DNA from: Natrinema mahii
GTDB taxonomy: Archaea; Halobacteriota; Halobacteria; Halobacteriales; Natrialbaceae
DNA length: 64,000 nucleotides
Reading direction: 5' to 3'
NCBI GenBank assembly: GCA_000690595.2
Contig: JHUT02000001.1
Span: forward strand, 496,001 to 560,000
Shown: in pieces, positions 1-64,000 of the stretch
How positions within the stretch are numbered: the stretch's first letter is position 1
Layout: the number at the start of each line of letters is the position of its first letter
The notes under the pieces: generated by a model
What the model was told of the DNA's origin: nothing
Databases searched by the model: none
What the model saw: only the letters and a program-made list of their open reading frames with translations
Program-made: the position numbers and the translations under genes

Positions 1-756
1 GACGAGCGATACGCGGCGGTCGCCCGGACCGCGCGCGACTTCCTCGTCGAGGACCTGAACTACCGGGAGGTCCCCGAGGGCGCGAAGATCGACTATCACA
101 TGAACCACCCGGACGACTCCTACACCCTCAACTCCGCGGCGCTTGGCGCGGGCATGCTCGTCGACCTCTACGAGTACTTCGGCGACGACGAGTACCGCGA
201 GCGGGCGACGAAGATCCTCGATCACGTCGTCGCCAACCAGACCGACCGCGGCGGGTGGCCCTACCGGCTGCCGGCCTCGGCCTCCCACCTCTCGATGGAC
301 AGCCACCACAACGGCTTCATCATCGAGTGTCTCCAGCGCTATCGCGACGTCGTCGACGCGGATCGGTACGCCGACGCGCTCGAGACGGCCCTCGAGTTCT
401 ACCGGACCGAACTGTTCGACGTAGACGGCGCGCCGAACTTCGACGAGGAGAACGCCTATCCCCGGGACATTCACGCCAGCACGCAGGGGATTCTGGTGTT
501 TACCCGCGAGGGCGAACTGGACGTCGCCGAGCGGATCCTTCGGTGGGTCCTCGCGAACCTCCAGCCCGAACAGGGACGGTTCTACTACCGGAAGTATCGC
601 CACCACACGAAACGGGTGACGCTGATGCGCTGGTGCCAGGGCTGGATGTCCTACGCGCTCTCGGAGTTCCTGCTCGCGAGCGCGGACCGATCCGGGCCCG
701 ATCGGGTGCCGGAGCGTCGCAGGGCGGCCGACCCGTCGGCGGTCGGTGACCGATGA
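1..756 (+). CDS. Alpha/alpha-toroid (terpene cyclase/GH-like) protein, C-terminal part
   Basis: The reading frame is open from base 1, so the gene starts outside the window; 251 residues are visible. The sequence shows helical repeats rich in Trp, Tyr and His, with a segment HMNHPDDSYTLNSAALGAG and a later YYRKYRHHTKRVTLMRWCQGW. This is the look of an alpha/alpha toroid fold as in prenyltransferase-like and glycoside-hydrolase-like proteins. Haloarchaeal relatives are often misnamed antibiotic ABC transporter permease, but no membrane segment is seen here. It overlaps the following glycosyltransferase by ATGA, so the two are one translation unit and a role in glycan processing is inferred. 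Substrate unknown. Confidence 0.8.
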   Translation, partial: DERYAAVARTARDFLVEDLNYREVPEGAKIDYHMNHPDDSYTLNSAALGAGMLVDLYEYFGDDEYRERATKILDHVVANQTDRGGWPYRLPASASHLSMDSHHNGFIIECLQRYRDVVDADRYADALETALEFYRTELFDVDGAPNFDEENAYPRDIHASTQGILVFTREGELDVAERILRWVLANLQPEQGRFYYRKYRHHTKRVTLMRWCQGWMSYALSEFLLASADRSGPDRVPERRRAADPSAVGDR

Positions 757-1907
757 GTCGATCCGGGGCGTCGTCGCGTCCGGAGCGGCCGGGGGCGGCG
801 TCCGCAGCGACGGCAACGGCGTCGGGGGAGCCGGCGGACGGGGCACCGACAGTCGACGATCGCCGGGTCCTCGTCGTGACGGGGCTGGGACACAAAAACG
901 AGCGCCACTACGGGCCGCTCGCCGACGTCGCCGGGGAGACGACCATGGTCTGTCTGGATCCGACCGGCGACCTCGAGTCCGCGCGGACCGTCCGCGTCCC
1001 CGAGATCGGCCCGCGGCCCGTCCGCGTCCTCTTCCTCTTCGTCCTCGCGCTGTACGAGGGGTATCGCAACGATTACGACGCGGTCGCGTCGATCTCGCTC
1101 GTCCCCTACGGGTGCTACGCGCTCGCACTGAAAGCGCTCTACGGCTACCCCGCCCACCTCGGGATCATCGGGATCGATCTCGACCACCACGCCGAACAGT
1201 GGTACGGTCCCGTCCCGCGGTGGCTGTTCAGGCGCTTCGACGCGGTGTCGGTCCCCGGCACCTCACACGCCGAGCGACTCGTCCGGTTCGGCGTCCCGCC
1301 CGCCCGGATCGAACGGCTGACGAACGCGATCGACGTCGACACCTATCGGCCGCCGGCACGGGCGGTCGAGACCGACTACGAGTTCGTCTGGATCGGCCGG
1401 TTCAGCGCCGAAAAGGATCCGCTGCGGTTCGTCGACGCCCTCGCCGAACTCGAGGCGGCCGACCGGGAGTTCCGGGCGGTCATGGTCGGCGACGGCCCCC
1501 TCCGGTCGGCCGTCGTCGACGAACTCGCCGCCCGCGGGCTGGCCGACCGGGTCGACTGCCCCGGCTGGGTGGACGAGCCGCTCGAGTACTACCGCCGATC
1601 GGCGACGTTCGTTTTGACCTCCGAGCGGGACGCCTTGCCGCTGGTCATGCTCGAGGCGATGGCGACCGGCCTGCCCGCGGTCGTCCCGCCGGTGGGGTCG
1701 ATCCCGGACATCGTGACCGACGGCGAGAACGGGCTCGTCGTCGCCGATCGCGAGCCCACGACCATCGCGGCGGCGATGGCGCGGTGTCTGGACGACCCCG
1801 AGTTCCGTCGCTCGCTCGGGGCCAACGCGGCGGCGGTCCGGTCGGACGTCTCGCTCGAGCGGGCGAGCGAGGACTGGCGGCGGATCCTGGCGGCCCTCGA
1901 GCGGTGA
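753..1907 (+). CDS. Glycosyltransferase family 4
   Basis: This is a 384-residue GT-B enzyme expected to transfer a sugar from a nucleotide-sugar donor to a lipid-linked or polymeric glycan at the cytoplasmic face. The first about 45 residues are a low-complexity acidic/Ala tail before the Rossmann strand RRVLVVTGLGHKNERH. The C-terminal donor domain begins near residue 209 (EFVWIGRFSAEKD), and the E-x7-E type donor motif lies around residues 290-312 (LPLVMLEAMATGLPAV). The start is fixed by the ATGA overlap with the upstream toroid-fold gene. The specific sugar cannot be read from sequence. Confidence 0.93.
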   Translation: MSRSGASSRPERPGAASAATATASGEPADGAPTVDDRRVLVVTGLGHKNERHYGPLADVAGETTMVCLDPTGDLESARTVRVPEIGPRPVRVLFLFVLALYEGYRNDYDAVASISLVPYGCYALALKALYGYPAHLGIIGIDLDHHAEQWYGPVPRWLFRRFDAVSVPGTSHAERLVRFGVPPARIERLTNAIDVDTYRPPARAVETDYEFVWIGRFSAEKDPLRFVDALAELEAADREFRAVMVGDGPLRSAVVDELAARGLADRVDCPGWVDEPLEYYRRSATFVLTSERDALPLVMLEAMATGLPAVVPPVGSIPDIVTDGENGLVVADREPTTIAAAMARCLDDPEFRRSLGANAAAVRSDVSLERASEDWRRILAALER

Positions 1908-1982
1908 GCCGGGCAGTCGCAGTTCGGCAGACGGGCGGCTCCCGGCGACCGGAAGGACCTCGATTACCGCCGGTAGCGACGC

Positions 1983-1992
1983 GATAACAAAG
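1983..1992 (+). promoter_or_regulatory. ATAACAA promoter box of the FemAB-like gene
   Basis: GATAACAAAG lies 28 nt before the ATG at 2019. The same heptamer precedes most transcription units of the glycan island at similar spacing. The position fits a TATA-type core element for a leaderless mRNA or an overlapping activator site. Confidence 0.5.
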
Positions 1993-2018
1993 CGAATACT
2001 CACCGCAGGGAGACCTAC

Positions 2019-3032
2019 ATGGACATCGAACGGCTGACCCTCGAGGAGTGGGGCGACGCCCTGCCGGCGACGGGCTACGAGGTGTTTCACGAGCCGGACG
2101 CATTGGACGTTCTCGACGACCACACCGACGCGGAGCGACAACTGTACGGCGCGTTCAAGGGCCAGCAGCCGGTCGGCCTGTTGCCGGTGTTTGTCGACGA
2201 GCGTTCGATCGGCCGGACGGTCCTCTCACCGCCGGTCTCGCTCAGCGTGCCGCGGCTCGGCCCGATCCTCGATCCGGCCAGCCCGAAGCGCCACAAGCGC
2301 GAACGGATCAACCGGGAGCTGACCGCCGGCGTGATCGACGCCGTCGGCGTCGGCGACCGGACGACGCTCTTTCGGATGCGCTGTCCGCTCGAGTACGTCG
2401 ATCCCCGCCCCTACGAGTGGAACGACTTCTCGCTCGAGCCGCGGTTCACCTACGTCCTCGACTGCGAGGGCGAGACGATCGAGAGCCTGATGACGGGCTT
2501 CAGCAAGAGCCTGCGCCGGGAGATGCGCAAGAAAGACGAGCTGGATCTCACGGTCGAACGGGAGGGGATCGAGTCGGCCCTGCGGGTCTACGAGGACGTG
2601 GTCGAACAGTACCGGGCCCACGACGATTCGCCGCCGATCTCGCGGGCGTTCCTCCGTGATCTCCTCACCGCCCTGGACGACGACCTGTGGCGAGTCTACG
2701 TCGCCCGGACCCCCGACGGCGAGTACCAAAGCGGCGTCGTGACCCTCTACTCGCCCGACCTCGCGTACTTCTGGCAGGGCGGGGTGACGGCCACCTACGA
2801 GGGCGTCAGCGTCAACAGCCTCCTCCATCGGGCCATTCTCGAGGACATCCTCACCGATCCCGCCCTCGAGTCGGTGACTGGCTACGACCTCGTCGGCGCG
2901 AACACCGAACGGCTCTGTGAGTACAAGGCCAAGTTCAACAGCGACCTCCGCCAGTACTACGTCGTCGAGTCGTCCGGCCTCGAGATGTCGCTGGCGAAGA
3001 CGGCCTATCAGAAACTCTCGCGGGTCAAATAG
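2019..3032 (+). CDS. FemAB/GNAT-like aminoacyl- or acyltransferase, paralog 1
   Basis: The protein has 337 residues and the double-GNAT layout of the FemAB family. The N-terminal half carries FKGQQPVGLLPVF and the C-terminal half ends with a YDLVGANTERLCEYKAKFN motif that recurs in the paralogs at 10241 and 33647. Bacterial FemAB proteins add amino acids to peptidoglycan precursors; archaea of this kind lack murein, so modification of a glycan or glycolipid is inferred. It is the most divergent of the three copies: the FSSDARSN-type segment of the others is FSKSLRREMRKKDEL here. It is transcribed alone from an ATAACAA promoter and faces the beta-helix gene convergently. Confidence 0.9.
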   Translation: MDIERLTLEEWGDALPATGYEVFHEPDALDVLDDHTDAERQLYGAFKGQQPVGLLPVFVDERSIGRTVLSPPVSLSVPRLGPILDPASPKRHKRERINRELTAGVIDAVGVGDRTTLFRMRCPLEYVDPRPYEWNDFSLEPRFTYVLDCEGETIESLMTGFSKSLRREMRKKDELDLTVEREGIESALRVYEDVVEQYRAHDDSPPISRAFLRDLLTALDDDLWRVYVARTPDGEYQSGVVTLYSPDLAYFWQGGVTATYEGVSVNSLLHRAILEDILTDPALESVTGYDLVGANTERLCEYKAKFNSDLRQYYVVESSGLEMSLAKTAYQKLSRVK

Positions 3033-3153
3033 ACGGCTGCCCCGGAGCGCGGTGGCCCCTACCCGATCGCGCTCATACGGTCTTCTATCAGTCAGTGCCG
3101 GCGCGACCGCAGGAGTTCGCGGTCGCTCCGGGAACCAGAGACAGCAGACCGTA

Positions 3154-5271
3154 TCAGTCTCGAACGTCGTACTCGACGTCGACGCTGGCGTCGCCGGTCA
3201 GCCGGAAGTCGACGATGTCGCCGTCGAACCAGTAGGCGTCGAGCGAGTCGGCGACGCTGCCACTGACCGTCGCCCCGTCGATGACGTCGCCGTCGTCGAC
3301 GGTGGCGTCGCGGTAGCTCGAGGCGACGACGTCGCCGTCGGTTTCGAAGGCGTACGACGATTCGCCGTCCGCGTCGCTGCCGTCGATCGTGATCGCGTGT
3401 GGCAACAGTTCGGACTCACCGATCTCGTCCGGGTCGACCTCCTCGTCGTCGACGTAGACGTTGGCCGAGCCGTTGGTGAACGTGATGTCGCTGACGGTGC
3501 CGGAGAACTGGAACCGCTGCACGCCGCGTTCGATCGATCCGTCGACGGTGTTTTCGGCAATGGTCGCCGACGCCGCCGCGTCGTCGCCCACCGCCGCGTC
3601 GATCGTCCCGTCGACGCTGATCTCGTAGTTCGCGGCCGACCCGTTCCCGACCAGCGTCAGGACGTGTGGCCGTTCGTCGCCGTAATCGGCCGGATCGACC
3701 TGTTCGCCGTTGACGTAGACGCGTGCGGTCCCGTCGACGGTGAGTTCCTCGAGATCGCCGCTAAAGCGGAAGGCGTCGCGCCAGCCGCCGACGGAGCCGG
3801 TGACGGTGCCGCTCTCGATGCGGTCGTCGGCGTTGATCGACGCGCTGCCGGCGGTCGACTTCTCGACCGCGCCGCCGACGGTGAACTCGTAGCGGGTCCC
3901 GCCGGCCGTTCCGACGCCGTCGACGAGCAGGGTGTTCTCGAGGTCCGAATCGCCGACCGAGTCGGGATCGATCTCCTCGCCGTCGAGTTCGACCCACATC
4001 ACGTCGGGGTTATCGACGCTGATCGAGGTGAGTGAGCCGTCGACGCGGTAGGCGTCGCCGTGGCCGCCGCCGGTGACGCCGCCGGCGCGCCACGTGCCGT
4101 CCGCGGACTCGACGAAGTCCTCGGACGTGTAGGTCCCGCCCTCGATGTTCCCGCCGGAGGGGCTCTCGTAGGGTGCGTCGGCGAACTCGACGGGACCGTC
4201 GGCCGTGAACTCGTAGCTCGCGTACCTGGCCTCGGGGTCGGTGACGAACGCGAGGAGGCTGCCCGCGGACTCGCTCTCGTCGTCCGAGCCGTCGCTGCTC
4301 CCGCCGGTCGAGCCGTCGCTCGAGCCGGACGCGGCCTCCTCCGCGGTCACCGGCACGCCCTCGACTTCCTCGGGTGTGGTCCGCTGGGCCGACCCCGCGC
4401 TCGAGCCGTCGAGCGTCGCGGCGCTCGCAACGTGTGACGAGCCGTATCGGGTATTACGCAGCGTACAGGTTGGGGACTCCACGGACAGCCCGGCTTCGCC
4501 GACGTAGAGGTCGGAAATCCGACACTCGGAGAGGTCACAGTCGACGACCTCGGCGCTGCGGTGGCGCACCCAGACGCCGCGGTGGGCGTTGACGGCGACG
4601 CAGTTTTCCACCCGGGAGCCGTCGGAGCCGACCCGCCACGCTGCGGGCTCGAGGTCGGCGGCGAAGGAGTCCTCGATGATGACCGGTCCGTTGCCGCTGC
4701 GGCCGGCTTCAGAGGCGTAGACGGCGTTGTCAGCGACGTGCTGAATGTTGACGTTGCTGATCGTCAGCTCCCCGGCGTGATTGCGGTTGACGTAGATCCC
4801 GTTGGGGCTGTTCGGATAGTCGGTACTGATCGCGCCGTCGCCCATGTAACAGTTCTCGATCCGCCCGGTCGCGTCGGCGCTCTCGACCGCGCAGTAGATG
4901 AACGCCTCGCGGTTGGTCGTGTCCCAGACGCCGCGCCAGCCGATGTTGCGAACGGTCCAGTTGTCGCCGACCGCGTTGATCCGCGCCTCGGCGCCGTCGG
5001 CCGAGATGTCGATAAGTTTGTTCTCGAACGTCTCGCCGTCGTCGAGCCTGTACTCCCAGAGTTCGCCGGCCGGTACTTCGATCAGTTCGTAATCACTGGT
5101 TGCGGCGCCGGTTCCAGCGCCGGTGATTCCGGCCCCGACCAGCGAGGCCACGCCGGCCGCTTTCAGGTACGATCGGCGGCCCAGTAATCTGTTATTACTG
5201 CCGATATCGCCCGTCTCAGAACCGCTGTCGATATTTCTTCCGTCATCCGAATCCGCTTCGTCGCGTGCCAT
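3154..5271 (-). CDS. Tat-exported right-handed beta-helix protein with four C-terminal repeat modules
   Basis: The protein has 705 residues from ATG at 5271 (MARDEADSDDG). This start is preferred to an upstream TTG because the paralog at 20547 also begins MARD after an equivalent promoter. A Tat signal is seen (RRSYLKAAGVASLVGAG). Next comes DYELIEVPAGE and a parallel beta-helix of about 280 residues with WTVRNIGW-type turns and a run of asparagine-rich rungs. A Ser/Gly/Asp linker with the repeated SSDGSTGGSSDGS pattern leads to about four tandem modules of about 85-90 residues, each with YEFTVGG, DAFRFSG and VDPADYG-like signatures; the first module is divergent. Extracellular or surface-bound carbohydrate binding or lyase-like activity is inferred; no catalytic residues can be assigned. 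Confidence 0.9.
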   Translation of the reverse strand: MARDEADSDDGRNIDSGSETGDIGSNNRLLGRRSYLKAAGVASLVGAGITGAGTGAATSDYELIEVPAGELWEYRLDDGETFENKLIDISADGAEARINAVGDNWTVRNIGWRGVWDTTNREAFIYCAVESADATGRIENCYMGDGAISTDYPNSPNGIYVNRNHAGELTISNVNIQHVADNAVYASEAGRSGNGPVIIEDSFAADLEPAAWRVGSDGSRVENCVAVNAHRGVWVRHRSAEVVDCDLSECRISDLYVGEAGLSVESPTCTLRNTRYGSSHVASAATLDGSSAGSAQRTTPEEVEGVPVTAEEAASGSSDGSTGGSSDGSDDESESAGSLLAFVTDPEARYASYEFTADGPVEFADAPYESPSGGNIEGGTYTSEDFVESADGTWRAGGVTGGGHGDAYRVDGSLTSISVDNPDVMWVELDGEEIDPDSVGDSDLENTLLVDGVGTAGGTRYEFTVGGAVEKSTAGSASINADDRIESGTVTGSVGGWRDAFRFSGDLEELTVDGTARVYVNGEQVDPADYGDERPHVLTLVGNGSAANYEISVDGTIDAAVGDDAAASATIAENTVDGSIERGVQRFQFSGTVSDITFTNGSANVYVDDEEVDPDEIGESELLPHAITIDGSDADGESSYAFETDGDVVASSYRDATVDDGDVIDGATVSGSVADSLDAYWFDGDIVDFRLTGDASVDVEYDVRD

Positions 5272-5300
5272 GCAACTCGGGTAATTCAATCATACCGCCA

Positions 5301-5441
5301 TAAACTTTCCCACTCATCTAGGGTAAAATTTGATGAATGTAGGTGTATTCTGTATTTCTATTGTATATTTTTTATATCATACCGGCGAGAAGGATCTCGT
5401 CTCCGTTCGTCGACAGCTGCCGTCGGTAAACACTGCTTACC
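5301..5441 (-). promoter_or_regulatory. Three-block promoter of beta-helix gene 1
   Basis: Read on the minus strand, the inverted repeat GGTAA-N7-TTACC lies at 5425-5441. AATTTT lies at 5325-5330, and the core GGAAAGTTTA at 5301-5310 is about 30 nt before the ATG. The same three blocks at the same spacing (about 115 and 16-17 nt) precede the two other beta-helix genes. The AT-rich stretch between them contains no gene. Confidence 0.6.
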
Positions 5442-5572
5442 GAACCGGAGAGGTGGTAAAAAGCGATTATCGACTCGAGATCGGCGGACCGCCTCGAGGA
5501 CGGACAGTCGGCCGATCGGTCAGGAGAGCCGAGAACGGCAAGCGGGCCGGCCGCGGGACGACGGGGAGACGG

Positions 5573-6745
5573 TCACCGATGAGTGGTCGGCCGGGCCCGC
5601 GGTTCCGCGGCGACGGTCGTACAGAAATCGATCAGCGATTCCGCCTGACTTCGCCAGGAGTACCGCTCGGCGACGGTTCGGCCGGCGGTACCGAGTCGGT
5701 CGCGGAGCCGCGGCGACGAGACGAGCCGGCGGAGAGCGGCCGCCAACTCCGCCGGCTCACCGGGCTCGACGAGGAGGCTGTTCTCCTCGTGTGTGGCGTA
5801 TGCCTCGACGCCATCGACCCGAGTCGTCACGACGGGGACTCCACACGCCATCGCCTCGATGTTCACGAGACCGAACCCGTCGTAATAGGTCGGGTAACAG
5901 ACGATATCGCTCGCCGCGTAGTAGCGATGGAGGTCGTCGTGGGGGACCTCACCGAAAAACGTCACGTCGTCCCCGATCCCCAGCTCGCGAACCCGGCGAG
6001 AGAGGGCGTCCGCAATCGAGGCACCCTGCGGACCGGCACCGTCGCCGACGAAACAGAGGTGGGCGTCGTCCGAGAGCGGTTCGAAGGCGTCCAGCAGATC
6101 GAACACCCCTTTCGCCTCGGCGAGTCGACCGACGAACGTGACGGTCGGTTCCGGCCTGTCGAACGCCGGTTCAGCGTCCGGACTGAACCGATCGACGTCC
6201 ACCCCGGGCGTGACGACGTGATCGACTTCGCGGTCGAGGGCGTCAGTGACTGCCGCCGCCGTCGCGTGGGAGTTGGCAACGTGGATGTCGGTGGCCGAGA
6301 GTCGCTCGCGGACCTTCCCGCCGACACCGACGGCCGAGAAGCCGTGATACTGGTAGATCGTCGGAACGTCGACGAGACGGGAAAGGACGAGATCGTCGAG
6401 GTAGTAGTGGGTGATCAAGACGTCGACGGTCGTGTTGATGTGAGCCACGAGACCGGAGCGGATCCCGGCTGCCAGCGTCCGAAGCGAGACGATATCGTCG
6501 TTCCCGAGGATCGGCAGCGACCGCTGTACCGCGGCCGCGAACGCGGTGTCGGGGATCGCCATTTCCACGGTTTCGTATGTCGATTCAGTCGCGTGCGGAC
6601 GTTTCACCCCCGAATAGACGACGCTCTCGGCGAGCGAGTCGACTTCCGCCGCCAGTTCACGGATGAATATCGCCTTCCCACTTGCCTCCCGGAGTCTCGT
6701 CTTGGGATAGTAGTGGCCGATCGTGATCGGCTCCCGTCGCGCCAT
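5573..6745 (-). CDS. Glycosyltransferase family 4
   Basis: This is a 390-residue GT-B fold glycosyltransferase. The N-terminal acceptor domain starts ITIGHYYPKTRLREASGKA with the glycine-containing loop of GT4 enzymes. The donor domain begins near residue 200 (TVTFVGRLAEAKGV) and has VGDGAGPQ, FFGEVPHDDL and the E-x7-E motif in YYDGFGLVNIEAMACGVPVV. It should act in the cytoplasm on the growing glycan. It is only about 26 percent of the way into the island and has its own ATAACAA promoter at 6772-6778. It is upstream of, and on the same strand as, the beta-helix gene, but the 300-nt gap with a separate promoter argues against a shared operon. Confidence 0.94.
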   Translation of the reverse strand: MARREPITIGHYYPKTRLREASGKAIFIRELAAEVDSLAESVVYSGVKRPHATESTYETVEMAIPDTAFAAAVQRSLPILGNDDIVSLRTLAAGIRSGLVAHINTTVDVLITHYYLDDLVLSRLVDVPTIYQYHGFSAVGVGGKVRERLSATDIHVANSHATAAAVTDALDREVDHVVTPGVDVDRFSPDAEPAFDRPEPTVTFVGRLAEAKGVFDLLDAFEPLSDDAHLCFVGDGAGPQGASIADALSRRVRELGIGDDVTFFGEVPHDDLHRYYAASDIVCYPTYYDGFGLVNIEAMACGVPVVTTRVDGVEAYATHEENSLLVEPGEPAELAAALRRLVSSPRLRDRLGTAGRTVAERYSWRSQAESLIDFCTTVAAEPRARPTTHR

Positions 6746-6771
6746 ACGCCATCCCTCGAGGGAAGACCGGA

Positions 6772-6778
6772 TTGTTAT
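6772..6778 (-). promoter_or_regulatory. ATAACAA promoter box of the GT4 gene
   Basis: On the minus strand the box reads ATAACAA within GAACGATAACAATCC. It lies 26 nt before the start codon, as expected for a core element of a leaderless transcript. Confidence 0.5.
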
Positions 6779-6863
6779 CGTTCCCGTACTCTCTCGGCAC
6801 GTGAGAGGAATCGGATGGGGAGACGCGCCGGCAGACGGGACCAGGATCCGGACGGCGCGTGCG

Positions 6864-8690
6864 TTACTCGCCGGTCGCCGCTGGGACGTAGTACAGTTCG
6901 AACTCGCCGTTCGACTGGACCCGGTTCACGCCGGGTTCGGTCCCGACGGCCTCGAAGTCCCGTTCGGTGTATCGGAGTCCGCGGTACGCGACCACCTCGC
7001 GCTCGTAATCGGCCCGCGTGAGGGCGAGATATCGAGCCTCGTCGTACCGGCCGGCGAGCCCGTCACTGAACGCGGCCGGCGGAACGTCGCCGTGTTTCCA
7101 GCTTCGGTTTTCGTTGCCGCGAACCGCATCGTCGTACCTGTTTGGCCCGTCGCGCAGGCCGAGGAAATCGCGTTCGCCGTCCCGGTTTTCGAACGCGGTT
7201 TCGTAGCCGGTCATGGTCGCGTCAGTCACGTGCGGCGAGGTGTTGTAGATATACGGGGACGGGAAGACGGCGACCAGCGAGAGTACCATCAACAGCGCGA
7301 ACGCCGTCGCGAGCGCCATCGACGCGACGCGACGAGAGCCACCGCTCGAGGACGAGGCAGTGAGGCGGGCGGCGACCCCGTAGATCGCGATCGCGCCGAG
7401 GATCGTCACGAATACCATCATCAATCCGAACACGCGAAAGTACATCTCCGATCCGGGCGCGAAGATATACGCCACGAAGACGGGGCCAAGCGCCACCAGT
7501 GCGGCGATGAAGTACGCGGTCTCGGCACGGACGGCCTCGACCAACCGCGTCCCGCCGAACGCGATCACGCCGAGCGCGAGCCCGCCGGCGAGCAGCGAGA
7601 ACACGAGCTGGGGGAAAAACAGCTTGAGGAAGATCTCCGTCAGACTCCCGCCGATCTCCGTCAGCGACGAGCCCTGCGTTCCGACCGCGTCCGCCGCCGC
7701 GCCGCCCTCACCGGTGACGAACTCGAGGACGGCACCGAGGAAATACTCGAGCGTGCCGGCGAAAAAGCCGTAGTTCGAACTCCAGAGCAAGAACGCGGCG
7801 ACCAGGAACGCCACCTGGCCGTACACGGGCGTCTGATCGGCCATCCGGCCGTACTCGGCACGTCGAGCGAGGTACTGGACAGCACCGATCCCCAGGAAGG
7901 CGGCGATCAGATGCGCCACGAGCTGGGGATGATAGAGGACGGCCGCGACCGATGCGAGCGCGAACGCGACGCCGACGGCGGTGACCGATCGTCCGCGCCG
8001 CTCGGTGCGGAGATACGTCGCGAACAGGTACAGCAGCAGCGACGAGAACAACACCGCCTGTGACATCGCGTGTGCCGACAGATTCATCGAGATCGTCGTG
8101 ATCGGCAACAGCAGGAACGCCGAGAAGGCGGCGACGGCGACCGCTCGCCCGTCCGAGACGATCGTGCCGACACACAGGGGAACGAACAGACAGAACAGCA
8201 GAACGGCGAAGAACACGACGAACAGCATCGACCGCGAGAGCGCGATACCGACCGTCGAGTTGATCAGCGTCGTCACCGTGTGGATGCCGGGGTAGAACAG
8301 ATCGAAGGGAGCGAAGCTCCCCTCGCTGATCCCGCGAGCCCACCCCAAATGGGTCAGCGAGTCGTAGTGGCCGTAGAAGCGGTAACCGCGAACGATCGGA
8401 AGCCCGACGAAGACGACCATCGCGAGACCGCCGAGGACGAGCGCTATCGACCGACTCCGGTGCGGTCGGCTCGTCGCCGTGAACGGCACGAACGCGACCG
8501 CGAGCGAGACGCTCAGTGCGACCAACAGCCCCGCCCAGACCGCCGGCGAGGTCGTCGTATAGATGGAGAGTTCGTATCCGGTCGCCGGATCGGCACGGGC
8601 GACCAGTGCAGTCGCGCTGACAGCGAGAAAGCCGATCGCAAGCACCAGCTTCCGGATCGGGTCGTCGTCGATGGCTGACTGTGGAGGCAT
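6864..8690 (-). CDS. GT-C-like polytopic membrane protein, paralog 1
   Basis: The protein has 608 residues with about a dozen predicted hydrophobic segments up to about residue 470, followed by an exported soluble tail of about 130 residues. The first outer loop holds GHYDSLTHLGWARGISEG, with acidic and His residues placed like the acidic motif of GT-C polyprenyl-phosphate-sugar transferases. The paralog at 16876 keeps DPMTHLGWTRDIVSGG in the same place. Both also share an N-terminal ARANPATAYE-like motif and a loop GTSLTEIGGSL. A role in lipid-linked sugar transfer is inferred, not shown. The protein could also be an uncharacterised transporter. The gene is monocistronic, with an ATAACAA box at 8724-8730. 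Confidence 0.85.
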   Translation of the reverse strand: MPPQSAIDDDPIRKLVLAIGFLAVSATALVARADPATGYELSIYTTTSPAVWAGLLVALSVSLAVAFVPFTATSRPHRSRSIALVLGGLAMVVFVGLPIVRGYRFYGHYDSLTHLGWARGISEGSFAPFDLFYPGIHTVTTLINSTVGIALSRSMLFVVFFAVLLFCLFVPLCVGTIVSDGRAVAVAAFSAFLLLPITTISMNLSAHAMSQAVLFSSLLLYLFATYLRTERRGRSVTAVGVAFALASVAAVLYHPQLVAHLIAAFLGIGAVQYLARRAEYGRMADQTPVYGQVAFLVAAFLLWSSNYGFFAGTLEYFLGAVLEFVTGEGGAAADAVGTQGSSLTEIGGSLTEIFLKLFFPQLVFSLLAGGLALGVIAFGGTRLVEAVRAETAYFIAALVALGPVFVAYIFAPGSEMYFRVFGLMMVFVTILGAIAIYGVAARLTASSSSGGSRRVASMALATAFALLMVLSLVAVFPSPYIYNTSPHVTDATMTGYETAFENRDGERDFLGLRDGPNRYDDAVRGNENRSWKHGDVPPAAFSDGLAGRYDEARYLALTRADYEREVVAYRGLRYTERDFEAVGTEPGVNRVQSNGEFELYYVPAATGE

Positions 8691-8723
8691 TCGGACTACC
8701 AGGACGTTGCCCGATCGCAGGCC

Positions 8724-8730
8724 TTGTTAT
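8724..8730 (-). promoter_or_regulatory. ATAACAA promoter box of GT-C-like gene 1
   Basis: The minus-strand sequence GAATAACAAGG lies 33 nt before the ATG at 8690. CTTACAG occurs about 16 nt farther upstream, as it does (17 nt) before the gene at 32022. Confidence 0.5.
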
Positions 8731-8976
8731 TCACCGGTTGCCGACTGTAAGCTCGGTCGTACCGTCACCGCGAACCGAACGACGCTCGAGGCCGGTTTGA
8801 CCGCGAATCGATCGGAGAGGGCGCGGAGCACAGTTGACGGCCGAGAGGCGGTCGAAGGACCCGAAAGGGACGGGCCCGAACGGAGACGATCGCGTTCCCC
8901 GCGAGCCCCACGCGTTTGCCGGCCGTTGCGGGACGGCTGTAGCCGCAGCCGCAGTCGGATCCGACGACGCGGCCGC

Positions 8977-9987
8977 TCACTCGCCGTCGGTGACGTCGAC
9001 CCAGACGTAGCCGTGGCGGTACGCGTTGTCGATCGTCGGCGTCTCCGGAACGTCCCCGTCGTACAGGAGGACGGTGATCCGGATCGATCCCGCCTCGGCC
9101 TCGGGGGACAGCGTGCGATCGGCGTAGGCCGTGCCGCCGGCGCTGACGTTGTAGTCGATGCGCTGTAACTCGCTGCGTTCGACGACCTCGTCGCCCTCGA
9201 GGCGCTGCTCTTGGACGACGGCCGTGTAGTCTTCGTCCGCGCCCTCCCGGTTCTCGACGGCGATGACCAGCGGGACGGCGTCGCCGGGTTCGATCTCCGA
9301 GGGATAGCCCGACGCGACGAGTTCGCCGGTGTCGTCTTCCGTGAGCAGCCGGAGGCTCGTGTACTGCTCGCCGTCTTGGGGCGCGACGAGCGCGTAGCCG
9401 ACCGTCGTCAGCGCGAGGAGCATGCTGACGACGAGGACGACGTTGACGGCGACGTGGCGCGTCGATCCCGCGTCGAAGATCGCTGCCCGAGCCGCCTCGA
9501 GCCGGCGGCCGGGCCGATAGCGGTCGGCGGGCGGGACCGCCAGTCGGCGGGCGACCGCGACGCCGGTCCCGAGCAGGGTCCCTCCCGCGACGGCGTTGAC
9601 GACGGTCGAGGTGGTGAACCCGAACGGTGTGGCCGCGATCACCAGTCCGAGCGGCGGAAGGAGGGCGAAGCTCAGCCCGAACGACAGCGCCGCTCGCTCG
9701 GCGTCGGACAGCGAGACCGTCTGTCGGAGCAGGGCCCGGTCGGCGGGGCTCGCGGGCGTCTCCCGCGGGAAGAGTGCGGACAGGACCACGTACCCGGGCG
9801 CGAGGAACAACAGCGGGAATCCGACCGCCGCCCGCAGGACCGTCGATTCGGTATCGACGACCGTCAGGAGGACGGCCGCGACGAGGACGAAGCCGGCGAC
9901 ACCGAGCAGATCGAGAGGGGTGCCAACGAGGAGGGACTTGCTTCGCCGCCGCAGGGCCGCAACCGGCTGCAATGGCAGGTCTTTCAT
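8977..9987 (-). CDS. DUF1616 family membrane protein
   Basis: The protein has 336 residues. An N-terminal cytoplasmic stretch (RRRSKSLLVG) is followed by paired transmembrane helices (LLGVAGFVLVAAVLLTVV and GFPLLFLAPGYVVLSALFP). The latter contains the LFLAPGY signature typical of DUF1616. Two more helices sit near residues 120-165 and one near 195, and the C-terminal about 120 residues form an exported beta-rich domain (VENREGADEDYTAVVQEQRLEG). DUF1616 proteins are common in archaeal polysaccharide and surface-glycan loci; their biochemical role is unknown. The gene has its own promoter box (GTAACAA, 10021-10027). Confidence 0.9.
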   Translation of the reverse strand: MKDLPLQPVAALRRRSKSLLVGTPLDLLGVAGFVLVAAVLLTVVDTESTVLRAAVGFPLLFLAPGYVVLSALFPRETPASPADRALLRQTVSLSDAERAALSFGLSFALLPPLGLVIAATPFGFTTSTVVNAVAGGTLLGTGVAVARRLAVPPADRYRPGRRLEAARAAIFDAGSTRHVAVNVVLVVSMLLALTTVGYALVAPQDGEQYTSLRLLTEDDTGELVASGYPSEIEPGDAVPLVIAVENREGADEDYTAVVQEQRLEGDEVVERSELQRIDYNVSAGGTAYADRTLSPEAEAGSIRITVLLYDGDVPETPTIDNAYRHGYVWVDVTDGE

Positions 9988-10020
9988 TGTGTTTTATCGA
10001 CCGCACCATCCTGTCAGGTA

Positions 10021-10027
10021 TTGTTAC
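10021..10027 (-). promoter_or_regulatory. GTAACAA promoter box of the DUF1616 gene
   Basis: This is a one-base variant of the island box. On the minus strand it reads CAGTAACAATACC, 33 nt before the ATG at 9987. Confidence 0.4.
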
Positions 10028-10157
10028 TGGTCGGCTACCGTGGTGATCGGAGCCGACGCCACTGGGACAGCGGCCCGACAGCGCCCGGTTCCCGACACCG
10101 TGGCCCCCGGGAGCCGACGGCGGGAGGTCCGTCGCTCCCGACGACGGAAACAGGACG

Positions 10158-10166
10158 CTTACAAAG
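10158..10166 (+). promoter_or_regulatory. Variant promoter box (CTTACAAAG)
   Basis: CTTACAAAG resembles the ATAACAAAG boxes at 1984 and 31989. It lies 24 nt before the ATG of a 17-codon ORF at 10191 but 74 nt before the FemAB-like gene, so the transcript should begin near the short ORF. Confidence 0.35.
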
Positions 10167-10190
10167 TAGGTGTGCGGGGAGGCATCGCTT

Positions 10191-10244
10191 ATGGAACGCC
10201 GAGCGACGACCGCCCCGACCGCACGCGAGGAACCGCGACCATGA
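10191..10244 (+). CDS. Leader mini-ORF coupled to FemAB-like gene 2
   Basis: The ORF encodes 17 residues (MERRATTAPTAREEPRP) and ends in TGA that overlaps the ATG of the next gene as ATGA (10241-10244). It begins 24 nt after a promoter-like box, where a leaderless mRNA would start. Two other genes in the window have the same layout (16835 and 28865). Translation and termination-reinitiation coupling are inferred; the peptide itself may have no function. Confidence 0.35.
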   Translation: MERRATTAPTAREEPRP

Positions 10245-11251
10245 GCGTCGACGTCCGCGTCGCGACGGGGGACGATCTGGACCGGTGGAACGGGTACGTC
10301 GAGCGATCGCCACAGGGGCGACTGTGTCACGAACTCGAGGCGCTGCGGGTACAGGCCGACCACGCGGACGCAACGTTGCATCCGCTGGTGGGGTTCAAAG
10401 GACAGGAGCCGGTGGGGATCTTTCCCGTCTTCGAGATCCGGAAGCAGTTCGTGACGACGGCGTTTTCGCCGCCGCCGGGCCTCCGCGTTCCCTACCTCGG
10501 GCCGGCATTCCTGAACATGGGGAAGCTGAAACAACGCAAGCGCGAGCGCCGCCGGCAACGGTTCATGGACGGCTGCTTCGAGTGGATCGACTCCGAACTG
10601 AATCCGAAGTACGGACACGTCCGCACCGCAACGGCCTTCGACGACGCGCGGCCGTTCCAGTGGAACGAGTACGACGTGACGCCGGCCTACACCTACGCGG
10701 TCGACCTCGAGCGCGACGAAGACGACCTCCTCATGTCGTTCAGCAGCGACGCGCGGAGCAACATCCGCAACGCCGACGACGACGCCTACGAGATCGCCGT
10801 CGGCGGCCGCGAGGAGATCCGGCTGATCCACGAGCAGGTCCGGAACCGGTACGAGTCCCAGGGGATCGACTTCGACGTCCCGCTCGCGTTCGTCCTCGAT
10901 CTCGCCGAGGGGTCGCCGAACGGCCACGTCCGCCCCTATACCCTCCGGGTCGACGGCGAGTTCGTCGGCGGCATCCTCGCGCTGGAGTACGGCGACACCG
11001 TCGGCCGCTGGCTCGGCGGCGTCCGCACCGACGCCGACGTCGACGTCCCGACCAACGACCTCCTCGACTGGGCGATCATGCGCGACGGACTCGAGCGCGG
11101 CCTCGAGACCTACGACCTCGTCGGGGCCGACACCCGCCGGATCAACCGCTACAAGGCGAAGTTCAACCCCGAGTTGCGGACCTACTACAGCCTCGAGTAC
11201 GGCTCCTGGGGGGTCCGGCAGGTCGCGTCGCTGTACGACTCGGTCAAATAG
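10241..11251 (+). CDS. FemAB/GNAT-like transferase, paralog 2
   Basis: The protein has 336 residues. It shares with the copy at 33647 the segments VGFKGQEPVGIFPVFE, FSSDARSN-IRNADDD, and the C-terminal YDLVGADTRRINRYKAKFNP. These define a tightly related subfamily of FemAB-like transferases, while the copy at 2019 is more distant. The start MSVDVRVATGDD matches MSIDIRQLDPRAD of the paralog at 33647, which fixes it despite a longer open frame upstream. Transfer of an amino acid or acyl group to a glycan, lipid or amino-sugar acceptor is inferred from the family. Translation is probably coupled to the mini-ORF at 10191. Confidence 0.9.
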   Translation: MSVDVRVATGDDLDRWNGYVERSPQGRLCHELEALRVQADHADATLHPLVGFKGQEPVGIFPVFEIRKQFVTTAFSPPPGLRVPYLGPAFLNMGKLKQRKRERRRQRFMDGCFEWIDSELNPKYGHVRTATAFDDARPFQWNEYDVTPAYTYAVDLERDEDDLLMSFSSDARSNIRNADDDAYEIAVGGREEIRLIHEQVRNRYESQGIDFDVPLAFVLDLAEGSPNGHVRPYTLRVDGEFVGGILALEYGDTVGRWLGGVRTDADVDVPTNDLLDWAIMRDGLERGLETYDLVGADTRRINRYKAKFNPELRTYYSLEYGSWGVRQVASLYDSVK

Positions 11252-11299
11252 CGCGATCTCGAGGGGGCGTCTGCCGCCGCATCGGGCCCCCACCGGAGT

Positions 11300-12394
11300 T
11301 TAGTTCCTGTCGTGGCTGAGGTACGTCGTCGCCCAGTTGTCGCCGTCGTCGATCGCGTCGCCGCCGAGCGTCCAGTCGGATTCCGTCGAGAGCGGTCGGA
11401 CCATCAGCGTCGTCGTCTCCGTTACGGGCGAAAGCGGCGGCTTGTCGTCGGGCAGAAAGCCCCGTTTCAGGAGCGTCGTTCGGGGAATCGAGTCGGGCGA
11501 GGCGACCAGCAGGTCGGCCGCCCGGTTGTCCGCGAGGACGGCGGTCAAGAGCCGTTCGCGGACGGCGGTCGACCCGTCGGCACCGGAGCGGACGTCGAGG
11601 ATCATCGTCCGCGTCAGTCCGGGGGACCGGTCCGTCCCGGTAATCATCGCGGCGCGGTCCCGGTCGCCGTCGGTCGCGAGATACGCGCGGTACTCCCAGT
11701 CGGGCCTGCGGAGCCGCCACTGCAGGAATCGCTCGTCTCGCGGGACGTGGAACCCGTCGGGAACCGACTCGCGATAGAGCGACGCGAGACGCGCCGCTGG
11801 AACGGGTTCGTGACGGCGGACGCTGACATCGGCCCCCGTCGATCCGCCGTCCGCAACGAGATCCCACGCGGCCAGATACCCCCTCGCGACCGGTGAAGCG
11901 GCGCTCGAGGCGAGGGCCATGACGCCGTCGCCACTCCCGGCGGCGATCGCCGCCGGATCGTGGATGCGGTAGTACGACCCGCGTTCGGCGGCCACTCGCC
12001 AGCCGAGCTGTCGGTTGCCGGCGCGGGTCTTGCTGTTAGGGAAGTTGAAACAGAGTTCCGGCTCGCCGTCTCGGTAGTCCTCGATCGCCGCCTCGGTCAG
12101 CCGTGTGAACAGCCCCTGACGGCGGTGGGCCTCGTGGACCATCGTGTCGCACGGTTGTACCGCACGGACGACAGTGCGGCTCGTCCGGAGCGGCAGGGCG
12201 AAAAACGAGCGCGCACCGACGATCTCACCGTTTGCCGCCGCGACGTAGATCGGGACGTGGTCGGCGTAGGGGTTGTCCCGGTACTTCCACCGGAACCACT
12301 CCTCGTCCGGCCGCCGCCCGAAGACGTCGTCGTACAGCGACAGGTACCCCTCGAGGTCCCCGCGCCGAAACCGCCGAATCGTGTAGTCAGTCAT
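11300..12394 (-). CDS. GNAT family N-acetyltransferase
   Basis: The protein has 364 residues from MTDYTIRRFRRGDLEGYLSL. The acetyl-CoA binding motif A appears as TMVHEAHRRQGLFTRLTEAA near residues 95-112. The layout, with a second GNAT-like half, resembles Eis-type enzymes (Acetyltransf_9). N-acetylation of an amino sugar exposed by the neighbouring deacetylase, or the reverse, would be a natural pairing but is inference. The start at 12394 gives an 8-nt ATGACTGA overlap with the stop of the deacetylase gene; an ATG at 12421 is possible but less likely. Confidence 0.88.
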   Translation of the reverse strand: MTDYTIRRFRRGDLEGYLSLYDDVFGRRPDEEWFRWKYRDNPYADHVPIYVAAANGEIVGARSFFALPLRTSRTVVRAVQPCDTMVHEAHRRQGLFTRLTEAAIEDYRDGEPELCFNFPNSKTRAGNRQLGWRVAAERGSYYRIHDPAAIAAGSGDGVMALASSAASPVARGYLAAWDLVADGGSTGADVSVRRHEPVPAARLASLYRESVPDGFHVPRDERFLQWRLRRPDWEYRAYLATDGDRDRAAMITGTDRSPGLTRTMILDVRSGADGSTAVRERLLTAVLADNRAADLLVASPDSIPRTTLLKRGFLPDDKPPLSPVTETTTLMVRPLSTESDWTLGGDAIDDGDNWATTYLSHDRN

Positions 12395-13364
12395 CGTCGC
12401 CGACCGATCGAGCGGCGCCATCGGTCGTGGCCTCGTGTGTGGCGTCGTCCAGAACGCGATCCGTCACGTCGGCCATCGTCTCGACCGAGAGCAGCCCGCG
12501 GTCGCGCCGGTCGGCGACGTACGAGAGGATCCGACGGAGCCGGTCGCAGTCGGACTCCCGGACCAGGTTGTTCGGGTGGAGCCAGACGTGGAAGACGCCG
12601 TCGCGCTCCGCCGCCGCGTCGATCCCCAGCTTGGCCTGTCTGACGACGGGATCCTCGCCGACCGTCCGAGCGACGCGACGAGCGGGACCTTCGAACGAGA
12701 AGAGATCCAGCGAGGCCGGGACGGTCACGAGACCGTGTTCGTCCACGGTCGGTCGAACGAGCGGTGGCGGCGTCTCGCCGACGGTGTAGCTCGCGAACTT
12801 CGCGAGCGGATACGCCGGCGAGTCGTCGTACCAGCGCGGCGGCGAGACGCCCCGGTACCCCCTGAACCCGTGTTCGGCCAGGAGGCCCCGAAACGCGACG
12901 ACGTTGCGCGGGAAGACAAACGACGAGGCGGACAGCTCGCGTTCGCGAGCGATCTCGGCACAGCGTCGAATCTCCGCGGCCGCGATCGCGGGCGTGATCC
13001 GGTCCCGGTCGAACACCGCGTGGGAAAACGAATGCCACCCGATCTCGTGATCGGCGTCCGCGTCCCGGAGCCGCTCGACGAGGTCCGGACCGAACCACCG
13101 CTCGTTCTCGCTCGCGTCACCGCCGGGGTCGGGAGTGAACCATCCCGAGTCCGCCGCGGGATGCTCCCGATGAGCCCCGTCGCACTCCTCGAGCAGCAGG
13201 TGGCCGACGACGGCCCAGGTGGCGGGGATCGAGTGACTGTCGAAGATGTCGATCGCCCGTCGCCATCCCGTCCGGGCACTTCGGATCCGTCGTTCGGGGG
13301 GCGACTCCAGATCGTGAAACCCCCAGGCGAGTTCGGAATCGAGAGAGACGACGATGGTTCCCAT
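12387..13364 (-). CDS. Polysaccharide deacetylase (NodB-like)
   Basis: The protein has 325 residues from MGTIVVSLDSELAWGF. The first metal-region Asp is in SLDSELAWG, the paired histidines are in EIGWHSFSHAVFD near residue 160, and an Arg-containing motif follows in VFPRNVVAFRG. These match the CE4/NodB fold with haloarchaeal variations. There is no signal peptide, so it should act in the cytoplasm on a nucleotide- or lipid-linked N-acetyl sugar, or on another amide. The start at 13364 leaves a 37-nt gap to an ATAACAA box, whereas upstream in-frame starts run into low-complexity sequence. It overlaps the GNAT gene by 8 nt and forms an operon with it. Confidence 0.9.
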   Translation of the reverse strand: MGTIVVSLDSELAWGFHDLESPPERRIRSARTGWRRAIDIFDSHSIPATWAVVGHLLLEECDGAHREHPAADSGWFTPDPGGDASENERWFGPDLVERLRDADADHEIGWHSFSHAVFDRDRITPAIAAAEIRRCAEIARERELSASSFVFPRNVVAFRGLLAEHGFRGYRGVSPPRWYDDSPAYPLAKFASYTVGETPPPLVRPTVDEHGLVTVPASLDLFSFEGPARRVARTVGEDPVVRQAKLGIDAAAERDGVFHVWLHPNNLVRESDCDRLRRILSYVADRRDRGLLSVETMADVTDRVLDDATHEATTDGAARSVGDDD

Positions 13365-13401
13365 ACGCGATGACCGCACTCGAAGGGAGTTAGTTACGCA
13401 G

Positions 13402-13408
13402 TTGTTAT
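13402..13408 (-). promoter_or_regulatory. ATAACAA promoter box of the deacetylase-GNAT operon
   Basis: The minus strand reads GAGTATAACAACTGCG, 37 nt before the ATG at 13364. This is the longest spacing in the set. Confidence 0.5.
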
Positions 13409-13555
13409 ACTCTCGAGAACCGACGCTCCGGCGCGAACGAGCCGTCGAAAGGGCAGTCGCCGGAACGAACGCGCTGGAGCGAGTCGCGTTCGATCCCGAC
13501 GCCACGAACCGATGGCGGGTCGGTGAAGGTCCGGTTTCCATCGGGAATCCGATCA

Positions 13556-13562
13556 ATAACGA
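13556..13562 (+). promoter_or_regulatory. ATAACGA variant promoter box
   Basis: CAATAACGAAAG lies 27 nt before the ATG at 13590 and differs from ATAACAA by one base. Confidence 0.4.
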
Positions 13563-13589
13563 AAGAAGCGTATCCCGGAACCGTCGATA

Positions 13590-15203
13590 ATGGACGACGG
13601 ATCCTCCCTTCGAACGCTACTCGTCGGTATCGACGCGGCCTGCGATCGGGTCCTCGAGCCGCTGTTCGACGCCGACGAGGTACCGACCCTCGAGTCGCTC
13701 TACCGGGACGGGGCAAGCGGCCCGCTCGAGTCCCAGATCCCGCCGTGGACGGCCTCGGCGTGGCCGTCGCTGTACACCGGCATGAACCCCGGCAAGCACG
13801 GCGTGTACGGCTTCCTTACCTTCGACGGCTACGACTGGGACGTGGTCAACGCGACCGACGTTCGCGAGCGGACCCTGTGGGAACTGCTCGACCGACACGG
13901 GATGACGAGCGTCGTCGTCAACGTCCCCGTGACCCATCCGCCCCGCGAGTTCGACGGCGCGCTCATTCCGGGGTACACCGCGCCGGAAGACCCCGACTGT
14001 CACCCCGCCGGCCTGCTCGCGGACGTGCGAGAGTCGATCGGCGAGTACCGGGTCTACCCCGACGAGGACGCCGCCGACCGCGGGAGCGCCTACGCCGACT
14101 GCGTCCGGACCCGCGGCGAGGCGTTCCGGTATCTCGCCGACCGGTTCGACCCCGACTTTGGCTTCCTCGAGTTCCAGGCGACCGACTCGATCTTCCACGA
14201 GCGACCCGACGACGACGCGGCGATCCGGTCGATCTACCGCGAGGTCGATCGCCAGCTCCGCGAGACCGTCGCGGCCCACGATCCGGACACCGTGATCGTC
14301 GCCAGCGACCACGGAATGGGGCCCTACGACGGCTACGAGTTCCGCGTCAACGACTATCTCCGTGACCGCGGCGTCGTCGAGACCGAACGCGGCGGCGAGG
14401 GGATGCCGACGTGGGCGACGGTCCGGGACGGCAACCTCAAGCAGGGCGAGGCGGCCACGGACTACGAGCCCGGCCTCGCCGAGCGTGCGATGGCGCGGGC
14501 CGCGGGCGTCGGCCTCACGAGCCAGCGGATCGGCGCCGTCCTCGCACGGCTCGGGATCGACGACGTCGTGGCCGAGTACGCCCCCGCGGGGCTGGTCAAC
14601 GCGGGCGCGACGCAGGTCGACTTCGCGGCCTCGACCGCCTCCGTCCGCTCGCGGATCGAACTCGGCGTCCGCATCAACCTCGAGGGCCGCGAGCCCGACG
14701 GGGTCGTCCCCCGCTCGGAGTACGAGACCGTCCGGTCGCGGCTCATCGGTGAGTTGCGGTCGGTCACGACGCCCGACGGCGACCCCGTTTTCGAGACCGT
14801 CGCTCCCCGCGAGGAGTTCTTCCACGGCCCAGAGAGCGACCGCGCCGTCGACATCGTGACCGTGCCGGCGGACTTCGATCACTTCCTATCTGCGACGCTG
14901 CGCGACGCGCAGTTCGGCCCGCCGAGCGAGCCCTGGAACCACAAGCTCGAGGGGACCGTCGCGGCCAGCGGCGACGCCGTCGAGCCCGATGCGGGGGTCG
15001 GCCGGCCGCACCTCTTCGATATCGCGCCGACGGTCCTCGCGACGCTTGGCGTTCCGGCTGACGAGCGGATGGACGGCGAGGCGCTCCCCTGCGTCGAGTC
15101 GACCGAGACCCGCTCGTATCCCCGGTTCGACGCGGACCCGTCGGTCGAGACCGCCGACGAGGGGGTCGAAAAGCGACTCGCGGATCTGGGGTATCTCGAG
15201 TGA
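13590..15203 (+). CDS. Alkaline-phosphatase-superfamily phosphodiesterase, paralog 1
   Basis: The protein has 537 residues of the type I phosphodiesterase/nucleotide pyrophosphatase group. Metal and nucleophile positions are visible: VGIDAACD near residue 12, Thr in PPWTASAWPSLYTGMNPGKHG near residues 50-70, TDSIFHERPDDD near 195, and ASDHGMG near 238. A late His is in WNHKLEGT. No signal peptide or membrane segment is seen, so it is predicted to be cytoplasmic. The paralog at 32022 keeps all of these. Hydrolysis of a phosphodiester or pyrophosphate in a glycan precursor, or transfer of a phospho-group, is inferred from context. Confidence 0.9.
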   Translation: MDDGSSLRTLLVGIDAACDRVLEPLFDADEVPTLESLYRDGASGPLESQIPPWTASAWPSLYTGMNPGKHGVYGFLTFDGYDWDVVNATDVRERTLWELLDRHGMTSVVVNVPVTHPPREFDGALIPGYTAPEDPDCHPAGLLADVRESIGEYRVYPDEDAADRGSAYADCVRTRGEAFRYLADRFDPDFGFLEFQATDSIFHERPDDDAAIRSIYREVDRQLRETVAAHDPDTVIVASDHGMGPYDGYEFRVNDYLRDRGVVETERGGEGMPTWATVRDGNLKQGEAATDYEPGLAERAMARAAGVGLTSQRIGAVLARLGIDDVVAEYAPAGLVNAGATQVDFAASTASVRSRIELGVRINLEGREPDGVVPRSEYETVRSRLIGELRSVTTPDGDPVFETVAPREEFFHGPESDRAVDIVTVPADFDHFLSATLRDAQFGPPSEPWNHKLEGTVAASGDAVEPDAGVGRPHLFDIAPTVLATLGVPADERMDGEALPCVESTETRSYPRFDADPSVETADEGVEKRLADLGYLE

Positions 15204-15222
15204 CTCGGACGGGCCCAGACGC

Positions 15223-16530
15223 TTACCGGTCGGAGCGAACGAGCCGAAGCCCGGTCTTTGCCGTCGTCCAGACCGGATAGGCCGCGTTGTAGACCGGCGT
15301 AGGGGCGTTCCGCGCGCCGGCCCGGAGGAGTCGATCGGACAGCGGCGGCTCCGCAGTCGTGAGCAGGTCGTCGAGTTCGACGCCGTCGAGCCACTCGAAA
15401 AAGGCCCGCTCGGCTGGCGAGGTCGGCTCGGTCTCGCGTGCGCGCTCGCGTATGTCGGCCCACATGTGGCGCTCGTCCTGCCCGAGGACCCAGTCGCCGC
15501 GCTCGAGCGAACGCCGGAGGCGACGATAGTCGGCGTCGGTGAAGGGGTAGCCGTGGTCGGTCGGCTCGAGGCCGGCCAGCCGGAGCCCGACTGCGGTTCG
15601 ATAGCACTTTTCACACTTGCCGCAGTTGCCGTCCATGCGGTCGTTACAGGTCTGGAGTTGCAGCGTCGAGCCCTCGGTGCGGACGTAGTCGGCGATGACA
15701 TCGAGGCGCTCCTGTCGGGTGAGTTCGTAAGCGTCGTGGTGACACCGGGTGCCGGCCCACCGGACCCGCTCGTCGACGTCGGGGCGGGACCCCCACTCGA
15801 GGTCGATCCCCTCCCAGTGGGTCGCGGCGACGGAGAGGTCGGTCATGCCGCGGGCGTACGCGAGAGGGGCACAGAGCCCGAGCAATCCCAGCCCGTGACC
15901 GACGGAGCTGTACCAGCCGCCGTCGACGTGGCGCTTGTAGTGGGCCAACAGCATGGGGTGATCGAGGAAGGAGAGCATGTTCGACTCGACGAACGCGGCG
16001 TCGCAGCCGTGGTCGTCGGCGAACCCCGACACGCGCTCGCGGAGCGCCGCCCACTTGTCGTCGTCGGCCGCGTCGGGGGTGATCGTCCAGCCGCGGATCC
16101 CGATCAGCGTCGGCGATTCGTCGCGATGTCGCACGTACGAACACGTCGAGTCGACCCCACCGGTAAAGAGCAGTCCGTGTTCCCCACCCGGGTCGGGCTC
16201 CGGATCGACAGTCTGCCGGGCGTAGAGCTCCCCGCCCTCGAGGAAGTCGTACATCGCACACAGCGACGCCTCGACGTCCGCGAGGGCGCGGGCGAACGTC
16301 GCGTCGACTTCGTCGACGTAGACGTCGGCCCCGTTGGCCCACGCGACCGGACAGACGTGTGCGAGAACCGGGATCGCGAGGATCCCGTCGGGAACGTCCG
16401 CGATCGGGACGTCGTAGCTGGCGCGGAAGGGCTCGTCGGTGACGAATCGATCGAGGTCGCTCGAGGTCCGGACGGAACACTCGAGCGTGCGGTCGTCGAC
16501 GGATAGGTCGTCGATAAGAATGGATGACAT
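15223..16530 (-). CDS. PP-loop ATPase (adenine nucleotide alpha-hydrolase-like) with Cys4 site
   Basis: The protein has 435 residues from MSSILIDDLSV. An N-terminal beta-rich domain of about 125 residues precedes a PP-loop, LLFTGGVDSTCSYVRHR, as in QueC, GMP synthase and asparagine-synthase-like enzymes that adenylate a carbonyl group. A cluster CNDRMDGNCGKCEKCYRTA near residues 325-343 matches the zinc site of QueC-type proteins. Its position in the glycan island suggests amidation or another ATP-driven nitrogen- or sulfur-transfer to a sugar or lipid intermediate; this is inference. The start at 16530 is preferred because the in-frame extension to 16836 is basic and low in similarity to haloarchaeal coding sequence. 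Confidence 0.85.
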   Translation of the reverse strand: MSSILIDDLSVDDRTLECSVRTSSDLDRFVTDEPFRASYDVPIADVPDGILAIPVLAHVCPVAWANGADVYVDEVDATFARALADVEASLCAMYDFLEGGELYARQTVDPEPDPGGEHGLLFTGGVDSTCSYVRHRDESPTLIGIRGWTITPDAADDDKWAALRERVSGFADDHGCDAAFVESNMLSFLDHPMLLAHYKRHVDGGWYSSVGHGLGLLGLCAPLAYARGMTDLSVAATHWEGIDLEWGSRPDVDERVRWAGTRCHHDAYELTRQERLDVIADYVRTEGSTLQLQTCNDRMDGNCGKCEKCYRTAVGLRLAGLEPTDHGYPFTDADYRRLRRSLERGDWVLGQDERHMWADIRERARETEPTSPAERAFFEWLDGVELDDLLTTAEPPLSDRLLRAGARNAPTPVYNAAYPVWTTAKTGLRLVRSDR

Positions 16531-16796
16531 TCGGAAGTCCCTCGTGCTCGAGCGGATCACGACCGTCCACAAAAGCAATCGGAACCGTTGATCGGTTCGG
16601 GAACGAGAAATCGTTCCGTAGCTGACGATCCGGAACGACAGGGGAGCCATACAGGACGACCGCCGCCGCGCGGTTGGGGCTCGAGCCGGTCGCAGACGGT
16701 CACTGACGGTGATGCCGACGAAATCAGCATCGATAGCGGCCGACCGGCCGTCGACGGGGCCCAGCCCACACACCTGTTTTCGGGCGTAAGAGCCGG

Positions 16797-16803
16797 ATAA
16801 CAA
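16797..16803 (+). promoter_or_regulatory. ATAACAA promoter box upstream of mini-ORF and GT-C-like gene 2
   Basis: GGATAACAAACG lies 31 nt before the ATG of the 14-codon ORF at 16835 but 72 nt before the GTG at 16876. The normal spacing of the island therefore points to the short ORF as the first start codon. Confidence 0.5.
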
Positions 16804-16834
16804 ACGTGGCCAGTGCCGAGGGCTGGACCAACAC

Positions 16835-16879
16835 ATGCGTGTCGAGAGCCCGCCGGACGGGCGCGGTGAGAACGCGTGA
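16835..16879 (+). CDS. Leader mini-ORF coupled to GT-C-like gene 2
   Basis: The ORF encodes 14 residues (MRVESPPDGRGENA) and ends in TGA that overlaps the GTG start of the next gene as GTGA (16876-16879). Its distance from the ATAACAA box matches that of annotated genes in this island. Coupled translation is inferred. Confidence 0.35.
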   Translation: MRVESPPDGRGENA

Positions 16880-18663
16880 ACCGCTCGCGACTCGACGTGA
16901 CGCTCGCGGTCGGCTACCTCGCGGTCGCTGCGGGGATCCTCGTCGCGAGAGCCAACCCCGCGACGGCGTACGAATCCTCGGTGTACACCGGCTCACCGAC
17001 GGCGGTCTGGATCGGCTTCGCGCTCGCGCTCGCGATCGCGGTCGGGACGGCACTTACCTGTCGCGGCCGGCGGCAGGGACTCGGAATCGCGCTCGGCGCG
17101 ATGACGGTTACCGCCGTCGCGAGCCTCCCCGTACTCCGGAACTATCGGTTCCTCGGGATGGGCGACCCGATGACCCATCTGGGGTGGACGCGGGACATCG
17201 TCTCGGGCGGGACCGCGCCCCACGAACTGTTCTATCCCGGCCTCCACTCGCTCGCGTCGATCTTTCATTTCGTCGGCGGCGTCTCGATCGAGCGCGCGCT
17301 CCTGTTCGGCATGGTCGTTCTGTTCGTCCCGTTCCTGCTTTTCGTCCCCCTGACCGTCCGGGAGATGGCCGACAGCGGGCTCGCGGTCGGACTCGCCGCG
17401 ATCGTCTCCTGGATGGTCCTGCCGGTCAACAACATCGCGACCCACATGGCCGTCCACACCAACTCGAACGCGCTGTTTCTCGTGCCGCCCGTCGTCTTCG
17501 CGGTCGTCGCCTATCTCCGCCGCCGGGCGACCATCGAGCGGCTCCCGCTCGGACTCTCGCCGTTTAGCGCCCTCCTCGCACTCACCGCGACCGCGCTCTT
17601 GCTGGTCCACCCACAGCAGATGTTCAACGTCGTCGTCCTCATCGGCGCGATCACCGGCGTCCAGTACCTCGCCCGCTGGCGGTTCGACGACCACCCGATG
17701 CTCGAGCATCCGACCCTGACCGCACAGACGCTGCTTCTCGGCGGGCTGTTCGGGCTCTGGGCGCTGGGCAACGAGCGGTTCCGATCGTCGGCGGTCGCGC
17801 TCGTTTCCGGACTGCTCACGGACGACACCGGAGCCGGCAACACGGTGAACCAGCGCGGGACGTCGCTGACGGAGATCGGCGGCAGCCTGCCGGAACTGTT
17901 CGTGAAGCTGTTCCTCGACGCGGCGATCGTCGGCCTCGTCGTGGGCCTGTTCGTGCTGGTCGTCTGGGTCCGTCGGTCGAGTCTCGCGGACGAGCCCCGC
18001 GCGTTCGTCAACTACGTCTCGCTCGCGCTCGTTCCGCTCGGCGGCCTCTTCGCGGCCTACTTCCTGGGAACGCCGACGATGGCGTTCCGGCAAGTCGGCT
18101 TCATCTACGTCCTGCTGACGATCCTCGCCGGGATCGCACTGGCACAGCTGGTCGGCGGGCTTTCAAACTGGATCACGAGGCCGGGCGCAAACGCCGTTGC
18201 GGCACTGGTCCTCGGAGGCTGTCTCGTCCTCGGGCTGCTCACGATGTTCGCCTCGCCGTTGATCTACAATCCCGGTCAGCACGTGACCCCCGAGATGATG
18301 AGCGGCTACGAGGACGGGCTCGAACACGGTGCCAACGGGACGCCCCACGTCGGGATGGGATACGATCCCTACCGGTACGACCACGGGATCAACGGCCTCG
18401 CGGGCGACGACACCCTCAGCGCCGCCTCGGCGGCGACCGGCTCGGCCAACGCCACCGAGTTCTCCGCCGGCAACTACAGCGGGGCCTACCCCGCCGACGA
18501 GTACTACTTCGTGTACACGGAGTGGGACCGGACGAAGGAGATCGACGTCTACGACCAGCTCAACTACCGGCGCGCGGCGCTCGAGGGACTGGAACGGTAT
18601 CGCGGCGCGAACAAGGTCATCTCGAACGACGAGTTCGAGATGTACGCCGTCCGAGACGCGTAG
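16876..18663 (+). CDS. GT-C-like polytopic membrane protein, paralog 2
   Basis: The protein has 595 residues and is related over its length to the protein at 6864-8690. Shared features are ARANPATAYESSVY near the N terminus, GDPMTHLGWTRDI in the first long outer loop, GTSLTEIGGSLPELF in a later loop, and NPGQHVTPEMMSGYEDG at the start of the exported tail. About 12 hydrophobic helices are visible. An in-frame stop at 16867 forces the GTG start at 16876. The acidic/His loop suggests a GT-C type transferase using a lipid-linked sugar, but the assignment is not certain. Translation is probably coupled to the mini-ORF at 16835. Confidence 0.85.
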   Translation: MNRSRLDVTLAVGYLAVAAGILVARANPATAYESSVYTGSPTAVWIGFALALAIAVGTALTCRGRRQGLGIALGAMTVTAVASLPVLRNYRFLGMGDPMTHLGWTRDIVSGGTAPHELFYPGLHSLASIFHFVGGVSIERALLFGMVVLFVPFLLFVPLTVREMADSGLAVGLAAIVSWMVLPVNNIATHMAVHTNSNALFLVPPVVFAVVAYLRRRATIERLPLGLSPFSALLALTATALLLVHPQQMFNVVVLIGAITGVQYLARWRFDDHPMLEHPTLTAQTLLLGGLFGLWALGNERFRSSAVALVSGLLTDDTGAGNTVNQRGTSLTEIGGSLPELFVKLFLDAAIVGLVVGLFVLVVWVRRSSLADEPRAFVNYVSLALVPLGGLFAAYFLGTPTMAFRQVGFIYVLLTILAGIALAQLVGGLSNWITRPGANAVAALVLGGCLVLGLLTMFASPLIYNPGQHVTPEMMSGYEDGLEHGANGTPHVGMGYDPYRYDHGINGLAGDDTLSAASAATGSANATEFSAGNYSGAYPADEYYFVYTEWDRTKEIDVYDQLNYRRAALEGLERYRGANKVISNDEFEMYAVRDA

Positions 18664-19005
18664 ACCGACCGGCGTGGATCTCGGATCACCGCTCCGATGG
18701 GTCACTGAAGACGAGCCGTTCGAACGGTCGTCGTTTCCCGCCCGCGTGAGACGTCGAGACCGCGAGCCGTGACCGTCGTCGCTCGTCGCGTCTGCCGACG
18801 GCGGCTCGAGTCGTGTCCCATCTGTTTTCCCGGCGGGCAATCTGGCCGACCGCCGTTGCAACGCCGGTAATACGCAATTACGGCCGAAAAACACGATCGT
18901 ACGTCGTCGAAACGGTGCCGCCCGTCCGAGACAGGAGTACGAGGTTCGACCGGAGAGATCGGCCTCGAGCGGCACAGAAACCATCGTATCCACTTGTTTC
19001 CGGCC
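18664..19005 (+). other. Intergenic spacer without a supported gene
   Basis: No convincing coding frame is seen. The spacer contains an imperfect inverted repeat CCGGTAATACGCAATTACGG near 18865-18884, which may be a regulatory site or a weak transcript end for the membrane-protein gene. Confidence 0.4.
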
Positions 19006-19147
19006 GAAAAGAGTTGCTTACCGGCTGCCGATTCCTCACGATTACGTTCGTAATTTCGTGAATGCAGAGCCGTATATTGTTCGCGATTCCACAGTGTTAG
19101 AAATATAGTCTGTAAATTTAAGCCATATCGGCAAGAAAAAGTTTATG
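19006..19147 (+). promoter_or_regulatory. Three-block promoter of beta-helix gene 2
   Basis: The half-site TTACC at 19018-19022 occupies exactly the position of the inverted repeat in the two sister promoters; its left arm is degenerate (GAAAA). AATTTA lies at 19115-19120 and the core AAAAAGTTTATG ends at 19147. The ATG at 19174 follows 26 nt later. Confidence 0.55.
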
Positions 19148-19173
19148 AGTGTAAGCCGGTGTTACGCTGATGT

Positions 19174-20124
19174 ATGGCGCAGAATCCCCGTACGTCCGAG
19201 ACGGAATCTATGCCGACGACAGGCCATAATAGCGGCTTAACCCGCCGAAACTACGTGCGCTCGCTCGCCGCGGTGGCGACCGCGACGACCGCACTCGGCG
19301 GTGTCGGCGCGGCCGCGGCCGAGGACGACTACGAGGTCATCGAAGCCCAGGGACAGACGATCACCCTCGAGGAGGGCGAGACCTGGGAGAACAAACTCAT
19401 CGACATGACGACCGGGCAGGACATCGTCGTCACGGCCCACAGCAGCGACTGGACGATCCGAAACGTCGGCTTCAAAGGCGAGAACACCTCCGGTACCGGC
19501 TCCGCGACGTTCGGTATCTCCGACACCGGCAACGGCACCAGTACCGTCGAGAACGTCTACCTCGGCGACGGCGCGAGTACGGGCAACACCAACCCGAACG
19601 GCCACGGCCAGACGGCTTTCTGGGTCGCCCCGGACCACAACGGTCACATCGACTTCGAGAACGTCAACATCCAGAACTTCTCGGACAACGCGATCTACGG
19701 CTCCGCGCCCGGCAACAAGGGCGGCGGGACGATCCACATCGACAGCAGTTTCGCCGCCAACTGTTACGTCTCGCATTTCCGGCTCGGGACGGAGGGCAGC
19801 AAGGTCACCAACTCGAGCGTCTACGTCGACGAAAGCAACGGCTACGTCGGCCGCGGGATCTGGGCGTGGGCCCCCGGCACGGTCGAGGTCGAGGGCTGCC
19901 AGATCGAGATGAACGGCCAGAACACCGCCATCGACGCGGGCGCGAACGGCAACCCGACCGAGGTCGTCGTCGCGGACTCCGAGTACGACGAGAAAGCCGG
20001 TGTCGCCGAACACGCCGGCTCGACGGTTGAACTCGGCGACGGCGTCGGAACCGACCCCGAGGCCGTCATCCCCAGCGGCGTCCCGACCTCGCCCGAGGAA
20101 GCCGCATCGGGCGCGTCGAACTGA
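19174..20124 (+). CDS. Tat-exported beta-helix protein without C-terminal modules
   Basis: The protein has 316 residues. The Tat signal is TRRNYVRSLAAVATATTALG. The mature part opens EDDYEVIEAQGQTITLEEGETWENKLIDM, very close to the protein at 20547 (DYETIEARGQTVRIGRGETFENKLIDL). A right-handed parallel beta-helix follows with WTIRNVGFKG, STVENVYLGDG, HIDFENVNIQNFSDNAIYG and YGSAPGNKGGGTIHI turns. It ends PEEAASGASN, just where the longer paralogs begin their linker and repeat modules, so it is a natural short form. It is expected at the cell surface or in the medium and may bind or cleave polysaccharide. Confidence 0.92.
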   Translation: MAQNPRTSETESMPTTGHNSGLTRRNYVRSLAAVATATTALGGVGAAAAEDDYEVIEAQGQTITLEEGETWENKLIDMTTGQDIVVTAHSSDWTIRNVGFKGENTSGTGSATFGISDTGNGTSTVENVYLGDGASTGNTNPNGHGQTAFWVAPDHNGHIDFENVNIQNFSDNAIYGSAPGNKGGGTIHIDSSFAANCYVSHFRLGTEGSKVTNSSVYVDESNGYVGRGIWAWAPGTVEVEGCQIEMNGQNTAIDAGANGNPTEVVVADSEYDEKAGVAEHAGSTVELGDGVGTDPEAVIPSGVPTSPEEAASGASN

Positions 20125-20378
20125 GTCGCCGACGGACCCCACCCCCTGCTGACACGTCCCTCTCCGACACCGCTGACGCCGCCCCTCCACATCACAACCC
20201 TGCTGACCGCTTCCCGCCACCGCAGTCCCGCTGACGCCGGCCCCCTCCACCGTTTTCGGCTGTTCTTCCGCACCGCTTTCGGCCCTCGGGTTCCCCGTTC
20301 CGACGCCGGAGCGTCGAGTAATCAGTGATTATCGACCGAGGTCGCCCTCGAGCGAGCCCAGAACCGGCCGCCCGTCCC

Positions 20379-20520
20379 GGTAATAGCTTCTTACCGAGGT
20401 CTCGAGCCGAAAGTTGCGCCTCATAAAATCCGTCACCGAATATCACCAAATCTTCTACGAATAGTGCTGTATATAGTTACAGTCTGTTAATTTTATGCTC
20501 AGGGATGGGGAAAGTTTATA
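20379..20520 (+). promoter_or_regulatory. Three-block promoter of beta-helix gene 3
   Basis: The inverted repeat GGTAA-N7-TTACC lies at 20379-20395, AATTTT at 20489-20494, and the core GGGGAAAGTTTATA at 20507-20520. The ATG follows 26 nt later. Spacings of 115 and 16 nt match the promoter of the gene ending at 5271 within 1 nt. Confidence 0.6.
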
Positions 20521-20546
20521 CTGGTAGTGTCGTATTACCCGATTGC

Positions 20547-22355
20547 ATGGCACGCGACCCTTCGGTATCGGACGGCGAGTCGTCCCCCTCCCCGCGCGGG
20601 GAGGCGAGCGACGAGAGCGATAAGGACGGATTACTACACCGGCGATCGTACATGAAGCTGGCCGGGACGACGACGGCGGCGGCGACGCTGACGGGAGCGG
20701 CGGCCGCCGCCGGCGACGACTACGAGACCATCGAAGCCCGCGGGCAGACGGTCAGGATCGGCCGCGGCGAGACCTTCGAGAACAAGCTGATCGATCTGAC
20801 CACCGGCGAGGGGTTCCTGCTCTACGTCGAGGGCGCGAACGCGACGATCCGGAACGTCGGGTTCGAGGGACTGTACCGGGGCGACTCCTTTATGATCTCG
20901 ATCAAGGCCGGTGCCGGCGATATACTCGTCGAGAACGTCTACCTCGGTGACGGCGCGACCAAGGAGGGCTCGAGTTTCGTTCACGGGCCCGGCGGCGTCT
21001 TCATGCACCCGGAGAACGACGCCGACGTGACGTTCCGGCACTGCAACGTTCAGGGGTTCCCGAACAACGGCTTTTACTGTTCCAACACGCCCTCCGGCGG
21101 CAGCGTCCGCTTCGAGCGCTGTTTCGGCAAGAACAATGGCGTCACCACGTTCCGGTGTGGCAGCGCCGACGACGAGATCGTCGACTGCGTCGCGTACAAC
21201 GACGACACCGACTACGGCCCCGGTTACGGCGGCTACGGCGAGACCGACGGTCGTCCCGTCTGGGTCTGGAACGGCGGGACCGTGACGATCCGCGATTCGC
21301 ACTTCGCGGCCGGTCCCTACCCCTACGCGCTCGTGGCCGGCGCGAACGGCTCGCCCGGCAGCGTCGACTTCCAAAGCGGCGGCATCGACGGCGAGATCCA
21401 ACGCGCCAGCGGCTCGACGGTCGACGTCGCTAGCGCCGTCTCGAGCGATCCGGACCTCTCGGTCCCCGACGGCGTCCCGACGACGCCCAAGGAAGCCGCG
21501 ACGGGCGAGGGCGACGGCTCGAGCGGCTCCGCCGACTCGGCTGAGGGGCCGGACGGCGACGGGCCGTCGAACCTCCTGCTGGTCGAGGGCAGTCCGTCGG
21601 ACGCGACGCGCTACGAGTTCACCGTCGACGGCGAAATCGAGCGCTCGACCGCCGAGGGCGCGTCGATCGACGACGAGGACACCATCGACGGCTCGACGGT
21701 CCGGGGCAGCGTCGCCGACTGGAAGGACGCCTTCCGTTTTGCCGGCGAGCTCACCGAACTGACCGTCGACGGCCCCGGCACCGTGCTGGTCAACGGCGAC
21801 GCGGTCGACCCCGCCGACTACGGCGCACGGCTTCCCCACGTCCTCGCGGTCAGCGGGGAGGGGACGACGACGAGCTACGAGATCACCGTCGACGGGACGA
21901 TCGAACTCGCAGAGGACGAGGAACCGGCCGCGGAAGCCACGACCGTCTCTGGCTCGACCGTCCAGAGTTCGATCACCGACGGCACCCAGACCTTCCGGTT
22001 CTCGGGCGCGCTGACCGACGTGACGTTCTCGGACGGGACCGCAGCCATCACGGTCGACGGCGAGCCAATCGACCCCAGCGAGTACGGCGACCACGAGATG
22101 CTTCCCCACGCGCTGGTGATCGACGGCACCGACGCCGACGGGCCGACGACCTACGCGTTCGAGGTCGACGGCGCGGTCGTCAGGTCGGACTATCGCGACG
22201 CCTCGATCGACGACGAGGACGTCGTCGAGAACGGAACCGTCCGCGGCGCGGTCGGCAACTGGCTCGACGCCTACTGGTTCGACGGCGATATCGACGATTT
22301 CCGGCTGCGCGGCGACGCGGCGGTCGACCTGCAGTACAACGCACGCGACCAATAA
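20547..22355 (+). CDS. Tat-exported beta-helix protein with three C-terminal repeat modules
   Basis: The protein has 602 residues from MARDPSVSDGE. The Tat signal is RRSYMKLAGTTTAAATLTGAAAA. The beta-helix spans roughly residues 55-300 (NATIRNVGFEG, ILVENVYLGDG, DVTFRHCNVQGFPNNGFY). A short Gly/Ser/Asp linker is followed by three tandem modules of about 85 residues, with the signatures YEFTVDGEIE, WKDAFRFAGEL and VNGDAVDPADYG repeated. The modules match modules 2-4 of the protein at 3154-5271. An upstream in-frame ATG at 20505 exists but lies inside the promoter core. A surface-exposed polysaccharide-binding or processing role is inferred. Confidence 0.92.
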   Translation: MARDPSVSDGESSPSPRGEASDESDKDGLLHRRSYMKLAGTTTAAATLTGAAAAAGDDYETIEARGQTVRIGRGETFENKLIDLTTGEGFLLYVEGANATIRNVGFEGLYRGDSFMISIKAGAGDILVENVYLGDGATKEGSSFVHGPGGVFMHPENDADVTFRHCNVQGFPNNGFYCSNTPSGGSVRFERCFGKNNGVTTFRCGSADDEIVDCVAYNDDTDYGPGYGGYGETDGRPVWVWNGGTVTIRDSHFAAGPYPYALVAGANGSPGSVDFQSGGIDGEIQRASGSTVDVASAVSSDPDLSVPDGVPTTPKEAATGEGDGSSGSADSAEGPDGDGPSNLLLVEGSPSDATRYEFTVDGEIERSTAEGASIDDEDTIDGSTVRGSVADWKDAFRFAGELTELTVDGPGTVLVNGDAVDPADYGARLPHVLAVSGEGTTTSYEITVDGTIELAEDEEPAAEATTVSGSTVQSSITDGTQTFRFSGALTDVTFSDGTAAITVDGEPIDPSEYGDHEMLPHALVIDGTDADGPTTYAFEVDGAVVRSDYRDASIDDEDVVENGTVRGAVGNWLDAYWFDGDIDDFRLRGDAAVDLQYNARDQ

Positions 22356-22766
22356 CGCTCGAGTGTTTTCTCACCGGTCGCGAGCGCGCTGTCCCGTGGT
22401 CCGCGGGAACTCGTATCGGCGGGCGCGAGCAGTGGCCGGATTCGTTTCTCGAGACGGCGTGAGCACTGTGTGGGTCGTCTCCGTATCGAGAAGGCTCCCG
22501 CGCCTGGAACAGCTGCTGGCACGCGACTGCTCCGGTACTGGATGACGGTCGTCGGGAGCCAGCCGTCCCTACGAAAGCCGGTACCAAAAAGGCTTCTCAG
22601 CGGTCGGCGACGATCGGTCGACGGCGCGGCGATCGGACCGCGACGGAGCGCTCGCGGGTCGGGACCGGCCGCTAGAGCGAGGACCCACGCGGTGGGCGAG
22701 AGCGGTCGGAAAACGTCCGCAGTGACGGGCGGCAAAACTGACGAACCGAGACCGGCGGATCGAGGA
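22356..22766 (-). other. Intergenic spacer without a supported gene
   Basis: The 3' ends of the beta-helix gene and the HTH gene face each other here. Only Arg-rich frames typical of out-of-frame haloarchaeal DNA are open. No repeat or promoter motif stood out. Confidence 0.5.
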
Positions 22767-23360
22767 TCACTCGATCCGGGAGAGTTTGCCGTCGACGTTG
22801 CGCTCCTGATGGCGGTTCCGGACGAGGTGGGCACCGGAGAGACAACAGAACGCGGCGACGACGACGGCGGCGAGCGCGGTCATCGGGACGGCAGCAAGCA
22901 CGGGAAGGCCGAGAGACGCCGCAGCGAGGACGGCGACACCGACCACACTGAGGGCGGCGTACCACCGGTCCCAGCGGTCCTGTCGATGGGTCTCGGTATC
23001 GAGATACATCATCAGCAGGTCGGCATTGTCCGACAGCGAGATCAATCCGCGGTCCTGATCGTACTCGACGATGCCAGCGTCGTCCATCTTCGGCAGGTGG
23101 GTCTGATAGAGGGCCACGTAGACCCGTTTTCGCTGGTCGGAACTGAGCGCGTTGACGTCGGTGTCGTTTTCCCAGGCCGCGATCTGCTCGGCGAGTTCGC
23201 CGAGGGTGACCGTTTCGTCGGCTTCCAGCAAGTACGTGAGGACTTCCCGCCGTCTGCGGTTCTTTAACAGTTCGAAAATGACGTCCTTCGAGAGGCGTTC
23301 GCCCTCGTCGTCGGCGACCGACGCGATCTCGTCGGGCAGCGACGTATCGATCGAGGACAT
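22767..23360 (-). CDS. Membrane-anchored winged-HTH protein (DUF7344-like)
   Basis: The protein has 197 residues from MSSIDTSLPDE. The N-terminal about 115 residues form a wHTH with the haloarchaeal signature LSKDVIFELLKNRRRREVLTYLLE and LYQTHLPKMDDAGIVEYDQDRG. Two transmembrane helices follow (about residues 135-175, AALSVVGVAVLAAASLGL and AVPMTALAAVVVAAFCCL), then a basic tail. This DUF7344 arrangement is frequent beside haloarchaeal surface-glycan loci. Membrane-tethered transcription control of the island is inferred. A TATA-like TTTAAGAG about 150 nt upstream suggests either a long leader or a promoter not recognised here. Confidence 0.88.
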   Translation of the reverse strand: MSSIDTSLPDEIASVADDEGERLSKDVIFELLKNRRRREVLTYLLEADETVTLGELAEQIAAWENDTDVNALSSDQRKRVYVALYQTHLPKMDDAGIVEYDQDRGLISLSDNADLLMMYLDTETHRQDRWDRWYAALSVVGVAVLAAASLGLPVLAAVPMTALAAVVVAAFCCLSGAHLVRNRHQERNVDGKLSRIE

Positions 23361-24108
23361 CACCGATTCCCTCCGGTCGTATCGGACCCATTCGAGCCTG
23401 TCTCCCCCCAACTCCGGAACGCCGGATCACCGGCGAATCGACTCGACGACGACCGCTGTACGTTCGAACGGCGGGTCGAAATCACGTTTGACACACCAGG
23501 TTGTACACCAACAGAGATACTCTTAAACACGACTACGTTTCGCACCGTCTGCAAAGGAGGTACGGATCGACTTCTCGACCGGTCGATAGCGGCGGCGGTC
23601 TGGTGGCGAGACGGGCGGGTGCGACCGTTCTCGAGTCCGGTTCGTATCCGATGATTGCGCGCGTGTATCGACGGCGTACGGGCGAGTAAGGGGTAACGGG
23701 AACGACGACCGTGCGGTGAGGGGGTAAACGAGGACACGGCACTGGTACGGAACGTCCGCTGGGACCGATATAAAATCGAGCGACAGTTCACACACGAAAG
23801 AGCGGTTTACGGGATGAAGGGGTGATTTACGTCGGCGAGTCGCCGAAACGATCGGGGCGTTTCTTGGTGCATGTGCTCATTGGTCATGGCGGGTCGAAAC
23901 GGCCGGTCGCCGGTCGTTTCGCCCGGACACGACCGATGGGACACGGTTTCGACCCGACCGTCGGGGCCCGCTGCTCGAGGACGGTCGACGGTCGGGTCCG
24001 TTCTCTTTGCGTTTCGCGTCGAATCCCCGGGCGGGAACGGTAAGTCGGTGTTTCCGTCGAAACCATGTGAACCCCTTACAGTGCCGGCACGGTTTCGGTC
24101 GAGTACTG
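23361..24108 (+). other. Long divergent intergenic region
   Basis: About 750 nt separate the HTH gene from tfb. A strong TATA-like CGATATAAAATCG at 23764-23776 has no convincing ORF behind it on the plus strand, so it could drive an untranslated RNA or a long tfb leader. The region also has several repeats of GGTCGAAACGG and CCGTTTCGACC type. No gene is supported. Confidence 0.4.
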
Positions 24109-25068
24109 ATGACGCGGTCTATCATCGATCACGCCAGCGACGAATCGCAGTCCGAGCAGGTCGAGGCTGGTCTGTGTCCCGACTGTGAGACCGACACGAT
24201 CGTTCACGACCCCGATCGGGGAGAGCGTGTCTGTGAGGAGTGCGGGCTCGTCCTGACCGAGGATCCCATCGACTACGGGCCCGAATGGCGGGCGTTCAAC
24301 GCACAGGAACACGACGAACTCTCCCGGGTGGGCGCGCCCCTGACCCAGTCGATGCACGACCGGGGGCTGACGACGACCATCGACTGGCGCAACAAGGACG
24401 CCAACGGCCACTCGATGTCCGCGGACAAACACGGCCAGCTCCATCGACTGCGGGTCTGGCAGGAACGGATCCGAACGAAAAACGCCGGCGAACGCAACCT
24501 CAAGTACGCCCTCTCGGAGATCGACCGGATGGTCAGCGCGTTGGGCGTCCCCAAGCCGGTTAAGGAGACGGCGAGCGTCATCTACCGGCAGGCCCTCGAG
24601 CAGGACCTCATCCGCGGGCGCTCGATCGAGGGCGTCGCGACGGCGTCGCTGTACACCGCCTGTCGAAAGGAGGACATCCCCCGGAGCCTCGAGGAAGTAA
24701 CCGCCGTCTCACGCGTCGAGCAACGGGAGATCGGTCGGACCTATCGGTACATCGCGGACGAACTGGACATCAACCTCGAGCCGACGAACCCACGGCAGTT
24801 CGTCCCGCGGTTCTGTTCGGAACTCGACGTCGGCACGGACGTCGAGACCAAGGCCGTCGAAATCATCGACCGGACGACAGAGCAGGGCCTGCACTCGGGG
24901 AAGTCACCGACTGGCTTCGCGGCCGCGGCCATCTACGCCGCCGGCCTGCTCTGTGACGAGACCATTCCACAGCGGGCGGTCGCCGACACCGCCCAGACGA
25001 CGGTCGTCACGGTCCGGAACCGCTACCGCGAGCAACTCGAGGCGATCGACCAGCAGCCGGCTACATGA
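24109..25068 (+). CDS. tfb: Transcription initiation factor IIB
   Basis: The protein has 319 residues. The N-terminal zinc ribbon (CPDCETDTIVHDPDRGERVCEEC, residues about 20-42) recruits RNA polymerase. The B-finger/linker contains GPEWRAFN. Two cyclin folds follow; the first ends near GRSIEGVATASLYTACR and the second near KSPTGFAAAAIYAAGLL, which carries the helix-turn-helix contacting the BRE. Haloarchaea have several TFB paralogs with partly separate target promoters; which one this is cannot be told from sequence alone. The start MTRSIIDHASDES is chosen over an in-frame upstream extension. Its stop overlaps the 3' end of the transposon-disrupted gene on the other strand. Confidence 0.95.
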   Translation: MTRSIIDHASDESQSEQVEAGLCPDCETDTIVHDPDRGERVCEECGLVLTEDPIDYGPEWRAFNAQEHDELSRVGAPLTQSMHDRGLTTTIDWRNKDANGHSMSADKHGQLHRLRVWQERIRTKNAGERNLKYALSEIDRMVSALGVPKPVKETASVIYRQALEQDLIRGRSIEGVATASLYTACRKEDIPRSLEEVTAVSRVEQREIGRTYRYIADELDINLEPTNPRQFVPRFCSELDVGTDVETKAVEIIDRTTEQGLHSGKSPTGFAAAAIYAAGLLCDETIPQRAVADTAQTTVVTVRNRYREQLEAIDQQPAT

Positions 25069-25228
25069 CCGAGCGGTCGTCCTCGCCGTAGAACGCCTCG
25101 TCGACCAGTGCGTGCAGGTTGTCGTAGGGAACGAACGCGATGAACTCCTCGTCGTCGTTGTAGAGTTCGACGCCCGTCTCCGTGCGGTCGTACCGGTCGC
25201 ACTCGATCTGTCTCTCGGGGAGGATCGC
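25061..25228 (-). pseudogene. 3' part of a small gene disrupted by the TnpB element
   Basis: Reading on the minus strand gives AILPERQIECDRYDRTETGV and, further on, EFIAFVPYDNLHALVDEAFYG, then GEDDRSVM and TAG. This looks like a normal acidic haloarchaeal protein but has no start codon. Going upstream the frame runs into the transposon end. The missing 5' part is found in frame beyond the element at 26674-26714. The fused product would be about 63-68 residues. The family was not recognised. The stop overlaps the tfb stop region convergently. Confidence 0.65.
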
Positions 25229-25360
25229 GCGGTGAACTCACCCCGGGGTCAAGCCTTGGGGCTTCCTACTTCAACGACGCGCTTTGCATCCACAGCCTCT
25301 CGCTGAGGGGTGAACGTAGGGAGCGCAGTCTGCATAGGCGTTGATTCGGAGCGTCCCGCC
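25210..25360 (-). ncRNA. Predicted omega-RNA (reRNA) of the TnpB element
   Basis: In this family the guide RNA overlaps the 3' end of tnpB, passes the right element end and finishes in about 16-20 nt of flanking DNA. Here the scaffold would include the CCCCGGGG hairpin and the guide would start at about 25228 (minus strand GCGATCCTCCCCGAGAG). Limits are approximate and inferred from the family, not from a conserved sequence match. Confidence 0.35.
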
Positions 25361-26487
25361 CCTAATTGTCGGAGTCCTCTGTTAAGAATATTCTTCGCTG
25401 CGTTGAGATCACGGTCTTCTGTGTGGCCGCATGCCGGGCACGAATGTTCACGTATCCAAATCGGTTTGTCTGTTTCGACGCCGCAACTTGCGCACTCCTT
25501 GGTCGTTCCCTCTGGTTCAACCTTCACAATGTGCGTGCCATGCAAGTCGGCTTTGTATTCCAACAAGTCAAGAAACCGTGACCATGCGGCGTCTTGTTTG
25601 TTTTTCGCGTTCTGACTGGTTTCCAGCATCGGCTTCACATCCAAATCCTCGACGGCCACCACATTGTACTCCCGAACGAGCCACGTTGTGAGCTTGTGCT
25701 GGTAGTCTAGCACTTTCCGCTTGATTGCACGCTTCGCTCGGGCTACTTTCTGGCGTTGGTTCTCCCAGTTGTTCGAGCCGTGTTCTTTCCGGTCGAGTTT
25801 CCGCTGTTCGCGTGCGTAGCGGTCGTACTCGTCGGACAGGTCAAGCGTCTCCACGGAGAGGTTCTCAGACGTGTGGATATAGCTTGTGATACCGAGGTCA
25901 ACACCGATGCAATCGTCCGGTGAGATTGTATTGAGAGACGGTTTTTCTGGCGTCTCTTCGATTTCAGTCACGACGGAAACGTACCAGTTTCCCGTTTTCT
26001 CTTGTTTCAGGATAACCTCATCAATTTCATCTCCCACTGGAACTGTCCGGTCTGCCCGGATTGTGAACCAGCCAATCTTTTCGAGGCGGAGTCGCACGAA
26101 TCGGTCGTCGTCCGTGTTGTGATCCACGTTCCAACGACGAGGTTGATTGTACGACACAGACCGAAATTCACCTGCACCTTGCCATTTCAGCCGCCCACCG
26201 TTGTAGCCTTCATTTCGGCGTTCACGGAGAGTTTCAATATCACGGTGAATCTGGCTGATAGCCTGTTGTGCAGCATGTGCTGATGGGTTGCTGAAGATCG
26301 GCCAGCGGTCTCTCCAATCGGTGAACTTCTTGTGCTGGTCATAGTCAGATGGTCGGTTATCTGAGTCTGCTTGGTAGTAGTCCCGGACAGCGTGGTTGCG
26401 AATCTGCCGAAGAATGTCAATGTGCCGCCACGCTTCGCTCGCCACGTCTTCGGGCAGATACGCACGGAAGCGAAGCGTGTGTTGCAT
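25249..26487 (-). CDS. tnpB: TnpB, RNA-guided endonuclease of an IS1341-type element
   Basis: The protein has 412 residues, full length for TnpB. RuvC residues are intact: Asp197 in IGVDLGI, Glu280 in VVAVEDLDVK, and Asp358/Asp360 in EDRDLNAAKNIL. The zinc finger has Cys332, Cys335, Cys350 and Cys353. TnpB is the ancestor group of Cas12 and cuts DNA guided by an RNA from the element's right end, favouring retention of the element at its donor site. Codon use and GC are lower than in neighbours, indicating recent arrival. It lies 7 nt downstream of the AbrB-like gene in one operon. Confidence 0.95.
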   Translation of the reverse strand: MQHTLRFRAYLPEDVASEAWRHIDILRQIRNHAVRDYYQADSDNRPSDYDQHKKFTDWRDRWPIFSNPSAHAAQQAISQIHRDIETLRERRNEGYNGGRLKWQGAGEFRSVSYNQPRRWNVDHNTDDDRFVRLRLEKIGWFTIRADRTVPVGDEIDEVILKQEKTGNWYVSVVTEIEETPEKPSLNTISPDDCIGVDLGITSYIHTSENLSVETLDLSDEYDRYAREQRKLDRKEHGSNNWENQRQKVARAKRAIKRKVLDYQHKLTTWLVREYNVVAVEDLDVKPMLETSQNAKNKQDAAWSRFLDLLEYKADLHGTHIVKVEPEGTTKECASCGVETDKPIWIREHSCPACGHTEDRDLNAAKNILNRGLRQLGAGRSESTPMQTALPTFTPQREAVDAKRVVEVGSPKA

Positions 26488-26493
26488 TATTGA

Positions 26494-26622
26494 TTACTCC
26501 AGTCTTTCGACGGTAAGTTTCAACTGGTCGCCTTCTTCCAGAGTAAGAGCCTCACGGACTTCCTCTGGAATCGTGACGACACCACGTTGCCGCATCTTTG
26601 GGTAGCATTCCATCTGACTCAT
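26494..26622 (-). CDS. AbrB/SpoVT-like mini-protein within the TnpB element
   Basis: The protein has 42 residues beginning MSQMECYPKMRQRGVVTIP and containing EEVREALTLEEGDQLKLTVE. This is the swapped-hairpin AbrB fold (GVVTIPEEVREAL, GDQLKL) in nearly minimal form. AbrB-type proteins of this size are DNA-binding antitoxins or regulators; here it probably represses the tnpB operon. A 13-bp near-palindrome sits directly before its start codon. The stop is 6 nt before the tnpB ATG. It is likely part of the element rather than host sequence. Confidence 0.85.
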   Translation of the reverse strand: MSQMECYPKMRQRGVVTIPEEVREALTLEEGDQLKLTVERLE

Positions 26623-26623
26623 A

Positions 26624-26636
26624 CAGTATCATACTG
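26624..26636 (-). promoter_or_regulatory. Palindromic operator candidate before the AbrB-like gene
   Basis: CAGTATCATACTG is a palindrome apart from its central base and ends one nucleotide before the AbrB-like start codon. An autoregulatory site is inferred. Confidence 0.45.
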
Positions 26637-26673
26637 ATTCAAGATGAATAAGGGTGTCGGCTTCAACCCCGGG

Positions 26674-26714
26674 GCAGTCGCCTTGTATCCTCTGTACATG
26701 CCCCCACTCGACAT
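26674..26714 (-). pseudogene. 5' part of the small gene disrupted by the TnpB element
   Basis: On the minus strand ATG at 26714 opens MSSGGMYRGYKAT and then meets the element end. A TATA-like GATAGCTATATTTGG at about 26724-26738 suggests that the internal ATG at 26699 (MYRGYKAT) is the leaderless start. Joining the partial codon GC to the 3' fragment at 25228 restores KATAILPER in frame. Confidence 0.6.
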
Positions 26715-26856
26715 CGTTCAGCCAAATATAGCTATCCGGGCTCGCGGCCGGTTCGTCCCAGCCGACGCCGCCGGCCTCGAGCGACCGGCACCCGCGAACG
26801 AAATCGGTTTACCCGCACCGACGTTAGACCGGGCAGTGACCGACGAACGTTCTTCG

Positions 26857-28785
26857 ATGCCCTCCGACGAGCAGCGAAGCGACCCCGATCCCGGCGAGTC
26901 GGCCGGCGGCGGATCGACTGCCGGCGGCGAGGCGACCGACGCCGACGCGGGAGCGACCGATGCCGAGGCGTTCACCATCGCCGACTTCCACGACGCTAGC
27001 CAGCGCGAGGGCCGGCCCGTCCTGACCGCCGCGGCCGTCGCCCGCGCGCTCGAGATCCCCCACGAAGACGCCAGCGAACGACTCGCCGAACTGGCCGAGG
27101 ACGGCTCCCTCGAGCGACTTTCGGTCTCGACGGATCCAGTGGTCTGGTACCCGACGGAACTCGAGGACCTCACGGACCGCGAACGGGTCGTCGTCTTCCC
27201 GAAGCGCCGGGAGATCGTCGTCGACCGTCCGGATCAGTTCACGCGCGCGCAACTGGCCCAGTTCGCCCACCTGGCCGACGCCAACGGTGAACAGGGATAC
27301 CGGTACGTCGTCCGGCCCGAGGACGTCTGGAGTACGCCCCACGACAGCTTCGACGACCTCGCCCGAACGATGCGACAGGCGCTGGGCAAGCGCTCCGAGG
27401 CCCTCGAGGAGTGGGTCCACGGCCAGTGGGACCGGGCCCACCAGTTCCGGCTGACCACCCACGAGGACGGCTACACCGTCCTCGAGGCCCAGACGCCCGA
27501 AATCATGGGCAACGTCGCCCGCCAGAAACTCGACGAAGAACACGTCCACGCGCCGATCTCCGAGACGGAAGACTGGGTCCGGGAGGGTGCGGAGGCGGCG
27601 ATCAAGCGAATCCTCTACGAGGCCGGCTACCCGGTCCAGGACCACCGCGACCTCGAGGCCGGCGAGGCGCTGTCGATCGATCTGACGGTGTCGCTTCGGG
27701 ACTACCAGCGGACCTGGGTCGACCGGTTCGCCGAGGCCGGCGAGGGGGTCTTCGTCGGCCCGCCGGGCAGCGGGAAGACCGTCGCCGCGATGGGCGCGAT
27801 GGCCCACGTCGAGGGCGAGACCCTCGTCCTGGTGCCGAGCCGGGACCTCGCCCAGCAGTGGGCCGACACGATCGTCGAGTACACCTCGCTCGAGCCCCAT
27901 CAGATCGGCCAGTACCACGGCGGGCAGAAGAACGTCCGCCCGGTGACGATCGCGACCTACCAGATCGCGGGAATGGACCGCCACCGCTCGCTGTTCGACG
28001 ACCGCGAGTGGGGGCTGGTGATCTTCGACGAGTGCCAGCACGTCCCCTCGGACGTCTACCGGCGGAGTACGCACCTGCAGTCGAAACATCGCCTGGGCCT
28101 GTCGGCGTCGCCGATCCGGGAGGACGACCGCCAGACCGAGATCTTCACGCTGGTCGGCCCACCGATCGGCACCGACTGGGAGGCGCTGTTCGACGCCGGC
28201 TTCGTCGCCGAACCCGAACTCGAGATTCGCTACGTCCCGTGGGGCGACGACGAGCAACAGAATGCTTACGCGTCGGCCGAGGGCCAGGAGAAGTACCGCA
28301 TCGCCGCCCGCAATCGGGGCAAGATCGACGAGGTGCGATACCTGCTGTCGGCCCATCCCGAGGCGAAGGCGATCGTCTTCGTCGATTATCTCGAGCAGGG
28401 CCGGGAACTCTCCGAGGCGCTCGAGGTGCCCTTCCTCAGCGGGGAGACGCCCCATCACGAGCGCCGGCGACTGCTCGAGGAGTTCCGCCGCGACGAGCGC
28501 GATCTCTTGCTGATCTCGCGGGTCGGCGACGAGGGGATCGACCTGCCGACGGCCGACTTGGCCATCGTCGCCTCGGGACTGGGCGGTTCGCGCCGGCAGG
28601 GCACCCAGCGGGCCGGCCGGACGATGCGGCCCGCTGGCGGCGCGCTCGTCTACGTCCTCGCGACGCGGGGCAGCCGCGAGGAGGATTTCGCCCGGAAACA
28701 GCTCCAGCACCTGGGTCGGAAGGGGATCACGGTCCGCGAACAGCGGGTCGACGACGATTCGGGGACGGGCACGGTCGAGGACTGA
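26857..28785 (+). CDS. XPB/Rad25-like DEAD/DEAH-box DNA helicase
   Basis: The protein has 642 residues from MPSDEQRSDPDPGES. A wHTH-like N-terminal domain (about residues 45-110, LTAAAVARALEIPHEDASERL) precedes an SF2 core with Walker A GPPGSGKT near residue 301, Walker B FDECQH near 390, motif III SASP, and motif VI TQRAGRTMRP near 590. Archaeal XPB-like helicases are linked to nucleotide excision repair or transcription. A GTG at 26836 in the same frame is an alternative start, because GGTTTACCC about 30 nt upstream could place a leaderless transcript there. The gene lies divergent from the gene broken by the TnpB element. Confidence 0.92.
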   Translation: MPSDEQRSDPDPGESAGGGSTAGGEATDADAGATDAEAFTIADFHDASQREGRPVLTAAAVARALEIPHEDASERLAELAEDGSLERLSVSTDPVVWYPTELEDLTDRERVVVFPKRREIVVDRPDQFTRAQLAQFAHLADANGEQGYRYVVRPEDVWSTPHDSFDDLARTMRQALGKRSEALEEWVHGQWDRAHQFRLTTHEDGYTVLEAQTPEIMGNVARQKLDEEHVHAPISETEDWVREGAEAAIKRILYEAGYPVQDHRDLEAGEALSIDLTVSLRDYQRTWVDRFAEAGEGVFVGPPGSGKTVAAMGAMAHVEGETLVLVPSRDLAQQWADTIVEYTSLEPHQIGQYHGGQKNVRPVTIATYQIAGMDRHRSLFDDREWGLVIFDECQHVPSDVYRRSTHLQSKHRLGLSASPIREDDRQTEIFTLVGPPIGTDWEALFDAGFVAEPELEIRYVPWGDDEQQNAYASAEGQEKYRIAARNRGKIDEVRYLLSAHPEAKAIVFVDYLEQGRELSEALEVPFLSGETPHHERRRLLEEFRRDERDLLLISRVGDEGIDLPTADLAIVASGLGGSRRQGTQRAGRTMRPAGGALVYVLATRGSREEDFARKQLQHLGRKGITVREQRVDDDSGTGTVED

Positions 28786-28864
28786 CTGCGGCGGCCTCAC
28801 CGCCGCAGTCTCGCGGCTCGAGCCGAGGCCAATATTCAAGGTCGCGTGTTCGAACCGTACTGAT

Positions 28865-28903
28865 ATGACTGACTCGAGCGCGACCGGGGTGGGACGTCGG
28901 TGA
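28865..28903 (+). CDS. Leader mini-ORF coupled to the HerA-like ATPase gene
   Basis: The ORF encodes 12 residues (MTDSSATGVGRR), and its TGA overlaps the GTG start of the next gene as GTGA (28900-28903). An AT-rich AATATTCAAG at 28831-28840 lies about 25 nt before its ATG, as for a leaderless mRNA. The layout is the same as at 10191 and 16835. Confidence 0.35.
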   Translation: MTDSSATGVGRR

Positions 28904-30669
28904 GCGACGACGCCAAGCAGCGCCAGATCGGCGTCGGCGAGACCGACGACGGTGCCGACCTCAAGCTGCCCGTGGTCGAACTGCTGACCGGGCGTGGGTT
29001 CGTCACCGGAAAGTCGGGGTCCGGCAAGTCGAACACCGCGTCGGTCATCGCCGAGGAGTTGCTCGAGGCCGGCTACCCCCTCTTGATCGTCGACACCGAC
29101 GGCGAGTACTACGGCCTGAAAGAGGAGTACGAGATGCTGCATGCCGGGGCCGACGAGGAGTGTGACATCCAGATCGGGCCCGAACACGCCGAGCAGATGG
29201 CGACGATCGCCCTCGAGGAGAACGTCCCGGTCATCCTCGACGTCTCGGGGTATCTCGACTCGGACGTGGCCGACGAGTTGCTCCGGGAGGTCGCCCGACA
29301 GCTGTTCGTCAAGGAGAAGAAGCTCAAAAAGCCCTTCCTGCTCGTCGTCGAGGAGGTCCACGAGTACATTCCCGAGGGCGGCGGCGTCGGCGAGACGGGC
29401 AACCTGCTGATCAAGATCAGCAAGCGCGGCCGGAAACACGGACTCGGCATTCTGGGGATCAGCCAGCGGCCCGCCGACGTGAAGAAGGACTTCATCACGC
29501 AGGCCAACTGGCTGGTCTGGCACCGGCTGACCTGGGACAACGACACGAAGGTCGTCGGCCGAATCATCGACACCGAGTACTCGGATCTCGTCTCCGACCT
29601 CGACGACGGCCAGGCGTTCGTCCAGACCGACTGGACCGAGACCGACGTTCGGAAGGTCCAGTTCCGGCGCAAGCGGACCTTCGACGCCGGCGCGACCCCC
29701 GGCCTCGAGGACGTCGAACGGCCCGAACTCAAGTCCGTCTCCGACGCCTTAGTCGGGGACCTCCAGCAGATTTCCGAGCGCAAGGACCGCGAACAGGACC
29801 GGATTCAGGAACTCGAGACCGAACTCGAAAAGAAGGAAACGCGGATCGAGACGTTGGAGGACGAACTCTCCTCGGCCCGTGACGTCTCGAGTGCGGCCAG
29901 ACAGATGGCCGACGCCTTGCAGAACACCGAGACGGTCCAGTCCCAGCTGCCCGACAGCGGCGAGGACCTGCGCCGACTCCACGAGGAGATCGCGGACCTC
30001 GAGGCCGAACGCGACGAGTTACGCGAGTCCCTCGAGGAACGTGACGAGCGCATCGCGGCGCTCGAGGCCGAACTCGAGGACCGGACCGACGAACTCGAGC
30101 GGCTCCGCGGGGAGAACGCGCAGTTGCGCGAGGTCGTCCGCGAGCGCGCGGCGGCGACGCGCGAGGCGGACCCGGCCGACGATGCCGACGGGAGCCGACC
30201 CGGGGACGCCGGGACGGGGACCGCAGACGGCGACGAGACCGAGATCGTCCAGGCCGGCGGCGACGCCGTCGAGTTCGGGTACACGCCCGCCGCCGACGGG
30301 GAGGGAGACTCGAGCGGCGGAACGGAGACCGATTCGGCCGCGACCGAGGAGGGCGCGTTCGTCGTCGCGGACGAGGACCGGCGTATCGGTGAGATCCTCG
30401 AGACGGACCTCGAGGATCGACTCGCCCGCGCCTGCGAGGGGTCGCAGTGTTCGGTCGAGACGGCCGAGGCGATCGTGGAACTGTTCGCGCGGGCGGGTCC
30501 GCTCCGGACCGAGACCGTCGCCGCCCGGGTCGATCGGTCGCGGGTCGCGGTCCAGAGTCTGGTCTCGGAGCTGCGAACGGCGGGCGTCCTCGAGCGGGCG
30601 AGCGAGCGGACCTACGCGCTCCACGAGGACATCCGGACGGAGTTGCGGACCGCGACCGCCGGCGACTAG
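28900..30669 (+). CDS. HerA/FtsK-like (DUF87) ATPase with coiled coil and C-terminal wHTH
   Basis: The protein has 589 residues. The HerA-type ATPase core has Walker A GKSGSGKS at residues 37-44, Walker B LLVVEEVHEYIPEG near 147-160, and KISKRGRKHGLGILGISQRP with the Arg-containing sensor region. A long heptad-rich coiled coil follows (about 275-400, many Glu/Leu/Arg). After an acidic linker come about 95 residues with a wHTH look (LFARAGPLRTETVAARVDRSRVAVQSLVSEL). HerA proteins pump or remodel DNA; the fusion to coiled coil and wHTH differs from the repair HerA-NurA pair, and no NurA gene is adjacent. A DNA-bound, oligomeric motor is inferred. GTG start coupled to the mini-ORF at 28865. Confidence 0.9.
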   Translation: MSDDAKQRQIGVGETDDGADLKLPVVELLTGRGFVTGKSGSGKSNTASVIAEELLEAGYPLLIVDTDGEYYGLKEEYEMLHAGADEECDIQIGPEHAEQMATIALEENVPVILDVSGYLDSDVADELLREVARQLFVKEKKLKKPFLLVVEEVHEYIPEGGGVGETGNLLIKISKRGRKHGLGILGISQRPADVKKDFITQANWLVWHRLTWDNDTKVVGRIIDTEYSDLVSDLDDGQAFVQTDWTETDVRKVQFRRKRTFDAGATPGLEDVERPELKSVSDALVGDLQQISERKDREQDRIQELETELEKKETRIETLEDELSSARDVSSAARQMADALQNTETVQSQLPDSGEDLRRLHEEIADLEAERDELRESLEERDERIAALEAELEDRTDELERLRGENAQLREVVRERAAATREADPADDADGSRPGDAGTGTADGDETEIVQAGGDAVEFGYTPAADGEGDSSGGTETDSAATEEGAFVVADEDRRIGEILETDLEDRLARACEGSQCSVETAEAIVELFARAGPLRTETVAARVDRSRVAVQSLVSELRTAGVLERASERTYALHEDIRTELRTATAGD

Positions 30670-30682
30670 CCGTTCCGAACCG

Positions 30683-31792
30683 TCACCGCCGGAGGCGGTC
30701 GCCGACGGTTTCGATCGCGCTCGGCTCGATTCCCTGGTGGACCGGCAGGGCGACGACCGACTCGGCGTAGCGGTTCGCCGTCTCGTAGGCGTCGTCGCCC
30801 CGCACCGACGCCCGGAGGATCGGCCAGGTGTGGGCACCGGCGACGCCGCAGTCCTCGAGGTCGGCGAGCAACGACGACGAGTCGGCCGCCAGCACGGGGT
30901 ATTCGTAAGGGCTGATGCCGGGTGGGAGCTCCGCGTACAGCGGTGTGAGATCGTTTCGGTCGGCCAGCACGCGGCCCCACGCGCGGAAGTTCTCGCGGCG
31001 GGCGGTCCTGATCGCGTCCGGATCGGCGGCGTCGGCGACGGTTGCCGAGAGCTTCGACATCGGTGCCTTCGCGGCCTCGTATCTGGCGGTCGGATCGACG
31101 CTCGAGACATCGTCGTCGTCGAGGAACGACTCGATCGATCGGTAGAGCGGGTCGAGTGCGGTCTCGGCGACCGACGTGGCGAGGAATCGACAGTCGGTGG
31201 CACCGATCCGGCTCGCCCGGCCGGCCAGCGACGACGGCTCGAACGCCGCTTCCACCTCGTCGCTGGCCCGGTAGAGGACGGCCCCGTCGGGGACCGGCAG
31301 CAACTTTCGCAGCGTCGTGAACCCGAGGTCGCCGTGAGTCCCCAGGAGTCGGCCGTCCGCGACGCTGAGCGGCCCGTGGGCGTTGTCGTCGACGTGATAG
31401 CAGCCGTACTCGTCGGTCAGGTCGGCGAGCCGCTCGAGGCCGGGCTGGGGGAACCCGAAGTAGTTGACCGAGGTGACGGCGACAGTGTCCTCGTCCATCC
31501 GGGACTCGAGGTCGGCGAAATCCGGGGCGAGGGACGGTTCGAGGGCGTAGAACCGGGGCTCGAGCCCGAGTTCGCGGAACGGTTCGACGACGGCCGGCGA
31601 GAGGTACGCGGGGACGAGGACGTTGCCGCCGGATTCGACGAGGCCGGCGAGGCCGTCCCGAAGCGCGACCTTGCCGGCACCGTAGTAGGCGTAGCCGACG
31701 CCGGGAGCGTGGCGCTCGACGTAGGCGTCGATCCCCCCGGGGTCCGACCGCGAGAGCGAGGCGTCGAACACGGACGGGGTCGCACTGATCAT
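30683..31792 (-). CDS. DegT/DnrJ/EryC1/StrS-type PLP-dependent aminotransferase
   Basis: The protein has 369 residues. The fold-type I features are YYGAGKVALRDGLAGL near residue 36, SVNYFGFPQP near 105, the PLP-pyridine Asp region VDDNAHGPLS near 135, and a candidate Schiff-base Lys in FTTLRKLLPVPDGAVLY near 160. These enzymes transaminate keto-sugar nucleotides to amino sugars for surface glycans. The PLP-Lys context is divergent, so activity needs confirmation. The gene ends close to and faces the HerA-like gene; its promoter has no clear ATAACAA box. Confidence 0.85.
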   Translation of the reverse strand: MISATPSVFDASLSRSDPGGIDAYVERHAPGVGYAYYGAGKVALRDGLAGLVESGGNVLVPAYLSPAVVEPFRELGLEPRFYALEPSLAPDFADLESRMDEDTVAVTSVNYFGFPQPGLERLADLTDEYGCYHVDDNAHGPLSVADGRLLGTHGDLGFTTLRKLLPVPDGAVLYRASDEVEAAFEPSSLAGRASRIGATDCRFLATSVAETALDPLYRSIESFLDDDDVSSVDPTARYEAAKAPMSKLSATVADAADPDAIRTARRENFRAWGRVLADRNDLTPLYAELPPGISPYEYPVLAADSSSLLADLEDCGVAGAHTWPILRASVRGDDAYETANRYAESVVALPVHQGIEPSAIETVGDRLRR

Positions 31793-31988
31793 ACCTGCGT
31801 TCGTGGGCGGTCAGTAGGAGAGAGGGTCATCAGCGAGAGACGGTTCGTCCGTGCCCTTAGTGATGCGGACGATACGGGGTCAGCGCCCGGTGGCAATCGG
31901 GGCCTACAGCCGCGCTGCGGGTCGCGCAGTTCGCTCGCGCTCCGAGACGGTTACTGCCAGTATCGGCTTACAGCGCACCAGTACTTGC

Positions 31989-31995
31989 ATAACAA
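31989..31995 (+). promoter_or_regulatory. ATAACAA promoter box of the phosphodiesterase-FemAB operon
   Basis: GCATAACAAAGC lies 26 nt before the ATG at 32022. CTTACAG occurs 17 nt further upstream, echoing the promoter at 8724-8730. Confidence 0.5.
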
Positions 31996-32021
31996 AGCCC
32001 GACCGGGGGCACAACGCCTCC

Positions 32022-33650
32022 ATGGCAGGTTCGACGGACGGAGACGACCTTCGGCTGCTCGTCGTCGGGCTCGACGCGGGCTGTCTACCGATACTCGAGC
32101 CGCTGTTCGAGTCGGGCGAGCTACCGACGCTACAGGGGTTGTTCGCGGAGGGGACGGCGGGGCCGCTCGAGTCCCAGATCCCGCCGTGGACCGCGAGCGC
32201 CTGGCCGTCGCTGTACACCGGCAAGAACCCGGGGAAACACGGCGTCTACGACTTCCTCACCTTCGACGGCTACGACTGGGACGTGGTCAACGCGACCCGC
32301 GTCCGGGCGCGACCGATCTGGGAACTGCTGAGCGATCACGGCCGCTCGAGCGTCGTCGTCAACGTCCCCGTGACCCATCCGGCACGGGAGTTCGACGGCG
32401 CACTGATACCGGGGCTGACCGCCCCCGAGGAGCCGGCCTGTCACCCCGAGAGGATCCTCGAGGACGTCAAGCTCGCATGCGGGGGCGAGTACTGGATCTA
32501 TCCCCAGAGCGGGCCGGCACCGGACCGCTCGATCGAGGGCTACGAGCGGACGATCGAACTCCGAGGGAAGGCGTTTCGCTACCTCGCCCGGCGGTTCGCC
32601 CCCGACTTCGGCTTCCTGCAGTTCCAGCAGACCGACTCGGTGTTTCACGAGCGACCGGGGGACAGGCGGGCGATCGAGGCCGTCTACCGGGAGGTCGATC
32701 GACAGGTGGCCGAAACCATCGAACGGACCGAGCCCGAGAACGTCCTGGTCGTCAGCGACCACGGGATGGGGAAAGTGACCGGCGACGAGTTCCGGCTCAA
32801 CGAGTACCTCCGTGAGGCGGGCTACGTCAGCGCCCGCAGCGGCGGCGAGGGGATGCCCGACTGGTCGAAGACATGGGAGAACGACCTCCTCTACGGTGCC
32901 GAAGCCAGCGATCGGGAGCCAAGCGCCGTCGAACGGGCGCTCAACGCCGCCGCGACGGTCGGGCTCACGACCCAGCGGATCGCGAGCGCGCTCGAGCGAG
33001 TCGGCCTGAAGGAACCGATCGGCAAGCGGGTTCCCAACGACGCCATCCGGGCGGCGAGCGAACAGGTCGACTTCCCCGAATCGACGGCCTACGTCCGCTC
33101 GAAGAGCGAACTCGGCGTTCGCATCAACCTCGAGGGCCGCGAGCCCGACGGCACGGTATCGCCCGAGGAGTACGAGACCGTCCGGGAGGACCTCATCGCG
33201 TCGCTGTCTGCCGTCCGGACGCCCGACGGCGAGCCGATGTTCGAGGCGGTCGAGCCGCGGGAGACCTACTTCGAGGGGCCACACGTCGAGGCGGCCCCGG
33301 ACGTGATGACGGTCCCCGCGGACTTCGACAACGCGATCTCCGCCGATCTCGGCAGGGAGCGGTTCGGCGAGCCGATGGAGCCGTGGAACCACAAGCGCAC
33401 TGGCGTCGTCGCGGCCACCGGCCCGGCGTTCGACGCATCGGCCGGCCTCGAGGGGGCGACCATCTTCGATATCGCGCCGACGATCTGTTCGCTGTTCGGC
33501 GTGCCGGTCGACGACGACATGGACGGCGAGCCGCTGCCAGCCGTCGACGGCGGTCGGCGGCGATCGTATCCGGCCTACGATCCGGAGCCGATCACCGCGA
33601 CCGACGACGGAACCGTCGAAGACCGACTCTCGGACCTCGGGTATCTATGA
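32022..33650 (+). CDS. Alkaline-phosphatase-superfamily phosphodiesterase, paralog 2
   Basis: The protein has 542 residues from MAGSTDGDDLRLLVVGLDAG. It is strongly similar to the protein at 13590: the segments around the nucleophile (PPWTASAWPSLYTGKNPGKHG), TDSVFHERPGD, SDHGMGKVTGDEFRLNEYL and WNHKRTGVVAATG align without gaps. Predicted cytoplasmic. Acting on a phosphodiester of a glycan or lipid intermediate is inferred. Translation of the next FemAB-like gene is coupled by an ATGA overlap, so the two enzymes are likely to work on the same substrate. Confidence 0.92.
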   Translation: MAGSTDGDDLRLLVVGLDAGCLPILEPLFESGELPTLQGLFAEGTAGPLESQIPPWTASAWPSLYTGKNPGKHGVYDFLTFDGYDWDVVNATRVRARPIWELLSDHGRSSVVVNVPVTHPAREFDGALIPGLTAPEEPACHPERILEDVKLACGGEYWIYPQSGPAPDRSIEGYERTIELRGKAFRYLARRFAPDFGFLQFQQTDSVFHERPGDRRAIEAVYREVDRQVAETIERTEPENVLVVSDHGMGKVTGDEFRLNEYLREAGYVSARSGGEGMPDWSKTWENDLLYGAEASDREPSAVERALNAAATVGLTTQRIASALERVGLKEPIGKRVPNDAIRAASEQVDFPESTAYVRSKSELGVRINLEGREPDGTVSPEEYETVREDLIASLSAVRTPDGEPMFEAVEPRETYFEGPHVEAAPDVMTVPADFDNAISADLGRERFGEPMEPWNHKRTGVVAATGPAFDASAGLEGATIFDIAPTICSLFGVPVDDDMDGEPLPAVDGGRRRSYPAYDPEPITATDDGTVEDRLSDLGYL

Positions 33651-34660
33651 GCATCGATATACGCCAGTTGGATCCACGAGCCGACGCCGAGGAGTGGAAC
33701 CGCTACGTCGAGCGCTCCGACGGGACGAACCCGTTTTTCCGGGCGGAGGCGCTTGCGTTGCAGGCCGAGGAAACCGACACGATCGCCCATCTCCTCGCCG
33801 GGTTCAAGGGACAGGAACCCGTCGGGATCTTTCCCGTCTTCGAGTACGCGAAGGGACCGATCACCGGCGCGTTCTCGCCGGCTCCCCACTCGTGGACGAG
33901 CTATCTCGGCCCCGCCCTGTTGAACGTCGCGAAGCTCAAACGGCGCAAGGCGGATCGGCGGATCAAGCGCTTCCTCGAGGGCTGTCTCGAGTGGATCGAC
34001 GAGGAGGTGTCGCCGCTGTATAGCAAGTTCGTCACCGATGCCGCGTTCGACGACATCCGCCCGTTCCGCTGGAACGAATATGACGTCGACCCCGGCCACA
34101 CCTACGTCGTCGACCTCGAGGGCAGCGAGGAGGAGTTGCTGAAACGGTTCAGTAGCGACGCCCGCAGCAACGTCCGCAACGCCGACGACGAGAGCTACGT
34201 GATCGAGGAGGGCGACGGCGACGACGTCGAACGCATCGTCGAGAAGGTCCGGCAACGCTACGAGAGCCAGGGCCAGCCGTTCCGGCTGCGGCCCGGCTTC
34301 GCGCGGTCACTGTACGAGACGCTGCCCGAGGGCGCGGTCCGGCCCTACGCCTGTCGGGTCGACGGCGAGTTCCTCGGTGGCATCCTCGTCGTCGAGTCCG
34401 ACCGCACCCGCTACCGGTGGCAGGGCGGCGTCAAACCCGATGTCGACATCGACATCGCGATCAACGACCTGCTGGACTGGCACGTCATGCGCGACGGCCT
34501 CCACGAGGGGATCGACGAATACGACCTCGTCGGGGCCGGCGTCCCCAGCATCAACCGCTACAAGGCCAAGTTCAACCCCCGCCTCGAGACCCACTACGAG
34601 ATCACGCGGGGCGCGTTCGGGATCGACCTTCTCGTCGATCAGTATCAGAAACACCGGTAG
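33647..34660 (+). CDS. FemAB/GNAT-like transferase, paralog 3
   Basis: The protein has 337 residues. The start MSIDIRQLDPRADAEEW follows from the ATGA overlap with the phosphodiesterase gene. It matches the paralog at 10241 closely: FKGQEPVGIFPVFEYAK, FSSDARSNVRNADDESY and YDLVGAGVPSINRYKAKFNP. It is a FemAB-type acyl- or aminoacyltransferase with a likely glycan or glycolipid substrate, by inference. Convergent with the NSS symporter gene. Confidence 0.92.
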   Translation: MSIDIRQLDPRADAEEWNRYVERSDGTNPFFRAEALALQAEETDTIAHLLAGFKGQEPVGIFPVFEYAKGPITGAFSPAPHSWTSYLGPALLNVAKLKRRKADRRIKRFLEGCLEWIDEEVSPLYSKFVTDAAFDDIRPFRWNEYDVDPGHTYVVDLEGSEEELLKRFSSDARSNVRNADDESYVIEEGDGDDVERIVEKVRQRYESQGQPFRLRPGFARSLYETLPEGAVRPYACRVDGEFLGGILVVESDRTRYRWQGGVKPDVDIDIAINDLLDWHVMRDGLHEGIDEYDLVGAGVPSINRYKAKFNPRLETHYEITRGAFGIDLLVDQYQKHR

Positions 34661-34721
34661 AGAGCACGACTCCGTCATGCTCACAGCGAAACGTTCGGTT
34701 CCACTGAGCGACTGGTCTCGG

Positions 34722-36149
34722 TCAGTCCGTACGCTCGCTCGGTTGCGGTCGGTTTTCGGAGACCGAACGGCGGGCCGCGACGACGAGTGCCGTCACCGTT
34801 AGCAGCGCCGCGACCAACGACGGTCCCGTTCCCGCCGAGAGCCCAACCAGGGCCGCGGCGTCGGCGTAGAACGTAAAGAGGAGAAACGCCGGAAAGATAG
34901 TCCCGATCGCGTATCGCCACGGGACCACCAGCGGGCGTGAGAACCGTCCCGCACCCTCGAGAAACTCCTCGATCGCGGCCGGGCCGAGGACCCAGGCGGT
35001 GTAGGTCATGAACCCGGTCAAGCCGAGTATCAGGAGGAGGTTGACGAGCTGGTCCGCAAACAGCGTAAACACCGCGGGGCTGAACGCGTTGACGCCGCCG
35101 GTAACCGCGACCAGCGCGAACAGCCCCCGGGTCGCCGTCGACCGCTCGAGGTCGAACTCGTCGACCAGAAACGAGACCGGAATCTCGAGCATGCTGATCA
35201 GACTCGTCAGGGCCGCGAGCAAAACGACGAGGAAGAAGACCGCGCCGAGGAGCCGCCCGGCGGGCAGGCTCGCGAACGCGCCGGCGATCCCGATGAACAG
35301 AGCGCCGGGGCCGCCGCCAGTCGGTCCGGACGCGAACGAGAACAACAGCGGGAACACCACGAGTCCGGCCAGAATGCCGATACCGAGATTGAACACGGCG
35401 ATAGCCGAGGCGTCGAGTGGGAGCGAGCGGTCGTCGTCGACGTAGGAGGCGTAGGTGATCATCGTCCCGCTGCCGATCGAGAGGGTAAACAGCGCCTGGC
35501 CGGCGGCCGCGCCCAGTACCGAGAGGAAGTTTGCCGCGAGGTAGGCCCCGTCGAACGCGAGGTAGAACTCGTATCCCTGCGCGGCGCCGGGCTGGCGGGC
35601 CGCCCAGATCGCGAGTCCGACGAGCAACACGACGACGCCGGGGATCATCACCTTCGTCGACGCCTCGATGCCGCGTCTGATCCCCGCGGCGACGATCAGC
35701 GACGTGGCCACGAGGACGGCCAGCTGGTAGCCGAACGCTTCGGCACCGTAGCTGATCGCCGCGAAGTGGGTTTCGGGAGCCGCGAAGTAGGCGCCCGTCG
35801 CGCTCTCGAGGAAGTACCGAAGGATCCAGCCGCCGACGACGCTGTAGAACGACATCAGCATGATCGAGGTGACGACACAGAGGACGCCCAACGCCGTCCA
35901 GAAACGCGATCCGGCGAGCGACTTGAACGCCCCCACCGGGTTCCGGTTCGACCGTCGGCCGATCACGAACGCGGCCAGCAAACCCGGTACCCCGACGACG
36001 AGGACGATGAGCAGATACAACAGCAGAAAAGCGCTCCCGCCGTTCTCCGCGGTCATCCAGGGGAACCGCCAGATGTTCCCCAGTCCGATCGCGCTACCGA
36101 CCGCGGCCAAGATGAATCCGGCGCGACTTGCCCAACTCTCACGTACCAT
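34722..36149 (-). CDS. Sodium-dependent NSS/SNF family symporter
   Basis: The protein has 475 residues and about 11-12 transmembrane helices. The first helix carries the family signature WASRAGFILAAVGSAIGLGNIWRFPW with the unwound GLGNIWRFP segment that binds sodium and substrate. The following ENGGSAFLLLYLL and the IGSGTMITYASYV region also match. It imports an amino acid or related small molecule in exchange for the sodium gradient. It marks the right border of the glycan island. Confidence 0.95.
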   Translation of the reverse strand: MVRESWASRAGFILAAVGSAIGLGNIWRFPWMTAENGGSAFLLLYLLIVLVVGVPGLLAAFVIGRRSNRNPVGAFKSLAGSRFWTALGVLCVVTSIMLMSFYSVVGGWILRYFLESATGAYFAAPETHFAAISYGAEAFGYQLAVLVATSLIVAAGIRRGIEASTKVMIPGVVVLLVGLAIWAARQPGAAQGYEFYLAFDGAYLAANFLSVLGAAAGQALFTLSIGSGTMITYASYVDDDRSLPLDASAIAVFNLGIGILAGLVVFPLLFSFASGPTGGGPGALFIGIAGAFASLPAGRLLGAVFFLVVLLAALTSLISMLEIPVSFLVDEFDLERSTATRGLFALVAVTGGVNAFSPAVFTLFADQLVNLLLILGLTGFMTYTAWVLGPAAIEEFLEGAGRFSRPLVVPWRYAIGTIFPAFLLFTFYADAAALVGLSAGTGPSLVAALLTVTALVVAARRSVSENRPQPSERTD

Positions 36150-36380
36150 TCTGTCTCAGGAAATCGACTCGGCGCGCATAAGAATTGTTTATCGGTGGCT
36201 CAAATCACGTCGCAGTGACACGGACTCGGGCGATCCGAACACGACGCGTCCCCCGGTCAGCTCGCACCTATCGGGACCGAACTGCCTGATTCGACGCCGA
36301 GTCCAGGTCCGAAAACGAAGTCGTGTGACTATCGCCCCCACCGGGAACGGGGCAGCACCGGCGAAACGGGGCCGCCGAGA

Positions 36381-36638
36381 CTACTCGCGGCGTCGGTACG
36401 TCGACTGGCGCGCGTCCTCGAGACAGACGCGACTGGCGACCAGTTCCCGGTCCTCGAGTTTCCCGAGGGCGTAGCGAACGGTCCGGGAACAGAGCCGCGA
36501 CTCGGCCGCGATGCCCTCCTGCGTGAGCGGCTCCTCGTACTCGAGGACCTTGTAGACGAGTTTCGCACTGGGCGGGAGATCGTCGAGCGAGACGTCGGTC
36601 CCGGGGTCGTCGTGGGTGTCGGACTCGGTCGCGCTCAT
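36381..36638 (-). CDS. Small winged-HTH (MarR/TrmB-like) regulator
   Basis: The protein has 85 residues from MSATESDTHDDPG. A short acidic N terminus is followed by a single wHTH: SAKLVYKVLEYEEPLTQEGI and CSRTVRYALGKLEDRELV place the recognition helix near residues 50-62. No effector domain is seen. It lies divergent from glmM and could regulate it or act elsewhere. An upstream in-frame extension to 36710 is less likely because it is Arg/Gly-rich. Confidence 0.85.
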   Translation of the reverse strand: MSATESDTHDDPGTDVSLDDLPPSAKLVYKVLEYEEPLTQEGIAAESRLCSRTVRYALGKLEDRELVASRVCLEDARQSTYRRRE

Positions 36639-36900
36639 ACGGTTCGACTGGATCGGACGGCCGCTGGCTGTGTCGGTCCCATGCCGTTCGGTCCTACCCG
36701 CGTCGGTCATATATACGGCCCAGACAGTTCAGCCAAACAGGCGGATGCTACTCGGTCGCATCGACGCGATGTCCGACGTGGCGAGTCGGGCGGCGGATCG
36801 GCCACGAGCGCCCCCGAAAGCGGCGATCCTGGCCGCGACCGCCACTCGTCGGCTCGTTAATCCACACATAGTAAGGCGCTCGCCTCACCCAGAGGAGCAT

Positions 36901-38226
36901 ATGTTCGGAACGAGCGGTATTCGCGGCCGGGTCGGCGACGAGGTGACGGCGGCGACCGCCCTCGAGGTCGGTCGCGCGGTCGCGTCCGAGGGGTACGACC
37001 GCGTCGTCGTCGGACGGGACGTCCGCGAGAGCGGGGCGATGCTCGTCGACGCCGTCGCGGCGGGACTGTGTGAGTGTGGCACCGACGTCGTGACGGTGGG
37101 CGTCGAGGCGACGCCGACGGTCGCCCGCGCGATCGATCGCCTCGAGGCCGACGCGGGCGTCGTGATCACGGCGTCGCACAACCCGGCGACGGACAACGGG
37201 ATCAAGCTCTGGACGCCGTCGGGGAAGGCCTTCGGTCCCAACCAGCGCGAGGCAATCGAGCGGCGGGTTCGCGAGGACGACTACGAACTGGCCGACTGGG
37301 ACGGGATCGGCGCTCGAGTCCGTCGCGAGGGTGTTCGCGAGTCCCACGCTGACGCGCTCGGAGCGGCGGTCGACCTCGAGCGGACGCCCGACGTCGTCGT
37401 CGATATCGGCAACGGCACCGGCGGGGTGACGGCATCGGTCCTCGACGAACTGGGCTGTCAGGTGCGGACGCTCGACGGACAGCGGGACGGTTCGTTTCCC
37501 GGCCGACCGAGCGAGCCGACCGCCGAGACCCTCGAGACGCTGTCGACGCTGGTCGCGGAGACCGACGCGGAGATCGGGCTCGCTCACGACGGCGACGCGG
37601 ACCGGATGCTGGCGGTCGACGAAACAGGAGCCTTCGTCCCGAAAGACGTCCTCCTCGCGCTGTTCGCCCGCGACGCGGCCGGGGAGGGCGACCGCGTCGC
37701 CGCGCCGGTCGATACCAGCCTCGCGGTCGACGACGCGCTCGCGGCGGTCGGCGCGTCGGTGACTCGGACGCGGGTCGGGGACGTCTACGTCGCCGAGCGG
37801 ACGACCGAGCCGGACGTGGTCTTCGGCGGCGAACCGAGCGGTGCGTGGATCTGGCCGACAGAAACGCGGTGTCCCGACGGCCCGCTCGCCGCCTGTAAAC
37901 TGGTCGAACTGGTCGCGGAACGGGGGTCGCTGTCGAATCTCGTCGGCGAAATCGAACGGTATCCGATTCGGCGAACGTCGGTCGAGGTCGAAGACAAGCG
38001 GGCCGCGATGGCCGCCGTTCGACGGCGGGTCGACGAGCGATACGACGAGGTCGACACGCTCGACGGCGTCAGAGTCGAGACCGAGGCGGGCTGGTTCCTG
38101 CTTCGCGCGAGCGGCACCCAGCCGCTGGTCCGGGTCACCGCGGAGGCGCGGTCGCCGGCCGACGCCGACGACCTGTTCGACACCGCCCAGTCGCTGCTCG
38201 ACGAGGCCGTCGCTTCGTCGGCGTAG
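36901..38226 (+). CDS. glmM: Phosphoglucosamine mutase / phosphohexomutase
   Basis: The protein has 441 residues of the alpha-D-phosphohexomutase family. All four active-site loops are present: phosphoserine loop TASHNP near residues 89-94, metal loop DGDADR near 229-234, sugar loop GEPSG near 310, and phosphate loop RASGTQPLVR near 401. It should convert glucosamine-6-phosphate to glucosamine-1-phosphate, or act on mannose/glucose phosphates. The nearby glmS favours the glucosamine route toward UDP-GlcNAc. A GGAG Shine-Dalgarno-like site precedes the ATG. An upstream in-frame extension of 95 codons is rejected because MFGTSGIRG is the family's N terminus. Confidence 0.93.
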   Translation: MFGTSGIRGRVGDEVTAATALEVGRAVASEGYDRVVVGRDVRESGAMLVDAVAAGLCECGTDVVTVGVEATPTVARAIDRLEADAGVVITASHNPATDNGIKLWTPSGKAFGPNQREAIERRVREDDYELADWDGIGARVRREGVRESHADALGAAVDLERTPDVVVDIGNGTGGVTASVLDELGCQVRTLDGQRDGSFPGRPSEPTAETLETLSTLVAETDAEIGLAHDGDADRMLAVDETGAFVPKDVLLALFARDAAGEGDRVAAPVDTSLAVDDALAAVGASVTRTRVGDVYVAERTTEPDVVFGGEPSGAWIWPTETRCPDGPLAACKLVELVAERGSLSNLVGEIERYPIRRTSVEVEDKRAAMAAVRRRVDERYDEVDTLDGVRVETEAGWFLLRASGTQPLVRVTAEARSPADADDLFDTAQSLLDEAVASSA

Positions 38227-38317
38227 GCGGCGACGGACGACGGGAGAGAACGGGCGCGACGCGAGGCGTGAGCGGAAACGATGCGACGACGATCACGAGC
38301 GGCGTCGAAAATAGCGG

Positions 38318-38524
38318 TTATCTGGCTTCCTTCGGGATGAAATCGGAGGTCTTCATTTCACGGTAGGTTGCACAGTCGGGACAGGCGTGGACGACGTCGC
38401 GGTTGTCGCCGAACACGCGAGCGAACTGACGGGTCACCTGATTACCGCAGTTGACACATCGGGGGGCTGTCGTTTGCTGGCCGGACGTCATGGGCGTCCA
38501 GTTGGCGGATGGATCCGTCGACAT
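38318..38524 (-). CDS. Small zinc-ribbon protein (DUF7563-like)
   Basis: The protein has 68 residues from MSTDPSANWTP. Two CxxC pairs (CVNCGNQV and CPDCATY) can bind one zinc. The rest is typical of the short haloarchaeal zinc-finger proteins grouped as DUF7563. A TATA-like CTATAGTAAATAC at 38548-38560 lies about 25 nt before ATG 38524, supporting this leaderless start; ATG 38491 (MTSGQQTTAPRC) is the alternative. Convergent with glmM. Function unknown. Confidence 0.85.
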   Translation of the reverse strand: MSTDPSANWTPMTSGQQTTAPRCVNCGNQVTRQFARVFGDNRDVVHACPDCATYREMKTSDFIPKEAR

Positions 38525-39182
38525 CAACAGCCCGTAGCGACAGAACGGTATTTACTATAGACCGCATAATGCCGGTCGTGGCGGGAGATCACGACGCGGT
38601 CTCGGAACGGCTCGAGTCAGAAGACTGTTCGAGGATCGGGAGTATGAGCCGCGGAGCCGCGAGAAATACAGTATTAAACGCGAGTAACAACGTCTTTATC
38701 CTCGCCGAAACCTGCCCGCACTCCCACGAGCGAACGGCTTCCCGAATCGTGGTGTGAAACGTCGCCACGAAGCCGTCGACCGGGACCCGACTCGTCGCGA
38801 CCCGGTCGGATCGTGACCGGTCGGCGAGGGCCGGAGCCGCGCCCGTATCTATCAGGTGTGTCATTTATACGGGCAGCGAACACCTAGGTTAACCGGAGGG
38901 TATCGGTCGATACCCACGATTCCGGTGGCTGTCACCGGCGACCTCGATCGGCAGCGTGACCCTCCGCGTTCGACTCCGACGTCGTTCGAGTACGGGTCGC
39001 GATCGACGACGCCGTGTGGACCGGGCTACGGGGGTGGCCTCGGGTCCTGCGGCCTCGATGACCCCTGCTCGAGACCGACCGATCGGGTTTTTCGCCGTCG
39101 CGACGTCGAGAACGGCCACGAGTGAGTCGAAACCGGAGACGACTGGCCGTGAAAATGAGGACCGACGGGAGTCGCCGATCGC
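38525..39182 (-). other. Intergenic spacer with no supported gene
   Basis: The 650 nt upstream of the zinc-ribbon gene and downstream of glmS hold only weak frames. A 91-codon minus-strand frame at 38589-38864 has an Arg/Ser-rich N terminus and no matching promoter. An AT-rich island (AGTATTAAACGCGAGTAACA, 38670-38689) may be a promoter for an RNA, but no product can be named. Confidence 0.35.
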
Positions 39183-40994
39183 CTACTCGACCGTGACGCT
39201 TTTGGCCAGGTTCCGCGGCTTGTCGATGGGACGGTCGAGGAGATCGGCGGCGTGATACGACACCAGCTGGAGCTGGACGTTCGCGATCAGGCCCGCCAGG
39301 TCGGGTTCGGTGTCTGGGATCGAGAGGTGGTCGTCGGCGACCGCGACGGCCGGGTGGTCGTCGGGACAGACCGCGATCACCGGCGCACCGCGGGTCTGGG
39401 CCTCCTCGGCGTTTTTCAGCGTCTTCTCGTCTTCCTCCCCGGTGAAGATCGCGAACACCGGCGTCTCCGGCGTCACAAGCGCCAGCGGCCCGTGTTTGAG
39501 TTCGCCCGAGGCGAATCCCTCGGCGTGTTCGTAGGTGATCTCCTTGAACTTCAGCGCCCCCTCGAGGGCGACGGGGTAGCCGAGCCCGCGGCCGATGAAG
39601 AAGTACGCCTCGCTGTTGCGGTATCGCCTCGCGATAGTCGTCGCGGCCGACTCGGCGAGAACGTCGTCGATGGCCGCCGGCATCGACTCGAGTTCCGGCA
39701 GGAGCGCCTCGAGGTCGGCCGGCGGCTCGCCCCGCAGGTCGGCGGCGATCCGCTGGGCGAGCAGCGTGAGCATCACCGCCTGCGAGGAGAAGGTCTTGGT
39801 CGCGGCGACCCCGATCTCCGGGCCGGCCCGGATGAATAGCGCATCGTCGGCCTCGCGGGCGGCCGTCGACCCGACGACGTTCGTCAGGGTGAGGGTGTCC
39901 GCACCCTCGCGGGCGGCCTGCCGGAGCGCGGTGAGGGTATCGGCCGTCTCCCCGCTCTGGGTGACCGCGATCACCAGCGTGTCGTCGTCGATCGGCGGGG
40001 CCGAGACGCTGTACTCGTTGGCCAGCAGGGCAGTCGACTGGACGCCCGCCTGATTCAGCGCCAGCGAGCCGTAGAGTGCGGCGTGATACGATGTTCCACA
40101 GGCGACGAACTGGACGCTGTCGATGTCGGCGAACGTTCCGGGTTCGAAATCGGCCAGCGCGATCCGGCCGCCGGCCGAATCGATCCGCCCCTCGATCGCC
40201 TGTGACAGCGACGTGGGCTGTTCGTGGATCTCCTTGAGCATGAAGTGATCGTACTCGCCCTTGCCGGCCTGTTCGGGATCCCACTCGACGGTTTCGGGTT
40301 CGCGCACGACCGGGTTCCCCTCGAGGTCGGTGAACTCGACGCCGTCCGCGTCGACGACGACGACGTCGCCGTCCTCGAGGTAGATGACGCTGTCCGTGTA
40401 CTCGAGGAAGGCGGGCACGTCACTGGCGAGGAAGTACTCGCCGTCCTCCATACCGACGACCAGCGGCGAGCCGCGGCGGGCGGCGTAGAGGACGTGTTCG
40501 CCCGAGACCATCGCGGTGACGGCGTAGCTGCCCTCGAGTTCGTCGATGGCCTGTCGGAAGGCCCGCTCGCTGTCGTAGCCGGCGTCGAGGTAGTACTGGA
40601 CGAGATGCGGGATGACCTCGGTGTCGGTGTCGCTGGTGAACTCGTAGCCGTTGGCCGCGAGCCGTTCCTTGAGTTCGGTGTAGTTCTCGATGATACCGTT
40701 GTGGACGACGGCGACGTCCTCGCTCTCGTCGGTGTGGGGGTGGGCGTTCGCGTCGGTCGGGGGGCCGTGTGTACTCCAGCGGGTGTGACCGATCCCGACC
40801 TCCCCCTGGAGCGGGTCACCGATCGACGATTTCAGTTCCTCGACCTTTCCGGAGCGTTTCTCGACGTTGATGCCGGAGCCGTTCTGGACGGCGACGCCCG
40901 CGGAGTCGTAGCCCCGGTACTCGAGGTTTTCCAGTCCCGTCAGCAGCGGTTCGAGGGCGTTGCCGTCGCCGACGCGGCCGATGATGCCACACAT
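39183..40994 (-). CDS. glmS: Glutamine--fructose-6-phosphate aminotransferase (isomerizing)
   Basis: The protein has 603 residues. It starts MCGIIGRVG with Cys2 as the class II glutaminase nucleophile. GHTRWSTHG and HNGIIENY follow, and two SIS domains (about 280-420 and 450-590) end with KSVTVE, the conserved C terminus that caps the active site. It makes glucosamine-6-phosphate from fructose-6-phosphate and glutamine, the first committed step to UDP-GlcNAc and other amino sugars. The downstream mutase gene glmM lies 1 kb away on the other strand, so the pair supplies amino-sugar precursors for the glycan island. Confidence 0.97.
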   Translation of the reverse strand: MCGIIGRVGDGNALEPLLTGLENLEYRGYDSAGVAVQNGSGINVEKRSGKVEELKSSIGDPLQGEVGIGHTRWSTHGPPTDANAHPHTDESEDVAVVHNGIIENYTELKERLAANGYEFTSDTDTEVIPHLVQYYLDAGYDSERAFRQAIDELEGSYAVTAMVSGEHVLYAARRGSPLVVGMEDGEYFLASDVPAFLEYTDSVIYLEDGDVVVVDADGVEFTDLEGNPVVREPETVEWDPEQAGKGEYDHFMLKEIHEQPTSLSQAIEGRIDSAGGRIALADFEPGTFADIDSVQFVACGTSYHAALYGSLALNQAGVQSTALLANEYSVSAPPIDDDTLVIAVTQSGETADTLTALRQAAREGADTLTLTNVVGSTAAREADDALFIRAGPEIGVAATKTFSSQAVMLTLLAQRIAADLRGEPPADLEALLPELESMPAAIDDVLAESAATTIARRYRNSEAYFFIGRGLGYPVALEGALKFKEITYEHAEGFASGELKHGPLALVTPETPVFAIFTGEEDEKTLKNAEEAQTRGAPVIAVCPDDHPAVAVADDHLSIPDTEPDLAGLIANVQLQLVSYHAADLLDRPIDKPRNLAKSVTVE

Positions 40995-41519
40995 CGGTGC
41001 TCACCCCCCGTCGGGCCGGTGGTGACGGTCGTGTGGCCCGATCACGGTAGTTGCGCGTGCAGCGACGGCCCGATGCGCGCCCGACGGCGAGGAACGACGT
41101 GACCTGCTAGCACAGTGATCCGAAGCGAGTGTTCGAGATGACAACCGGTACGCGACCATGAGCGAAGGCACCGCTCCCGAACTCATTACTATAGACGGAC
41201 TACTGAATGCCGTAGTCTCCGGGTACTCGAGGCCTGAGTCGCGGTTCCGCCGGTTCGAATGTCGGGGGACGGAACTCCGTATCGAGTCGCTAGCACGACC
41301 GAACCGTCAGTCCCGGCCACACACTCGAGGGGTTTTGCCGAAGGCGTCGGCCGACGGTGAAAAGTACGGAAGACGAACAGGGAACCGCCGCTCGGGTACG
41401 GACGGCGAAACGATCGGTAGGGAGGCGAAACCGAACCGGTCGGCCCGGGTTCGAACGGCTGCCGACGCGTTGACAGAAAGGGGCAAAACCGGCACACCTT
41501 TTGCAGTGGCGGCGAAGGT
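40995..41519 (+). other. Divergent intergenic region between glmS and the DUF5786-like gene
   Basis: It contains a TATA-like element read toward glmS (CTATAGTAATGAG, minus strand, 41182-41194), which would give an untranslated glmS leader of about 170 nt. CACCTTTTGCA at 41496-41506 is a promoter candidate for the small acidic protein. A plus-strand frame from 41158 is Arg-rich and overlaps the real gene, so it is rejected. Confidence 0.4.
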
Positions 41520-41525
41520 ATGCGT

Positions 41526-41711
41526 ATGGGTTTTGGTAGCTACGACGAATCCGAACAAAAAGAGCAGACTGCCGACGACGACGAGGACGTAGAAGCCGTC
41601 AACGTCCACGAAAACGATCATCAGGGAGAGATGTCGTTCGAGTCCGACGTGTCGACGGACGAGCTGGTCGACCAGCTCGGCGCGATGAAAGACGACGAAG
41701 ACGACGAGTAA
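41526..41711 (+). CDS. Small acidic protein (DUF5786-like)
   Basis: The protein has 61 residues from MGFGSYDESEQKEQ. It is strongly acidic with a conserved GFGSYDESEQ start and a tail DELVDQLGAMKDDEDDE. Haloarchaea generally have one such protein; its function is unknown. ATG 41520 (MRMGFGSY) is an alternative start. It probably starts from a leaderless transcript. Confidence 0.88.
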   Translation: MGFGSYDESEQKEQTADDDEDVEAVNVHENDHQGEMSFESDVSTDELVDQLGAMKDDEDDE

Positions 41712-41887
41712 CGCGTCGGCAGACGGCCGGAGCGCCCGGCCCGCTCGAGACGGTCCGCAGGATCGAACTGCTCACATCTCGGTTTTCTCGCGCGCCCGTA
41801 CGACCGCCGTCGCTCGACCGGTAAGCGCTGGGGACGGCTGCAACGGCGAGACGCTGCCGTCGGGAACTGGAAGAGCCCGCGGCTCGG

Positions 41888-42622
41888 TCAGAGCGTCTGT
41901 TCGCAGAGTTCGCCGATCGCTCGTCGCAGTCGCTGGGAGACGGCCGACTTCGAGACGTCGAGTCGCTGTGCGAGTTCGTCCTGGGAGATGCCGCGGGGCA
42001 CCTCGAAGTACCCCTCCTCGTGGGCGACGGCGAGCAGTTCCTGTTGTTTGTCGGTCAGGGCGACGACGCCGTCGTCGTCCTCATCGGACACCCGAAGGTG
42101 GTCGACGGTGATCGACACGTCGCGCTCGCGGCAGTAGTCGTTGAACGCGACGAGTCGGTCCCGGTCGGGGAACCGCAACTGGAGCCGCCAGCCGACCCGG
42201 CAGCTCGAGCAATCGAGGAGGCGGCCGCCGACGGCGGCGGTCGCGGCGGTGAACGTGACCGCGCGATCGGTGAGGGTCACCCGGTAGACCCGCCTGTCGG
42301 GGTAGCGATCGACGAGGACCGGATCGGTGACGGTGGGGTCGGTCTCGAGTCCGGTCTCGAACGCCTCGAGGTCGGCTCCGTGGGCCGTGACGAACACGAC
42401 GGTCCGGCCGGGTTCGGGCTCGGTCCAGTAGTCGGGCTCGACGGTGATCTCGGGGGCCTGCCGGAGTGCGGGGGCCAGAAACAGCCGCGAGTGGTCGAGC
42501 CGGAGCTGTGCGACGATGCCGCCGTCGGCCGTCGAGCGAACGCCGCTCGCGTCGGCAGCGGTTCCGTCGGCGTCGGTCACCGGCTCCGGTCGGTCCTCGC
42601 CGTCGGCGATCTCGATGCTCAC
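41888..42622 (-). CDS. HTH_10 (bacterio-opsin activator type) regulator
   Basis: The protein has 244 residues with GTG start. An N-terminal about 165-residue sensor-like beta-alpha domain (LDHSRLFLAPALRQAPEI, VVFVTAHGADLEAF) precedes the C-terminal HTH_10: LTDKQQELLAVAHEEGYFEVPRGISQ and DELAQRLDVSKSAVSQRLRRAIGEL. Such short BAT-type regulators act as one-component transcription factors with unknown ligands. CxxC in LLDCSSCRVGW (about residue 136) could bind metal or sense redox. It is transcribed toward the small acidic gene; its targets are unknown. Confidence 0.9.
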   Translation of the reverse strand: MSIEIADGEDRPEPVTDADGTAADASGVRSTADGGIVAQLRLDHSRLFLAPALRQAPEITVEPDYWTEPEPGRTVVFVTAHGADLEAFETGLETDPTVTDPVLVDRYPDRRVYRVTLTDRAVTFTAATAAVGGRLLDCSSCRVGWRLQLRFPDRDRLVAFNDYCRERDVSITVDHLRVSDEDDDGVVALTDKQQELLAVAHEEGYFEVPRGISQDELAQRLDVSKSAVSQRLRRAIGELCEQTL

Positions 42623-42967
42623 AGGACCATCCCCCGCCCGCCCGGACGGCCGCTGTAATCAGTTCTTACCTCGAACGCACTCATTGAATGGCTCATTAGG
42701 AGCCGAGTACATCGTCGTGGACGCTATACACGGAAGTAGACAGGGAGCCGACATCAATACGTATTCATCCGTCAGCTCGCTGTCCGGTTCGTCTCGAGCC
42801 GGAAAGAGTTCGTTACCCGACGGATCGGTCCGGTAAGACCGTCATACGTCCGGACAGTCACCGACGCTGTCCGGGTCGGACCGGTGACCGATGCCGGTTG
42901 GGTCGGACCGGTCACCGCTGCTCGGAGTGGTGCGAGCGAGTCAGCCGGTTCGGTCGCCGGCGAGCGA
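42623..42967 (-). other. Intergenic region with direct repeats between two HTH_10 genes
   Basis: The 17-bp repeat GGTCGGACCGGTGACCG (42874-42890) recurs with one mismatch at 42901-42917, a 27-bp period. Each contains the palindromic core GACCGGT-like sequence. The two HTH_10 genes run in the same direction, so this is the promoter region of the downstream one. No gene is supported. Confidence 0.4.
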
Positions 42968-45900
42968 TCACGCCTCGTCGGCGTCGTCGAACAGCAACGC
43001 GAACAGTTTCCGCTGGGCCAGTCGGAGGTGGCGACTGAACGTCGGCTGGGAGATCCCGAGGGTGTCCGCGATCTCCTCGCCGGTGTGATCGCGCGGCCAC
43101 TCGAAGAATCCCCCGTGGTAGGCCGCCTCGAGCGTCCGCCGCTGTCGCTCCGAGAGGCACGCGGTGAGTTCGTCGGTCGTCCCGGCGGCCCGGGGCGACC
43201 GCTCCCGCGGTCGGCGGGCGAGCAGTTCCGTCCCCGGATGCCGCCGCTCGAGAGCCCGGACGAACGCGCGGACGTCGACGGGCTCGCCGAGTTCGATCGT
43301 GAGCCGGGCCCGGTCGTCGACCGGCTCGAGCGAGCGGAGGACGCCGCCGTGGGCCGCGACGGTCCCGGCGACGGTGGGCGCGGCAAAGACGATCTCGAGG
43401 GCCGTCCGATCGTCGCCGTCGCCGACGACCGCAGCCGACTCGACCGCCGTCGCGGCCGCGACTCGGTCCCGGATCGCGTCCGAGTCGTCGCCCGAGACCG
43501 AACAGTACACCGTCGAGCCGTCCGTCGACCGCGGGATCACGGCACGGACATCGATCGGCCGCTCGAGTCGGCCGGCGAGCGACGACAGCGGCTCGGTCTC
43601 GTCCCGACAGACGATCTCGAGTTCGGTCACCCGGTCGGCAAGCAGCGCCGCTTTCGTCTCGAGCGCGCCGATCGCAGCGCCCGCGATCGTCCCGAGGTGG
43701 GTACAGGCCCGGCGGGTCCGCTCGTCGAAGGCCCCCGGCCGCGTCGCGTACGCGGTCAGCGTCCCGAAGCGGAACTCGTCGGCGGTGAGGGGGACACTCA
43801 GCGCCGATCGGAACCCGCGGTCGCGCAGGCGTCGCCGCCACGAGTCCCCGTCGGCGCTGGTGACGGTCTGGGCCGCCGGATCGTCGCCGGCCGCGAGATC
43901 GTCGATCACGACCGCCTCGCGTGTCGTCGCCGCGGCGTGAGCCGGCGTCTCCTCGCTCCCGTCCAATGCCACCGTCGCCGACTCGAGGAACGCGGCGTCG
44001 CGACCGGCCCACGTCGTCGGGACGAGCCGTTCGCGGCCGTCGTCCGCGCGGCCGACCCAAGCGAGCGCGACACCGTCGGCCGCGGCCGGCAGCGGGAGCG
44101 AGGCTACTCCCTCGCAGAGCCGTTCCTCGACGGCCTCACGGGTCTCCGCCGCCAGTAGCGACCGCCCGAGGGCCCACAGGTTCTCGTCCCGGTCGACGAT
44201 CGTCTCGAGTCGGGCGCGCTCGTGGCGGCAGTCCCGAAGCGCGGCGGCGCGGTCGCGGTCCTCGAGCGCGAGCGCTGCGACCGTCGACAGCGCCGCGAGC
44301 GCGTCGGTGTCGACGCCGTCGAACGCCGTCGGCTCCGCGCTGGTCGCGAGGACGATCCCGTCGGAGCCGACCGGCACCGCGAGGACCCGCTCGGCCCGGA
44401 GCCCGGTACGAGCGAGGACGTCCGTGAACGCCTCACGGTCGTCAACCGTCGGCTCGCCCGCCTCGAGGATCGGCTCGAGCCGCGTCCCACGAGGGTCGAT
44501 CGCCGGCGGTTCGATCGCCGCGTCGTCGGTGCCGGAGCGGGCCGACTCGCCGGCCGTCACGGTGGCCGCCGGCCGAAGGCCGTCGTCGGTTTCGCGGTAC
44601 CAGACGGCGACGTCGGCCCCAGCCCACTCGCGGGCGGCGTCCACGACCGCCCGCCGAACGGCCGAGGAGGTGTCCGCACTGCCGAGTGTCTCGGCCGTTC
44701 GACGGAGCGTCGACACCGCGCTATCGCGGGAGCCGCGTCCGTCGCGGACGACACAGAGCGTTCGCGCCGCCGGTGGGTCGCGGTCCGCGCTGGAATCGGG
44801 CGACAGCGGTGCGACGGAGACCTCGACCGGCCGCGGCGGATCGGTCGCGAGCGTCCCCGAGACGGGGTCCATCCACCTGACGACCGGCGAGTCGGCCCGG
44901 TCGCGAACCGACGCCGCGAGGTCGTCGTCGAACACCGCGTCGAGGTCCCGACCGACCAGCGATCCCGCGTCGGCCAGCTCCAGCAGTGCCGGGTTCGCCA
45001 GCCGGACCGTCGACCCCTCGAGGACGGCGATCCCGACGTCGACCGCGTCGACGACCGACTCGAGGAGCGCGAGCCGATCTCGATCCGTCCGCACGGCGTC
45101 CGCGGCCCGGTCCCGGACGTGGATCGTCACGCCGTCGTCGCCGGGATGGACGGCGACCGCGACCGGCTCTTCGAGCGAGGGGACGGCCATCTCGACGGCG
45201 GTGACCGAGCCGGTCCGCTCGGCCTCCCGGACGCGTTCGGAGAGGGATCGACTGAGGGCATCCGGCAGCCGGTCCCAGAGGACGGTACCCGCCGGGAGCG
45301 GCTCGTCGGCCGTCGTCGAATCGAACCGCCGGACGAACCGGCTGGCTGCCGCGTTGGCGTACTGTACGTCGTCGTCCGCACCGAGGACGAAAACCGGGTC
45401 CGCGAGTCGATCGAGGCCCGTGCGGACGGGATCGGAACCGTCGGCGTCGGTGGGCGGTTCCGCGCCCGCCCGCGTCACGACGACCCCCTCGAGGGCCGGA
45501 TCCGCGAGCCGGTTGGTACAGGTAAGCGTCGCGACCCGCCAGGTGCCGTCGGCGTGGCCGAGCCGGACGCCGGCCCGCTCGGTCGTCCCGGTCGGGCCCG
45601 CAGCGGCGGTCGCGACGGCGTCGCGAACCGCCTCGCGATCGTCCGGATGGACGAGCCGCGTCAGCGCCGTCCACTCGAGTTCGGCGGGCGTATACCCCAG
45701 TCGCGACTCGACGGCCGGCGTCGCGTACTCGACGGCCCCCTCGGCGTCGACGACCCAGACGACCGCGTCGGCGGCCTCGAGGATCGCTCGGTGCCGCGGG
45801 GACGACTGGGACGCGGCGCGGCGATACCGCTCGCGGTCGGCGGCGTTGCGAACGCGGGCTCGCAGGACGGTCGCCGACGCGTCGCTCGCGACGTCGCTGG

Positions 45901-46213
45901 CTCCCGCCTCGAGCGCGCGGTCGGCGTCGTCCCCGTCGGCGAGCGCGACGATCGGCGCGTCGGTTCGGTCCGCCAGCCGCTCGAGGAGCGAGGGGGAATC
46001 CGGGCGCTCGTCGGAATCGAAGGGACAGACCAGGCAGTGGACCTCACGCTCGGTCAGGCGCTCGCGGGCGTTCGCGATCGTTCGCGCCCGCAGCAGCGCC
46101 CGCTCCGCGAACGCCCCGGCGAGGGCGTCCATCGCGTCGTCGGCCGAACGGGAGTCGCCGACGACCAGCACGCACGGGGAGTCGCCGACGGCCGTGGCAG
46201 CAGCGTCGCTCAC
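42968..46213 (-). CDS. Multi-sensor HTH_10 regulator (receiver-like, PAS, GAF, BAT)
   Basis: The protein has 1081 residues with GTG start. The N-terminal receiver-like domain (to about 125) has VHCLVCPFDSDERP where a phosphoacceptor Asp would lie, so it may be a pseudo-receiver. PAS domains follow at about 140-260, 285-375 and 385-480. Two GAF-like domains span about 500-850 (VAVWYRETDDGLRPAATVTAG; WVGRADDGRERLVPTTWAG). A BAT linker and the C-terminal HTH_10 complete it (LSERQRRTLEAAYHGGFFEW, DTLGISQPTFSRHLRLAQRKL). It lacks a kinase domain, so sensing and DNA binding are in one chain. Signals such as light, oxygen or redox are inferred from the family. Confidence 0.93.
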   Translation of the reverse strand: MSDAAATAVGDSPCVLVVGDSRSADDAMDALAGAFAERALLRARTIANARERLTEREVHCLVCPFDSDERPDSPSLLERLADRTDAPIVALADGDDADRALEAGASDVASDASATVLRARVRNAADRERYRRAASQSSPRHRAILEAADAVVWVVDAEGAVEYATPAVESRLGYTPAELEWTALTRLVHPDDREAVRDAVATAAAGPTGTTERAGVRLGHADGTWRVATLTCTNRLADPALEGVVVTRAGAEPPTDADGSDPVRTGLDRLADPVFVLGADDDVQYANAAASRFVRRFDSTTADEPLPAGTVLWDRLPDALSRSLSERVREAERTGSVTAVEMAVPSLEEPVAVAVHPGDDGVTIHVRDRAADAVRTDRDRLALLESVVDAVDVGIAVLEGSTVRLANPALLELADAGSLVGRDLDAVFDDDLAASVRDRADSPVVRWMDPVSGTLATDPPRPVEVSVAPLSPDSSADRDPPAARTLCVVRDGRGSRDSAVSTLRRTAETLGSADTSSAVRRAVVDAAREWAGADVAVWYRETDDGLRPAATVTAGESARSGTDDAAIEPPAIDPRGTRLEPILEAGEPTVDDREAFTDVLARTGLRAERVLAVPVGSDGIVLATSAEPTAFDGVDTDALAALSTVAALALEDRDRAAALRDCRHERARLETIVDRDENLWALGRSLLAAETREAVEERLCEGVASLPLPAAADGVALAWVGRADDGRERLVPTTWAGRDAAFLESATVALDGSEETPAHAAATTREAVVIDDLAAGDDPAAQTVTSADGDSWRRRLRDRGFRSALSVPLTADEFRFGTLTAYATRPGAFDERTRRACTHLGTIAGAAIGALETKAALLADRVTELEIVCRDETEPLSSLAGRLERPIDVRAVIPRSTDGSTVYCSVSGDDSDAIRDRVAAATAVESAAVVGDGDDRTALEIVFAAPTVAGTVAAHGGVLRSLEPVDDRARLTIELGEPVDVRAFVRALERRHPGTELLARRPRERSPRAAGTTDELTACLSERQRRTLEAAYHGGFFEWPRDHTGEEIADTLGISQPTFSRHLRLAQRKLFALLFDDADEA

Positions 46214-46441
46214 CCGGCGCTCACCCCCAGTTGGATCGCAGCCGTGTAGCGAGCCGACTGCCGCCGAACGTGCCCGACTCGAGCGGTCACGATAGCGGTC
46301 GCGACGGCACCGGACGGGTTAAGTATCGATCTCGTACCAGCGGGTAGCACCGGATTAGGTTCGGCGACCGCTGTCGAGTGGCCAGGGGCCATCGTGGCGG
46401 CCGGTGTCAACTGGCGAGTCGGGGACACCGCGCTGGCGCGG

Positions 46442-46864
46442 TTAGGGTTGCTCTCGGACCGTCAGCACCGGCACCGGCGCGTTCCGGACGATTTCCTCGG
46501 CGACGCTGCCCGAAATCAGGTGATCGAGCCCGGACCGACCGGCCGTCCCCACGATGACCATGTCGGTCGGATTCGTCTCCGCGTAGTCGACGATCTGCTC
46601 CTGGGGGACGCCGTGGCGGACGTCCGTCGTCGCCTCGACCCCGTCGCGTTCGGCCGCCTCTCGAGCGCGGTCGGCGGCCCCTGCGGCCTCGTCTTCCGGA
46701 TCGTGGCGGAGTCGGTCCTCTTTCTCCGTCGCCTGTGGGCCGTCCTCCGAGACCGACAGGACGTGCAGCGTCGCGTCGAGTCGGCCAGCGAGTTCGATCC
46801 CGTGGTCGGTCGCCCGCCGCGCGGCGTCGCTCCCGTCGGTCGCGAGCAGCAGATCCTGATACAT
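46442..46864 (-). CDS. Universal stress protein UspA family
   Basis: The protein has 140 residues beginning MYQDLLLATDGSDAARR. The ATP-binding loop GTAGRSGLDHLISGSVAEEIV fits the G-2x-G-9x-G(S/T) motif. A cytoplasmic stress-linked nucleotide-binding protein is inferred. The longer frame upstream is rejected because the family starts at MYQ. Confidence 0.95.
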   Translation of the reverse strand: MYQDLLLATDGSDAARRATDHGIELAGRLDATLHVLSVSEDGPQATEKEDRLRHDPEDEAAGAADRAREAAERDGVEATTDVRHGVPQEQIVDYAETNPTDMVIVGTAGRSGLDHLISGSVAEEIVRNAPVPVLTVREQP

Positions 46865-46962
46865 GTCCCCGGATTCGGGTGACGGCGGGATAGGTTCCGG
46901 ACCTGCCGTTGCCTGCCGGGACGGGACTCGAGCGAGAAGTGGGCCGTCGGTCGGAACGGCGC

Positions 46963-47658
46963 TCAGGAAATCAGTGCGGCGAGGTCGATCGCGTCGAGGA
47001 CGACGATCGCGAGGTACAGCTGTCCGACCCCGGCGACGATCATGACGACACCCGCGATCCGTTTGAGCAGCCCGGTGTAGGCCGCGAGCCGGCCCGCGCC
47101 AGCGACCAGCCCCATCCCGGTCGCGACGGTCAGCGACACCATCAACACGACGAAGCTCCCGACGTAGGTCCCCAGCAGGACCGCCGCCGAGGTCGTCGGC
47201 AGCGAGAGCGCGCGGGTGACCACGCCGAAGAACACCGGGGCGACACAGCCGGCCGCCGCCAGCGCGTAGCCGACCCCGAAGATCCCGAACCCGAGGACGC
47301 TCGAGCGGCGTTTGGGAAGCGCGATCGACGGCGACGGGGCGCGATCGAAGACGATCAGGAGGCCGAACGCGATCAGGACGACGCCGGCGACGACCTCGAA
47401 CCAGGTGACGGCCGACAGCGTCGAGTAACCGACCCAGAACGTCGCGCCGAGCAAGACGCCGAAGGTGACCAACACGCCGAGTCCGGCGATCAGCCCGCGG
47501 CTGAGCGCGCCGCCGAGCGATGCGCGGTCGCCGTCGGTCTGGCTGACGTAGAAACCGACGTAGCCGGGCAGGAGCGGGTAGGAACACGGCGAAAAGAACG
47601 TCGCGATTCCGGAGGTCAGCCCGAACGCGATCGACGTTGCGAGTGTGGCATCGACCAT
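46963..47658 (-). CDS. ccdA: CcdA-type thiol-disulfide transmembrane transporter
   Basis: The protein has 231 residues and six hydrophobic helices. The two redox cysteines are in helix 1 (FFSPCSYPLLPGY) and helix 4 (AAAGCVAPVFF), the CcdA/DsbD-beta pattern that carries electrons from cytoplasmic thioredoxin to extracytoplasmic thiol proteins. It is the last gene of a sco1-tlpA-ccdA operon; the tlpA stop precedes its ATG by 1 nt. The start MVDATLATS is chosen because the extension to 47718 is Arg/Ser-rich. Confidence 0.95.
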   Translation of the reverse strand: MVDATLATSIAFGLTSGIATFFSPCSYPLLPGYVGFYVSQTDGDRASLGGALSRGLIAGLGVLVTFGVLLGATFWVGYSTLSAVTWFEVVAGVVLIAFGLLIVFDRAPSPSIALPKRRSSVLGFGIFGVGYALAAAGCVAPVFFGVVTRALSLPTTSAAVLLGTYVGSFVVLMVSLTVATGMGLVAGAGRLAAYTGLLKRIAGVVMIVAGVGQLYLAIVVLDAIDLAALIS

Positions 47659-47659
47659 G

Positions 47660-48202
47660 TTAGTTCTTGATCGCGCGTTCGATGCCGTCGACGAATTCGT
47701 CCGCGGACTTCTGCCCACTGTCGGACCACTGGACGCGTCCGTCGGCGTCGATCGCGACGGCGTAGGGAAGGCCCCCGATCGAGTACTGGGCGCTCAGGTC
47801 CCTGACCGGATCGATGCCGAGCGTCCAGTTTCCGTCGTGTTCTTTCCACCAGTCGACGACCTCTGCTCTCGTGACCGAGCCGCCGACGTTCTCGTTCGTC
47901 ACCGACATGAACAGTACGTCGTCGCCGACTCGCTCGTGGGCCTCGATGAGATCGGGCATCTGCTCGGAACAGGGCGGACACCACGTTGCGAAGAAGTCGA
48001 TGAAGGTCGGCTGATCGGACGCCGGCACGCGTACCTCGCCGGCCTCGCTGCCCGGTGCCTCGATCGTCTCTACCGTCTGTGGGTCGACGGGGTCGGCGTC
48101 TTCGGTACTCCCGAACGAGGGGACGCCGCCGATCGCGACCGCGCTCGCGCCACCGACCACACCGAGGCTACCGATACCGGCAATTAGCTCCCGCCTGCGC
48201 AT
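47660..48202 (-). CDS. TlpA/ResA-like exported thioredoxin
   Basis: The protein has 180 residues. The signal-like N terminus MRRRELIAGIGSLGVVGGAS has a twin arginine. The thioredoxin fold has FFATWCPPCSEQMPDL near residues 68-84, with the WCPPC active site of TlpA/ResA proteins, and a cis-Pro region IGGLPYAV. It likely reduces cytochrome c or copper-site cysteines outside the membrane, with electrons from CcdA. The stop of the Sco1 gene directly abuts its ATG. Confidence 0.95.
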   Translation of the reverse strand: MRRRELIAGIGSLGVVGGASAVAIGGVPSFGSTEDADPVDPQTVETIEAPGSEAGEVRVPASDQPTFIDFFATWCPPCSEQMPDLIEAHERVGDDVLFMSVTNENVGGSVTRAEVVDWWKEHDGNWTLGIDPVRDLSAQYSIGGLPYAVAIDADGRVQWSDSGQKSADEFVDGIERAIKN

Positions 48203-48919
48203 CTAGCCGTTCACCACCGTTTCGAAATCGTCGATCAGGCGGGATACCTCGACTGCGTGCCCTCTGACGTACACGCGTTCGACGATTCCCGCTTCGTTGA
48301 CGAGGAAGATATAGGGGAGATGCGGGAAGGTGTACTCGACGTTCTCGTAATCGTGGTCGTAGTTCTTTTCCAGCGATTCCTCGGGAAGCCCGTAGGTCTC
48401 TCCGATGACCGATTGGGCCGTCTCGTAGCTCTCGGGCCGCAGGAAATGCCAGTTGTCGGCGTCGTAATCGACGCTGCGTCGGTCGGCGAACGTCCGCAGT
48501 TGCTCCGCGGTGTCCCGTTCGGGATCGAACGTCATCGTGAGAAACTCCGCCTCGTCCTCGTACCCGTTTTCGACCGCGGCCTTCTGTGCGCGTTGCAGTC
48601 GCAACGTCAGTGCGGGACACATCCCGTCCGGACAATTGGTGTAAATGAACGTCATCAACACGGTGCGGTCCCCTTCGAACTGCTCGACGGATACCGTCTC
48701 GTCGGAAAGGGGGTCCGGCAGCGTGACCGACGGGTACTCGTCCCCGTAGCTCGGATGCGTCGCCTCGCTGAGGTCCGTCTCCGGCGGTCCGAGAACGGTG
48801 TCGGGATGGCCCGCGTCCCCGTCGTCGTTCCCGTTTCCTCCAAGCGCCTCGCCGAGACAGCCGGCAATACTGGTGAGTCCCACTGTCCCGGCCGCACCGA
48901 GGTATGTTCGCCGGTCCAT
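48203..48919 (-). CDS. Sco1/SenC-like copper chaperone lipoprotein
   Basis: The protein has 238 residues. The start MDRRTYLGAAGTVGLTSIAGC gives a Tat signal with lipobox (SIAGC). The Sco fold has the CxxxC variant in YTNCPDGMCPALT and the ligand His in FPHLPYIFLV. Sco1 delivers copper to the CuA site of terminal oxidases. First gene of the sco1-tlpA-ccdA operon, whose products form one extracytoplasmic redox-copper assembly path. An extension to 49069 is rejected because it has no signal. Confidence 0.94.
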   Translation of the reverse strand: MDRRTYLGAAGTVGLTSIAGCLGEALGGNGNDDGDAGHPDTVLGPPETDLSEATHPSYGDEYPSVTLPDPLSDETVSVEQFEGDRTVLMTFIYTNCPDGMCPALTLRLQRAQKAAVENGYEDEAEFLTMTFDPERDTAEQLRTFADRRSVDYDADNWHFLRPESYETAQSVIGETYGLPEESLEKNYDHDYENVEYTFPHLPYIFLVNEAGIVERVYVRGHAVEVSRLIDDFETVVNG

Positions 48920-49079
48920 AGTCGACCGGAAGGGTGCACCGATCAAAGGTTCATTGGTTCGGTTCCCGAAGAGCGGACGATCGCCCCCGACTCCGTCTGC
49001 GGATCCAGCCCGCTGCGGTGACCGGTCTTCGACCGGCGAACCAACAGGCGTTTGATCGCCGGCTTCCAATCGCCAGTCG

Positions 49080-50201
49080 ATGAACCGTCGGCGTTATCTC
49101 CGCGGCGTTGCCGGGGTCGGGGCGGTCGGAACCGCCGGCCTCGCCGGTTGTCTCGAGCGACTCGGCTTCGAGGAGGAATCGGCGTGGGCGAACCCGCCGC
49201 TGGTCGAGGACCGGCCCGACGCCGTCTACCTGCCGGCGTCGCTCGAGGAGATGGGTATGTACGGGATGGACAGCGACGGTGATTACGCCCTCGGGCTCTC
49301 GTACACGTTTCCGCATCGGTTCTGGACCGTCGAGGCGACCAGCGAGGGCAAACAGCTCGTCGAGGTCGACGCCGACGACAGCCTCCATCTCATGCTGACC
49401 GTCTGGGATCAGGAGACGAACACCGTCCTTCCGGTGGATCCGATCGTCGAGGTGTTACAGGACGGCTCGCCCGTCGACGCCGGCAGCTCGTCGCCGTGGC
49501 CGATGATCTCCCAGCGGATGGGGTTTCACTACGGCGATAACGTCCGCCTCCCTGGCGAAGGCGAGTACACGGCCCGGGTCCGTTCCGGCCCCGTCTCGCT
49601 CGAGCGAACCGGCGCGTTCGACGGCCGACTCGAGTCAGCCGCGACCCTCGAGGTCGACTTCGAGTACAGCCGTTCGGCGGTCAACGACCTCTCGTTCGAG
49701 ACGATCGACGAGGACCGGCGAGGGAACCGCGAGGCCTTGCCCCTGATGTCCCACGGCGATGACGGGGACAGCGGCGAGGCCGGAGACGGGGGCGGCATGC
49801 CACCGATGGGGCAGGGACCGCCGATCGACGACCTCCCCGGCGAGTCGCTGGGGACCGAACGCAGCGGCGACGCGGCGATCACCGCGATCAGGACCGACGC
49901 CGAACGGGTCGCCGACAGCGGCGACTACCTGGCGATCTGTCTCAGAACTCCGTATCACGATATCAGTCTCCCGCTGACGTCGCTGTCGGCGACCCTCGAG
50001 CGAGACAGGTCGGTCCGCCGAGAGGAGCGATTGACCGAGACGTTAGACGGCGAGTTCGGCCACCACTACGGGCTCGCGGTCGACGATCTCGCGGCCGGGG
50101 ACCGACTGACGGTCAGTGTCGACTCCCCGCCGCAGGTGTCCCGTCACGACGGCTACGAAACGGCGTTTTTCGAGTTCGACGACGTGACGTACACGGTGTG
50201 A
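49080..50201 (+). CDS. Tat lipoprotein, DUF7350/iron-transporter-like
   Basis: The protein has 373 residues. The signal MNRRRYLRGVAGVGAVGTAGL ends in lipobox LAGC. The mature protein is beta-rich with two immunoglobulin-like halves, resembling the Tp34/FetP-like metal-binding periplasmic family as used in DUF7350 proteins. Many Met and His residues (EMGMYGMDSDGD, MPPMGQGP, GHHYGLA) could bind copper or iron. It lies divergent from the sco1 operon, with about 160 nt between the starts, so joint regulation by metal is possible. Ligand not proven. Confidence 0.85.
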   Translation: MNRRRYLRGVAGVGAVGTAGLAGCLERLGFEEESAWANPPLVEDRPDAVYLPASLEEMGMYGMDSDGDYALGLSYTFPHRFWTVEATSEGKQLVEVDADDSLHLMLTVWDQETNTVLPVDPIVEVLQDGSPVDAGSSSPWPMISQRMGFHYGDNVRLPGEGEYTARVRSGPVSLERTGAFDGRLESAATLEVDFEYSRSAVNDLSFETIDEDRRGNREALPLMSHGDDGDSGEAGDGGGMPPMGQGPPIDDLPGESLGTERSGDAAITAIRTDAERVADSGDYLAICLRTPYHDISLPLTSLSATLERDRSVRREERLTETLDGEFGHHYGLAVDDLAAGDRLTVSVDSPPQVSRHDGYETAFFEFDDVTYTV

Positions 50202-50417
50202 ACCGATCCCGAATCGTCTCCGAGTGTCTCGAGTTACCCGTCCGCGTCGACCTCGAGTCCGCGCCGGTTTCGAGTTCCGAACTCGAACCGTGATGGAATA
50301 AATCCGACCATAGAGCGGCCACCCGCTCCGAAACGGGTGTACAATCGGTCCGAAACGAATTGCAAGAGTACCGTACGGCTCCGATAACTATCGTGGAGTA
50401 TCGAATACGACCGACGC

Positions 50418-50594
50418 ATGTCCCTGACAGGCAACGCGGATATGGATATCGGCTGCCCGGCGTGTGACGCGACGGTCGTCGCGTCCGTGCCGTCGGGGCC
50501 GGGAATCCACACGGAGAACGATTCGAATCGGTTACTGGGAAAGGAAACCCGGTGTCGGAACTGCGGTCACGAACTCGAGCTGTATTACTATTGA
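50418..50594 (+). CDS. 58-residue zinc-ribbon protein
   Basis: This small gene starts MSLTGNADMDIGCPACDAT and has Cys13/Cys16 and Cys46/Cys49 pairs (CPAC and CRNCGH), a one-zinc ribbon. Codon use is normal and the acidic character is only moderate. CTATCG-type AT-rich DNA upstream (50387-50405) may hold the promoter. Function unknown; small zinc proteins of this type are abundant in haloarchaea. It borders the replication origin. Confidence 0.75.
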   Translation: MSLTGNADMDIGCPACDATVVASVPSGPGIHTENDSNRLLGKETRCRNCGHELELYYY

Positions 50595-50652
50595 ACGACC
50601 GTGCGGGATCGACGGCACCGTTTTCCCGCGGGTTCCGTTTCTCGGCTGAATG

Positions 50653-50698
50653 GTCGGACGAACCGCCAAACGGCAGTCGGACGAACCACCAAACGACA
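50653..50698 (+). repeat. 23-bp tandem duplication in the origin region (a)
   Basis: Two 23-bp units begin GTCGGACGAACC at 50653 and 50676 and are identical at 21 of 23 positions. Confidence 0.85.
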
Positions 50699-50813
50699 GC
50701 TATCCGGGAGTCGTGTCGGCGTCCGGGTGGCGTGCCGGCGAGCGGGACGGCTGCGGTCGTGTATCCCCAGTCCCGACTCGAGCGGCCACCCACTGAGTCG
50801 AGCGGACGTATCC

Positions 50814-50835
50814 CACACCGGGTTTCCGGTGAAAT
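50814..50835 (+). promoter_or_regulatory. Origin recognition box (ORB) 1
   Basis: The site contains CACACCGGGTTTCCGGTGAA, the haloarchaeal ORB core with its internal dyad. An Orc1 binding site by family knowledge. Confidence 0.85.
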
Positions 50836-50878
50836 CGGAGCGAGCCGATCGATTCCATCCGGGACGGCAAGGCCGACA

Positions 50879-50899
50879 CACACCGAATTTCCGGTGGAC
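50879..50899 (+). promoter_or_regulatory. ORB 2, degenerate
   Basis: CACACCGAATTTCCGGTGGA keeps most of the ORB core, with GAA in place of the GGG run. Confidence 0.55.
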
Positions 50900-50935
50900 A
50901 GGACTGAAGGTGCGCAGAGAACAGGACTGAACGTG
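50898..50935 (+). repeat. 23-bp-period duplication (b)
   Basis: ACAGGACTGAAGGTG at 50898 recurs as ACAGGACTGAACGTG at 50921, a 23-bp offset with one mismatch in 15. Confidence 0.7.
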
Positions 50936-51056
50936 ACGGGTGGAGAACCGGGGAGCGAGAGAGGCAGGCCCGGATAGAGACAGATCCGGACGCCGGACGG
51001 AGAGCGGCCGCTGACTCGTGTCGATTCACAACGGAATCAGTGTTATCGATAGCGAT

Positions 51057-51095
51057 GGGGTCGAATCGACGGGTACCACGGGGCCGAATCGACGG
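51057..51095 (+). repeat. 23-bp-period duplication (c)
   Basis: GGGGTCGAATCGACGG at 51057 recurs at 51080 with one mismatch in 16, again a 23-bp offset. Confidence 0.75.
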
Positions 51096-51108
51096 AAGCC
51101 GCTGGTTC

Positions 51109-51130
51109 GGACACCGGGTTTCCGGTGAAG
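51109..51130 (+). promoter_or_regulatory. ORB 3
   Basis: GACACCGGGTTTCCGGTGAA matches the ORB consensus except at the first base. Confidence 0.8.
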
Positions 51131-51211
51131 TCACCGAGTGCTACCGAACCCGTGCTCTAGGGCGGCGCTGTTTTGCCGCCGGTTTGCTGAACCGAGAACC
51201 GTCCGATGAAC

Positions 51212-51297
51212 CTATAGTAGCCACTGAAACGATTCACACACTGATCACGACGCTGTCGTGCGATCAGGTGTGCAATGACTTTCAGTGGCTACTATAG
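51212..51297 (+). mobile_element. Palindromic MITE, copy 1 (86 bp)
   Basis: Perfect 18-bp inverted ends CTATAGTAGCCACTGAAA enclose a second nested inverted repeat (CACACTGATC and GATCAGGTGTG), so the whole element can fold into one hairpin. A diverged copy lies at 62366-62452. It sits between ORBs 3 and 4. No coding capacity; ends in TAG-type dinucleotides as in small MITEs mobilised by full-length IS elements elsewhere. Confidence 0.8.
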
Positions 51298-51355
51298 AAC
51301 CGTCGCTTCGCCGAGCGCGGCTGCCCCTCGAGCGAGTTTCGGGTGGACATCGCTC

Positions 51356-51392
51356 GATGAGCGCGGCAGTTCGCGATGAGCGCGGCAGTTCG
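51356..51392 (+). repeat. 19-bp-period duplication (d)
   Basis: GATGAGCGCGGCAGTTCG occurs at 51356 and 51375 without mismatch. Confidence 0.8.
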
Positions 51393-51406
51393 ACCGCCCG
51401 CACAGT

Positions 51407-51427
51407 CACACCGTGTTTCCGGTGAAA
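51407..51427 (+). promoter_or_regulatory. ORB 4
   Basis: CACACCGTGTTTCCGGTGAA differs from ORB 1 by one base. Confidence 0.8.
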
Positions 51428-51465
51428 CGGGGCGAAAGACACCGCCCGAAAGCGGTGTAGGGGCC

Positions 51466-51486
51466 CACACCGTGTTTCCGATGAAA
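51466..51486 (+). promoter_or_regulatory. ORB 5
   Basis: CACACCGTGTTTCCGATGAA differs from ORB 4 by one base. Confidence 0.75.
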
Positions 51487-51513
51487 CCGTCCATGGAGAT
51501 GAGGCAACTCTCG

Positions 51514-51582
51514 GCGGGCGTTCAATGGCGCGATCGGCGGGCATTCAATGGTGTGATCAGCGGGCATTCAATGGTGAAACCC
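51514..51582 (+). repeat. Three 23-bp tandem repeats (e)
   Basis: Units beginning GCGGGC-G/A-TTCAATGG start at 51514, 51537 and 51560. The first two are alike over about the full 23 bp, the third over 17. Confidence 0.8.
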
Positions 51583-51598
51583 GGCCGATCGCTCGAGC

Positions 51599-51634
51599 GG
51601 TCGATCGGACTACAGAGCGGTCGATCGGACTACA
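51599..51634 (+). repeat. 20-bp-period duplication (f)
   Basis: GGTCGATCGGACTACA occurs at 51599 and 51619 without mismatch. Confidence 0.75.
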
Positions 51635-51722
51635 ACGGTTCAGCAACCCTGCAAGGCCGACACAATGGTGTGATTGATCGGTTCTACTCTCGGGATACGT
51701 TTTCGGAAGTACAGTCCGAACT

Positions 51723-51756
51723 GCGATTGATGACTCGTTGCGATTGATGACTCGTT
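51723..51756 (+). repeat. 17-bp perfect tandem duplication (g)
   Basis: CGATTGATGACTCGTTG is present twice head to tail, directly before the AT-rich block. Confidence 0.85.
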
Positions 51757-51770
51757 GTCGACCGCCTCAG

Positions 51771-51846
51771 TATAGGGCTACAGTATAGATACATATAAGT
51801 AATAGATATGAGTATAGTTCATTGAGCAAATCAAAAAATAGAGTAA
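51771..51846 (+). other. AT-rich duplex-unwinding element candidate
   Basis: A stretch of about 75 nt with strings such as ACATATAAGTAATAGATATG and AAATCAAAAAATAG is far richer in A/T than anything nearby. It lies between plus-strand ORBs 1-5 and the ORB cluster before orc1/cdc6, the expected place for helix opening. Confidence 0.7.
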
Positions 51847-52048
51847 GAGCAATCGGAAGGGTTGCAGTCGAATCGGTGGATCGAAGCAGCAGTGTCGACG
51901 GGATGTCGACGGGAGGATGACCGATTGTTCGTCCCGACTCGAGGGGACGTGTTCGTCCCGGCCGCCCGGGCCGAACGACTCGGATGGCCGCGTTTCGAAC
52001 CATTTGACACCGAATTTCGACTAGCCGACATGACGTTTCGAACTGTCC

Positions 52049-52070
52049 CACACCGGGTTTCCGGTGAAAT
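52049..52070 (+). promoter_or_regulatory. ORB 6
   Basis: CACACCGGGTTTCCGGTGAA is identical to ORB 1. It is the last box in the plus orientation. Confidence 0.85.
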
Positions 52071-52112
52071 GAACCCCCACTTCCACTGCACCCCACCCCC
52101 CGCTTCTCCCCG

Positions 52113-52133
52113 TTTCACCGGAAACCCGGTGTG
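52113..52133 (-). promoter_or_regulatory. ORB 7, inverted
   Basis: The box reads CACACCGGGTTTCCGGTGAA on the minus strand, facing ORB 6 across about 45 bp. Confidence 0.85.
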
Positions 52134-52295
52134 TGTCCGCGACCGATCCTCGACCGCGATTGTCGGGCCCAATCTCGAGGCACCGATCGAAGGCGCGGCG
52201 GTCGATGCGCCAGTTCGGGCCGGAATCGGACTCACGATGCCGAATCCGATCCGCTCGCCCGTCTCTCGAATCGCCGCCGCGGAACGGAAGGGCTA

Positions 52296-52316
52296 TTTCA
52301 CCGGAAACCCGGTGTC
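52296..52316 (-). promoter_or_regulatory. ORB 8, inverted, abutting the orc1/cdc6 start
   Basis: The minus-strand ORB core ends 5 bp before the ATG at 52322. It therefore overlaps the promoter or 5' end of orc1/cdc6 and probably lets the protein repress its own gene. Confidence 0.85.
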
Positions 52317-52321
52317 CGACT

Positions 52322-53527
52322 ATGTCGAGTTCCGGCGATGATCTGTTCACTCGCGACGACCCGATCTTCGAGAACAAGGAGCTACTCGAGATCAACCACT
52401 TGCCCGAGGAAGGGCGGATCGTCGGCCGGGACGACGAGATCGCCGAACTCGCGAACGCGGTCAATCCGGCGATCTTCGGCCAGAGTCCGAGCAACCTCCT
52501 CATCTACGGCAAGACCGGGACGGGCAAGTCCCTCTGTGCGAAGTACATCTCCGAACGGCTCGTCCGGGTCGCCGAAGACGAGGGGATCACGTCGGCGTTC
52601 GCCTACGTCGACTGCGCACAGGACAACACGGAGACGCAGGCGGTCCAGACGATCGCGCACACGTTGAACGAGCCGGCGGTCACCGACGTCAGGATTCCGG
52701 ACAAGGGGCTGAGTACCTCGACCTACTACAAGCGGCTCTGGACGGTGCTGGACGCCCAGTACGACGTCGCCCTGGTCATCCTGGACGAGGTCGACAAGCT
52801 CGACGACGACGACATCCTCATGCAACTCTCGCGCGCGGGCGAGGCCGGCAAGCTCGCGTCGTGCAAGATCGGCGTCATCGGGATCAGCAACAAGATCAAG
52901 TACAAGGATCGGCTGGACGAGCGGGTCAAGTCCAGCCTCTGTGAGCGGGAGTTCGTCTTCCCGCCGTACGACGCGACCCAGCTCCGGGACATCATGGAGG
53001 CCCGCAGCGACGCGTTCAAGGACGGCGTCCTCGAGCCGTCGGTCATCCCGCGGGCTGCCGCACTCGCGGCCCGGGAACACGGCGACGCCCGGAAGGCGAT
53101 CGACATCCTGCGCTACGCCGGCGAGATCGCCCAATCGGAGGGCCACGAGACGGTTCGCGAGGAGTACGTCGTTCAGGCGCGCGAGCGAGCCGAGACCGAC
53201 CGGTTCCGGGAACTCATCCGCGGCTCGACGCCTCACTCCCGCTACGTGTTACAGGCCCTCGCGGTCCTCTCGCTCAATACGCCCGACGAGGACGGGTTCC
53301 GGACGACGCGGATCTACGACGTCTACGAGGAGATCTGCCGGCAGGAGGGCTCCGACCCGCTCTCCCTGCGCCGCGTCCGCGATCTGCTGAAGGAACACGC
53401 CTTCCTCGACATCCTCGAGCAGACTCGCCGCAGCGGCGGCAGCGCGGAGGGCAGCTATACCGAACACCAGTTGCTCGAGGACCCGGAGGTCGTCCGGACC
53501 GTCCTCGTCGAAACCGACGAGCCGTAA
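52322..53527 (+). CDS. orc1: Orc1/Cdc6 replication initiator
   Basis: The protein has 401 residues. The AAA+ core has Walker A YGKTGTGKS at residues 62-70, Walker B ALVILDEVDKL at 150-160, sensor 1 IGVIGISNK near 180, and sensor 2 GDARKAIDIL near 258. A C-terminal winged helix begins near residue 310 (TTRIYDVYEEICRQEG). It binds the ORBs that surround it, melts the adjacent AT-rich DNA and loads MCM. The start MSSSGDDLFTRDDP is chosen because the in-frame extension to 52133 runs through two ORBs. Haloarchaea have several Orc paralogs, and this one is origin-linked. Confidence 0.97.
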   Translation: MSSSGDDLFTRDDPIFENKELLEINHLPEEGRIVGRDDEIAELANAVNPAIFGQSPSNLLIYGKTGTGKSLCAKYISERLVRVAEDEGITSAFAYVDCAQDNTETQAVQTIAHTLNEPAVTDVRIPDKGLSTSTYYKRLWTVLDAQYDVALVILDEVDKLDDDDILMQLSRAGEAGKLASCKIGVIGISNKIKYKDRLDERVKSSLCEREFVFPPYDATQLRDIMEARSDAFKDGVLEPSVIPRAAALAAREHGDARKAIDILRYAGEIAQSEGHETVREEYVVQARERAETDRFRELIRGSTPHSRYVLQALAVLSLNTPDEDGFRTTRIYDVYEEICRQEGSDPLSLRRVRDLLKEHAFLDILEQTRRSGGSAEGSYTEHQLLEDPEVVRTVLVETDEP

Positions 53528-53563
53528 CCGATCGGGAAACACTGTGACCACATCCGGTCGACA

Positions 53564-53584
53564 TTTCACCGGAAACCCGGTGTC
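53564..53584 (-). promoter_or_regulatory. ORB 9, inverted, downstream of orc1/cdc6
   Basis: The minus-strand box has a full ORB core 36 bp after the orc1/cdc6 stop codon, so the initiator gene is bracketed by ORBs. Confidence 0.85.
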
Positions 53585-53629
53585 CCGGCTCCGGGAGCCG
53601 ATCGCCCGGTTCCGACTCCCCTCTCGGCG

Positions 53630-54814
53630 TTACTGCCCCGTCGTCCAGCCCCGCGGGGTGTCGTTCAGCCGTTCGGCCCCGTCCTCGGTCACCGCGACGA
53701 GATCCTCGATGCGGACGCCGAACCGCCCCTCGAGGTAGATCCCCGGTTCGACGCTGAACACCATGCCGGGCTCGAGTTCGCGGTCGTTGTCCGCGGCGAT
53801 GTAGGGCGGCTCGTGGACCTCGAGGCCGACGCCGTGGCCGGTCCGGTGGACGAAGGCGTCGCCGTAGCCGGCGTCCTCGATGACCGATCGCGCCGCGCGG
53901 TCGATCGCTCCTGCGGTCACACCTGGTTCGACCGCCTCGACGGCGGCCGCCTGTGCCTCTCTGACGGTCTCGTGGACGCGTTCGTACGCCGCGGGCGGCT
54001 CGTCGCCGACCACGATCGTCCGGGTTTGATCGCCCGGATACCGTCCCATAGCAGTCGCCGCACTTCCCTCGAGGTCGGCCGCGACGAAGGCCCCGAAGTC
54101 CAAGACGACGGGGTCACCGTTCTGGATCTCCCGCGAGCCGCTGTGGTGGTGCGGTTGCGCGCCGTTCGGGCCGGCGGCGACGATGGTTTCAAACGCCGGT
54201 TCCTCTCCGCCTTCCGCCGCGAGCAATCGATCGATCTCGGTCGCCAGTTCCGCTTCGGTGGTCCCGATCAGGTTCGTCCCCCGCTCACGGATTTCGAGCG
54301 CGACCCGGTCGGCGATCGCCCCGGCCCGCCGCAGTGTCTCGAGTTCGACGTCGTCCTTCCGGATCCGAAGTGGCTCGAGGACGGTCCCCGCGAGTCCGAA
54401 CGTGGCGTCGGGACACAACTCCCGCAGGTCCTGCGTGAACGTCGCCCACATGCGGTCGTCGACGAGGACCGTCGGCGGCTCCCGATCGGCCCGCGGACTC
54501 GCTCGAGTCTCGAGCGAGTAGCCCTCGAGGACCGCCGCGACGGTCTCGAGCGGGTCGTCGGAGTCGGTCCAGAATCGCCGTTGCAGGATCGGAATCGGAA
54601 GTTCGGACAACTGACCTTCGTACATCGCCGGCGCGATGACCGCGGGGTCCCCGTCGCGGGGGATGAAAAGCAGCAGGTGCCGCTCCGACGGCGACTCCTC
54701 GAAGCCGGTCAGATAGGTCAGGTTCGGGCTCGGGAAACAGACCGCGAGGTCGGCTCCTTCCGCCGCGAGCCGGCGCTTGCAGGCCGCGATGCGGCGCTCG
54801 AACGGTGGTTCCAT
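53630..54814 (-). CDS. M24 family Xaa-Pro peptidase
   Basis: The protein has 394 residues from MEPPFERRIAACKRRL. The creatinase/prolidase layout is seen: an N-terminal domain with LAVCFPSPNLTYLTGFEESPSER, and a C-terminal pita-bread domain with metal ligands Asp in LDFGAFV, Asp in PGDQTRTIVV, His in HRTGHGVGLEVHEPPY, Glu in FSVEPGIYL and Glu in VRIEDLV. It cleaves dipeptides or N-terminal residues before proline in the cytoplasm. An upstream extension runs through the 18-bp tandem array and is rejected. Convergent with orc1/cdc6. Confidence 0.94.
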   Translation of the reverse strand: MEPPFERRIAACKRRLAAEGADLAVCFPSPNLTYLTGFEESPSERHLLLFIPRDGDPAVIAPAMYEGQLSELPIPILQRRFWTDSDDPLETVAAVLEGYSLETRASPRADREPPTVLVDDRMWATFTQDLRELCPDATFGLAGTVLEPLRIRKDDVELETLRRAGAIADRVALEIRERGTNLIGTTEAELATEIDRLLAAEGGEEPAFETIVAAGPNGAQPHHHSGSREIQNGDPVVLDFGAFVAADLEGSAATAMGRYPGDQTRTIVVGDEPPAAYERVHETVREAQAAAVEAVEPGVTAGAIDRAARSVIEDAGYGDAFVHRTGHGVGLEVHEPPYIAADNDRELEPGMVFSVEPGIYLEGRFGVRIEDLVAVTEDGAERLNDTPRGWTTGQ

Positions 54815-54870
54815 GGGTCGGTGTTCGCTCGAGCGGGGAATCAACGTTTGGTTAGTCGGGTGTGAAGGCG

Positions 54871-54946
54871 GCTCCCGTCGTGAAAGCGGCTCCCGTCGTG
54901 AAAGCGGCTCCTGTCGTGAAAGCGGCTCCTGTCGTGAAAGCGGCTC
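54871..54946 (+). repeat. 18-bp tandem array, four units
   Basis: Units GCTCCCGTCGTGAAAGCG (twice) and GCTCCTGTCGTGAAAGCG (twice) lie head to tail from 54871 to 54942, with a partial unit on each side. There are no spacers. The array is upstream of the M24 gene in its promoter region. Function unknown. Confidence 0.9.
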
Positions 54947-55376
54947 AACGATATCAACCGTCTTGCTATCGTGGCAACACGGGGTAGCCACGCCCTCCCC
55001 AGCCGATTCGCTCGCTGCTCACGGTTCCCGTTGGTCACCGTTCGCTTTCGAGACCTCCCCTCCGGTCGGCCTCGCACCGCTCGCTCATCCACTGTCAGAG
55101 CAAGCTCTGACAAGCCTTCGCTCGTGAAACTCGCGAAGACCTCGCGCGGTGTCGTCGGCCGTCCTCGTTGGCACTCGTCCGGCCGACAGCGCACGCCACC
55201 GCCAGTCGTTTCCTGATGCCGACGACTCGAGCCATCGCCGAACGCGTCGGTTTCCTGGAGAGACCGTCGCCACAGGCGGACGATCACGCGAGCGCGAACA
55301 CCGTCGGGAACGTATTAACCCCCCAGCGATGGCAGGCCGCGAAGCAACCCGTCGGGACGCTGTGTCATTACAGCGA
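54947..55376 (+). other. Intergenic region upstream of otsA
   Basis: No supported gene. Contains the hairpin TCAGAGCAAGCTCTGA at 55097-55112, and the otsA promoter candidate GTATTAACC at 55312-55320, about 57 nt before the start codon. The central 200 nt are Arg/Ser-coding in all frames and may be a decayed sequence. Confidence 0.45.
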
Positions 55377-57083
55377 ATGCGAGTTACCGAGCGGTTGTCG
55401 TCGACGGCTGTACGGAATCGACAGCGCCGGGCCGACGGGCGAGGGCGAACCGACGACGAGTCCGCGACCGACGGGCCGAGCTGTCCCGGTTCGCTGATCG
55501 TCGTCTCGAACCGGCAACCGTATCGTCACGAGTACGACGACGCGGCCGACACCGCGTCCGATGCCGACGCCGAGTCCGCGAGCGACGGCGCGGAACCGCC
55601 GACGGGGGCCGACGGCGGTGCCCGTCAGAGCGCGGCCGCGGCGACCCGGTCGATCACGGTCGACGAGCCGACCGGCGGGCTGACCGCCGGGCTCGATCCC
55701 GTCGTCAAGCGGACCGACGGCACGTGGATCGCCTGGGGCGACGGCGAGGCCGACTTCGACGTAACCGACGAGCGAAACTGCGTCGCCGTCCCGCCCGAGG
55801 AGGAGGCCTACACCCTCCGCCGGCTCGACCTCTCGGAGGAGGCCGTCGACTCCTACTACTACGGCTTCAGCAATCGCGTCCTCTGGCCGCTCTGTCACGG
55901 CTTCCCCGACCTGATCGAGGACCGATCGAACGACTTCGAGTGGTACCGGACGGTCAACGAGCGGTTCGCCGACGCGGTCGCCGACCACGCGACGGCCGAC
56001 TCGGTGATCTGGCTGCAGGACTACCACCTCGCGCTCGCACCGCGGCTGATCCGGGAGTCCGTGCCGTCCGGTGCGACCGTCGCCCACTTCTGGCACATCC
56101 CGTGGCCGTCGCCGCCGACGTTTCGGCAGTGTCCCGCCGGCGGCCGCGTCCTCGAGGGACTGCTCGGCAACGACCTGCTGGGCTTTCACGTCGAGCAGTA
56201 CGCGGATCGGTTCCTCGAGTGTGTCGACCGGTTCCTGCCGACCGCGACGGTCGACCACGCCCGTCGAACGGTCCGGTACGAGGGAGGACGGACCCGCGTC
56301 GTCGCGACGCCGATGGGGGTCGACGCCGAGGCCTACGACCGGGACGCGCGATCGGTCGATCCCGGCCGCCTCACCGAACTGTGCGAGGAGTACGACATCG
56401 CGCCCAACGCGACGCTCGGGCTGGGCCTCGACCGCCTCGACTACACGAAGGGGATTCCCGAACGGCTGGCGGCCATCGAGCGCTTCTTCGAGCGAAACCC
56501 GGGCTGGCGCGGCGAGTTCACGTTCCTCCAGAAGGCGACCCCCTCGCGGACCGACATCGAGACCTATCAGCGCCACGGCGACCTCGTCCGCAGCGAGGCC
56601 CAGCGGATCAACCGCCGCTTCGAGACCGCCGACTGGCAGCCGATCGCCTACACCGAAGACTACCTCTCGACGGCGGAGATCTGTGCGCTCTACCGGCGCG
56701 CGGATGTGATGGTGGTCAGCCCGCTGGTCGACGGGATGAACCTGGTCGTACAGGAGTACGTCGCGGCCAGCGTCGACGGCGACGACGCGCTGGTGTTGAG
56801 CGACCGGACCGGCGCACACGAGCGGCTCGGCTCCCACGCCCTGACGATCGACCCGACCGACACCGACGGGTTCGCGGCCCAGCTCGAGGCGGCGCTCTCG
56901 ATGCCGGCCCACGAACGCCGGCGGCGGATGAACACGCTGCGCCAGCGCGTGTTCGCTGGCGACCTCGAGTCGTGGATGGCTACGCAGTTCGACTGGTTCC
57001 GGCGGCTCCGCGACGAGCGGGGTCGGACCGACGCGGGCTCGGACAGCGATTCCGACTCGCGGGAACCCACGCCGCCGGTCTAA
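55377..57083 (+). CDS. otsA: Trehalose-6-phosphate synthase (GT20)
   Basis: The protein has 568 residues from MRVTERLSSTAV. The GT-B enzyme shows LIVVSNRQPY, WLQDYHLALAPRLIRE near residues 208-223, GLDRLDYTKGIPERLAAIERF near 345-365 and SPLVDGMNLVVQEYVA near 448-463, all GT20 landmarks. A 50-residue acidic Ala/Asp/Ser insertion splits the first strand from the PTGGLTAG loop. It makes trehalose-6-phosphate from a nucleotide-glucose and glucose-6-phosphate, with osmotic protection as the usual role. otsB follows after 3 nt. Confidence 0.95.
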   Translation: MRVTERLSSTAVRNRQRRADGRGRTDDESATDGPSCPGSLIVVSNRQPYRHEYDDAADTASDADAESASDGAEPPTGADGGARQSAAAATRSITVDEPTGGLTAGLDPVVKRTDGTWIAWGDGEADFDVTDERNCVAVPPEEEAYTLRRLDLSEEAVDSYYYGFSNRVLWPLCHGFPDLIEDRSNDFEWYRTVNERFADAVADHATADSVIWLQDYHLALAPRLIRESVPSGATVAHFWHIPWPSPPTFRQCPAGGRVLEGLLGNDLLGFHVEQYADRFLECVDRFLPTATVDHARRTVRYEGGRTRVVATPMGVDAEAYDRDARSVDPGRLTELCEEYDIAPNATLGLGLDRLDYTKGIPERLAAIERFFERNPGWRGEFTFLQKATPSRTDIETYQRHGDLVRSEAQRINRRFETADWQPIAYTEDYLSTAEICALYRRADVMVVSPLVDGMNLVVQEYVAASVDGDDALVLSDRTGAHERLGSHALTIDPTDTDGFAAQLEAALSMPAHERRRRMNTLRQRVFAGDLESWMATQFDWFRRLRDERGRTDAGSDSDSDSREPTPPV

Positions 57084-57086
57084 CGG

Positions 57087-57926
57087 ATGACCAGCACCGA
57101 ATCCGGAACCGCCGCTGCCGAGTCCCCGCCTCGGCCGCTCGAAGACGGGTTCCCGGCCGTTCGAGCGAGCCTCGCGGACGCCGAGCGGTTGCTGGTCTGT
57201 CTCGATTTCGACGGGACGCTGGCGCCGATCGTCGACGAGCCCGACGCGGCCCGACCGACCGACGACAACCGCCGTGCCGTCGCGAGGCTCGCCGATCACC
57301 AGGACGTGACGACCGCGGTCGTCAGCGGCCGGGCGCTGCGGGACGTCCGCGATCGCATCGACGGGCCGGCGATCTACGCCGGCAACCACGGCCTCGAACT
57401 CGCGCGACGGGGCTCGATCGCCGTCCATCCCGTCGCGCGGAAACGGGCCGCCCGGATCGACCGCCTCTGTGCGGTCCTCGAGACCACGCTCGCGTCGATC
57501 CCGAACGTACGGATCGAGAACAAGCGCCTGTCCGGGACGGTGCATTTCCGGTCCGTGCCGCCGGCCGCCCGCCCGGTCGCCCGTCGGCTCACGACCGCCG
57601 TCTTCGAGGCGTTCAGCGGCGGCGCGCTCGAGCTCTCCCGCGGGAAGCGGATCCTCGAGATCGGGCCGTCGATCCCGTGGGGCAAGGGGAACGCGGTCGA
57701 GTTGATCGCGGCCGACAAACCGCCGGGGACGGCCACCGTCTACGTCGGGGACGACGTCACCGACGAGTCGGCGTTTCGGGCCGTCGAGCCGGGCGGGATC
57801 GGGGTCCGGGTCGGCGGTGACGGTCCGTCGGCCGCCTCCTATCGGGTCGAGTCGCCGGCGGGCGTCGCGTCGCTGCTTTCCCTGCTCGAGGACGTCGTGT
57901 CACCCGACCCCGTGCGGCGGCCCTGA
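57087..57926 (+). CDS. otsB: Trehalose-6-phosphate phosphatase
   Basis: The protein has 279 residues of the HAD superfamily. Motif 1 CLDFDGTLAPI near residues 35-45 has the nucleophile Asp. Motif 2 is VVSGRALRDV, the substrate loop is GNHGLELA, and motifs 3 and 4 are GKGNAVELI and VGDDVTDE. It removes phosphate from the OtsA product. The pair forms one operon and is a complete trehalose pathway. Confidence 0.95.
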   Translation: MTSTESGTAAAESPPRPLEDGFPAVRASLADAERLLVCLDFDGTLAPIVDEPDAARPTDDNRRAVARLADHQDVTTAVVSGRALRDVRDRIDGPAIYAGNHGLELARRGSIAVHPVARKRAARIDRLCAVLETTLASIPNVRIENKRLSGTVHFRSVPPAARPVARRLTTAVFEAFSGGALELSRGKRILEIGPSIPWGKGNAVELIAADKPPGTATVYVGDDVTDESAFRAVEPGGIGVRVGGDGPSAASYRVESPAGVASLLSLLEDVVSPDPVRRP

Positions 57927-58027
57927 GACGGAGACGGACCCGAACCGCCGACGGTCGTGCCGCCACTCTCGCTCGGCAGCGAGGACCGAGCCGGCCGCCG
58001 AATCGACCGTTCGACATTTCCGAAAAC

Positions 58028-58044
58028 AATACAAATCAGAAATT
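58028..58044 (+). other. Inverted repeat after otsB
   Basis: ACAAAT-N5-ATTTGT lies in a short AT-rich patch between otsB and the HTH gene. It may be a binding site of the following regulator or a transcript end. Confidence 0.35.
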
Positions 58045-58108
58045 TGTTGTTGGGAGCGGAAAGTATTAGTTACCACTGGAAACATAGTGTGGACGAGTGT
58101 GAACGAGT

Positions 58109-58456
58109 GTGAAACTCCGACAGCCAACTGATTTCCTGATCCTCGAGGCGCTCGAGGACGAGGGGCGAAACGTCGCGACGAACCTCGCGGCGCATACGGG
58201 GAAGAGTCGAAAGAACATCAACACCAGACTCCCGGTCCTCGAGGACTACGGATTGGTCCGGAAAATCGGCCCCGCGGAGCGCTCGGGACTCTACGAGATT
58301 ACGTCGTCGGGGAAGGCAGCGCTGGTGTATCGCGACCAGTACGACGAGGTCGACGACTTCGAGGCGCTGATCGAGGGACCGAACGCCGACACCGACGGGG
58401 AGGGGGAACGGGCGAGTTTCGTCCGGGGGAGCGACGACGCCGACGACGGGGAGTAA
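58109..58456 (+). CDS. PhiH1-repressor-like winged-HTH protein
   Basis: The protein has 115 residues with GTG start (MKLRQPTDFLILEALEDEGRN). A single wHTH (THTGKSRKNINTRLPVLEDYGLVRKI near residues 28-54) is followed by a DUF-like acidic tail, the form of halophage PhiH1 repressors and their many host relatives. AAGTATTAG at 58060-58068 is the likely promoter core. A repeated GAGTGTGAA precedes the start and could be an autoregulatory site. Target genes unknown. Confidence 0.9.
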   Translation: MKLRQPTDFLILEALEDEGRNVATNLAAHTGKSRKNINTRLPVLEDYGLVRKIGPAERSGLYEITSSGKAALVYRDQYDEVDDFEALIEGPNADTDGEGERASFVRGSDDADDGE

Positions 58457-58628
58457 CGTTCGTTCTCCGCGCCCGCTCCATACCGACCGGACAACCGAGG
58501 GTTCCGTAGCCTGCGGACCGGGAAACCTGCGAACCGAGCAGCCCGCACCGAGTAGCACCCGGCTCGAGCAGTCCGCGAACCGGATAGCCCCCGACTCGCG
58601 TTCGGCCAATCGCCGACTCGAGCGGCGG

Positions 58629-59354
58629 TCAGTCGGCGGCGAGTTCGCGTCTGGCACACGCCGAAAAGGCGAAATCGAGTCGTCGCTCGCGACCGTCCGT
58701 CGACGGGATCGCGCCCCCGCATCTCGTCGAGGAGGGGGTAAAGTCCGGGTCCCAGGCGTAGGAACTCAGCATCGGCGTCGCGACGACCGCATCGCCCGAT
58801 CGAACGGCGACGCCGTGGCGGTGGGCCAATCCGAGCGCGTGCCCGACTTCGTGAAGCAGTACGTGCATCGTCCGCGCCGCCGTCGTGGTCGGGACGATCC
58901 ACTCGTCGCCGAGCAGGTCGTCGACCGACTCGAGTCGGTCGATGTGTCGCGCGCCGCCGACCGACGCGACGTGGGGGGCCCCGTAGCCGGTCGGTGCGTC
59001 CCGCATTCCGCCGTCGGTTACCAACAGGTTGACGCCCGAGACGGGGTCGATGTCACGGCCGCCGAGCCCTCCCGACGCGAGCGCCAGCGGCCACTCGCCA
59101 CGACTGGTGAGGCGTGCGGCGTCCTCGGTCGACACCGAAACCGTGCCACCCACGGTCGGCTCGACGCGCCGCCGCTCGAGCGCGAGCGTCCGTGCGAGGA
59201 ACGCGCGGACGCGGTCGGCCACCCCGTCGTAGCGGCCGGCCCGCTCGGAGAGCCAGATCCGGACCGCGAGGGGGTCGTCGGCCCGCGTCGTATACGCCAG
59301 CGTACCGAGCGACGCCATCGATCCGACGGCACCCAGAAACGCGCGGCGCTTCAC
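58629..59354 (-). CDS. Tat-exported zinc metalloprotease (matrixin-like)
   Basis: The protein has 241 residues from GTG 59354 (MKRRAFLGAVGSMASLGTLAY), a Tat-like signal. The zinc motif HEVGHALGLAH near residue 160 matches HExxHxxGxxH metzincins, and a Met follows 20 residues later (ATPMLSSYAWDP), as for the Met-turn. It is predicted to act outside the membrane on proteins. ATG 59399 (MFTRRNWATAAEV) is an alternative start but would add a 15-residue extension before the twin arginine. Some 10 nt separate it from the upstream small ORF. Confidence 0.85.
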   Translation of the reverse strand: MKRRAFLGAVGSMASLGTLAYTTRADDPLAVRIWLSERAGRYDGVADRVRAFLARTLALERRRVEPTVGGTVSVSTEDAARLTSRGEWPLALASGGLGGRDIDPVSGVNLLVTDGGMRDAPTGYGAPHVASVGGARHIDRLESVDDLLGDEWIVPTTTAARTMHVLLHEVGHALGLAHRHGVAVRSGDAVVATPMLSSYAWDPDFTPSSTRCGGAIPSTDGRERRLDFAFSACARRELAAD

Positions 59355-59408
59355 GGCGACGACTTCCGCGGCCGTCGCCCAGTTCCTGCGGGTGAACATG
59401 GCCGCGCA

Positions 59409-59777
59409 TTAGGGTCGCTCGGTGACGCCGCGTCCGCGTCGTTCCCGTCGGGTATCGACCACGCGGGCGCGGCGACCGGAGACTCGGACCTCGAGGCCGG
59501 CCGGCAGTGCGGTCGGCTCGACCGGCTGGAGCAAGAGCAAGGCGTCCTCGGGGGTTTCGACCAGCCGTCTGTCCGGCCCTCGCTGGCGCAGACAGAGTGC
59601 CCACTCGCCGGACCGGAGTCGGGCACGGACCTGCCAGTCGGTGTAGTACCGACCGTTCGATCCCGCGAAGACGGTTTCGCACGGCGAAGTCACCACGGAC
59701 CGCCCACCCCCGCTCGAGCCGCGAGCCGCCGCCCGGAAACGGATCTCGACATTCTCGTGCGATCCGACCGGGGCCAA
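59409..59777 (-). CDS. Uncharacterised protein upstream of the metalloprotease
   Basis: The frame gives 122 residues with TTG start, with beta-rich segments (RYYTDWQVRARLRSGEWALC, LPAGLEVRVSGRRARVV). It is less acidic than most genes here but the frame has Trp, Tyr and Val typical of folded proteins. A TATA-like CGCGTATATG at 59796-59805 supports a start near 59777; GTG 59696 is an alternative. It would form an operon with the metalloprotease. Moderate confidence only. Confidence 0.45.
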   Translation of the reverse strand: MAPVGSHENVEIRFRAAARGSSGGGRSVVTSPCETVFAGSNGRYYTDWQVRARLRSGEWALCLRQRGPDRRLVETPEDALLLLQPVEPTALPAGLEVRVSGRRARVVDTRRERRGRGVTERP

Positions 59778-60140
59778 CCCCGTCGCCGCTCGGCTTCATA
59801 TACGCGACTGTTAAACGATCGAGACTGTCATCCGGACGCGAATACGGCCGCCGGGATCGCAAGGCGTGATAGCGGCCGATCACGTCAGTAAATACCATTG
59901 TCGGGTCGAGTCCCTGCGTTCGGTCGGCGTCAGCCGGAGTCGCCACACGACCGCGATACCGTTCGAAACACCACCTACCGCGCCGGGACGCGGCGTCGCG
60001 CGGCTCCGTTGGCGTCCGGGACCGAACGGGTGCGAACGACCGGCCCGTCACTGCTCGGCCCCGTCTCTCGACGCCGATGTCCCCAGGTGTTCCGCCGTCT
60101 CGAGCGCGAGACGAGCGCCACTCGAGCGGCAGGTCGACGC
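59778..60140 (-). other. Intergenic spacer without a supported gene
   Basis: The 360 nt between the small ORF promoter and the HTH_10 gene contain only Arg/Ser-rich frames and no notable repeats. Confidence 0.45.
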
Positions 60141-62246
60141 TCACTCGGTGCTGCCGCCGCCCTCGAAGAACTCGCTGAGAATCGCCTTGAGCCCCTTCCG
60201 CAGGTGCTGGTGCATCGTCGGCGGCGAGATATCCATCGCCTCAGCGATGTCCTCGCCGGTACTCTCCCGGGGCCAGTCGAAGAAGCCGCCGTAGTAGGCG
60301 AGTCGCAGGGTCGTAAGCTGCCGGTCCGTGAGTTCATCGAGGATCCGATCGCGACGCTCGGCCGCCGTCCGCACCGGCCGGTCGACCTCCCGCCTCGCGA
60401 CGAGTTCGGTGTTCTCGTAGACGACGGTCAACGCGTCCGCGATCTCCCGGATATCGGCGTCCTGTGAGACCTCGACCAGACAGCGTCCCACGCCGTTCTC
60501 GACGACGACGTCACGGATCGTCGCACCGTGGTTCGCGAGCGTCCGAACGCCGGACTTCGCGAGCCGGATCTCGACCGTACACTGGTCTTCGCCGTCGTGG
60601 ATGAGCCGACACACCTCGACCGAATCGTGTGTCTTCGCCTCCTCGAGGACCGTCTCGCCTCCGATGCCCTCGATCGTGACGTACTGGAAGGTCCGCCCGC
60701 CGGCGGTCGTCCCCGCCCACTCGAGCGAACAGGTACAGCCGCACTTCTCGGAGAGATCGAACGAGAAGGTGTCGCCGTCGTCGATGCGGAACTCGAGTTC
60801 GACGACGGTGTCGGCAAACAGCAGCTGGCGGTTCTTGACGGCCATGATCGTAAAGCCGATCGTCTCGCCGAGCAGTCGGAACCCGGCCCGCTCGCGTTCG
60901 CTGAAGGCGTCGTCCCGACTGGCAAGTACCGTCAACACCCCGTAGGTCGCGTCCTCGTGGGTGATTGGAACGGCAATGGCCGACCGGACGTCGTCCTCGC
61001 GGGCCGCTTCCCGGAGCGGCGCGGGCGTCGCCTCGTCCTCGAGGAGGTGGTTCGTCGTCTGGATTTCGCCCGTTCGGGCGGCTCTGGCGACCGGTCGCTC
61101 CCGGTCGGTAGCGAACTCGGTGCCGTCGCTGACCCGGTCGAGATAGGCGTCGGCCTCGCCCGCGCCCGTTCGATAGGCGAGCCGGCCTTCACCGGTGTGC
61201 TCGGCGATCCACGAGCCACAGTACAGCTCCGAGTCGACGAGTTGCGTACAGACCTCGCGCTCGATGGCGTCGCGGGCGGGTGCCTCGACCAGGGTCTCGA
61301 TCACCTGCCGAACCACCGCGTTGATCCGGTTCAACGTCTCGAGTTGGTCTTGCCGCGACCGGAGCCGCCGTTCGCGTTCGACCCGCTCGGTGATGTCCCG
61401 GGCCAGCCAGACGACGGCGCGTCGCCCCCAGATCCGTTCGCCGATCGGGACGACGCGGGCCTCGAACCGCCGGCGGCCCTCGGTCGTGTCGGCGTCGTAC
61501 TCGACCGATTGAACCTCATCCGTTCGGAGAGCCCGATCGAGACAGTCCTGTAACTCCGCGGCGACCTCGTCCGGAAAAGCGTCGTCGAGTCGGCTGCCGG
61601 GCAGTTCGTCGGCGGTCGTCGTGTACAGGTCCGCCGACTCCGAACGCACCTTCGCTTCCAGATAGGTGCCGTCCTCGCCGATGACGAAGGCCTCGTCGGG
61701 CAGTTCGTTCGCGAGAATGCGGTGATGGCGCTCGTCCGCCGGCGTCGCGCGATCCCGCGACCCGATCGTCGAGACGATCCGGTCGATCGGGTCCTCGTCG
61801 CGCTCGCTCGGGACGTAGTCGGTCGCCCCGGCACGGAGCGCCACCGTGGCGAGGCGCTCGCTGCCGTCCCGCGGGGCGACGATCGTCGGCACGTCCGGCG
61901 TCTCGGCGTGGACCCGTTGCAACAGCGTCTGGATCTCGCCGGGGCAGTCCAGTTCGAGGACGACCCCGCCCGGTGGCGATACTCCCGCTTCGTCTGCGGA
62001 CGTCAGCGCCGTTCGTTCCGTCGTCGTCGAGTCGTCGTCAGTCGCCGGACTCGAGTCGTTCCCGCCGTCCGTTTCGGGACCGCCCCGCCCGGTCGGCGAC
62101 TCGAGGATCGCTCCGATGTCGTCGGCCGTCGACACCGCTCGAACGGCGCGGTCGGTCGCCTGCTCGAGCCGCGGTCGAAGGCGACTCCGTTCGCTTCGAG
62201 CATCGATCACGACGACGATCGGTTGTGGGCAGTATCCAGTGGTCAT
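60141..62246 (-). CDS. HTH_10 regulator with receiver-like, PAS and GAF domains
   Basis: The protein has 701 residues from MTTGYCPQPIVVVID. A receiver-like N-terminal domain (IVVVIDARSERSRLRPRLEQ, with VVLELDCPGEIQTLL at about 115 and ATDYVPSERDEDP at about 160) leads to a PAS domain (ANELPDEAFVIGEDGTYLEA, near 190-320). A GAF domain follows (near 340-490, VCTQLVDSELYCGSWIAEHTG), then a BAT linker and C-terminal HTH_10 (LTDRQLTTLRLAYYGGFFDWPRESTG). No kinase is present. Two promoter-distal starts are possible (62336 or 62246); TTTTATTT at 62310-62317 favours the shorter one with a short leader. Signals and targets are not known. Confidence 0.92.
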   Translation of the reverse strand: MTTGYCPQPIVVVIDARSERSRLRPRLEQATDRAVRAVSTADDIGAILESPTGRGGPETDGGNDSSPATDDDSTTTERTALTSADEAGVSPPGGVVLELDCPGEIQTLLQRVHAETPDVPTIVAPRDGSERLATVALRAGATDYVPSERDEDPIDRIVSTIGSRDRATPADERHHRILANELPDEAFVIGEDGTYLEAKVRSESADLYTTTADELPGSRLDDAFPDEVAAELQDCLDRALRTDEVQSVEYDADTTEGRRRFEARVVPIGERIWGRRAVVWLARDITERVERERRLRSRQDQLETLNRINAVVRQVIETLVEAPARDAIEREVCTQLVDSELYCGSWIAEHTGEGRLAYRTGAGEADAYLDRVSDGTEFATDRERPVARAARTGEIQTTNHLLEDEATPAPLREAAREDDVRSAIAVPITHEDATYGVLTVLASRDDAFSERERAGFRLLGETIGFTIMAVKNRQLLFADTVVELEFRIDDGDTFSFDLSEKCGCTCSLEWAGTTAGGRTFQYVTIEGIGGETVLEEAKTHDSVEVCRLIHDGEDQCTVEIRLAKSGVRTLANHGATIRDVVVENGVGRCLVEVSQDADIREIADALTVVYENTELVARREVDRPVRTAAERRDRILDELTDRQLTTLRLAYYGGFFDWPRESTGEDIAEAMDISPPTMHQHLRKGLKAILSEFFEGGGSTE

Positions 62247-62365
62247 CCGTATTTCCCCCGTCGCGTCCGCCGACACCGCTACCGCCTCGCTCCTTTCTGT
62301 CCCATCGTGACTGTGAAATAAAAGCTTGCTGGTCAAACGCGGTCGATCGGAGCGGACTCGGCCGG

Positions 62366-62452
62366 CTAGAGTAGCCGCTGCAACGAGTCACACACTGATC
62401 GCAACGCCGTCGTTCGATTCAGGTGTGCAATGACGTTCAGCGGTTACTATCG
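62366..62452 (+). mobile_element. Palindromic MITE, copy 2
   Basis: The element is about 87 bp and related to the one at 51212: CTAGAGTAGCCGCTGCAAC, CACACTGATC and AGGTGTGCAATGACGTTCAG are recognisable, while the outer ends have eroded. Its right end is inside the 3' end of the MTH865-like gene and supplies its last codons and stop. Confidence 0.7.
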
Positions 62453-62700
62453 AGTTCGCCTCGCTCCCGCAACGCTTCGATCAGGTCGTCTACGAGGGGT
62501 TCGACGCCCTCGTAGGGGAAGTCACCGCCGTCGGTCTTGGTGTACAGTTCCATCGCGGTCATCGAGAACTCTCCGGCCTCGAATCTCGTGCTCGGGCCGT
62601 CGGGGAGCGCCGGAATCAGCGCCATGGGATCCGAAACGGGATAGTCAGCGCCCTCGAACGCGTCGACCAACTGTTCGCGGAGGTCTGCTTCGGCTGCCAT
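62437..62700 (-). CDS. MTH865-like family protein with MITE-derived C terminus
   Basis: The protein has 87 residues from MAAEADLREQLVDAFEGADY. The conserved core is PVSDPMALIPALPDGPSTRF and FPYEGVEPLVDDLIEALRERG. The function of this small archaeal family is unknown. The last four codons (DSNR) and the TGA at 62437-62439 are inside the inverted end of MITE copy 2, so the original C terminus may have been replaced. ATG at 62700 is the only convincing start. Confidence 0.85.
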   Translation of the reverse strand: MAAEADLREQLVDAFEGADYPVSDPMALIPALPDGPSTRFEAGEFSMTAMELYTKTDGGDFPYEGVEPLVDDLIEALRERGELDSNR

Positions 62701-62749
62701 GGTCTGTCGTGGTCGTTCCGCGGACATTAACTCCCGGGTGCGGTCCCGG

Positions 62750-62953
62750 TCAGCGCCGGCGCATGAATTCGGGGAGGATCCCCCGCTCGGTCGATTCGCC
62801 GGCCGCGGTCGGTTCCGCGCCGCCCCGGTCCGGTTCGGCCTCGCCTCGGAATTCGTCGGACGCGATCCGCTCGCTCCCTCCCGGGCTGGCCGTCCCGGCC
62901 GTCGGAGTATCGGCCGGCGTCCGCTCTCGAGGCCCACTCCGCGAGGGGGACAA
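62750..62953 (-). CDS. Possible small divergent protein of low complexity
   Basis: A TTG-started frame of about 67 codons ends ESTERGILPEFMRRR, which resembles a real C terminus, but the middle is Ser/Gly/Glu-rich and there is no ATG. The promoter palindrome of the RHH gene lies directly before it. Listed with low confidence. Confidence 0.25.
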   Translation of the reverse strand: MSPSRSGPRERTPADTPTAGTASPGGSERIASDEFRGEAEPDRGGAEPTAAGESTERGILPEFMRRR

Positions 62954-62954
62954 A

Positions 62955-62970
62955 TATCGAATATTCGATA
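62955..62970 (+). promoter_or_regulatory. Palindromic operator candidate of the RHH gene
   Basis: TATCGAATATTCGATA is a perfect 16-bp palindrome in the AT-rich promoter; a related ATACGTATTCGAA overlaps its right flank. It is 44 nt before the ATG at 63015. The position suits autoregulation by the ribbon-helix-helix protein. Confidence 0.5.
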
Positions 62971-63014
62971 CGTATTCGAAACAGTGATTAATCAGCGGAG
63001 ACGACTGTCCCCAC

Positions 63015-63404
63015 ATGGCGAAGGATACCGTCAGGTACCCCGACGACGTGGTCGAGGAGATCGACGCGCTCGTCGACGACGGTATGTTCGAGAGCAAATC
63101 CGAGTTCTATCGCTTCTCCGCGGAGTACGTCCTGACCCTGATCAACGACGATCACGACGTCAAGACGTTCAATTTCGACGAGATCAAAGGCGAACTCGAC
63201 ATCAGCGACCGCGACCACGCCGAAGCGCTCGGGGCCGACGGCGGGACCTTCTTCCTCGACGCCGTGATCAACGTCCGCAAACACGGGCTGCGGGGCAACT
63301 ACGAGGCCGCGGAACGCTTCATCGACACCCACTACGACGAGACCGACCAGGAGTGTATCATCCTCGAGGAACTGCTCGGCACCTACCGCGACGAGCCGTC
63401 GTAA
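63015..63404 (+). CDS. Ribbon-helix-helix (CopG-like) DNA-binding protein
   Basis: The protein has 129 residues. The RHH is at the N terminus (MAKDTVRYPDDVVEEIDALV, FESKSEFYRFSAEYVLTLI). The C-terminal about 80 residues form an acidic domain (FDEIKGELDISDRDHAEALG) not typical of minimal RHH proteins. It binds DNA as a dimer of dimers; the palindrome before its start is a natural target. No toxin-like partner gene is seen. GATTAATC at 62986-62993 is the likely promoter core. Confidence 0.9.
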   Translation: MAKDTVRYPDDVVEEIDALVDDGMFESKSEFYRFSAEYVLTLINDDHDVKTFNFDEIKGELDISDRDHAEALGADGGTFFLDAVINVRKHGLRGNYEAAERFIDTHYDETDQECIILEELLGTYRDEPS

Positions 63405-63429
63405 TCGGCCGCCAGTCTCTCTTTCCGAC

Positions 63430-64000
63430 TCACTCGGTGAAGGGTTCGCCCAGCGCCGCCAGATCGACGTTCTCGGCGACGAGTCGGGCCGCCCGATCGG
63501 CGGGTGTCGTGCCGGTCGTCTCGGGTTCCCCCGACGGCGGCCCGTCGCCCGCTCCGTTCCCCGGTCGATCGACGCCGGCCGTCTCGGCGACGTGATCGAG
63601 AAACGCCGCTCGGACCGACTCGTTATCGAACAGACCGTGTAGATAGGTCCCCAGCACGCGCCCGCGGGCCGCACTCGAGTCGCCGAGCGGCCGCGTCACG
63701 TCGCCGACAGCCTCCGTCCGGCCCGCGTGGATCTCGTAGCCCGTCGCGGGACCCTCGGCACCGGCAAGCAGCGGCGACGCCGAGCCGTCGACGGGAACCG
63801 CAGTCTGCTCGAGGCGCTTCTCGCCCTCGAAGCGGGTCTCGACCGGTAGCAGGTCCAGTCCCTCGACGACGTCGTCCTCGCCGGTCCCCTCGAGCGCGGC
63901 GTTGGTGATCCGTTCACCCAACAGCTGATAGCCGCCACAGAGGCCGACGATCGGGCCGTCGAAGGCCGCGAGCGCGTCGGCGTAACCGGCCGCCTGCAGC
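63430..64000 (-). CDS. cobQ: Cobyric acid synthase CobQ, C-terminal part
   Basis: The frame continues past the window end; about 189 C-terminal residues are visible. GPIVGLCGGYQLLGERI holds the glutaminase-1 Cys nucleophile of CobQ/CbiP. GYEIHAGRTE and VLGTYLHGLFDN (catalytic His) are other landmarks. CobQ amidates four side chains of adenosylcobyrinic diamide in cobamide synthesis. Confidence 0.92.
   Translation of the reverse strand, partial: LQAAGYADALAAFDGPIVGLCGGYQLLGERITNAALEGTGEDDVVEGLDLLPVETRFEGEKRLEQTAVPVDGSASPLLAGAEGPATGYEIHAGRTEAVGDVTRPLGDSSAARGRVLGTYLHGLFDNESVRAAFLDHVAETAGVDRPGNGAGDGPPSGEPETTGTTPADRAARLVAENVDLAALGEPFTE

Follow-up and report, generated by a model that had tools for sequence, protein, structure and literature searches.

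The window analyzed here, a stretch of 64,000 nucleotides, belongs to a haloarchaeon of the Natrialbaceae and carries the genes collected in Table 1. A sequence-only reading had regarded positions 1-34660 as one continuous glycan island. This does not hold: sugar-nucleotide genes reach to the left as far as approximately G000:C1:470.7 kb, about 25 kb beyond the window, and the continuity is also broken at 22.7-30.7 kb by an unrelated DUF7344 regulator, a TFB, an XPB-like helicase and HerA. The gene content named in that reading is real and was found again, including the overlapping deacetylase-GNAT pair and the DegT-like aminotransferase gene. The alpha/alpha-toroid gene at the left edge is seen repeatedly near FemAB genes in other haloarchaea.

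Table 1. Genes of the window discussed in the text, with profile matches and other characteristics.
Feature	Position	Strand	Remarks
Alpha/alpha-toroid protein, C-terminal part	1..756	+	starts upstream at L007:19395; weak Pec_lyase/GH76/GH88-like
GT4-type glycosyltransferase	753..1907	+	PF00534 E=3.5e-33
FemAB-like g03	2019..3032	+	PF13480 E=9.9e-21; in the tree, clade tied to WecB/VimE-like deacetylase locus
Tat-exported beta-helix g04	3154..5271	-	PF13229 E=1e-5, just under cut-off; RRSYLKAAG
GT4-type glycosyltransferase	5573..6745	-	PF00534 E=1.6e-40
Polytopic GT-C-like g06	6864..8690	-	~13 hydrophobic spans; DUF6541 below cut-off; A6 family
DUF1616 membrane protein	8977..9987	-	PF07760 E=1.5e-90
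FemAB-like g08, partner of g11	10241..11251	+	PF13480; PF02388 25.8 bits; TIGR03019 E=7.6e-6
GNAT (Acetyltransf_9)	11300..12421	-	PF13527 E=3.4e-16; overlaps g10
Polysaccharide deacetylase-like g10	12387..13364	-	PF01522
AlkP-superfamily phosphodiesterase g11	13590..15203	+	PF01663 E=2.3e-32; no TM or signal peptide
PP-loop (QueC/QatC-like) g12 with Cys4 motif	15223..16530	-	AF2 pLDDT 88; Foldseek QatC, QueC
Polytopic GT-C-like g13	16876..18663	+	~11 hydrophobic spans; 34% identical to g06
Tat-exported beta-helix-like g14	19174..20124	+	TRRNYVRSL; synteny with g13
Tat-exported beta-helix g15	20505..22355	+	start 20505 or later; HRRSYMKLAG; PF13229 E=0.003, below cut-off
DegT-like PLP protein g20	30683..31792	-	PF01041 E=3.9e-12; divergent from PDE-FemAB operon; position conserved
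AlkP-superfamily phosphodiesterase g21	32022..33650	+	PF01663 E=1.9e-35
FemAB-like g22	33647..34660	+	PF13480; AF2 pLDDT 90.8; start overlaps g21 stop by ATGA

Of the two membrane proteins described as GT-C-like (g06, g13) the multi-span character stands, while the GT-C identity is weakly indicated: family profiles gave DUF6541 below cut-off in 7/13 and one Mannosyl_trans4 match (E=0.0078), and a PDB profile search with the family returned nothing credible. Three Tat-exported beta-helix proteins are encoded, as had been noted. The further suggestion that they bind an exported glycan was not borne out; what was found is that GT-C-like and beta-helix genes keep a conserved synteny across the Natrialbaceae.

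Three FemAB-like genes had been reported, and exactly three genes with PF13480 were found, with no others of this type in the genome. In a tree of the FemAB paralogues g03, g08 and g22 form one family, and their PF02388 scores lie around the gathering score of 24 bits (25.8 for g08, 23.2 for g22, 19.5 for g03). The structure prediction proposed as a check has now been carried out for a FemAB protein (g22), and the model shows a double GNAT fold of the FemX type (TM ~0.7 to FemX). Its top PDB matches are Sbb17/Sba18 (with streptothrisamine), FemX, MprF and FemA; the top solved matches are tRNA-dependent aminoacyltransferases, one of which acts on an amino sugar. Two lysines, K306 and K308, are invariant in 34 FemAB sequences and lie approximately where FemX has its catalytic Lys305 (PMC12945691), a correspondence by position only. 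The fold is shared with FemX/FemA and with Orf11/Sbb17-type aminoacyl-tRNA-dependent transferases; unlike the hosts of FemX and FemA, archaea have no peptidoglycan.

VimE and VimA of Porphyromonas and Tannerella act on a diamino-uronic acid, where they replace an acetyl group by Ser or Gly, and VimA itself matches TIGR03019 (PMC7468200). Homologues of the FemAB proteins match the same profile (best E=6.6e-21), and the FemAB proteins are related to VimA. The TIGR03019 cut-off of 260 bits is reached by none of them: two score 25.2 and 16.7 bits, g03 has no match, and relatives score 75 bits at best.

GNAT-fold proteins can use acyl-CoA, and a doubtful alternative is that the FemAB-like proteins are CoA-dependent acyltransferases which put acyl groups back onto amino sugars of an exopolysaccharide after their deacetylation, leading to O- or N-acyl groups and no amino acid. 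The naming of PF13480 as an acetyltransferase domain, the public annotation as "GNAT family N-acetyltransferase" and the tandem-GNAT acetyltransferases lower in the list of structural matches point in this direction. Yet by fold as well as by profile the enzymes that match best depend on aminoacyl-tRNA, and VimA sets the Ser or Gly identity in vivo (PMC7468200). Moreover, a scan by motif only did not place a Q/RxxGxG/A CoA loop consistently across the 34 sequences; sporadic matches were mostly RWQGGA, which in our judgment sit on a strand and not at the CoA loop.

Upstream of the window, hexapeptide acetyltransferase, DegT (E=6.5e-121), Gfo/Idh and UDP-sugar dehydrogenase genes overlap or abut each other (L006:14722-19026) and together represent homologues of WbpA, WbpB, WbpE and WbpD. 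A WecB gene above its cut-off lies at L007:12124, followed by a deacetylase at L007:13181 that among the NCBIfam profiles matches VimE best (E=9e-17, with values down to 7e-29 for its homologues). The cut-off for VimE (NF053580, 440 bits) is reached by no deacetylase (60.8 bits here, homologues up to 100.6), and g10 does not match VimE at all. No match to the amidotransferase WbpS (TIGR03108) was found in the own genome at E<=1e-60; WbpS is not essential in P. gingivalis.

For a genome scan the deacetylase served as the seed, the FemAB alignment being too divergent as a query. A FemAB gene on the same strand within 3 kb accompanies 59 of the 79 VimE-like deacetylase loci scanned in archaea and bacteria, and in 28 loci both genes overlap or are at most 60 bp apart. 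These loci span Archaeoglobus, Methanoperedens, Methanosarcina, Haloferax, Clostridia, Bacteroidales and others. WbpA, B, D and E together with the VimE-like and FemAB genes occur in seven loci, all from Haloferax. In the genome of the window g03 is separated from the VimE-like deacetylase by approximately 7.8 kb with other genes between, and we propose a VimA-like role for it.

The gene island shares with the Wbp/Vim system of Porphyromonas gingivalis and Tannerella forsythia the WbpA/B/D/E-type genes, a WbpI/WecB-type epimerase and a VimE-like deacetylase adjoining a FemAB/VimA-like transferase. It differs in being archaeal, in scoring below the VimE and TIGR03019 cut-offs, in the absence of WbpS, in the additional phosphodiesterase and PP-loop genes and in its spread over tens of kb. 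As both equivalog cut-offs are missed, the island is not proven to be a member of this system; by gene content it looks like an archaeal version of the bacterial aminoacyl-sugar surface-anchor pathway. We know of no type IX secretion in archaea.

The phosphodiesterases (PDE) had been called near-identical. Two PF01663 proteins are indeed encoded, but they are 59% identical, and a third one (~31% identical) lies upstream (L007:8323-9801 as called, G000:C1:484236-485798 by profile). The catalytic residues D15, T54, D199, H203, D240, H241 and H451 are present in g11, and the AlkP metal and nucleophile residues are conserved in 21-25 of 25 PDE sequences. While the single g11 sequence found no match in the PDB, a profile search led to PhnA/NPP-type AlkP enzymes. 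The overlap reported between g21 stop and g22 start was verified (ctATGA at 33647-33650). The co-occurrence check proposed earlier likewise supports the pairing: in haloarchaeal loci 44 of 62 full-length FemAB genes have a PDE gene on the same strand within 4 kb, 17 of these pairs with the exact 4-bp overlap, which is far above a chance expectation of less than one by a rough estimate. A mirror-tree comparison of PDE and FemAB (r=0.77, 0/2000 permutations) counts as support only, since the common history of the species confounds it. The PDE-FemAB module is a haloarchaeal addition to the proposed Wbp/Vim-type pathway; a phospho-decoration of the glycan is a guess.

MprF aminoacylates lipids. 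Its presence among the FemAB structural matches, the AlkP type of the PDE and the position of the g20-g22 module, apart and beside GlmM/GlmS in the Natrialbaceae, would fit a separate system, e.g. for modification of phospholipids or lipid-linked intermediates, that merely neighbors polysaccharide genes. We regard this as unlikely, given that the pair in other families lies inside clusters with LbH, DegT, UDP-sugar dehydrogenase, deacetylase, Wzx and DUF354 genes and that the three FemAB paralogues are one family.

The PP-loop ATPase with its Cys4 site was found as described: TGGVDS and C-x7-C-x2-C-x2-C are present, and in the family the motif is TGGVDS or SGGVDS with invariant cysteines. The family is without a Pfam model of its own, and PF06508 matches in 1/16 members only (E=0.012). 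PDB searches gave no match for the single g12 sequence and nothing credible for the profile. The predicted structure matches QatC over its whole length (E=8.5e-7 over 430 columns), albeit with a TM-score of 0.35-0.39, and QueC in the core (TMt 0.61-0.69). In contrast to QueC/QatC (PF06508), g12 stands in a glycan context, as do PP-loop relatives in Priestia plasmids. An anti-phage QatC role was rejected (no PADLOC match, glycan-related synteny). With g12 present in 28/28 Natrialbaceae sampled, the PP-loop protein is a Natrialbaceae-wide addition to the proposed Wbp/Vim-type pathway.

Taken together, the island probably serves the synthesis of a glycan, either a surface polysaccharide or one linked to a lipid, that contains a 2,3-diamino-uronic acid carrying an amino acid, although we hold this with modest confidence. 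The aminoacylated glycan suggested earlier is kept as the best reading by the fold of the FemAB proteins and the parallel with VimE/VimA (PMC7468200). Synthesis would be cytosolic, followed by export of the glycan through the membrane. WbpA/B/E/D-type enzymes and WecB would provide UDP-2,3-diacetamido-uronic acid, the VimE-like deacetylase would uncover an amine, and g03 would move an aminoacyl group from aminoacyl-tRNA onto it; the genes present, their conserved pairing and the fold are observed, while we infer the substrates, the tRNA donor and the order of steps. GT4, GT-C-like and DUF354 proteins would assemble the glycan, and g08 and g22 might each team up with a cytosolic phosphodiesterase of the AlkP superfamily to process a related intermediate. 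As WbpS is absent, its place may be taken by the PP-loop protein, which would activate a carboxylate, e.g. for formation of a uronamide or amide; this role and that of the phosphodiesterases are guesses.

Deacetylase and FemAB genes (TIGR03006, TIGR03019) also occur together in exopolysaccharide clusters of the XrtA/PEP-CTERM type, and a relative from Nitratidesulfovibrio sits in an exosortase/EPS locus. Unlike these the archaeal island has no dedicated exosortase, and its scores are far below the equivalog cut-offs. That the aminoacyl sugar is a linker for joining surface proteins by an archaeosortase could be suspected from this bacterial relative and from the Por sortase, which uses the Wbp/Vim sugar likewise (PMC7468200). 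Searched with TIGR04178 (PF09721 was insensitive), ArtA is single-copy in 116/116 genomes versus FemAB in 67, and here it is on another contig. As every genome has one ArtA there is no co-occurrence with FemAB, and a partnership of both is not supported by this test; we consider the linker function very improbable. Quite unlikely, too, is the broader idea that tRNA-dependent aminoacylation of diamino-uronic acid is ancient and common to both domains, and that haloarchaea duplicated it and combined it with a QueC/QatC-like ligase and an enzyme of the AlkP type, leading to amine-bearing linkers by which surface proteins (the Tat beta-helix proteins, perhaps) are fastened to the glycan.

The view that no such pathway is characterized in archaea stands in part. 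A characterized archaeal FemAB glycan pathway was not found in the open papers searched, nor was a paper joining FemAB and haloarchaea; in the parts available, papers on Har. hispanica EPS and on H. mediterranei EPS deletion do not name the island genes. On the other hand, bacterial Wbp/Vim is known, and so are archaeal glycans bearing amino acids: the Methanococcus N-glycan, comparable in its diamino-uronic acid with an amino acid, carries threonine on position 6 of its ManNAcA, and a 2010 review gives the responsible enzyme as unidentified (PMC2952790).

If the proposed reading is true, aminoacyl-sugar synthesis of the Wbp/Vim kind would be common to many archaea and bacteria and not a speciality of Bacteroidetes, and archaeal FemAB proteins would gain a predictable sugar substrate. 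The island also offers a testable context for the PP-loop family and for the widespread, uncharacterized PDE-FemAB pair. Haloferax mediterranei has a compact deacetylase-FemAB cluster on a plasmid (L110:13348-18230), with a VimE-like deacetylase and a FemAB pair, and gene deletion is established there.

The glycan island is conserved and real, and the genes listed for it by the sequence-only reading were borne out by Pfam matches. Its outline has to be redrawn: instead of running continuously over window 1-34660 (the window being G000:C1:496001-560000), the glycan genes of this 3.79 Mb haloarchaeal genome span approximately 470.7 kb to 530.7 kb of contig G000:C1, with a break at window 22.7-30.7 kb where TFB, HerA, an XPB-like helicase and a regulator are encoded. 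Gene calls were made by a codon-usage script, and start codons are therefore approximate. The two AlkP-superfamily phosphodiesterases (PDE; g11, g21), taken to be near-identical, share 59% identity, and a third was found upstream.

Features discussed (window positions unless an own-genome upstream region, L006 or L007, or a fetched locus of another genome, L068 or L108, is named)
Feature	Position	Remark
Hexapeptide acetyltransferase, full-length DegT aminotransferase, Gfo/Idh oxidoreductase, UDP-sugar dehydrogenase	L006:14722-19026	Ends overlapping or abutting
WecB	L007:12124	Above curated cut-off
Deacetylase, gene after WecB	L007:13181-14221	Best curated match VimE (E=9e-17), far under equivalog cut-off
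Apparently secreted protein, C-terminal hydrophobic span, directly after the deacetylase	L007:14218-15546	No NCBIfam match
Third AlkP-type phosphodiesterase	L007:8323-9801	Start called too late; profile match from G000:C1:484236
Island break	22767-30669	DUF7344 regulator, TFB, XPB-like helicase, HerA
PP-loop protein (g12)	15223-16530	Family without Pfam model
Tandem PP-loop copies	L108:11944-14557	Priestia sugar-gene plasmid
Small conserved protein, ~72 aa	L068:8505-8723	8 loci; often adjoins beta-helix genes near a PDE-FemAB pair

Our reading of the island changed because of the upstream genes in L006 and L007. The four adjoining L006 genes correspond to WbpD, WbpE, WbpB and WbpA, the activities that make a 2,3-diacetamido-uronic acid. 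Among the equivalog models compared, the L006 dehydrogenase is closest to UDP-ManNAc dehydrogenases, a likeness suggesting that the sugar may first be made in the manno configuration; either route would yield the same sugar class. According to PMC7468200, Wbp enzymes of P. gingivalis and T. forsythia produce a di-N-acetyl uronic acid, the proposed role of VimE is to take off its C2 acetyl group, and VimA, a match to FemAB family TIGR03019, then adds serine or glycine; exchanging VimA between species also exchanged the amino acid. Similar chemistry is suggested there for exosortase-linked FemAB proteins, in passages confined to bacterial genomes. The island is most likely an archaeal variant of this aminoacyl-sugar pathway with haloarchaeal additions. 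We propose that its proteins work like Wbp/Vim and FemABX, and claim membership in neither because scores fell below the curated cut-offs or passed them only in part. A test by co-occurrence gave no support for an aminoacyl sugar serving an archaeosortase, ArtA being single-copy in all 116 genomes surveyed. In L037, a fetched locus, relatives of the apparently secreted L007 protein end with a PGFG-like tail.

The deacetylase alone was used to scan one genome per species (84,980 species), and FemAB was then sought nearby. A same-strand FemAB lay within 3 kb in 59 of 79 loci, and in 28 of the 79 both genes overlapped or were at most 60 bp apart; sources include Archaeoglobi, Methanoperedens, Methanosarcina, Methanogenium, haloarchaea, Clostridia, Bacteroidales, Chloroflexi and others. 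Starting from FemAB in other classes of the phylum, a deacetylase lay on the same strand and no more than three genes away in 11/19 loci. All of wbpA, B, D, E, wecB, the deacetylase and two FemAB genes occur together in seven loci, all Haloferax, as in the annotated cluster of Haloferax mediterranei, which also carries an asparagine-synthase-related gene. In four loci of other archaea of the phylum (L134, L138, L142, L149) three or four FemAB genes are closely grouped; such groups could extend an amino-acid chain or act at several sites.

The three FemAB paralogues (g03, g08, g22) share approximately 30-54% identity. An AlphaFold2 model built on 34 sequences (pLDDT 90.8) best matched the solved structures Sbb17 and Sba18 (with streptothrisamine), followed by FemX, MprF and FemA. 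The related enzyme Orf11 glycylates streptothrisamine using Gly-tRNA (PMC12945691), and we infer tRNA use by FemAB. As the alignment of the FemAB proteins (A3) with FemX stops at FemX residue 295, K306 or K308 corresponds to FemX Lys305 by position only.

Of 116 Halobacteria genomes, 67 have FemAB and every one has PDE-type proteins; in our own reading of the two tables, FemAB is present wherever a PDE match exceeds 600 bits. In loci chosen by FemAB, 44/62 full-length FemAB genes are accompanied by a PDE no more than 4 kb away on the same strand, and 17 pairs overlap by 4 bp. The FemAB tree separates, with full support, the deacetylase-linked g03 clade from the mostly PDE-linked g08 and g22 branch. 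In Natrialbaceae the DegT-PDE-FemAB module (g20-g22) has HerA on one side and GlmM/GlmS on the other; in many, XPB often accompanies the flanking HerA. The PDE partner is soluble, lacking spans or signal peptide, and conserves metal ligands and the Thr nucleophile; phosphonoacetate hydrolase and NPP are the nearest solved relatives. Our guess is a nucleotide- or lipid-linked sugar as substrate, hydrolysed or transferred. Beside the third PDE, deacetylase, Gfo/Idh, DUF362 and epimerase genes form an arrangement conserved across Natrialbaceae.

The PP-loop protein was found in 28/28 sampled Natrialbaceae genomes and four others. Its fold search matched QatC along the whole length and QueC in the core region, the global TM being low. 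QueC-family enzymes convert carboxylates to amides or nitriles using ATP, and the N-sugar amidotransferase WbpG belongs to this superfamily (PMC13329287). With no match to WbpS in this genome, the PP-loop protein may plausibly form a uronamide or another amide. At most fetched loci the gene is divergent from the GT-C-like gene and the two beta-helix genes, with the third PDE, a deacetylase and a Gfo/Idh gene close by; the annotation of Haloterrigena turkmenica pHTUR04 gives a matching order. The suggestion that beta-helix proteins bind the glycan has synteny behind it and was not upheld. The PP-loop family occurs in haloarchaea and on Priestia plasmids, where relatives sit within sugar-gene clusters, in tandem in P. 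megaterium.

Follow-up and report, generated by a model that had tools for sequence, protein, structure and literature searches.

In archaea with several replication origins, how the origins are coordinated is an open question, and a cluster of initiator boxes around an orc1/cdc6 gene of Natrinema mahii raises it in concrete form: is this an origin, to which family does it belong, and might it respond to more than its own initiator? Haloarchaeal origins are each described as dependent on an Orc of their own, and in Haloarcula hispanica the oriC1 initiator gene is described as far harder to delete than oriC1 (PMC3936714). The window, that is, the whole stretch of DNA analysed, comprises 64 kb of contig JHUT02000001.1, and positions below are counted within it. 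The initiator gene (52322..53527, plus strand) has an intact frame from the ATG at 52322 to the stop ending at 53527 and encodes 401 residues with AAA+, lid and C-terminal winged-helix parts. The strain has several further orc genes, that of oriC1 among them.

Searching the window with CACCGGGTTTCCGGTGAA and up to 3 mismatches yields exactly nine matches, all between 50595 and 53584, against 0.08 expected and at most 1 found in 100 shuffles of the 64 kb. All six plus-strand and three inverted boxes proposed in the sequence-only reading are in place, and 6 of the 9 are exact. On the plus strand, boxes 1 (50816..50833), 3 (51112..51129) and 6 (52051..52068) match exactly, while boxes 4 (51409..51426), 5 (51468..51485) and the degenerate box 2 (50881..50898) carry 1, 2 and 3 mismatches. 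The three inverted boxes on the minus strand also match exactly: box 7 (52114..52131), box 9 (53565..53582) and box 8 (52297..52314), which overlaps the end of a CTATTT stretch. The orc locus holds 8 of the 9 matches with up to 2 mismatches in the whole genome (3.79 Mb), and 9 of the 17 with up to 3. A half-box at 50543-50561 lies inside the upstream zinc-ribbon gene and was set aside as coding. The window's boxes run on as GGTGT, directly followed by GGG in three of the nine. GGGG within 14 nt of a box occurs for only 33 of 502 boxes in the loci compared; as the classical G-string is rare across the family, its absence does not set the window locus apart.

Between boxes 5 and 6, where it had been placed before, lies an AT-rich block (51767..51846, 27.5% GC), the probable DNA unwinding element. 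Only 9 of about 63,920 80-nt segments of the window are as low in GC. The same layout recurs in 74 of 78 relatives examined, where the 80-nt stretch richest in AT ahead of orc has a plus box on the left and a box on the right. A MITE is located between boxes 3 and 4, and the origin region contains six short tandem duplications.

By sequence, the locus is a new, Natrinema member of an already known family, oriCb, for which Wu et al. (2012, PMC3528665) name Hvo_orc5, Hbo_14700, Hla_1524, Htu_5222, Hje_08365, Nma_3611 and Hxa_0635. As described there, members share an Orc/Cdc6 at least 80% identical to that of other members. The window's Orc is 90.8% identical to a protein of H. turkmenica plasmid pHTUR04, which from its replicon context should be Htu_5222, and 80-81% identical to proteins of 11 Haloferax contigs. 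Like the described members, the window locus has an AT-rich region ahead of orc that is flanked by inverted boxes, and its box core is common to the loci of 80 named relatives, which have 1-11 boxes near the orc gene; the set does not include the actual records of H. volcanii and H. mediterranei. In 11 Haloferacales loci a 16S motif or an rRNA match comes after the orc gene, as described for Hvo_orc5/oriCb (PMC3528665), so the Haloferax proteins are probably orc5 orthologues. Their 80-81% identity places H. volcanii oriC2-orc5 and H. mediterranei oriC3-cdc6G in the same family. No Rfam match, and no rRNA operon, was found within the 64-kb window, and the locus belongs to the Natrialbales/plasmid type of oriCb. 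It is chromosomal, whereas the H. turkmenica relative lies on a plasmid; an eight-gene block around the window origin is nevertheless shared with pHTUR04, while for the plasmid type PMC3528665 reports that gene order is not shared.

The locus is not the universal oriC1, whose Orc1-1 gene and TCCANNNGAAACGAAGGGG boxes lie on contig C4. That combination does not occur at the window locus, and the local Orc is 38% identical to Orc1-1 across the aligned N-terminal part. Nor are nine boxes an exception. The suggestion that there are more sites than usual holds against a textbook oriC1 and fails within the locus's own family: all 22 Natrinema genomes with this orc have at least nine box matches genome-wide (range 9-12), a number normal for the family, and the seven without it have 0-2. 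Another Natrinema origin is reported to have 8 ORBs (PMC5350488), and H. hispanica oriC2 to have 11 downstream ones (PMC3936714). The locus is dispensable, being absent from 7 of the 29 Natrinema genomes.

As proposed earlier, an inverted box touches the orc start and another follows its stop: box 8 ends 7 nt ahead of the ATG and box 9 starts 37 nt downstream of the stop. In 79 of 80 relatives the orc start is preceded, at 23-38 nt, by an inverted box, a regularity that strengthens the suggestion that the initiator autoregulates its own gene, a plausible reading of the box arrangement. The conserved start box makes autorepression directly testable. A downstream box at +1150 to +1700 occurs in 18 of 21 Natrialbales loci; the Haloferax loci share the start box but have no downstream one.

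The sequence-only reading described the locus in generic terms and overlooked a conserved module formed by boxes 6 and 7, its left and right arms, and an element X between them. In relatives, X follows box 6 by 24 bp and box 7 follows X by 40 bp, an arrangement kept from Natrialbales to Haloferacales; Haloferax loci have X and a box 6-box 7 spacing of 64. The window's X is a diverged copy (52074..52090, minus strand; a C-string on the plus strand plus an ORB-like dyad), located 23 nt from the start of box 6 and 40 nt from that of box 7. The module geometry is thus retained here while X has drifted, in contrast to the intact X of the Haloferax loci with their downstream rRNA operon. Under a model of the oriC1 ORB, X ranks first in 34 of 77 loci; none of 300 column-permuted models reaches this in more than 10. 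X is not favoured as a degenerate local box, as all 45 X elements examined, chosen by an X-like pattern, score higher with the oriC1 model than with a leniently trained local model. The window's own X is ruled out as a good oriC1 box: it scores -5.9 bits, and no site in the gap ranks better than 36th. No strong oriC1-type site was found in the nine other orc loci of the strain that were scanned, the best reaching 13.2 bits against 24.9 at oriC1. A site at 51335 scores 11.7 bits with this model and was not counted because eight sites in the 64 kb reach at least 10.6 bits.

For origin activity and its dependence on orc we draw on experiments with relatives. Deletion of orc5 is reported to abolish initiation at oriC2 in H. 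volcanii (PMC6063281), and the origin of the orc5 orthologue is given as one of three active chromosomal origins in H. mediterranei (PMC4595724). Together with the layout, family membership supports the proposed replication origin. GC skew gives weak backing: the detrended cumulative curve (400 kb) peaks at C1:547,951, within the origin, while the raw curve peaks at 671 kb instead and the ±50-kb skew contrast at the origin is about 36th of 600 positions.

The explanation we consider highly probable is a secondary chromosomal origin of the oriCb family whose boxes are bound by the adjacent Orc1/Cdc6 with set polarity. The initiator would occupy all nine boxes, and the AT-rich block, as the presumed loading place of the MCM helicase, would have the left plus cluster (boxes 1-5) on one side and, facing it, inverted boxes 7 and 8 on the other. 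On the right flank, boxes 6 and 7 with X at fixed spacing may assemble into a rigid nucleoprotein module. Since the probable orc promoter is overlapped by box 8, the initiator is likely to repress its own gene; box 9 together with the numerous left boxes probably serves to hold or titrate it.

That the boxes are operators of an ordinary transcription factor with no link to replication, as the one at the orc promoter might suggest, is very improbable, since they cluster genome-wide only at this orc, co-occur with it across 29 Natrinema genomes and lie on either side of an AT-rich block in opposing orientations, and one origin of the family has been mapped by experiment (PMC6063281). A dormant or decayed origin, whose initiator and boxes persist while firing is normally silent, like Haloferax mediterranei oriC4, would fit a strain with several other orc genes, a drifted X, the MITE and tandem duplications, and the seven Natrinema genomes without the locus. 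We regard this as unlikely, given that the orc frame is intact, six of the nine boxes are exact, the module geometry is retained along with the start box and the AT-rich block, and GC skew turns at the site. Harder to dismiss, if not what we would expect, is that boxes 1-4 and 9 mainly titrate initiator and that the AT-rich block with boxes 5-8 is the working origin. The parallel is H. hispanica oriC2-cdc6E with oriC2D, which likewise has many boxes, on both sides of cdc6, and possible titration; its 11 downstream ORBs, compared with one downstream box here, are reported to reduce origin activity (PMC3936714), and this origin is not among the oriCb members named in PMC3528665. From relative to relative the left boxes do vary freely in number and spacing, with boxes 6-8 almost constant, yet at least two left plus boxes are kept in 21 of 21 Natrialbales loci, and these, oriented against boxes 7-9, have the arrangement that MCM loading from two sides would require.

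The role of X admits two readings. The fit of the relatives' X to an oriC1-type ORB, and not to the local box type, suggests that Orc1-1 may also bind the secondary origin. We put forward only tentatively that X is such an ORB in a rigid module, where Orc1-1 would bind beside the local Orc and couple the origin to the main initiator. At Sulfolobus solfataricus oriC2, its own Orc and Orc1-1 are both reported to bind (PMC6742236); the boxes there differ, and Orc1-1 binding, tested there, would be implied by X here. X may instead serve another factor, a possibility of some substance, being C-rich and inside an inverted box pair like the haloarchaeal oriC1 G-rich enhancer repeat (PMC3936714), or resembling the essential non-ORB ucm motif between ORBs that UBP binds in Sulfolobus (PMC12141716); against this stands the specificity of its dyad for the oriC1 ORB model over the permuted ones. 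An oriC1-type X at fixed spacing would tie the two initiators together at a defined site that can be mutated. Haloferax, with its intact X, would allow this to be tested, and in the window's clade the drift of X would be a natural experiment in which coupling is possibly weakened or altered.

Plasmid tests in Natrinema J7 touch on the same locus (PMC5350488). The J7 'oriC4' places at the oriC1 locus by one published primer. For the 'oriC5/6' primer, 29 Natrinema genomes contain no site with up to 2 mismatches, and none of nine Natrinema loci offers a convincing one; what marks 'oriC5/6' as a likely counterpart of this origin is that the J7 intervals are separated by 1206 nt, the length of the orc gene. 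Plasmid pFJ3, whose region is possibly this origin, gave few transformants (about 39 per µg), and an ORB-rich J7 fragment with its cdc6, which maps to oriC1, gave none, so box number is no guarantee of plasmid replication.

Nine matches to the box pattern at up to three mismatches were found in the 64-kb window against an expectation of 0.08, every one inside the region that a sequence-only reading had proposed as a replication origin with nine initiator boxes around orc1/cdc6. Box orientation, the AT-rich block and the presence of one box on either side of orc are all as that reading described them. Across the whole genome, eight of the nine matches at up to two mismatches belong to this locus. 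At the same threshold, Natrinema genomes with the window-type orc (22 of 29) contain 9-12 matches and those without it (7 of 29) 0-2, a split with a chance of 1 in 1,560,780 if genomes were independent; as they are related, the figure is indicative only. Among 80 named loci, one of which (L105) is clipped by a contig end, 1 to 11 boxes lie no more than 1.7 kb from the orc start. Nine boxes are therefore ordinary for the family, and the suggestion of unusually many sites does not hold within it. The layout is shared as well: in 74 of 78 loci, the 80-nt stretch upstream of orc that is richest in AT has a plus-strand box on its left and some box on its right. A box downstream of orc, like box 9, occurs in 18/21 Natrialbales loci vs 10/59 others.

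The left box cluster is crowded by six short tandem duplications with periods of 17-23 bp (50653-51757; 0-5 in the corresponding part of 21 relatives). They seem to stem from slippage or repair close to the origin that is recent and specific to this strain. An 86-bp palindromic MITE with perfect 18-bp arms (51212-51297) occupies part of the interval between boxes 3 and 4; its arm sequence has 68 + 71 copies in the genome at up to two mismatches. A solitary box-like site, CACCGTGTATCCGGTGAA, is located at G000:C1:250452-250469 (L008, L146) and is also present in two Natrinema genomes without the window-type orc (G017, G023).

The orc gene (52322-53527) encodes an Orc1/Cdc6 protein of 401 aa that combines AAA+, lid and winged-helix domains, and its closest named relative, from Natrinema thermotolerans, is 100% identical. 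The genome holds a dozen Orc-like matches; the universal oriC1 initiator is on another contig with different boxes of its own. One paralogue with 57% identity (G000:C1:734661-735857; L010, L141) contains an in-frame TGA and is possibly a pseudogene. Proteins from 11 Haloferax contigs are 80-81% identical to the window Orc, and that of Haloterrigena turkmenica pHTUR04 is 90.8% identical. Using a 16S motif (one motif, all loci) or an Rfam match (12 of 80 loci examined), we found an rRNA operon after orc in 11 Haloferacales loci (L077, L081, L093, L104, L107, L109, L111, L112, L118, L119 and L121). Wu et al. 2012, who name this family oriCb, tie Hvo_orc5 to an rRNA operon and place Htu_5222 in a second, mostly extrachromosomal type (PMC3528665). 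In later accounts, orc5 deletion abolishes oriC2 initiation in H. volcanii (PMC6063281), and the orc5 orthologue cdc6G marks oriC3, among three active chromosomal origins, in H. mediterranei (PMC4595724; for related work see PMC3936714, PMC4441112, PMC7776575, PMC4010727, PMC6742236, PMC12141716). Judged by sequence comparison, the window locus thus appears to be what had been proposed, a real and well-conserved origin, of a known family and ordinary in box number.

GC skew weakly favours an origin here. Over 400 kb, the detrended cumulative skew has its maximum within the origin, at C1:547,951; the raw cumulative skew peaks elsewhere, at 671 kb, and in local contrast the origin ranks about 36 of 600. 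In a plasmid study of Natrinema J7, few transformants were obtained (pFJ3) with a region whose 5+1 ORBs surround a 1206-nt gap, and none with 'oriC4' (8 ORBs), which we map to the oriC1 locus, together with its cdc6 (PMC5350488). The gap is exactly as long as the window orc, but primers did not confirm that the two regions correspond. Given these yields, ORB-rich fragments may fail in plasmid tests in the host, and a chromosomal test would be better.

The genes for CcdA (labelled by position, as Pfam gave no match), TlpA, SCO, a Tat protein, Orc, an M24 peptidase, OtsA and OtsB (46963-57926) are arranged identically in the window and on pHTUR04. The 214-kb plasmid of Natronorubrum bangense carries the same set, but without the M24 peptidase adjoining orc. 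In Natrinema the locus is chromosomal, for example on one 3.59-Mb contig. Because this block is common to the Natrinema chromosome and to plasmids, the origin has moved between them along with its neighbours. The M24 peptidase frame opens with 4.7 copies, 97% alike, of an 18-bp unit (54862-54946), and this repeat may precede the gene's true start.

Boxes 6 and 7 enclose a G-string element, X, typically AACCCCCGTTTCAACTGGACCCC, which is kept even where box 6 has decayed; the window has a diverged copy (52074..52090, minus strand), and Halorubrum loci mostly lack it. Among 54 loci with an X-like element, the start-to-start distance from box 6 to X is 24 bp in 31, 23 in 5, 22 in 1, 32-34 in 4 and 41-42 in 2, with no box 6 recognised in 11. 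From X to box 7 it is 40 bp in 31 and 38-41 in 50 of the 54, which include a few poor matches (L059, L097 and L099, at 60-63). In the window the two distances are 23 and 40. The outliers near 33 and 41, roughly one and two turns longer, hint that box 6 and X may be helically phased, and the conserved module deserves experiment.

In relatives, X resembles the boxes of oriC1. A 14-position model was built from 57 oriC1 ORBs of 30 oriC1 loci and used in 77 loci, with local boxes masked, to score all sites up to 2 kb from the orc start; three further loci lacked a usable box 7. The highest-scoring site lay between boxes 6 and 7 in 34 loci, and a site there was among the top five in 46. None of 300 column-permuted models reached the 34 first ranks (mean 0.6, maximum 10). 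The oriC1 model gave a better score than a lenient model of the local boxes to all 45 X elements compared, themselves picked by an X-like pattern. X usually starts with G rather than the T or C of oriC1 boxes, and its G-run comes two bases sooner. Because of these differences and the preselection, and because the window's own X reaches only -5.9 bits, L050, L059 and L067 also score poorly and the top site of L083, a rank-1 locus, is on the plus strand and is not X, we infer binding of X by Orc1-1 from relatives only, as a possible but rather doubtful event. The open-access article text searched makes no mention of such a site.

An inverted box begins 23-38 nt upstream of the orc start in 79 of 80 loci, the exception being L089 with a box at -54. 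In Natrinema it starts inside a CTATTTCACC stretch (21/22 loci; L189, of undeterminable orientation, left out), which we take to be the expected place for the TATA element of a leaderless transcript. Bound Orc should therefore block the orc promoter, and the autoregulation implied by the sequence-only reading is probable. In the same genome, as in many relatives, the oriC1 initiator gene is likewise preceded by an oriC1-type box, about 35 nt from the ATG (L140 4890-4935), which suggests that overlap of an initiator box with the promoter is a general feature.
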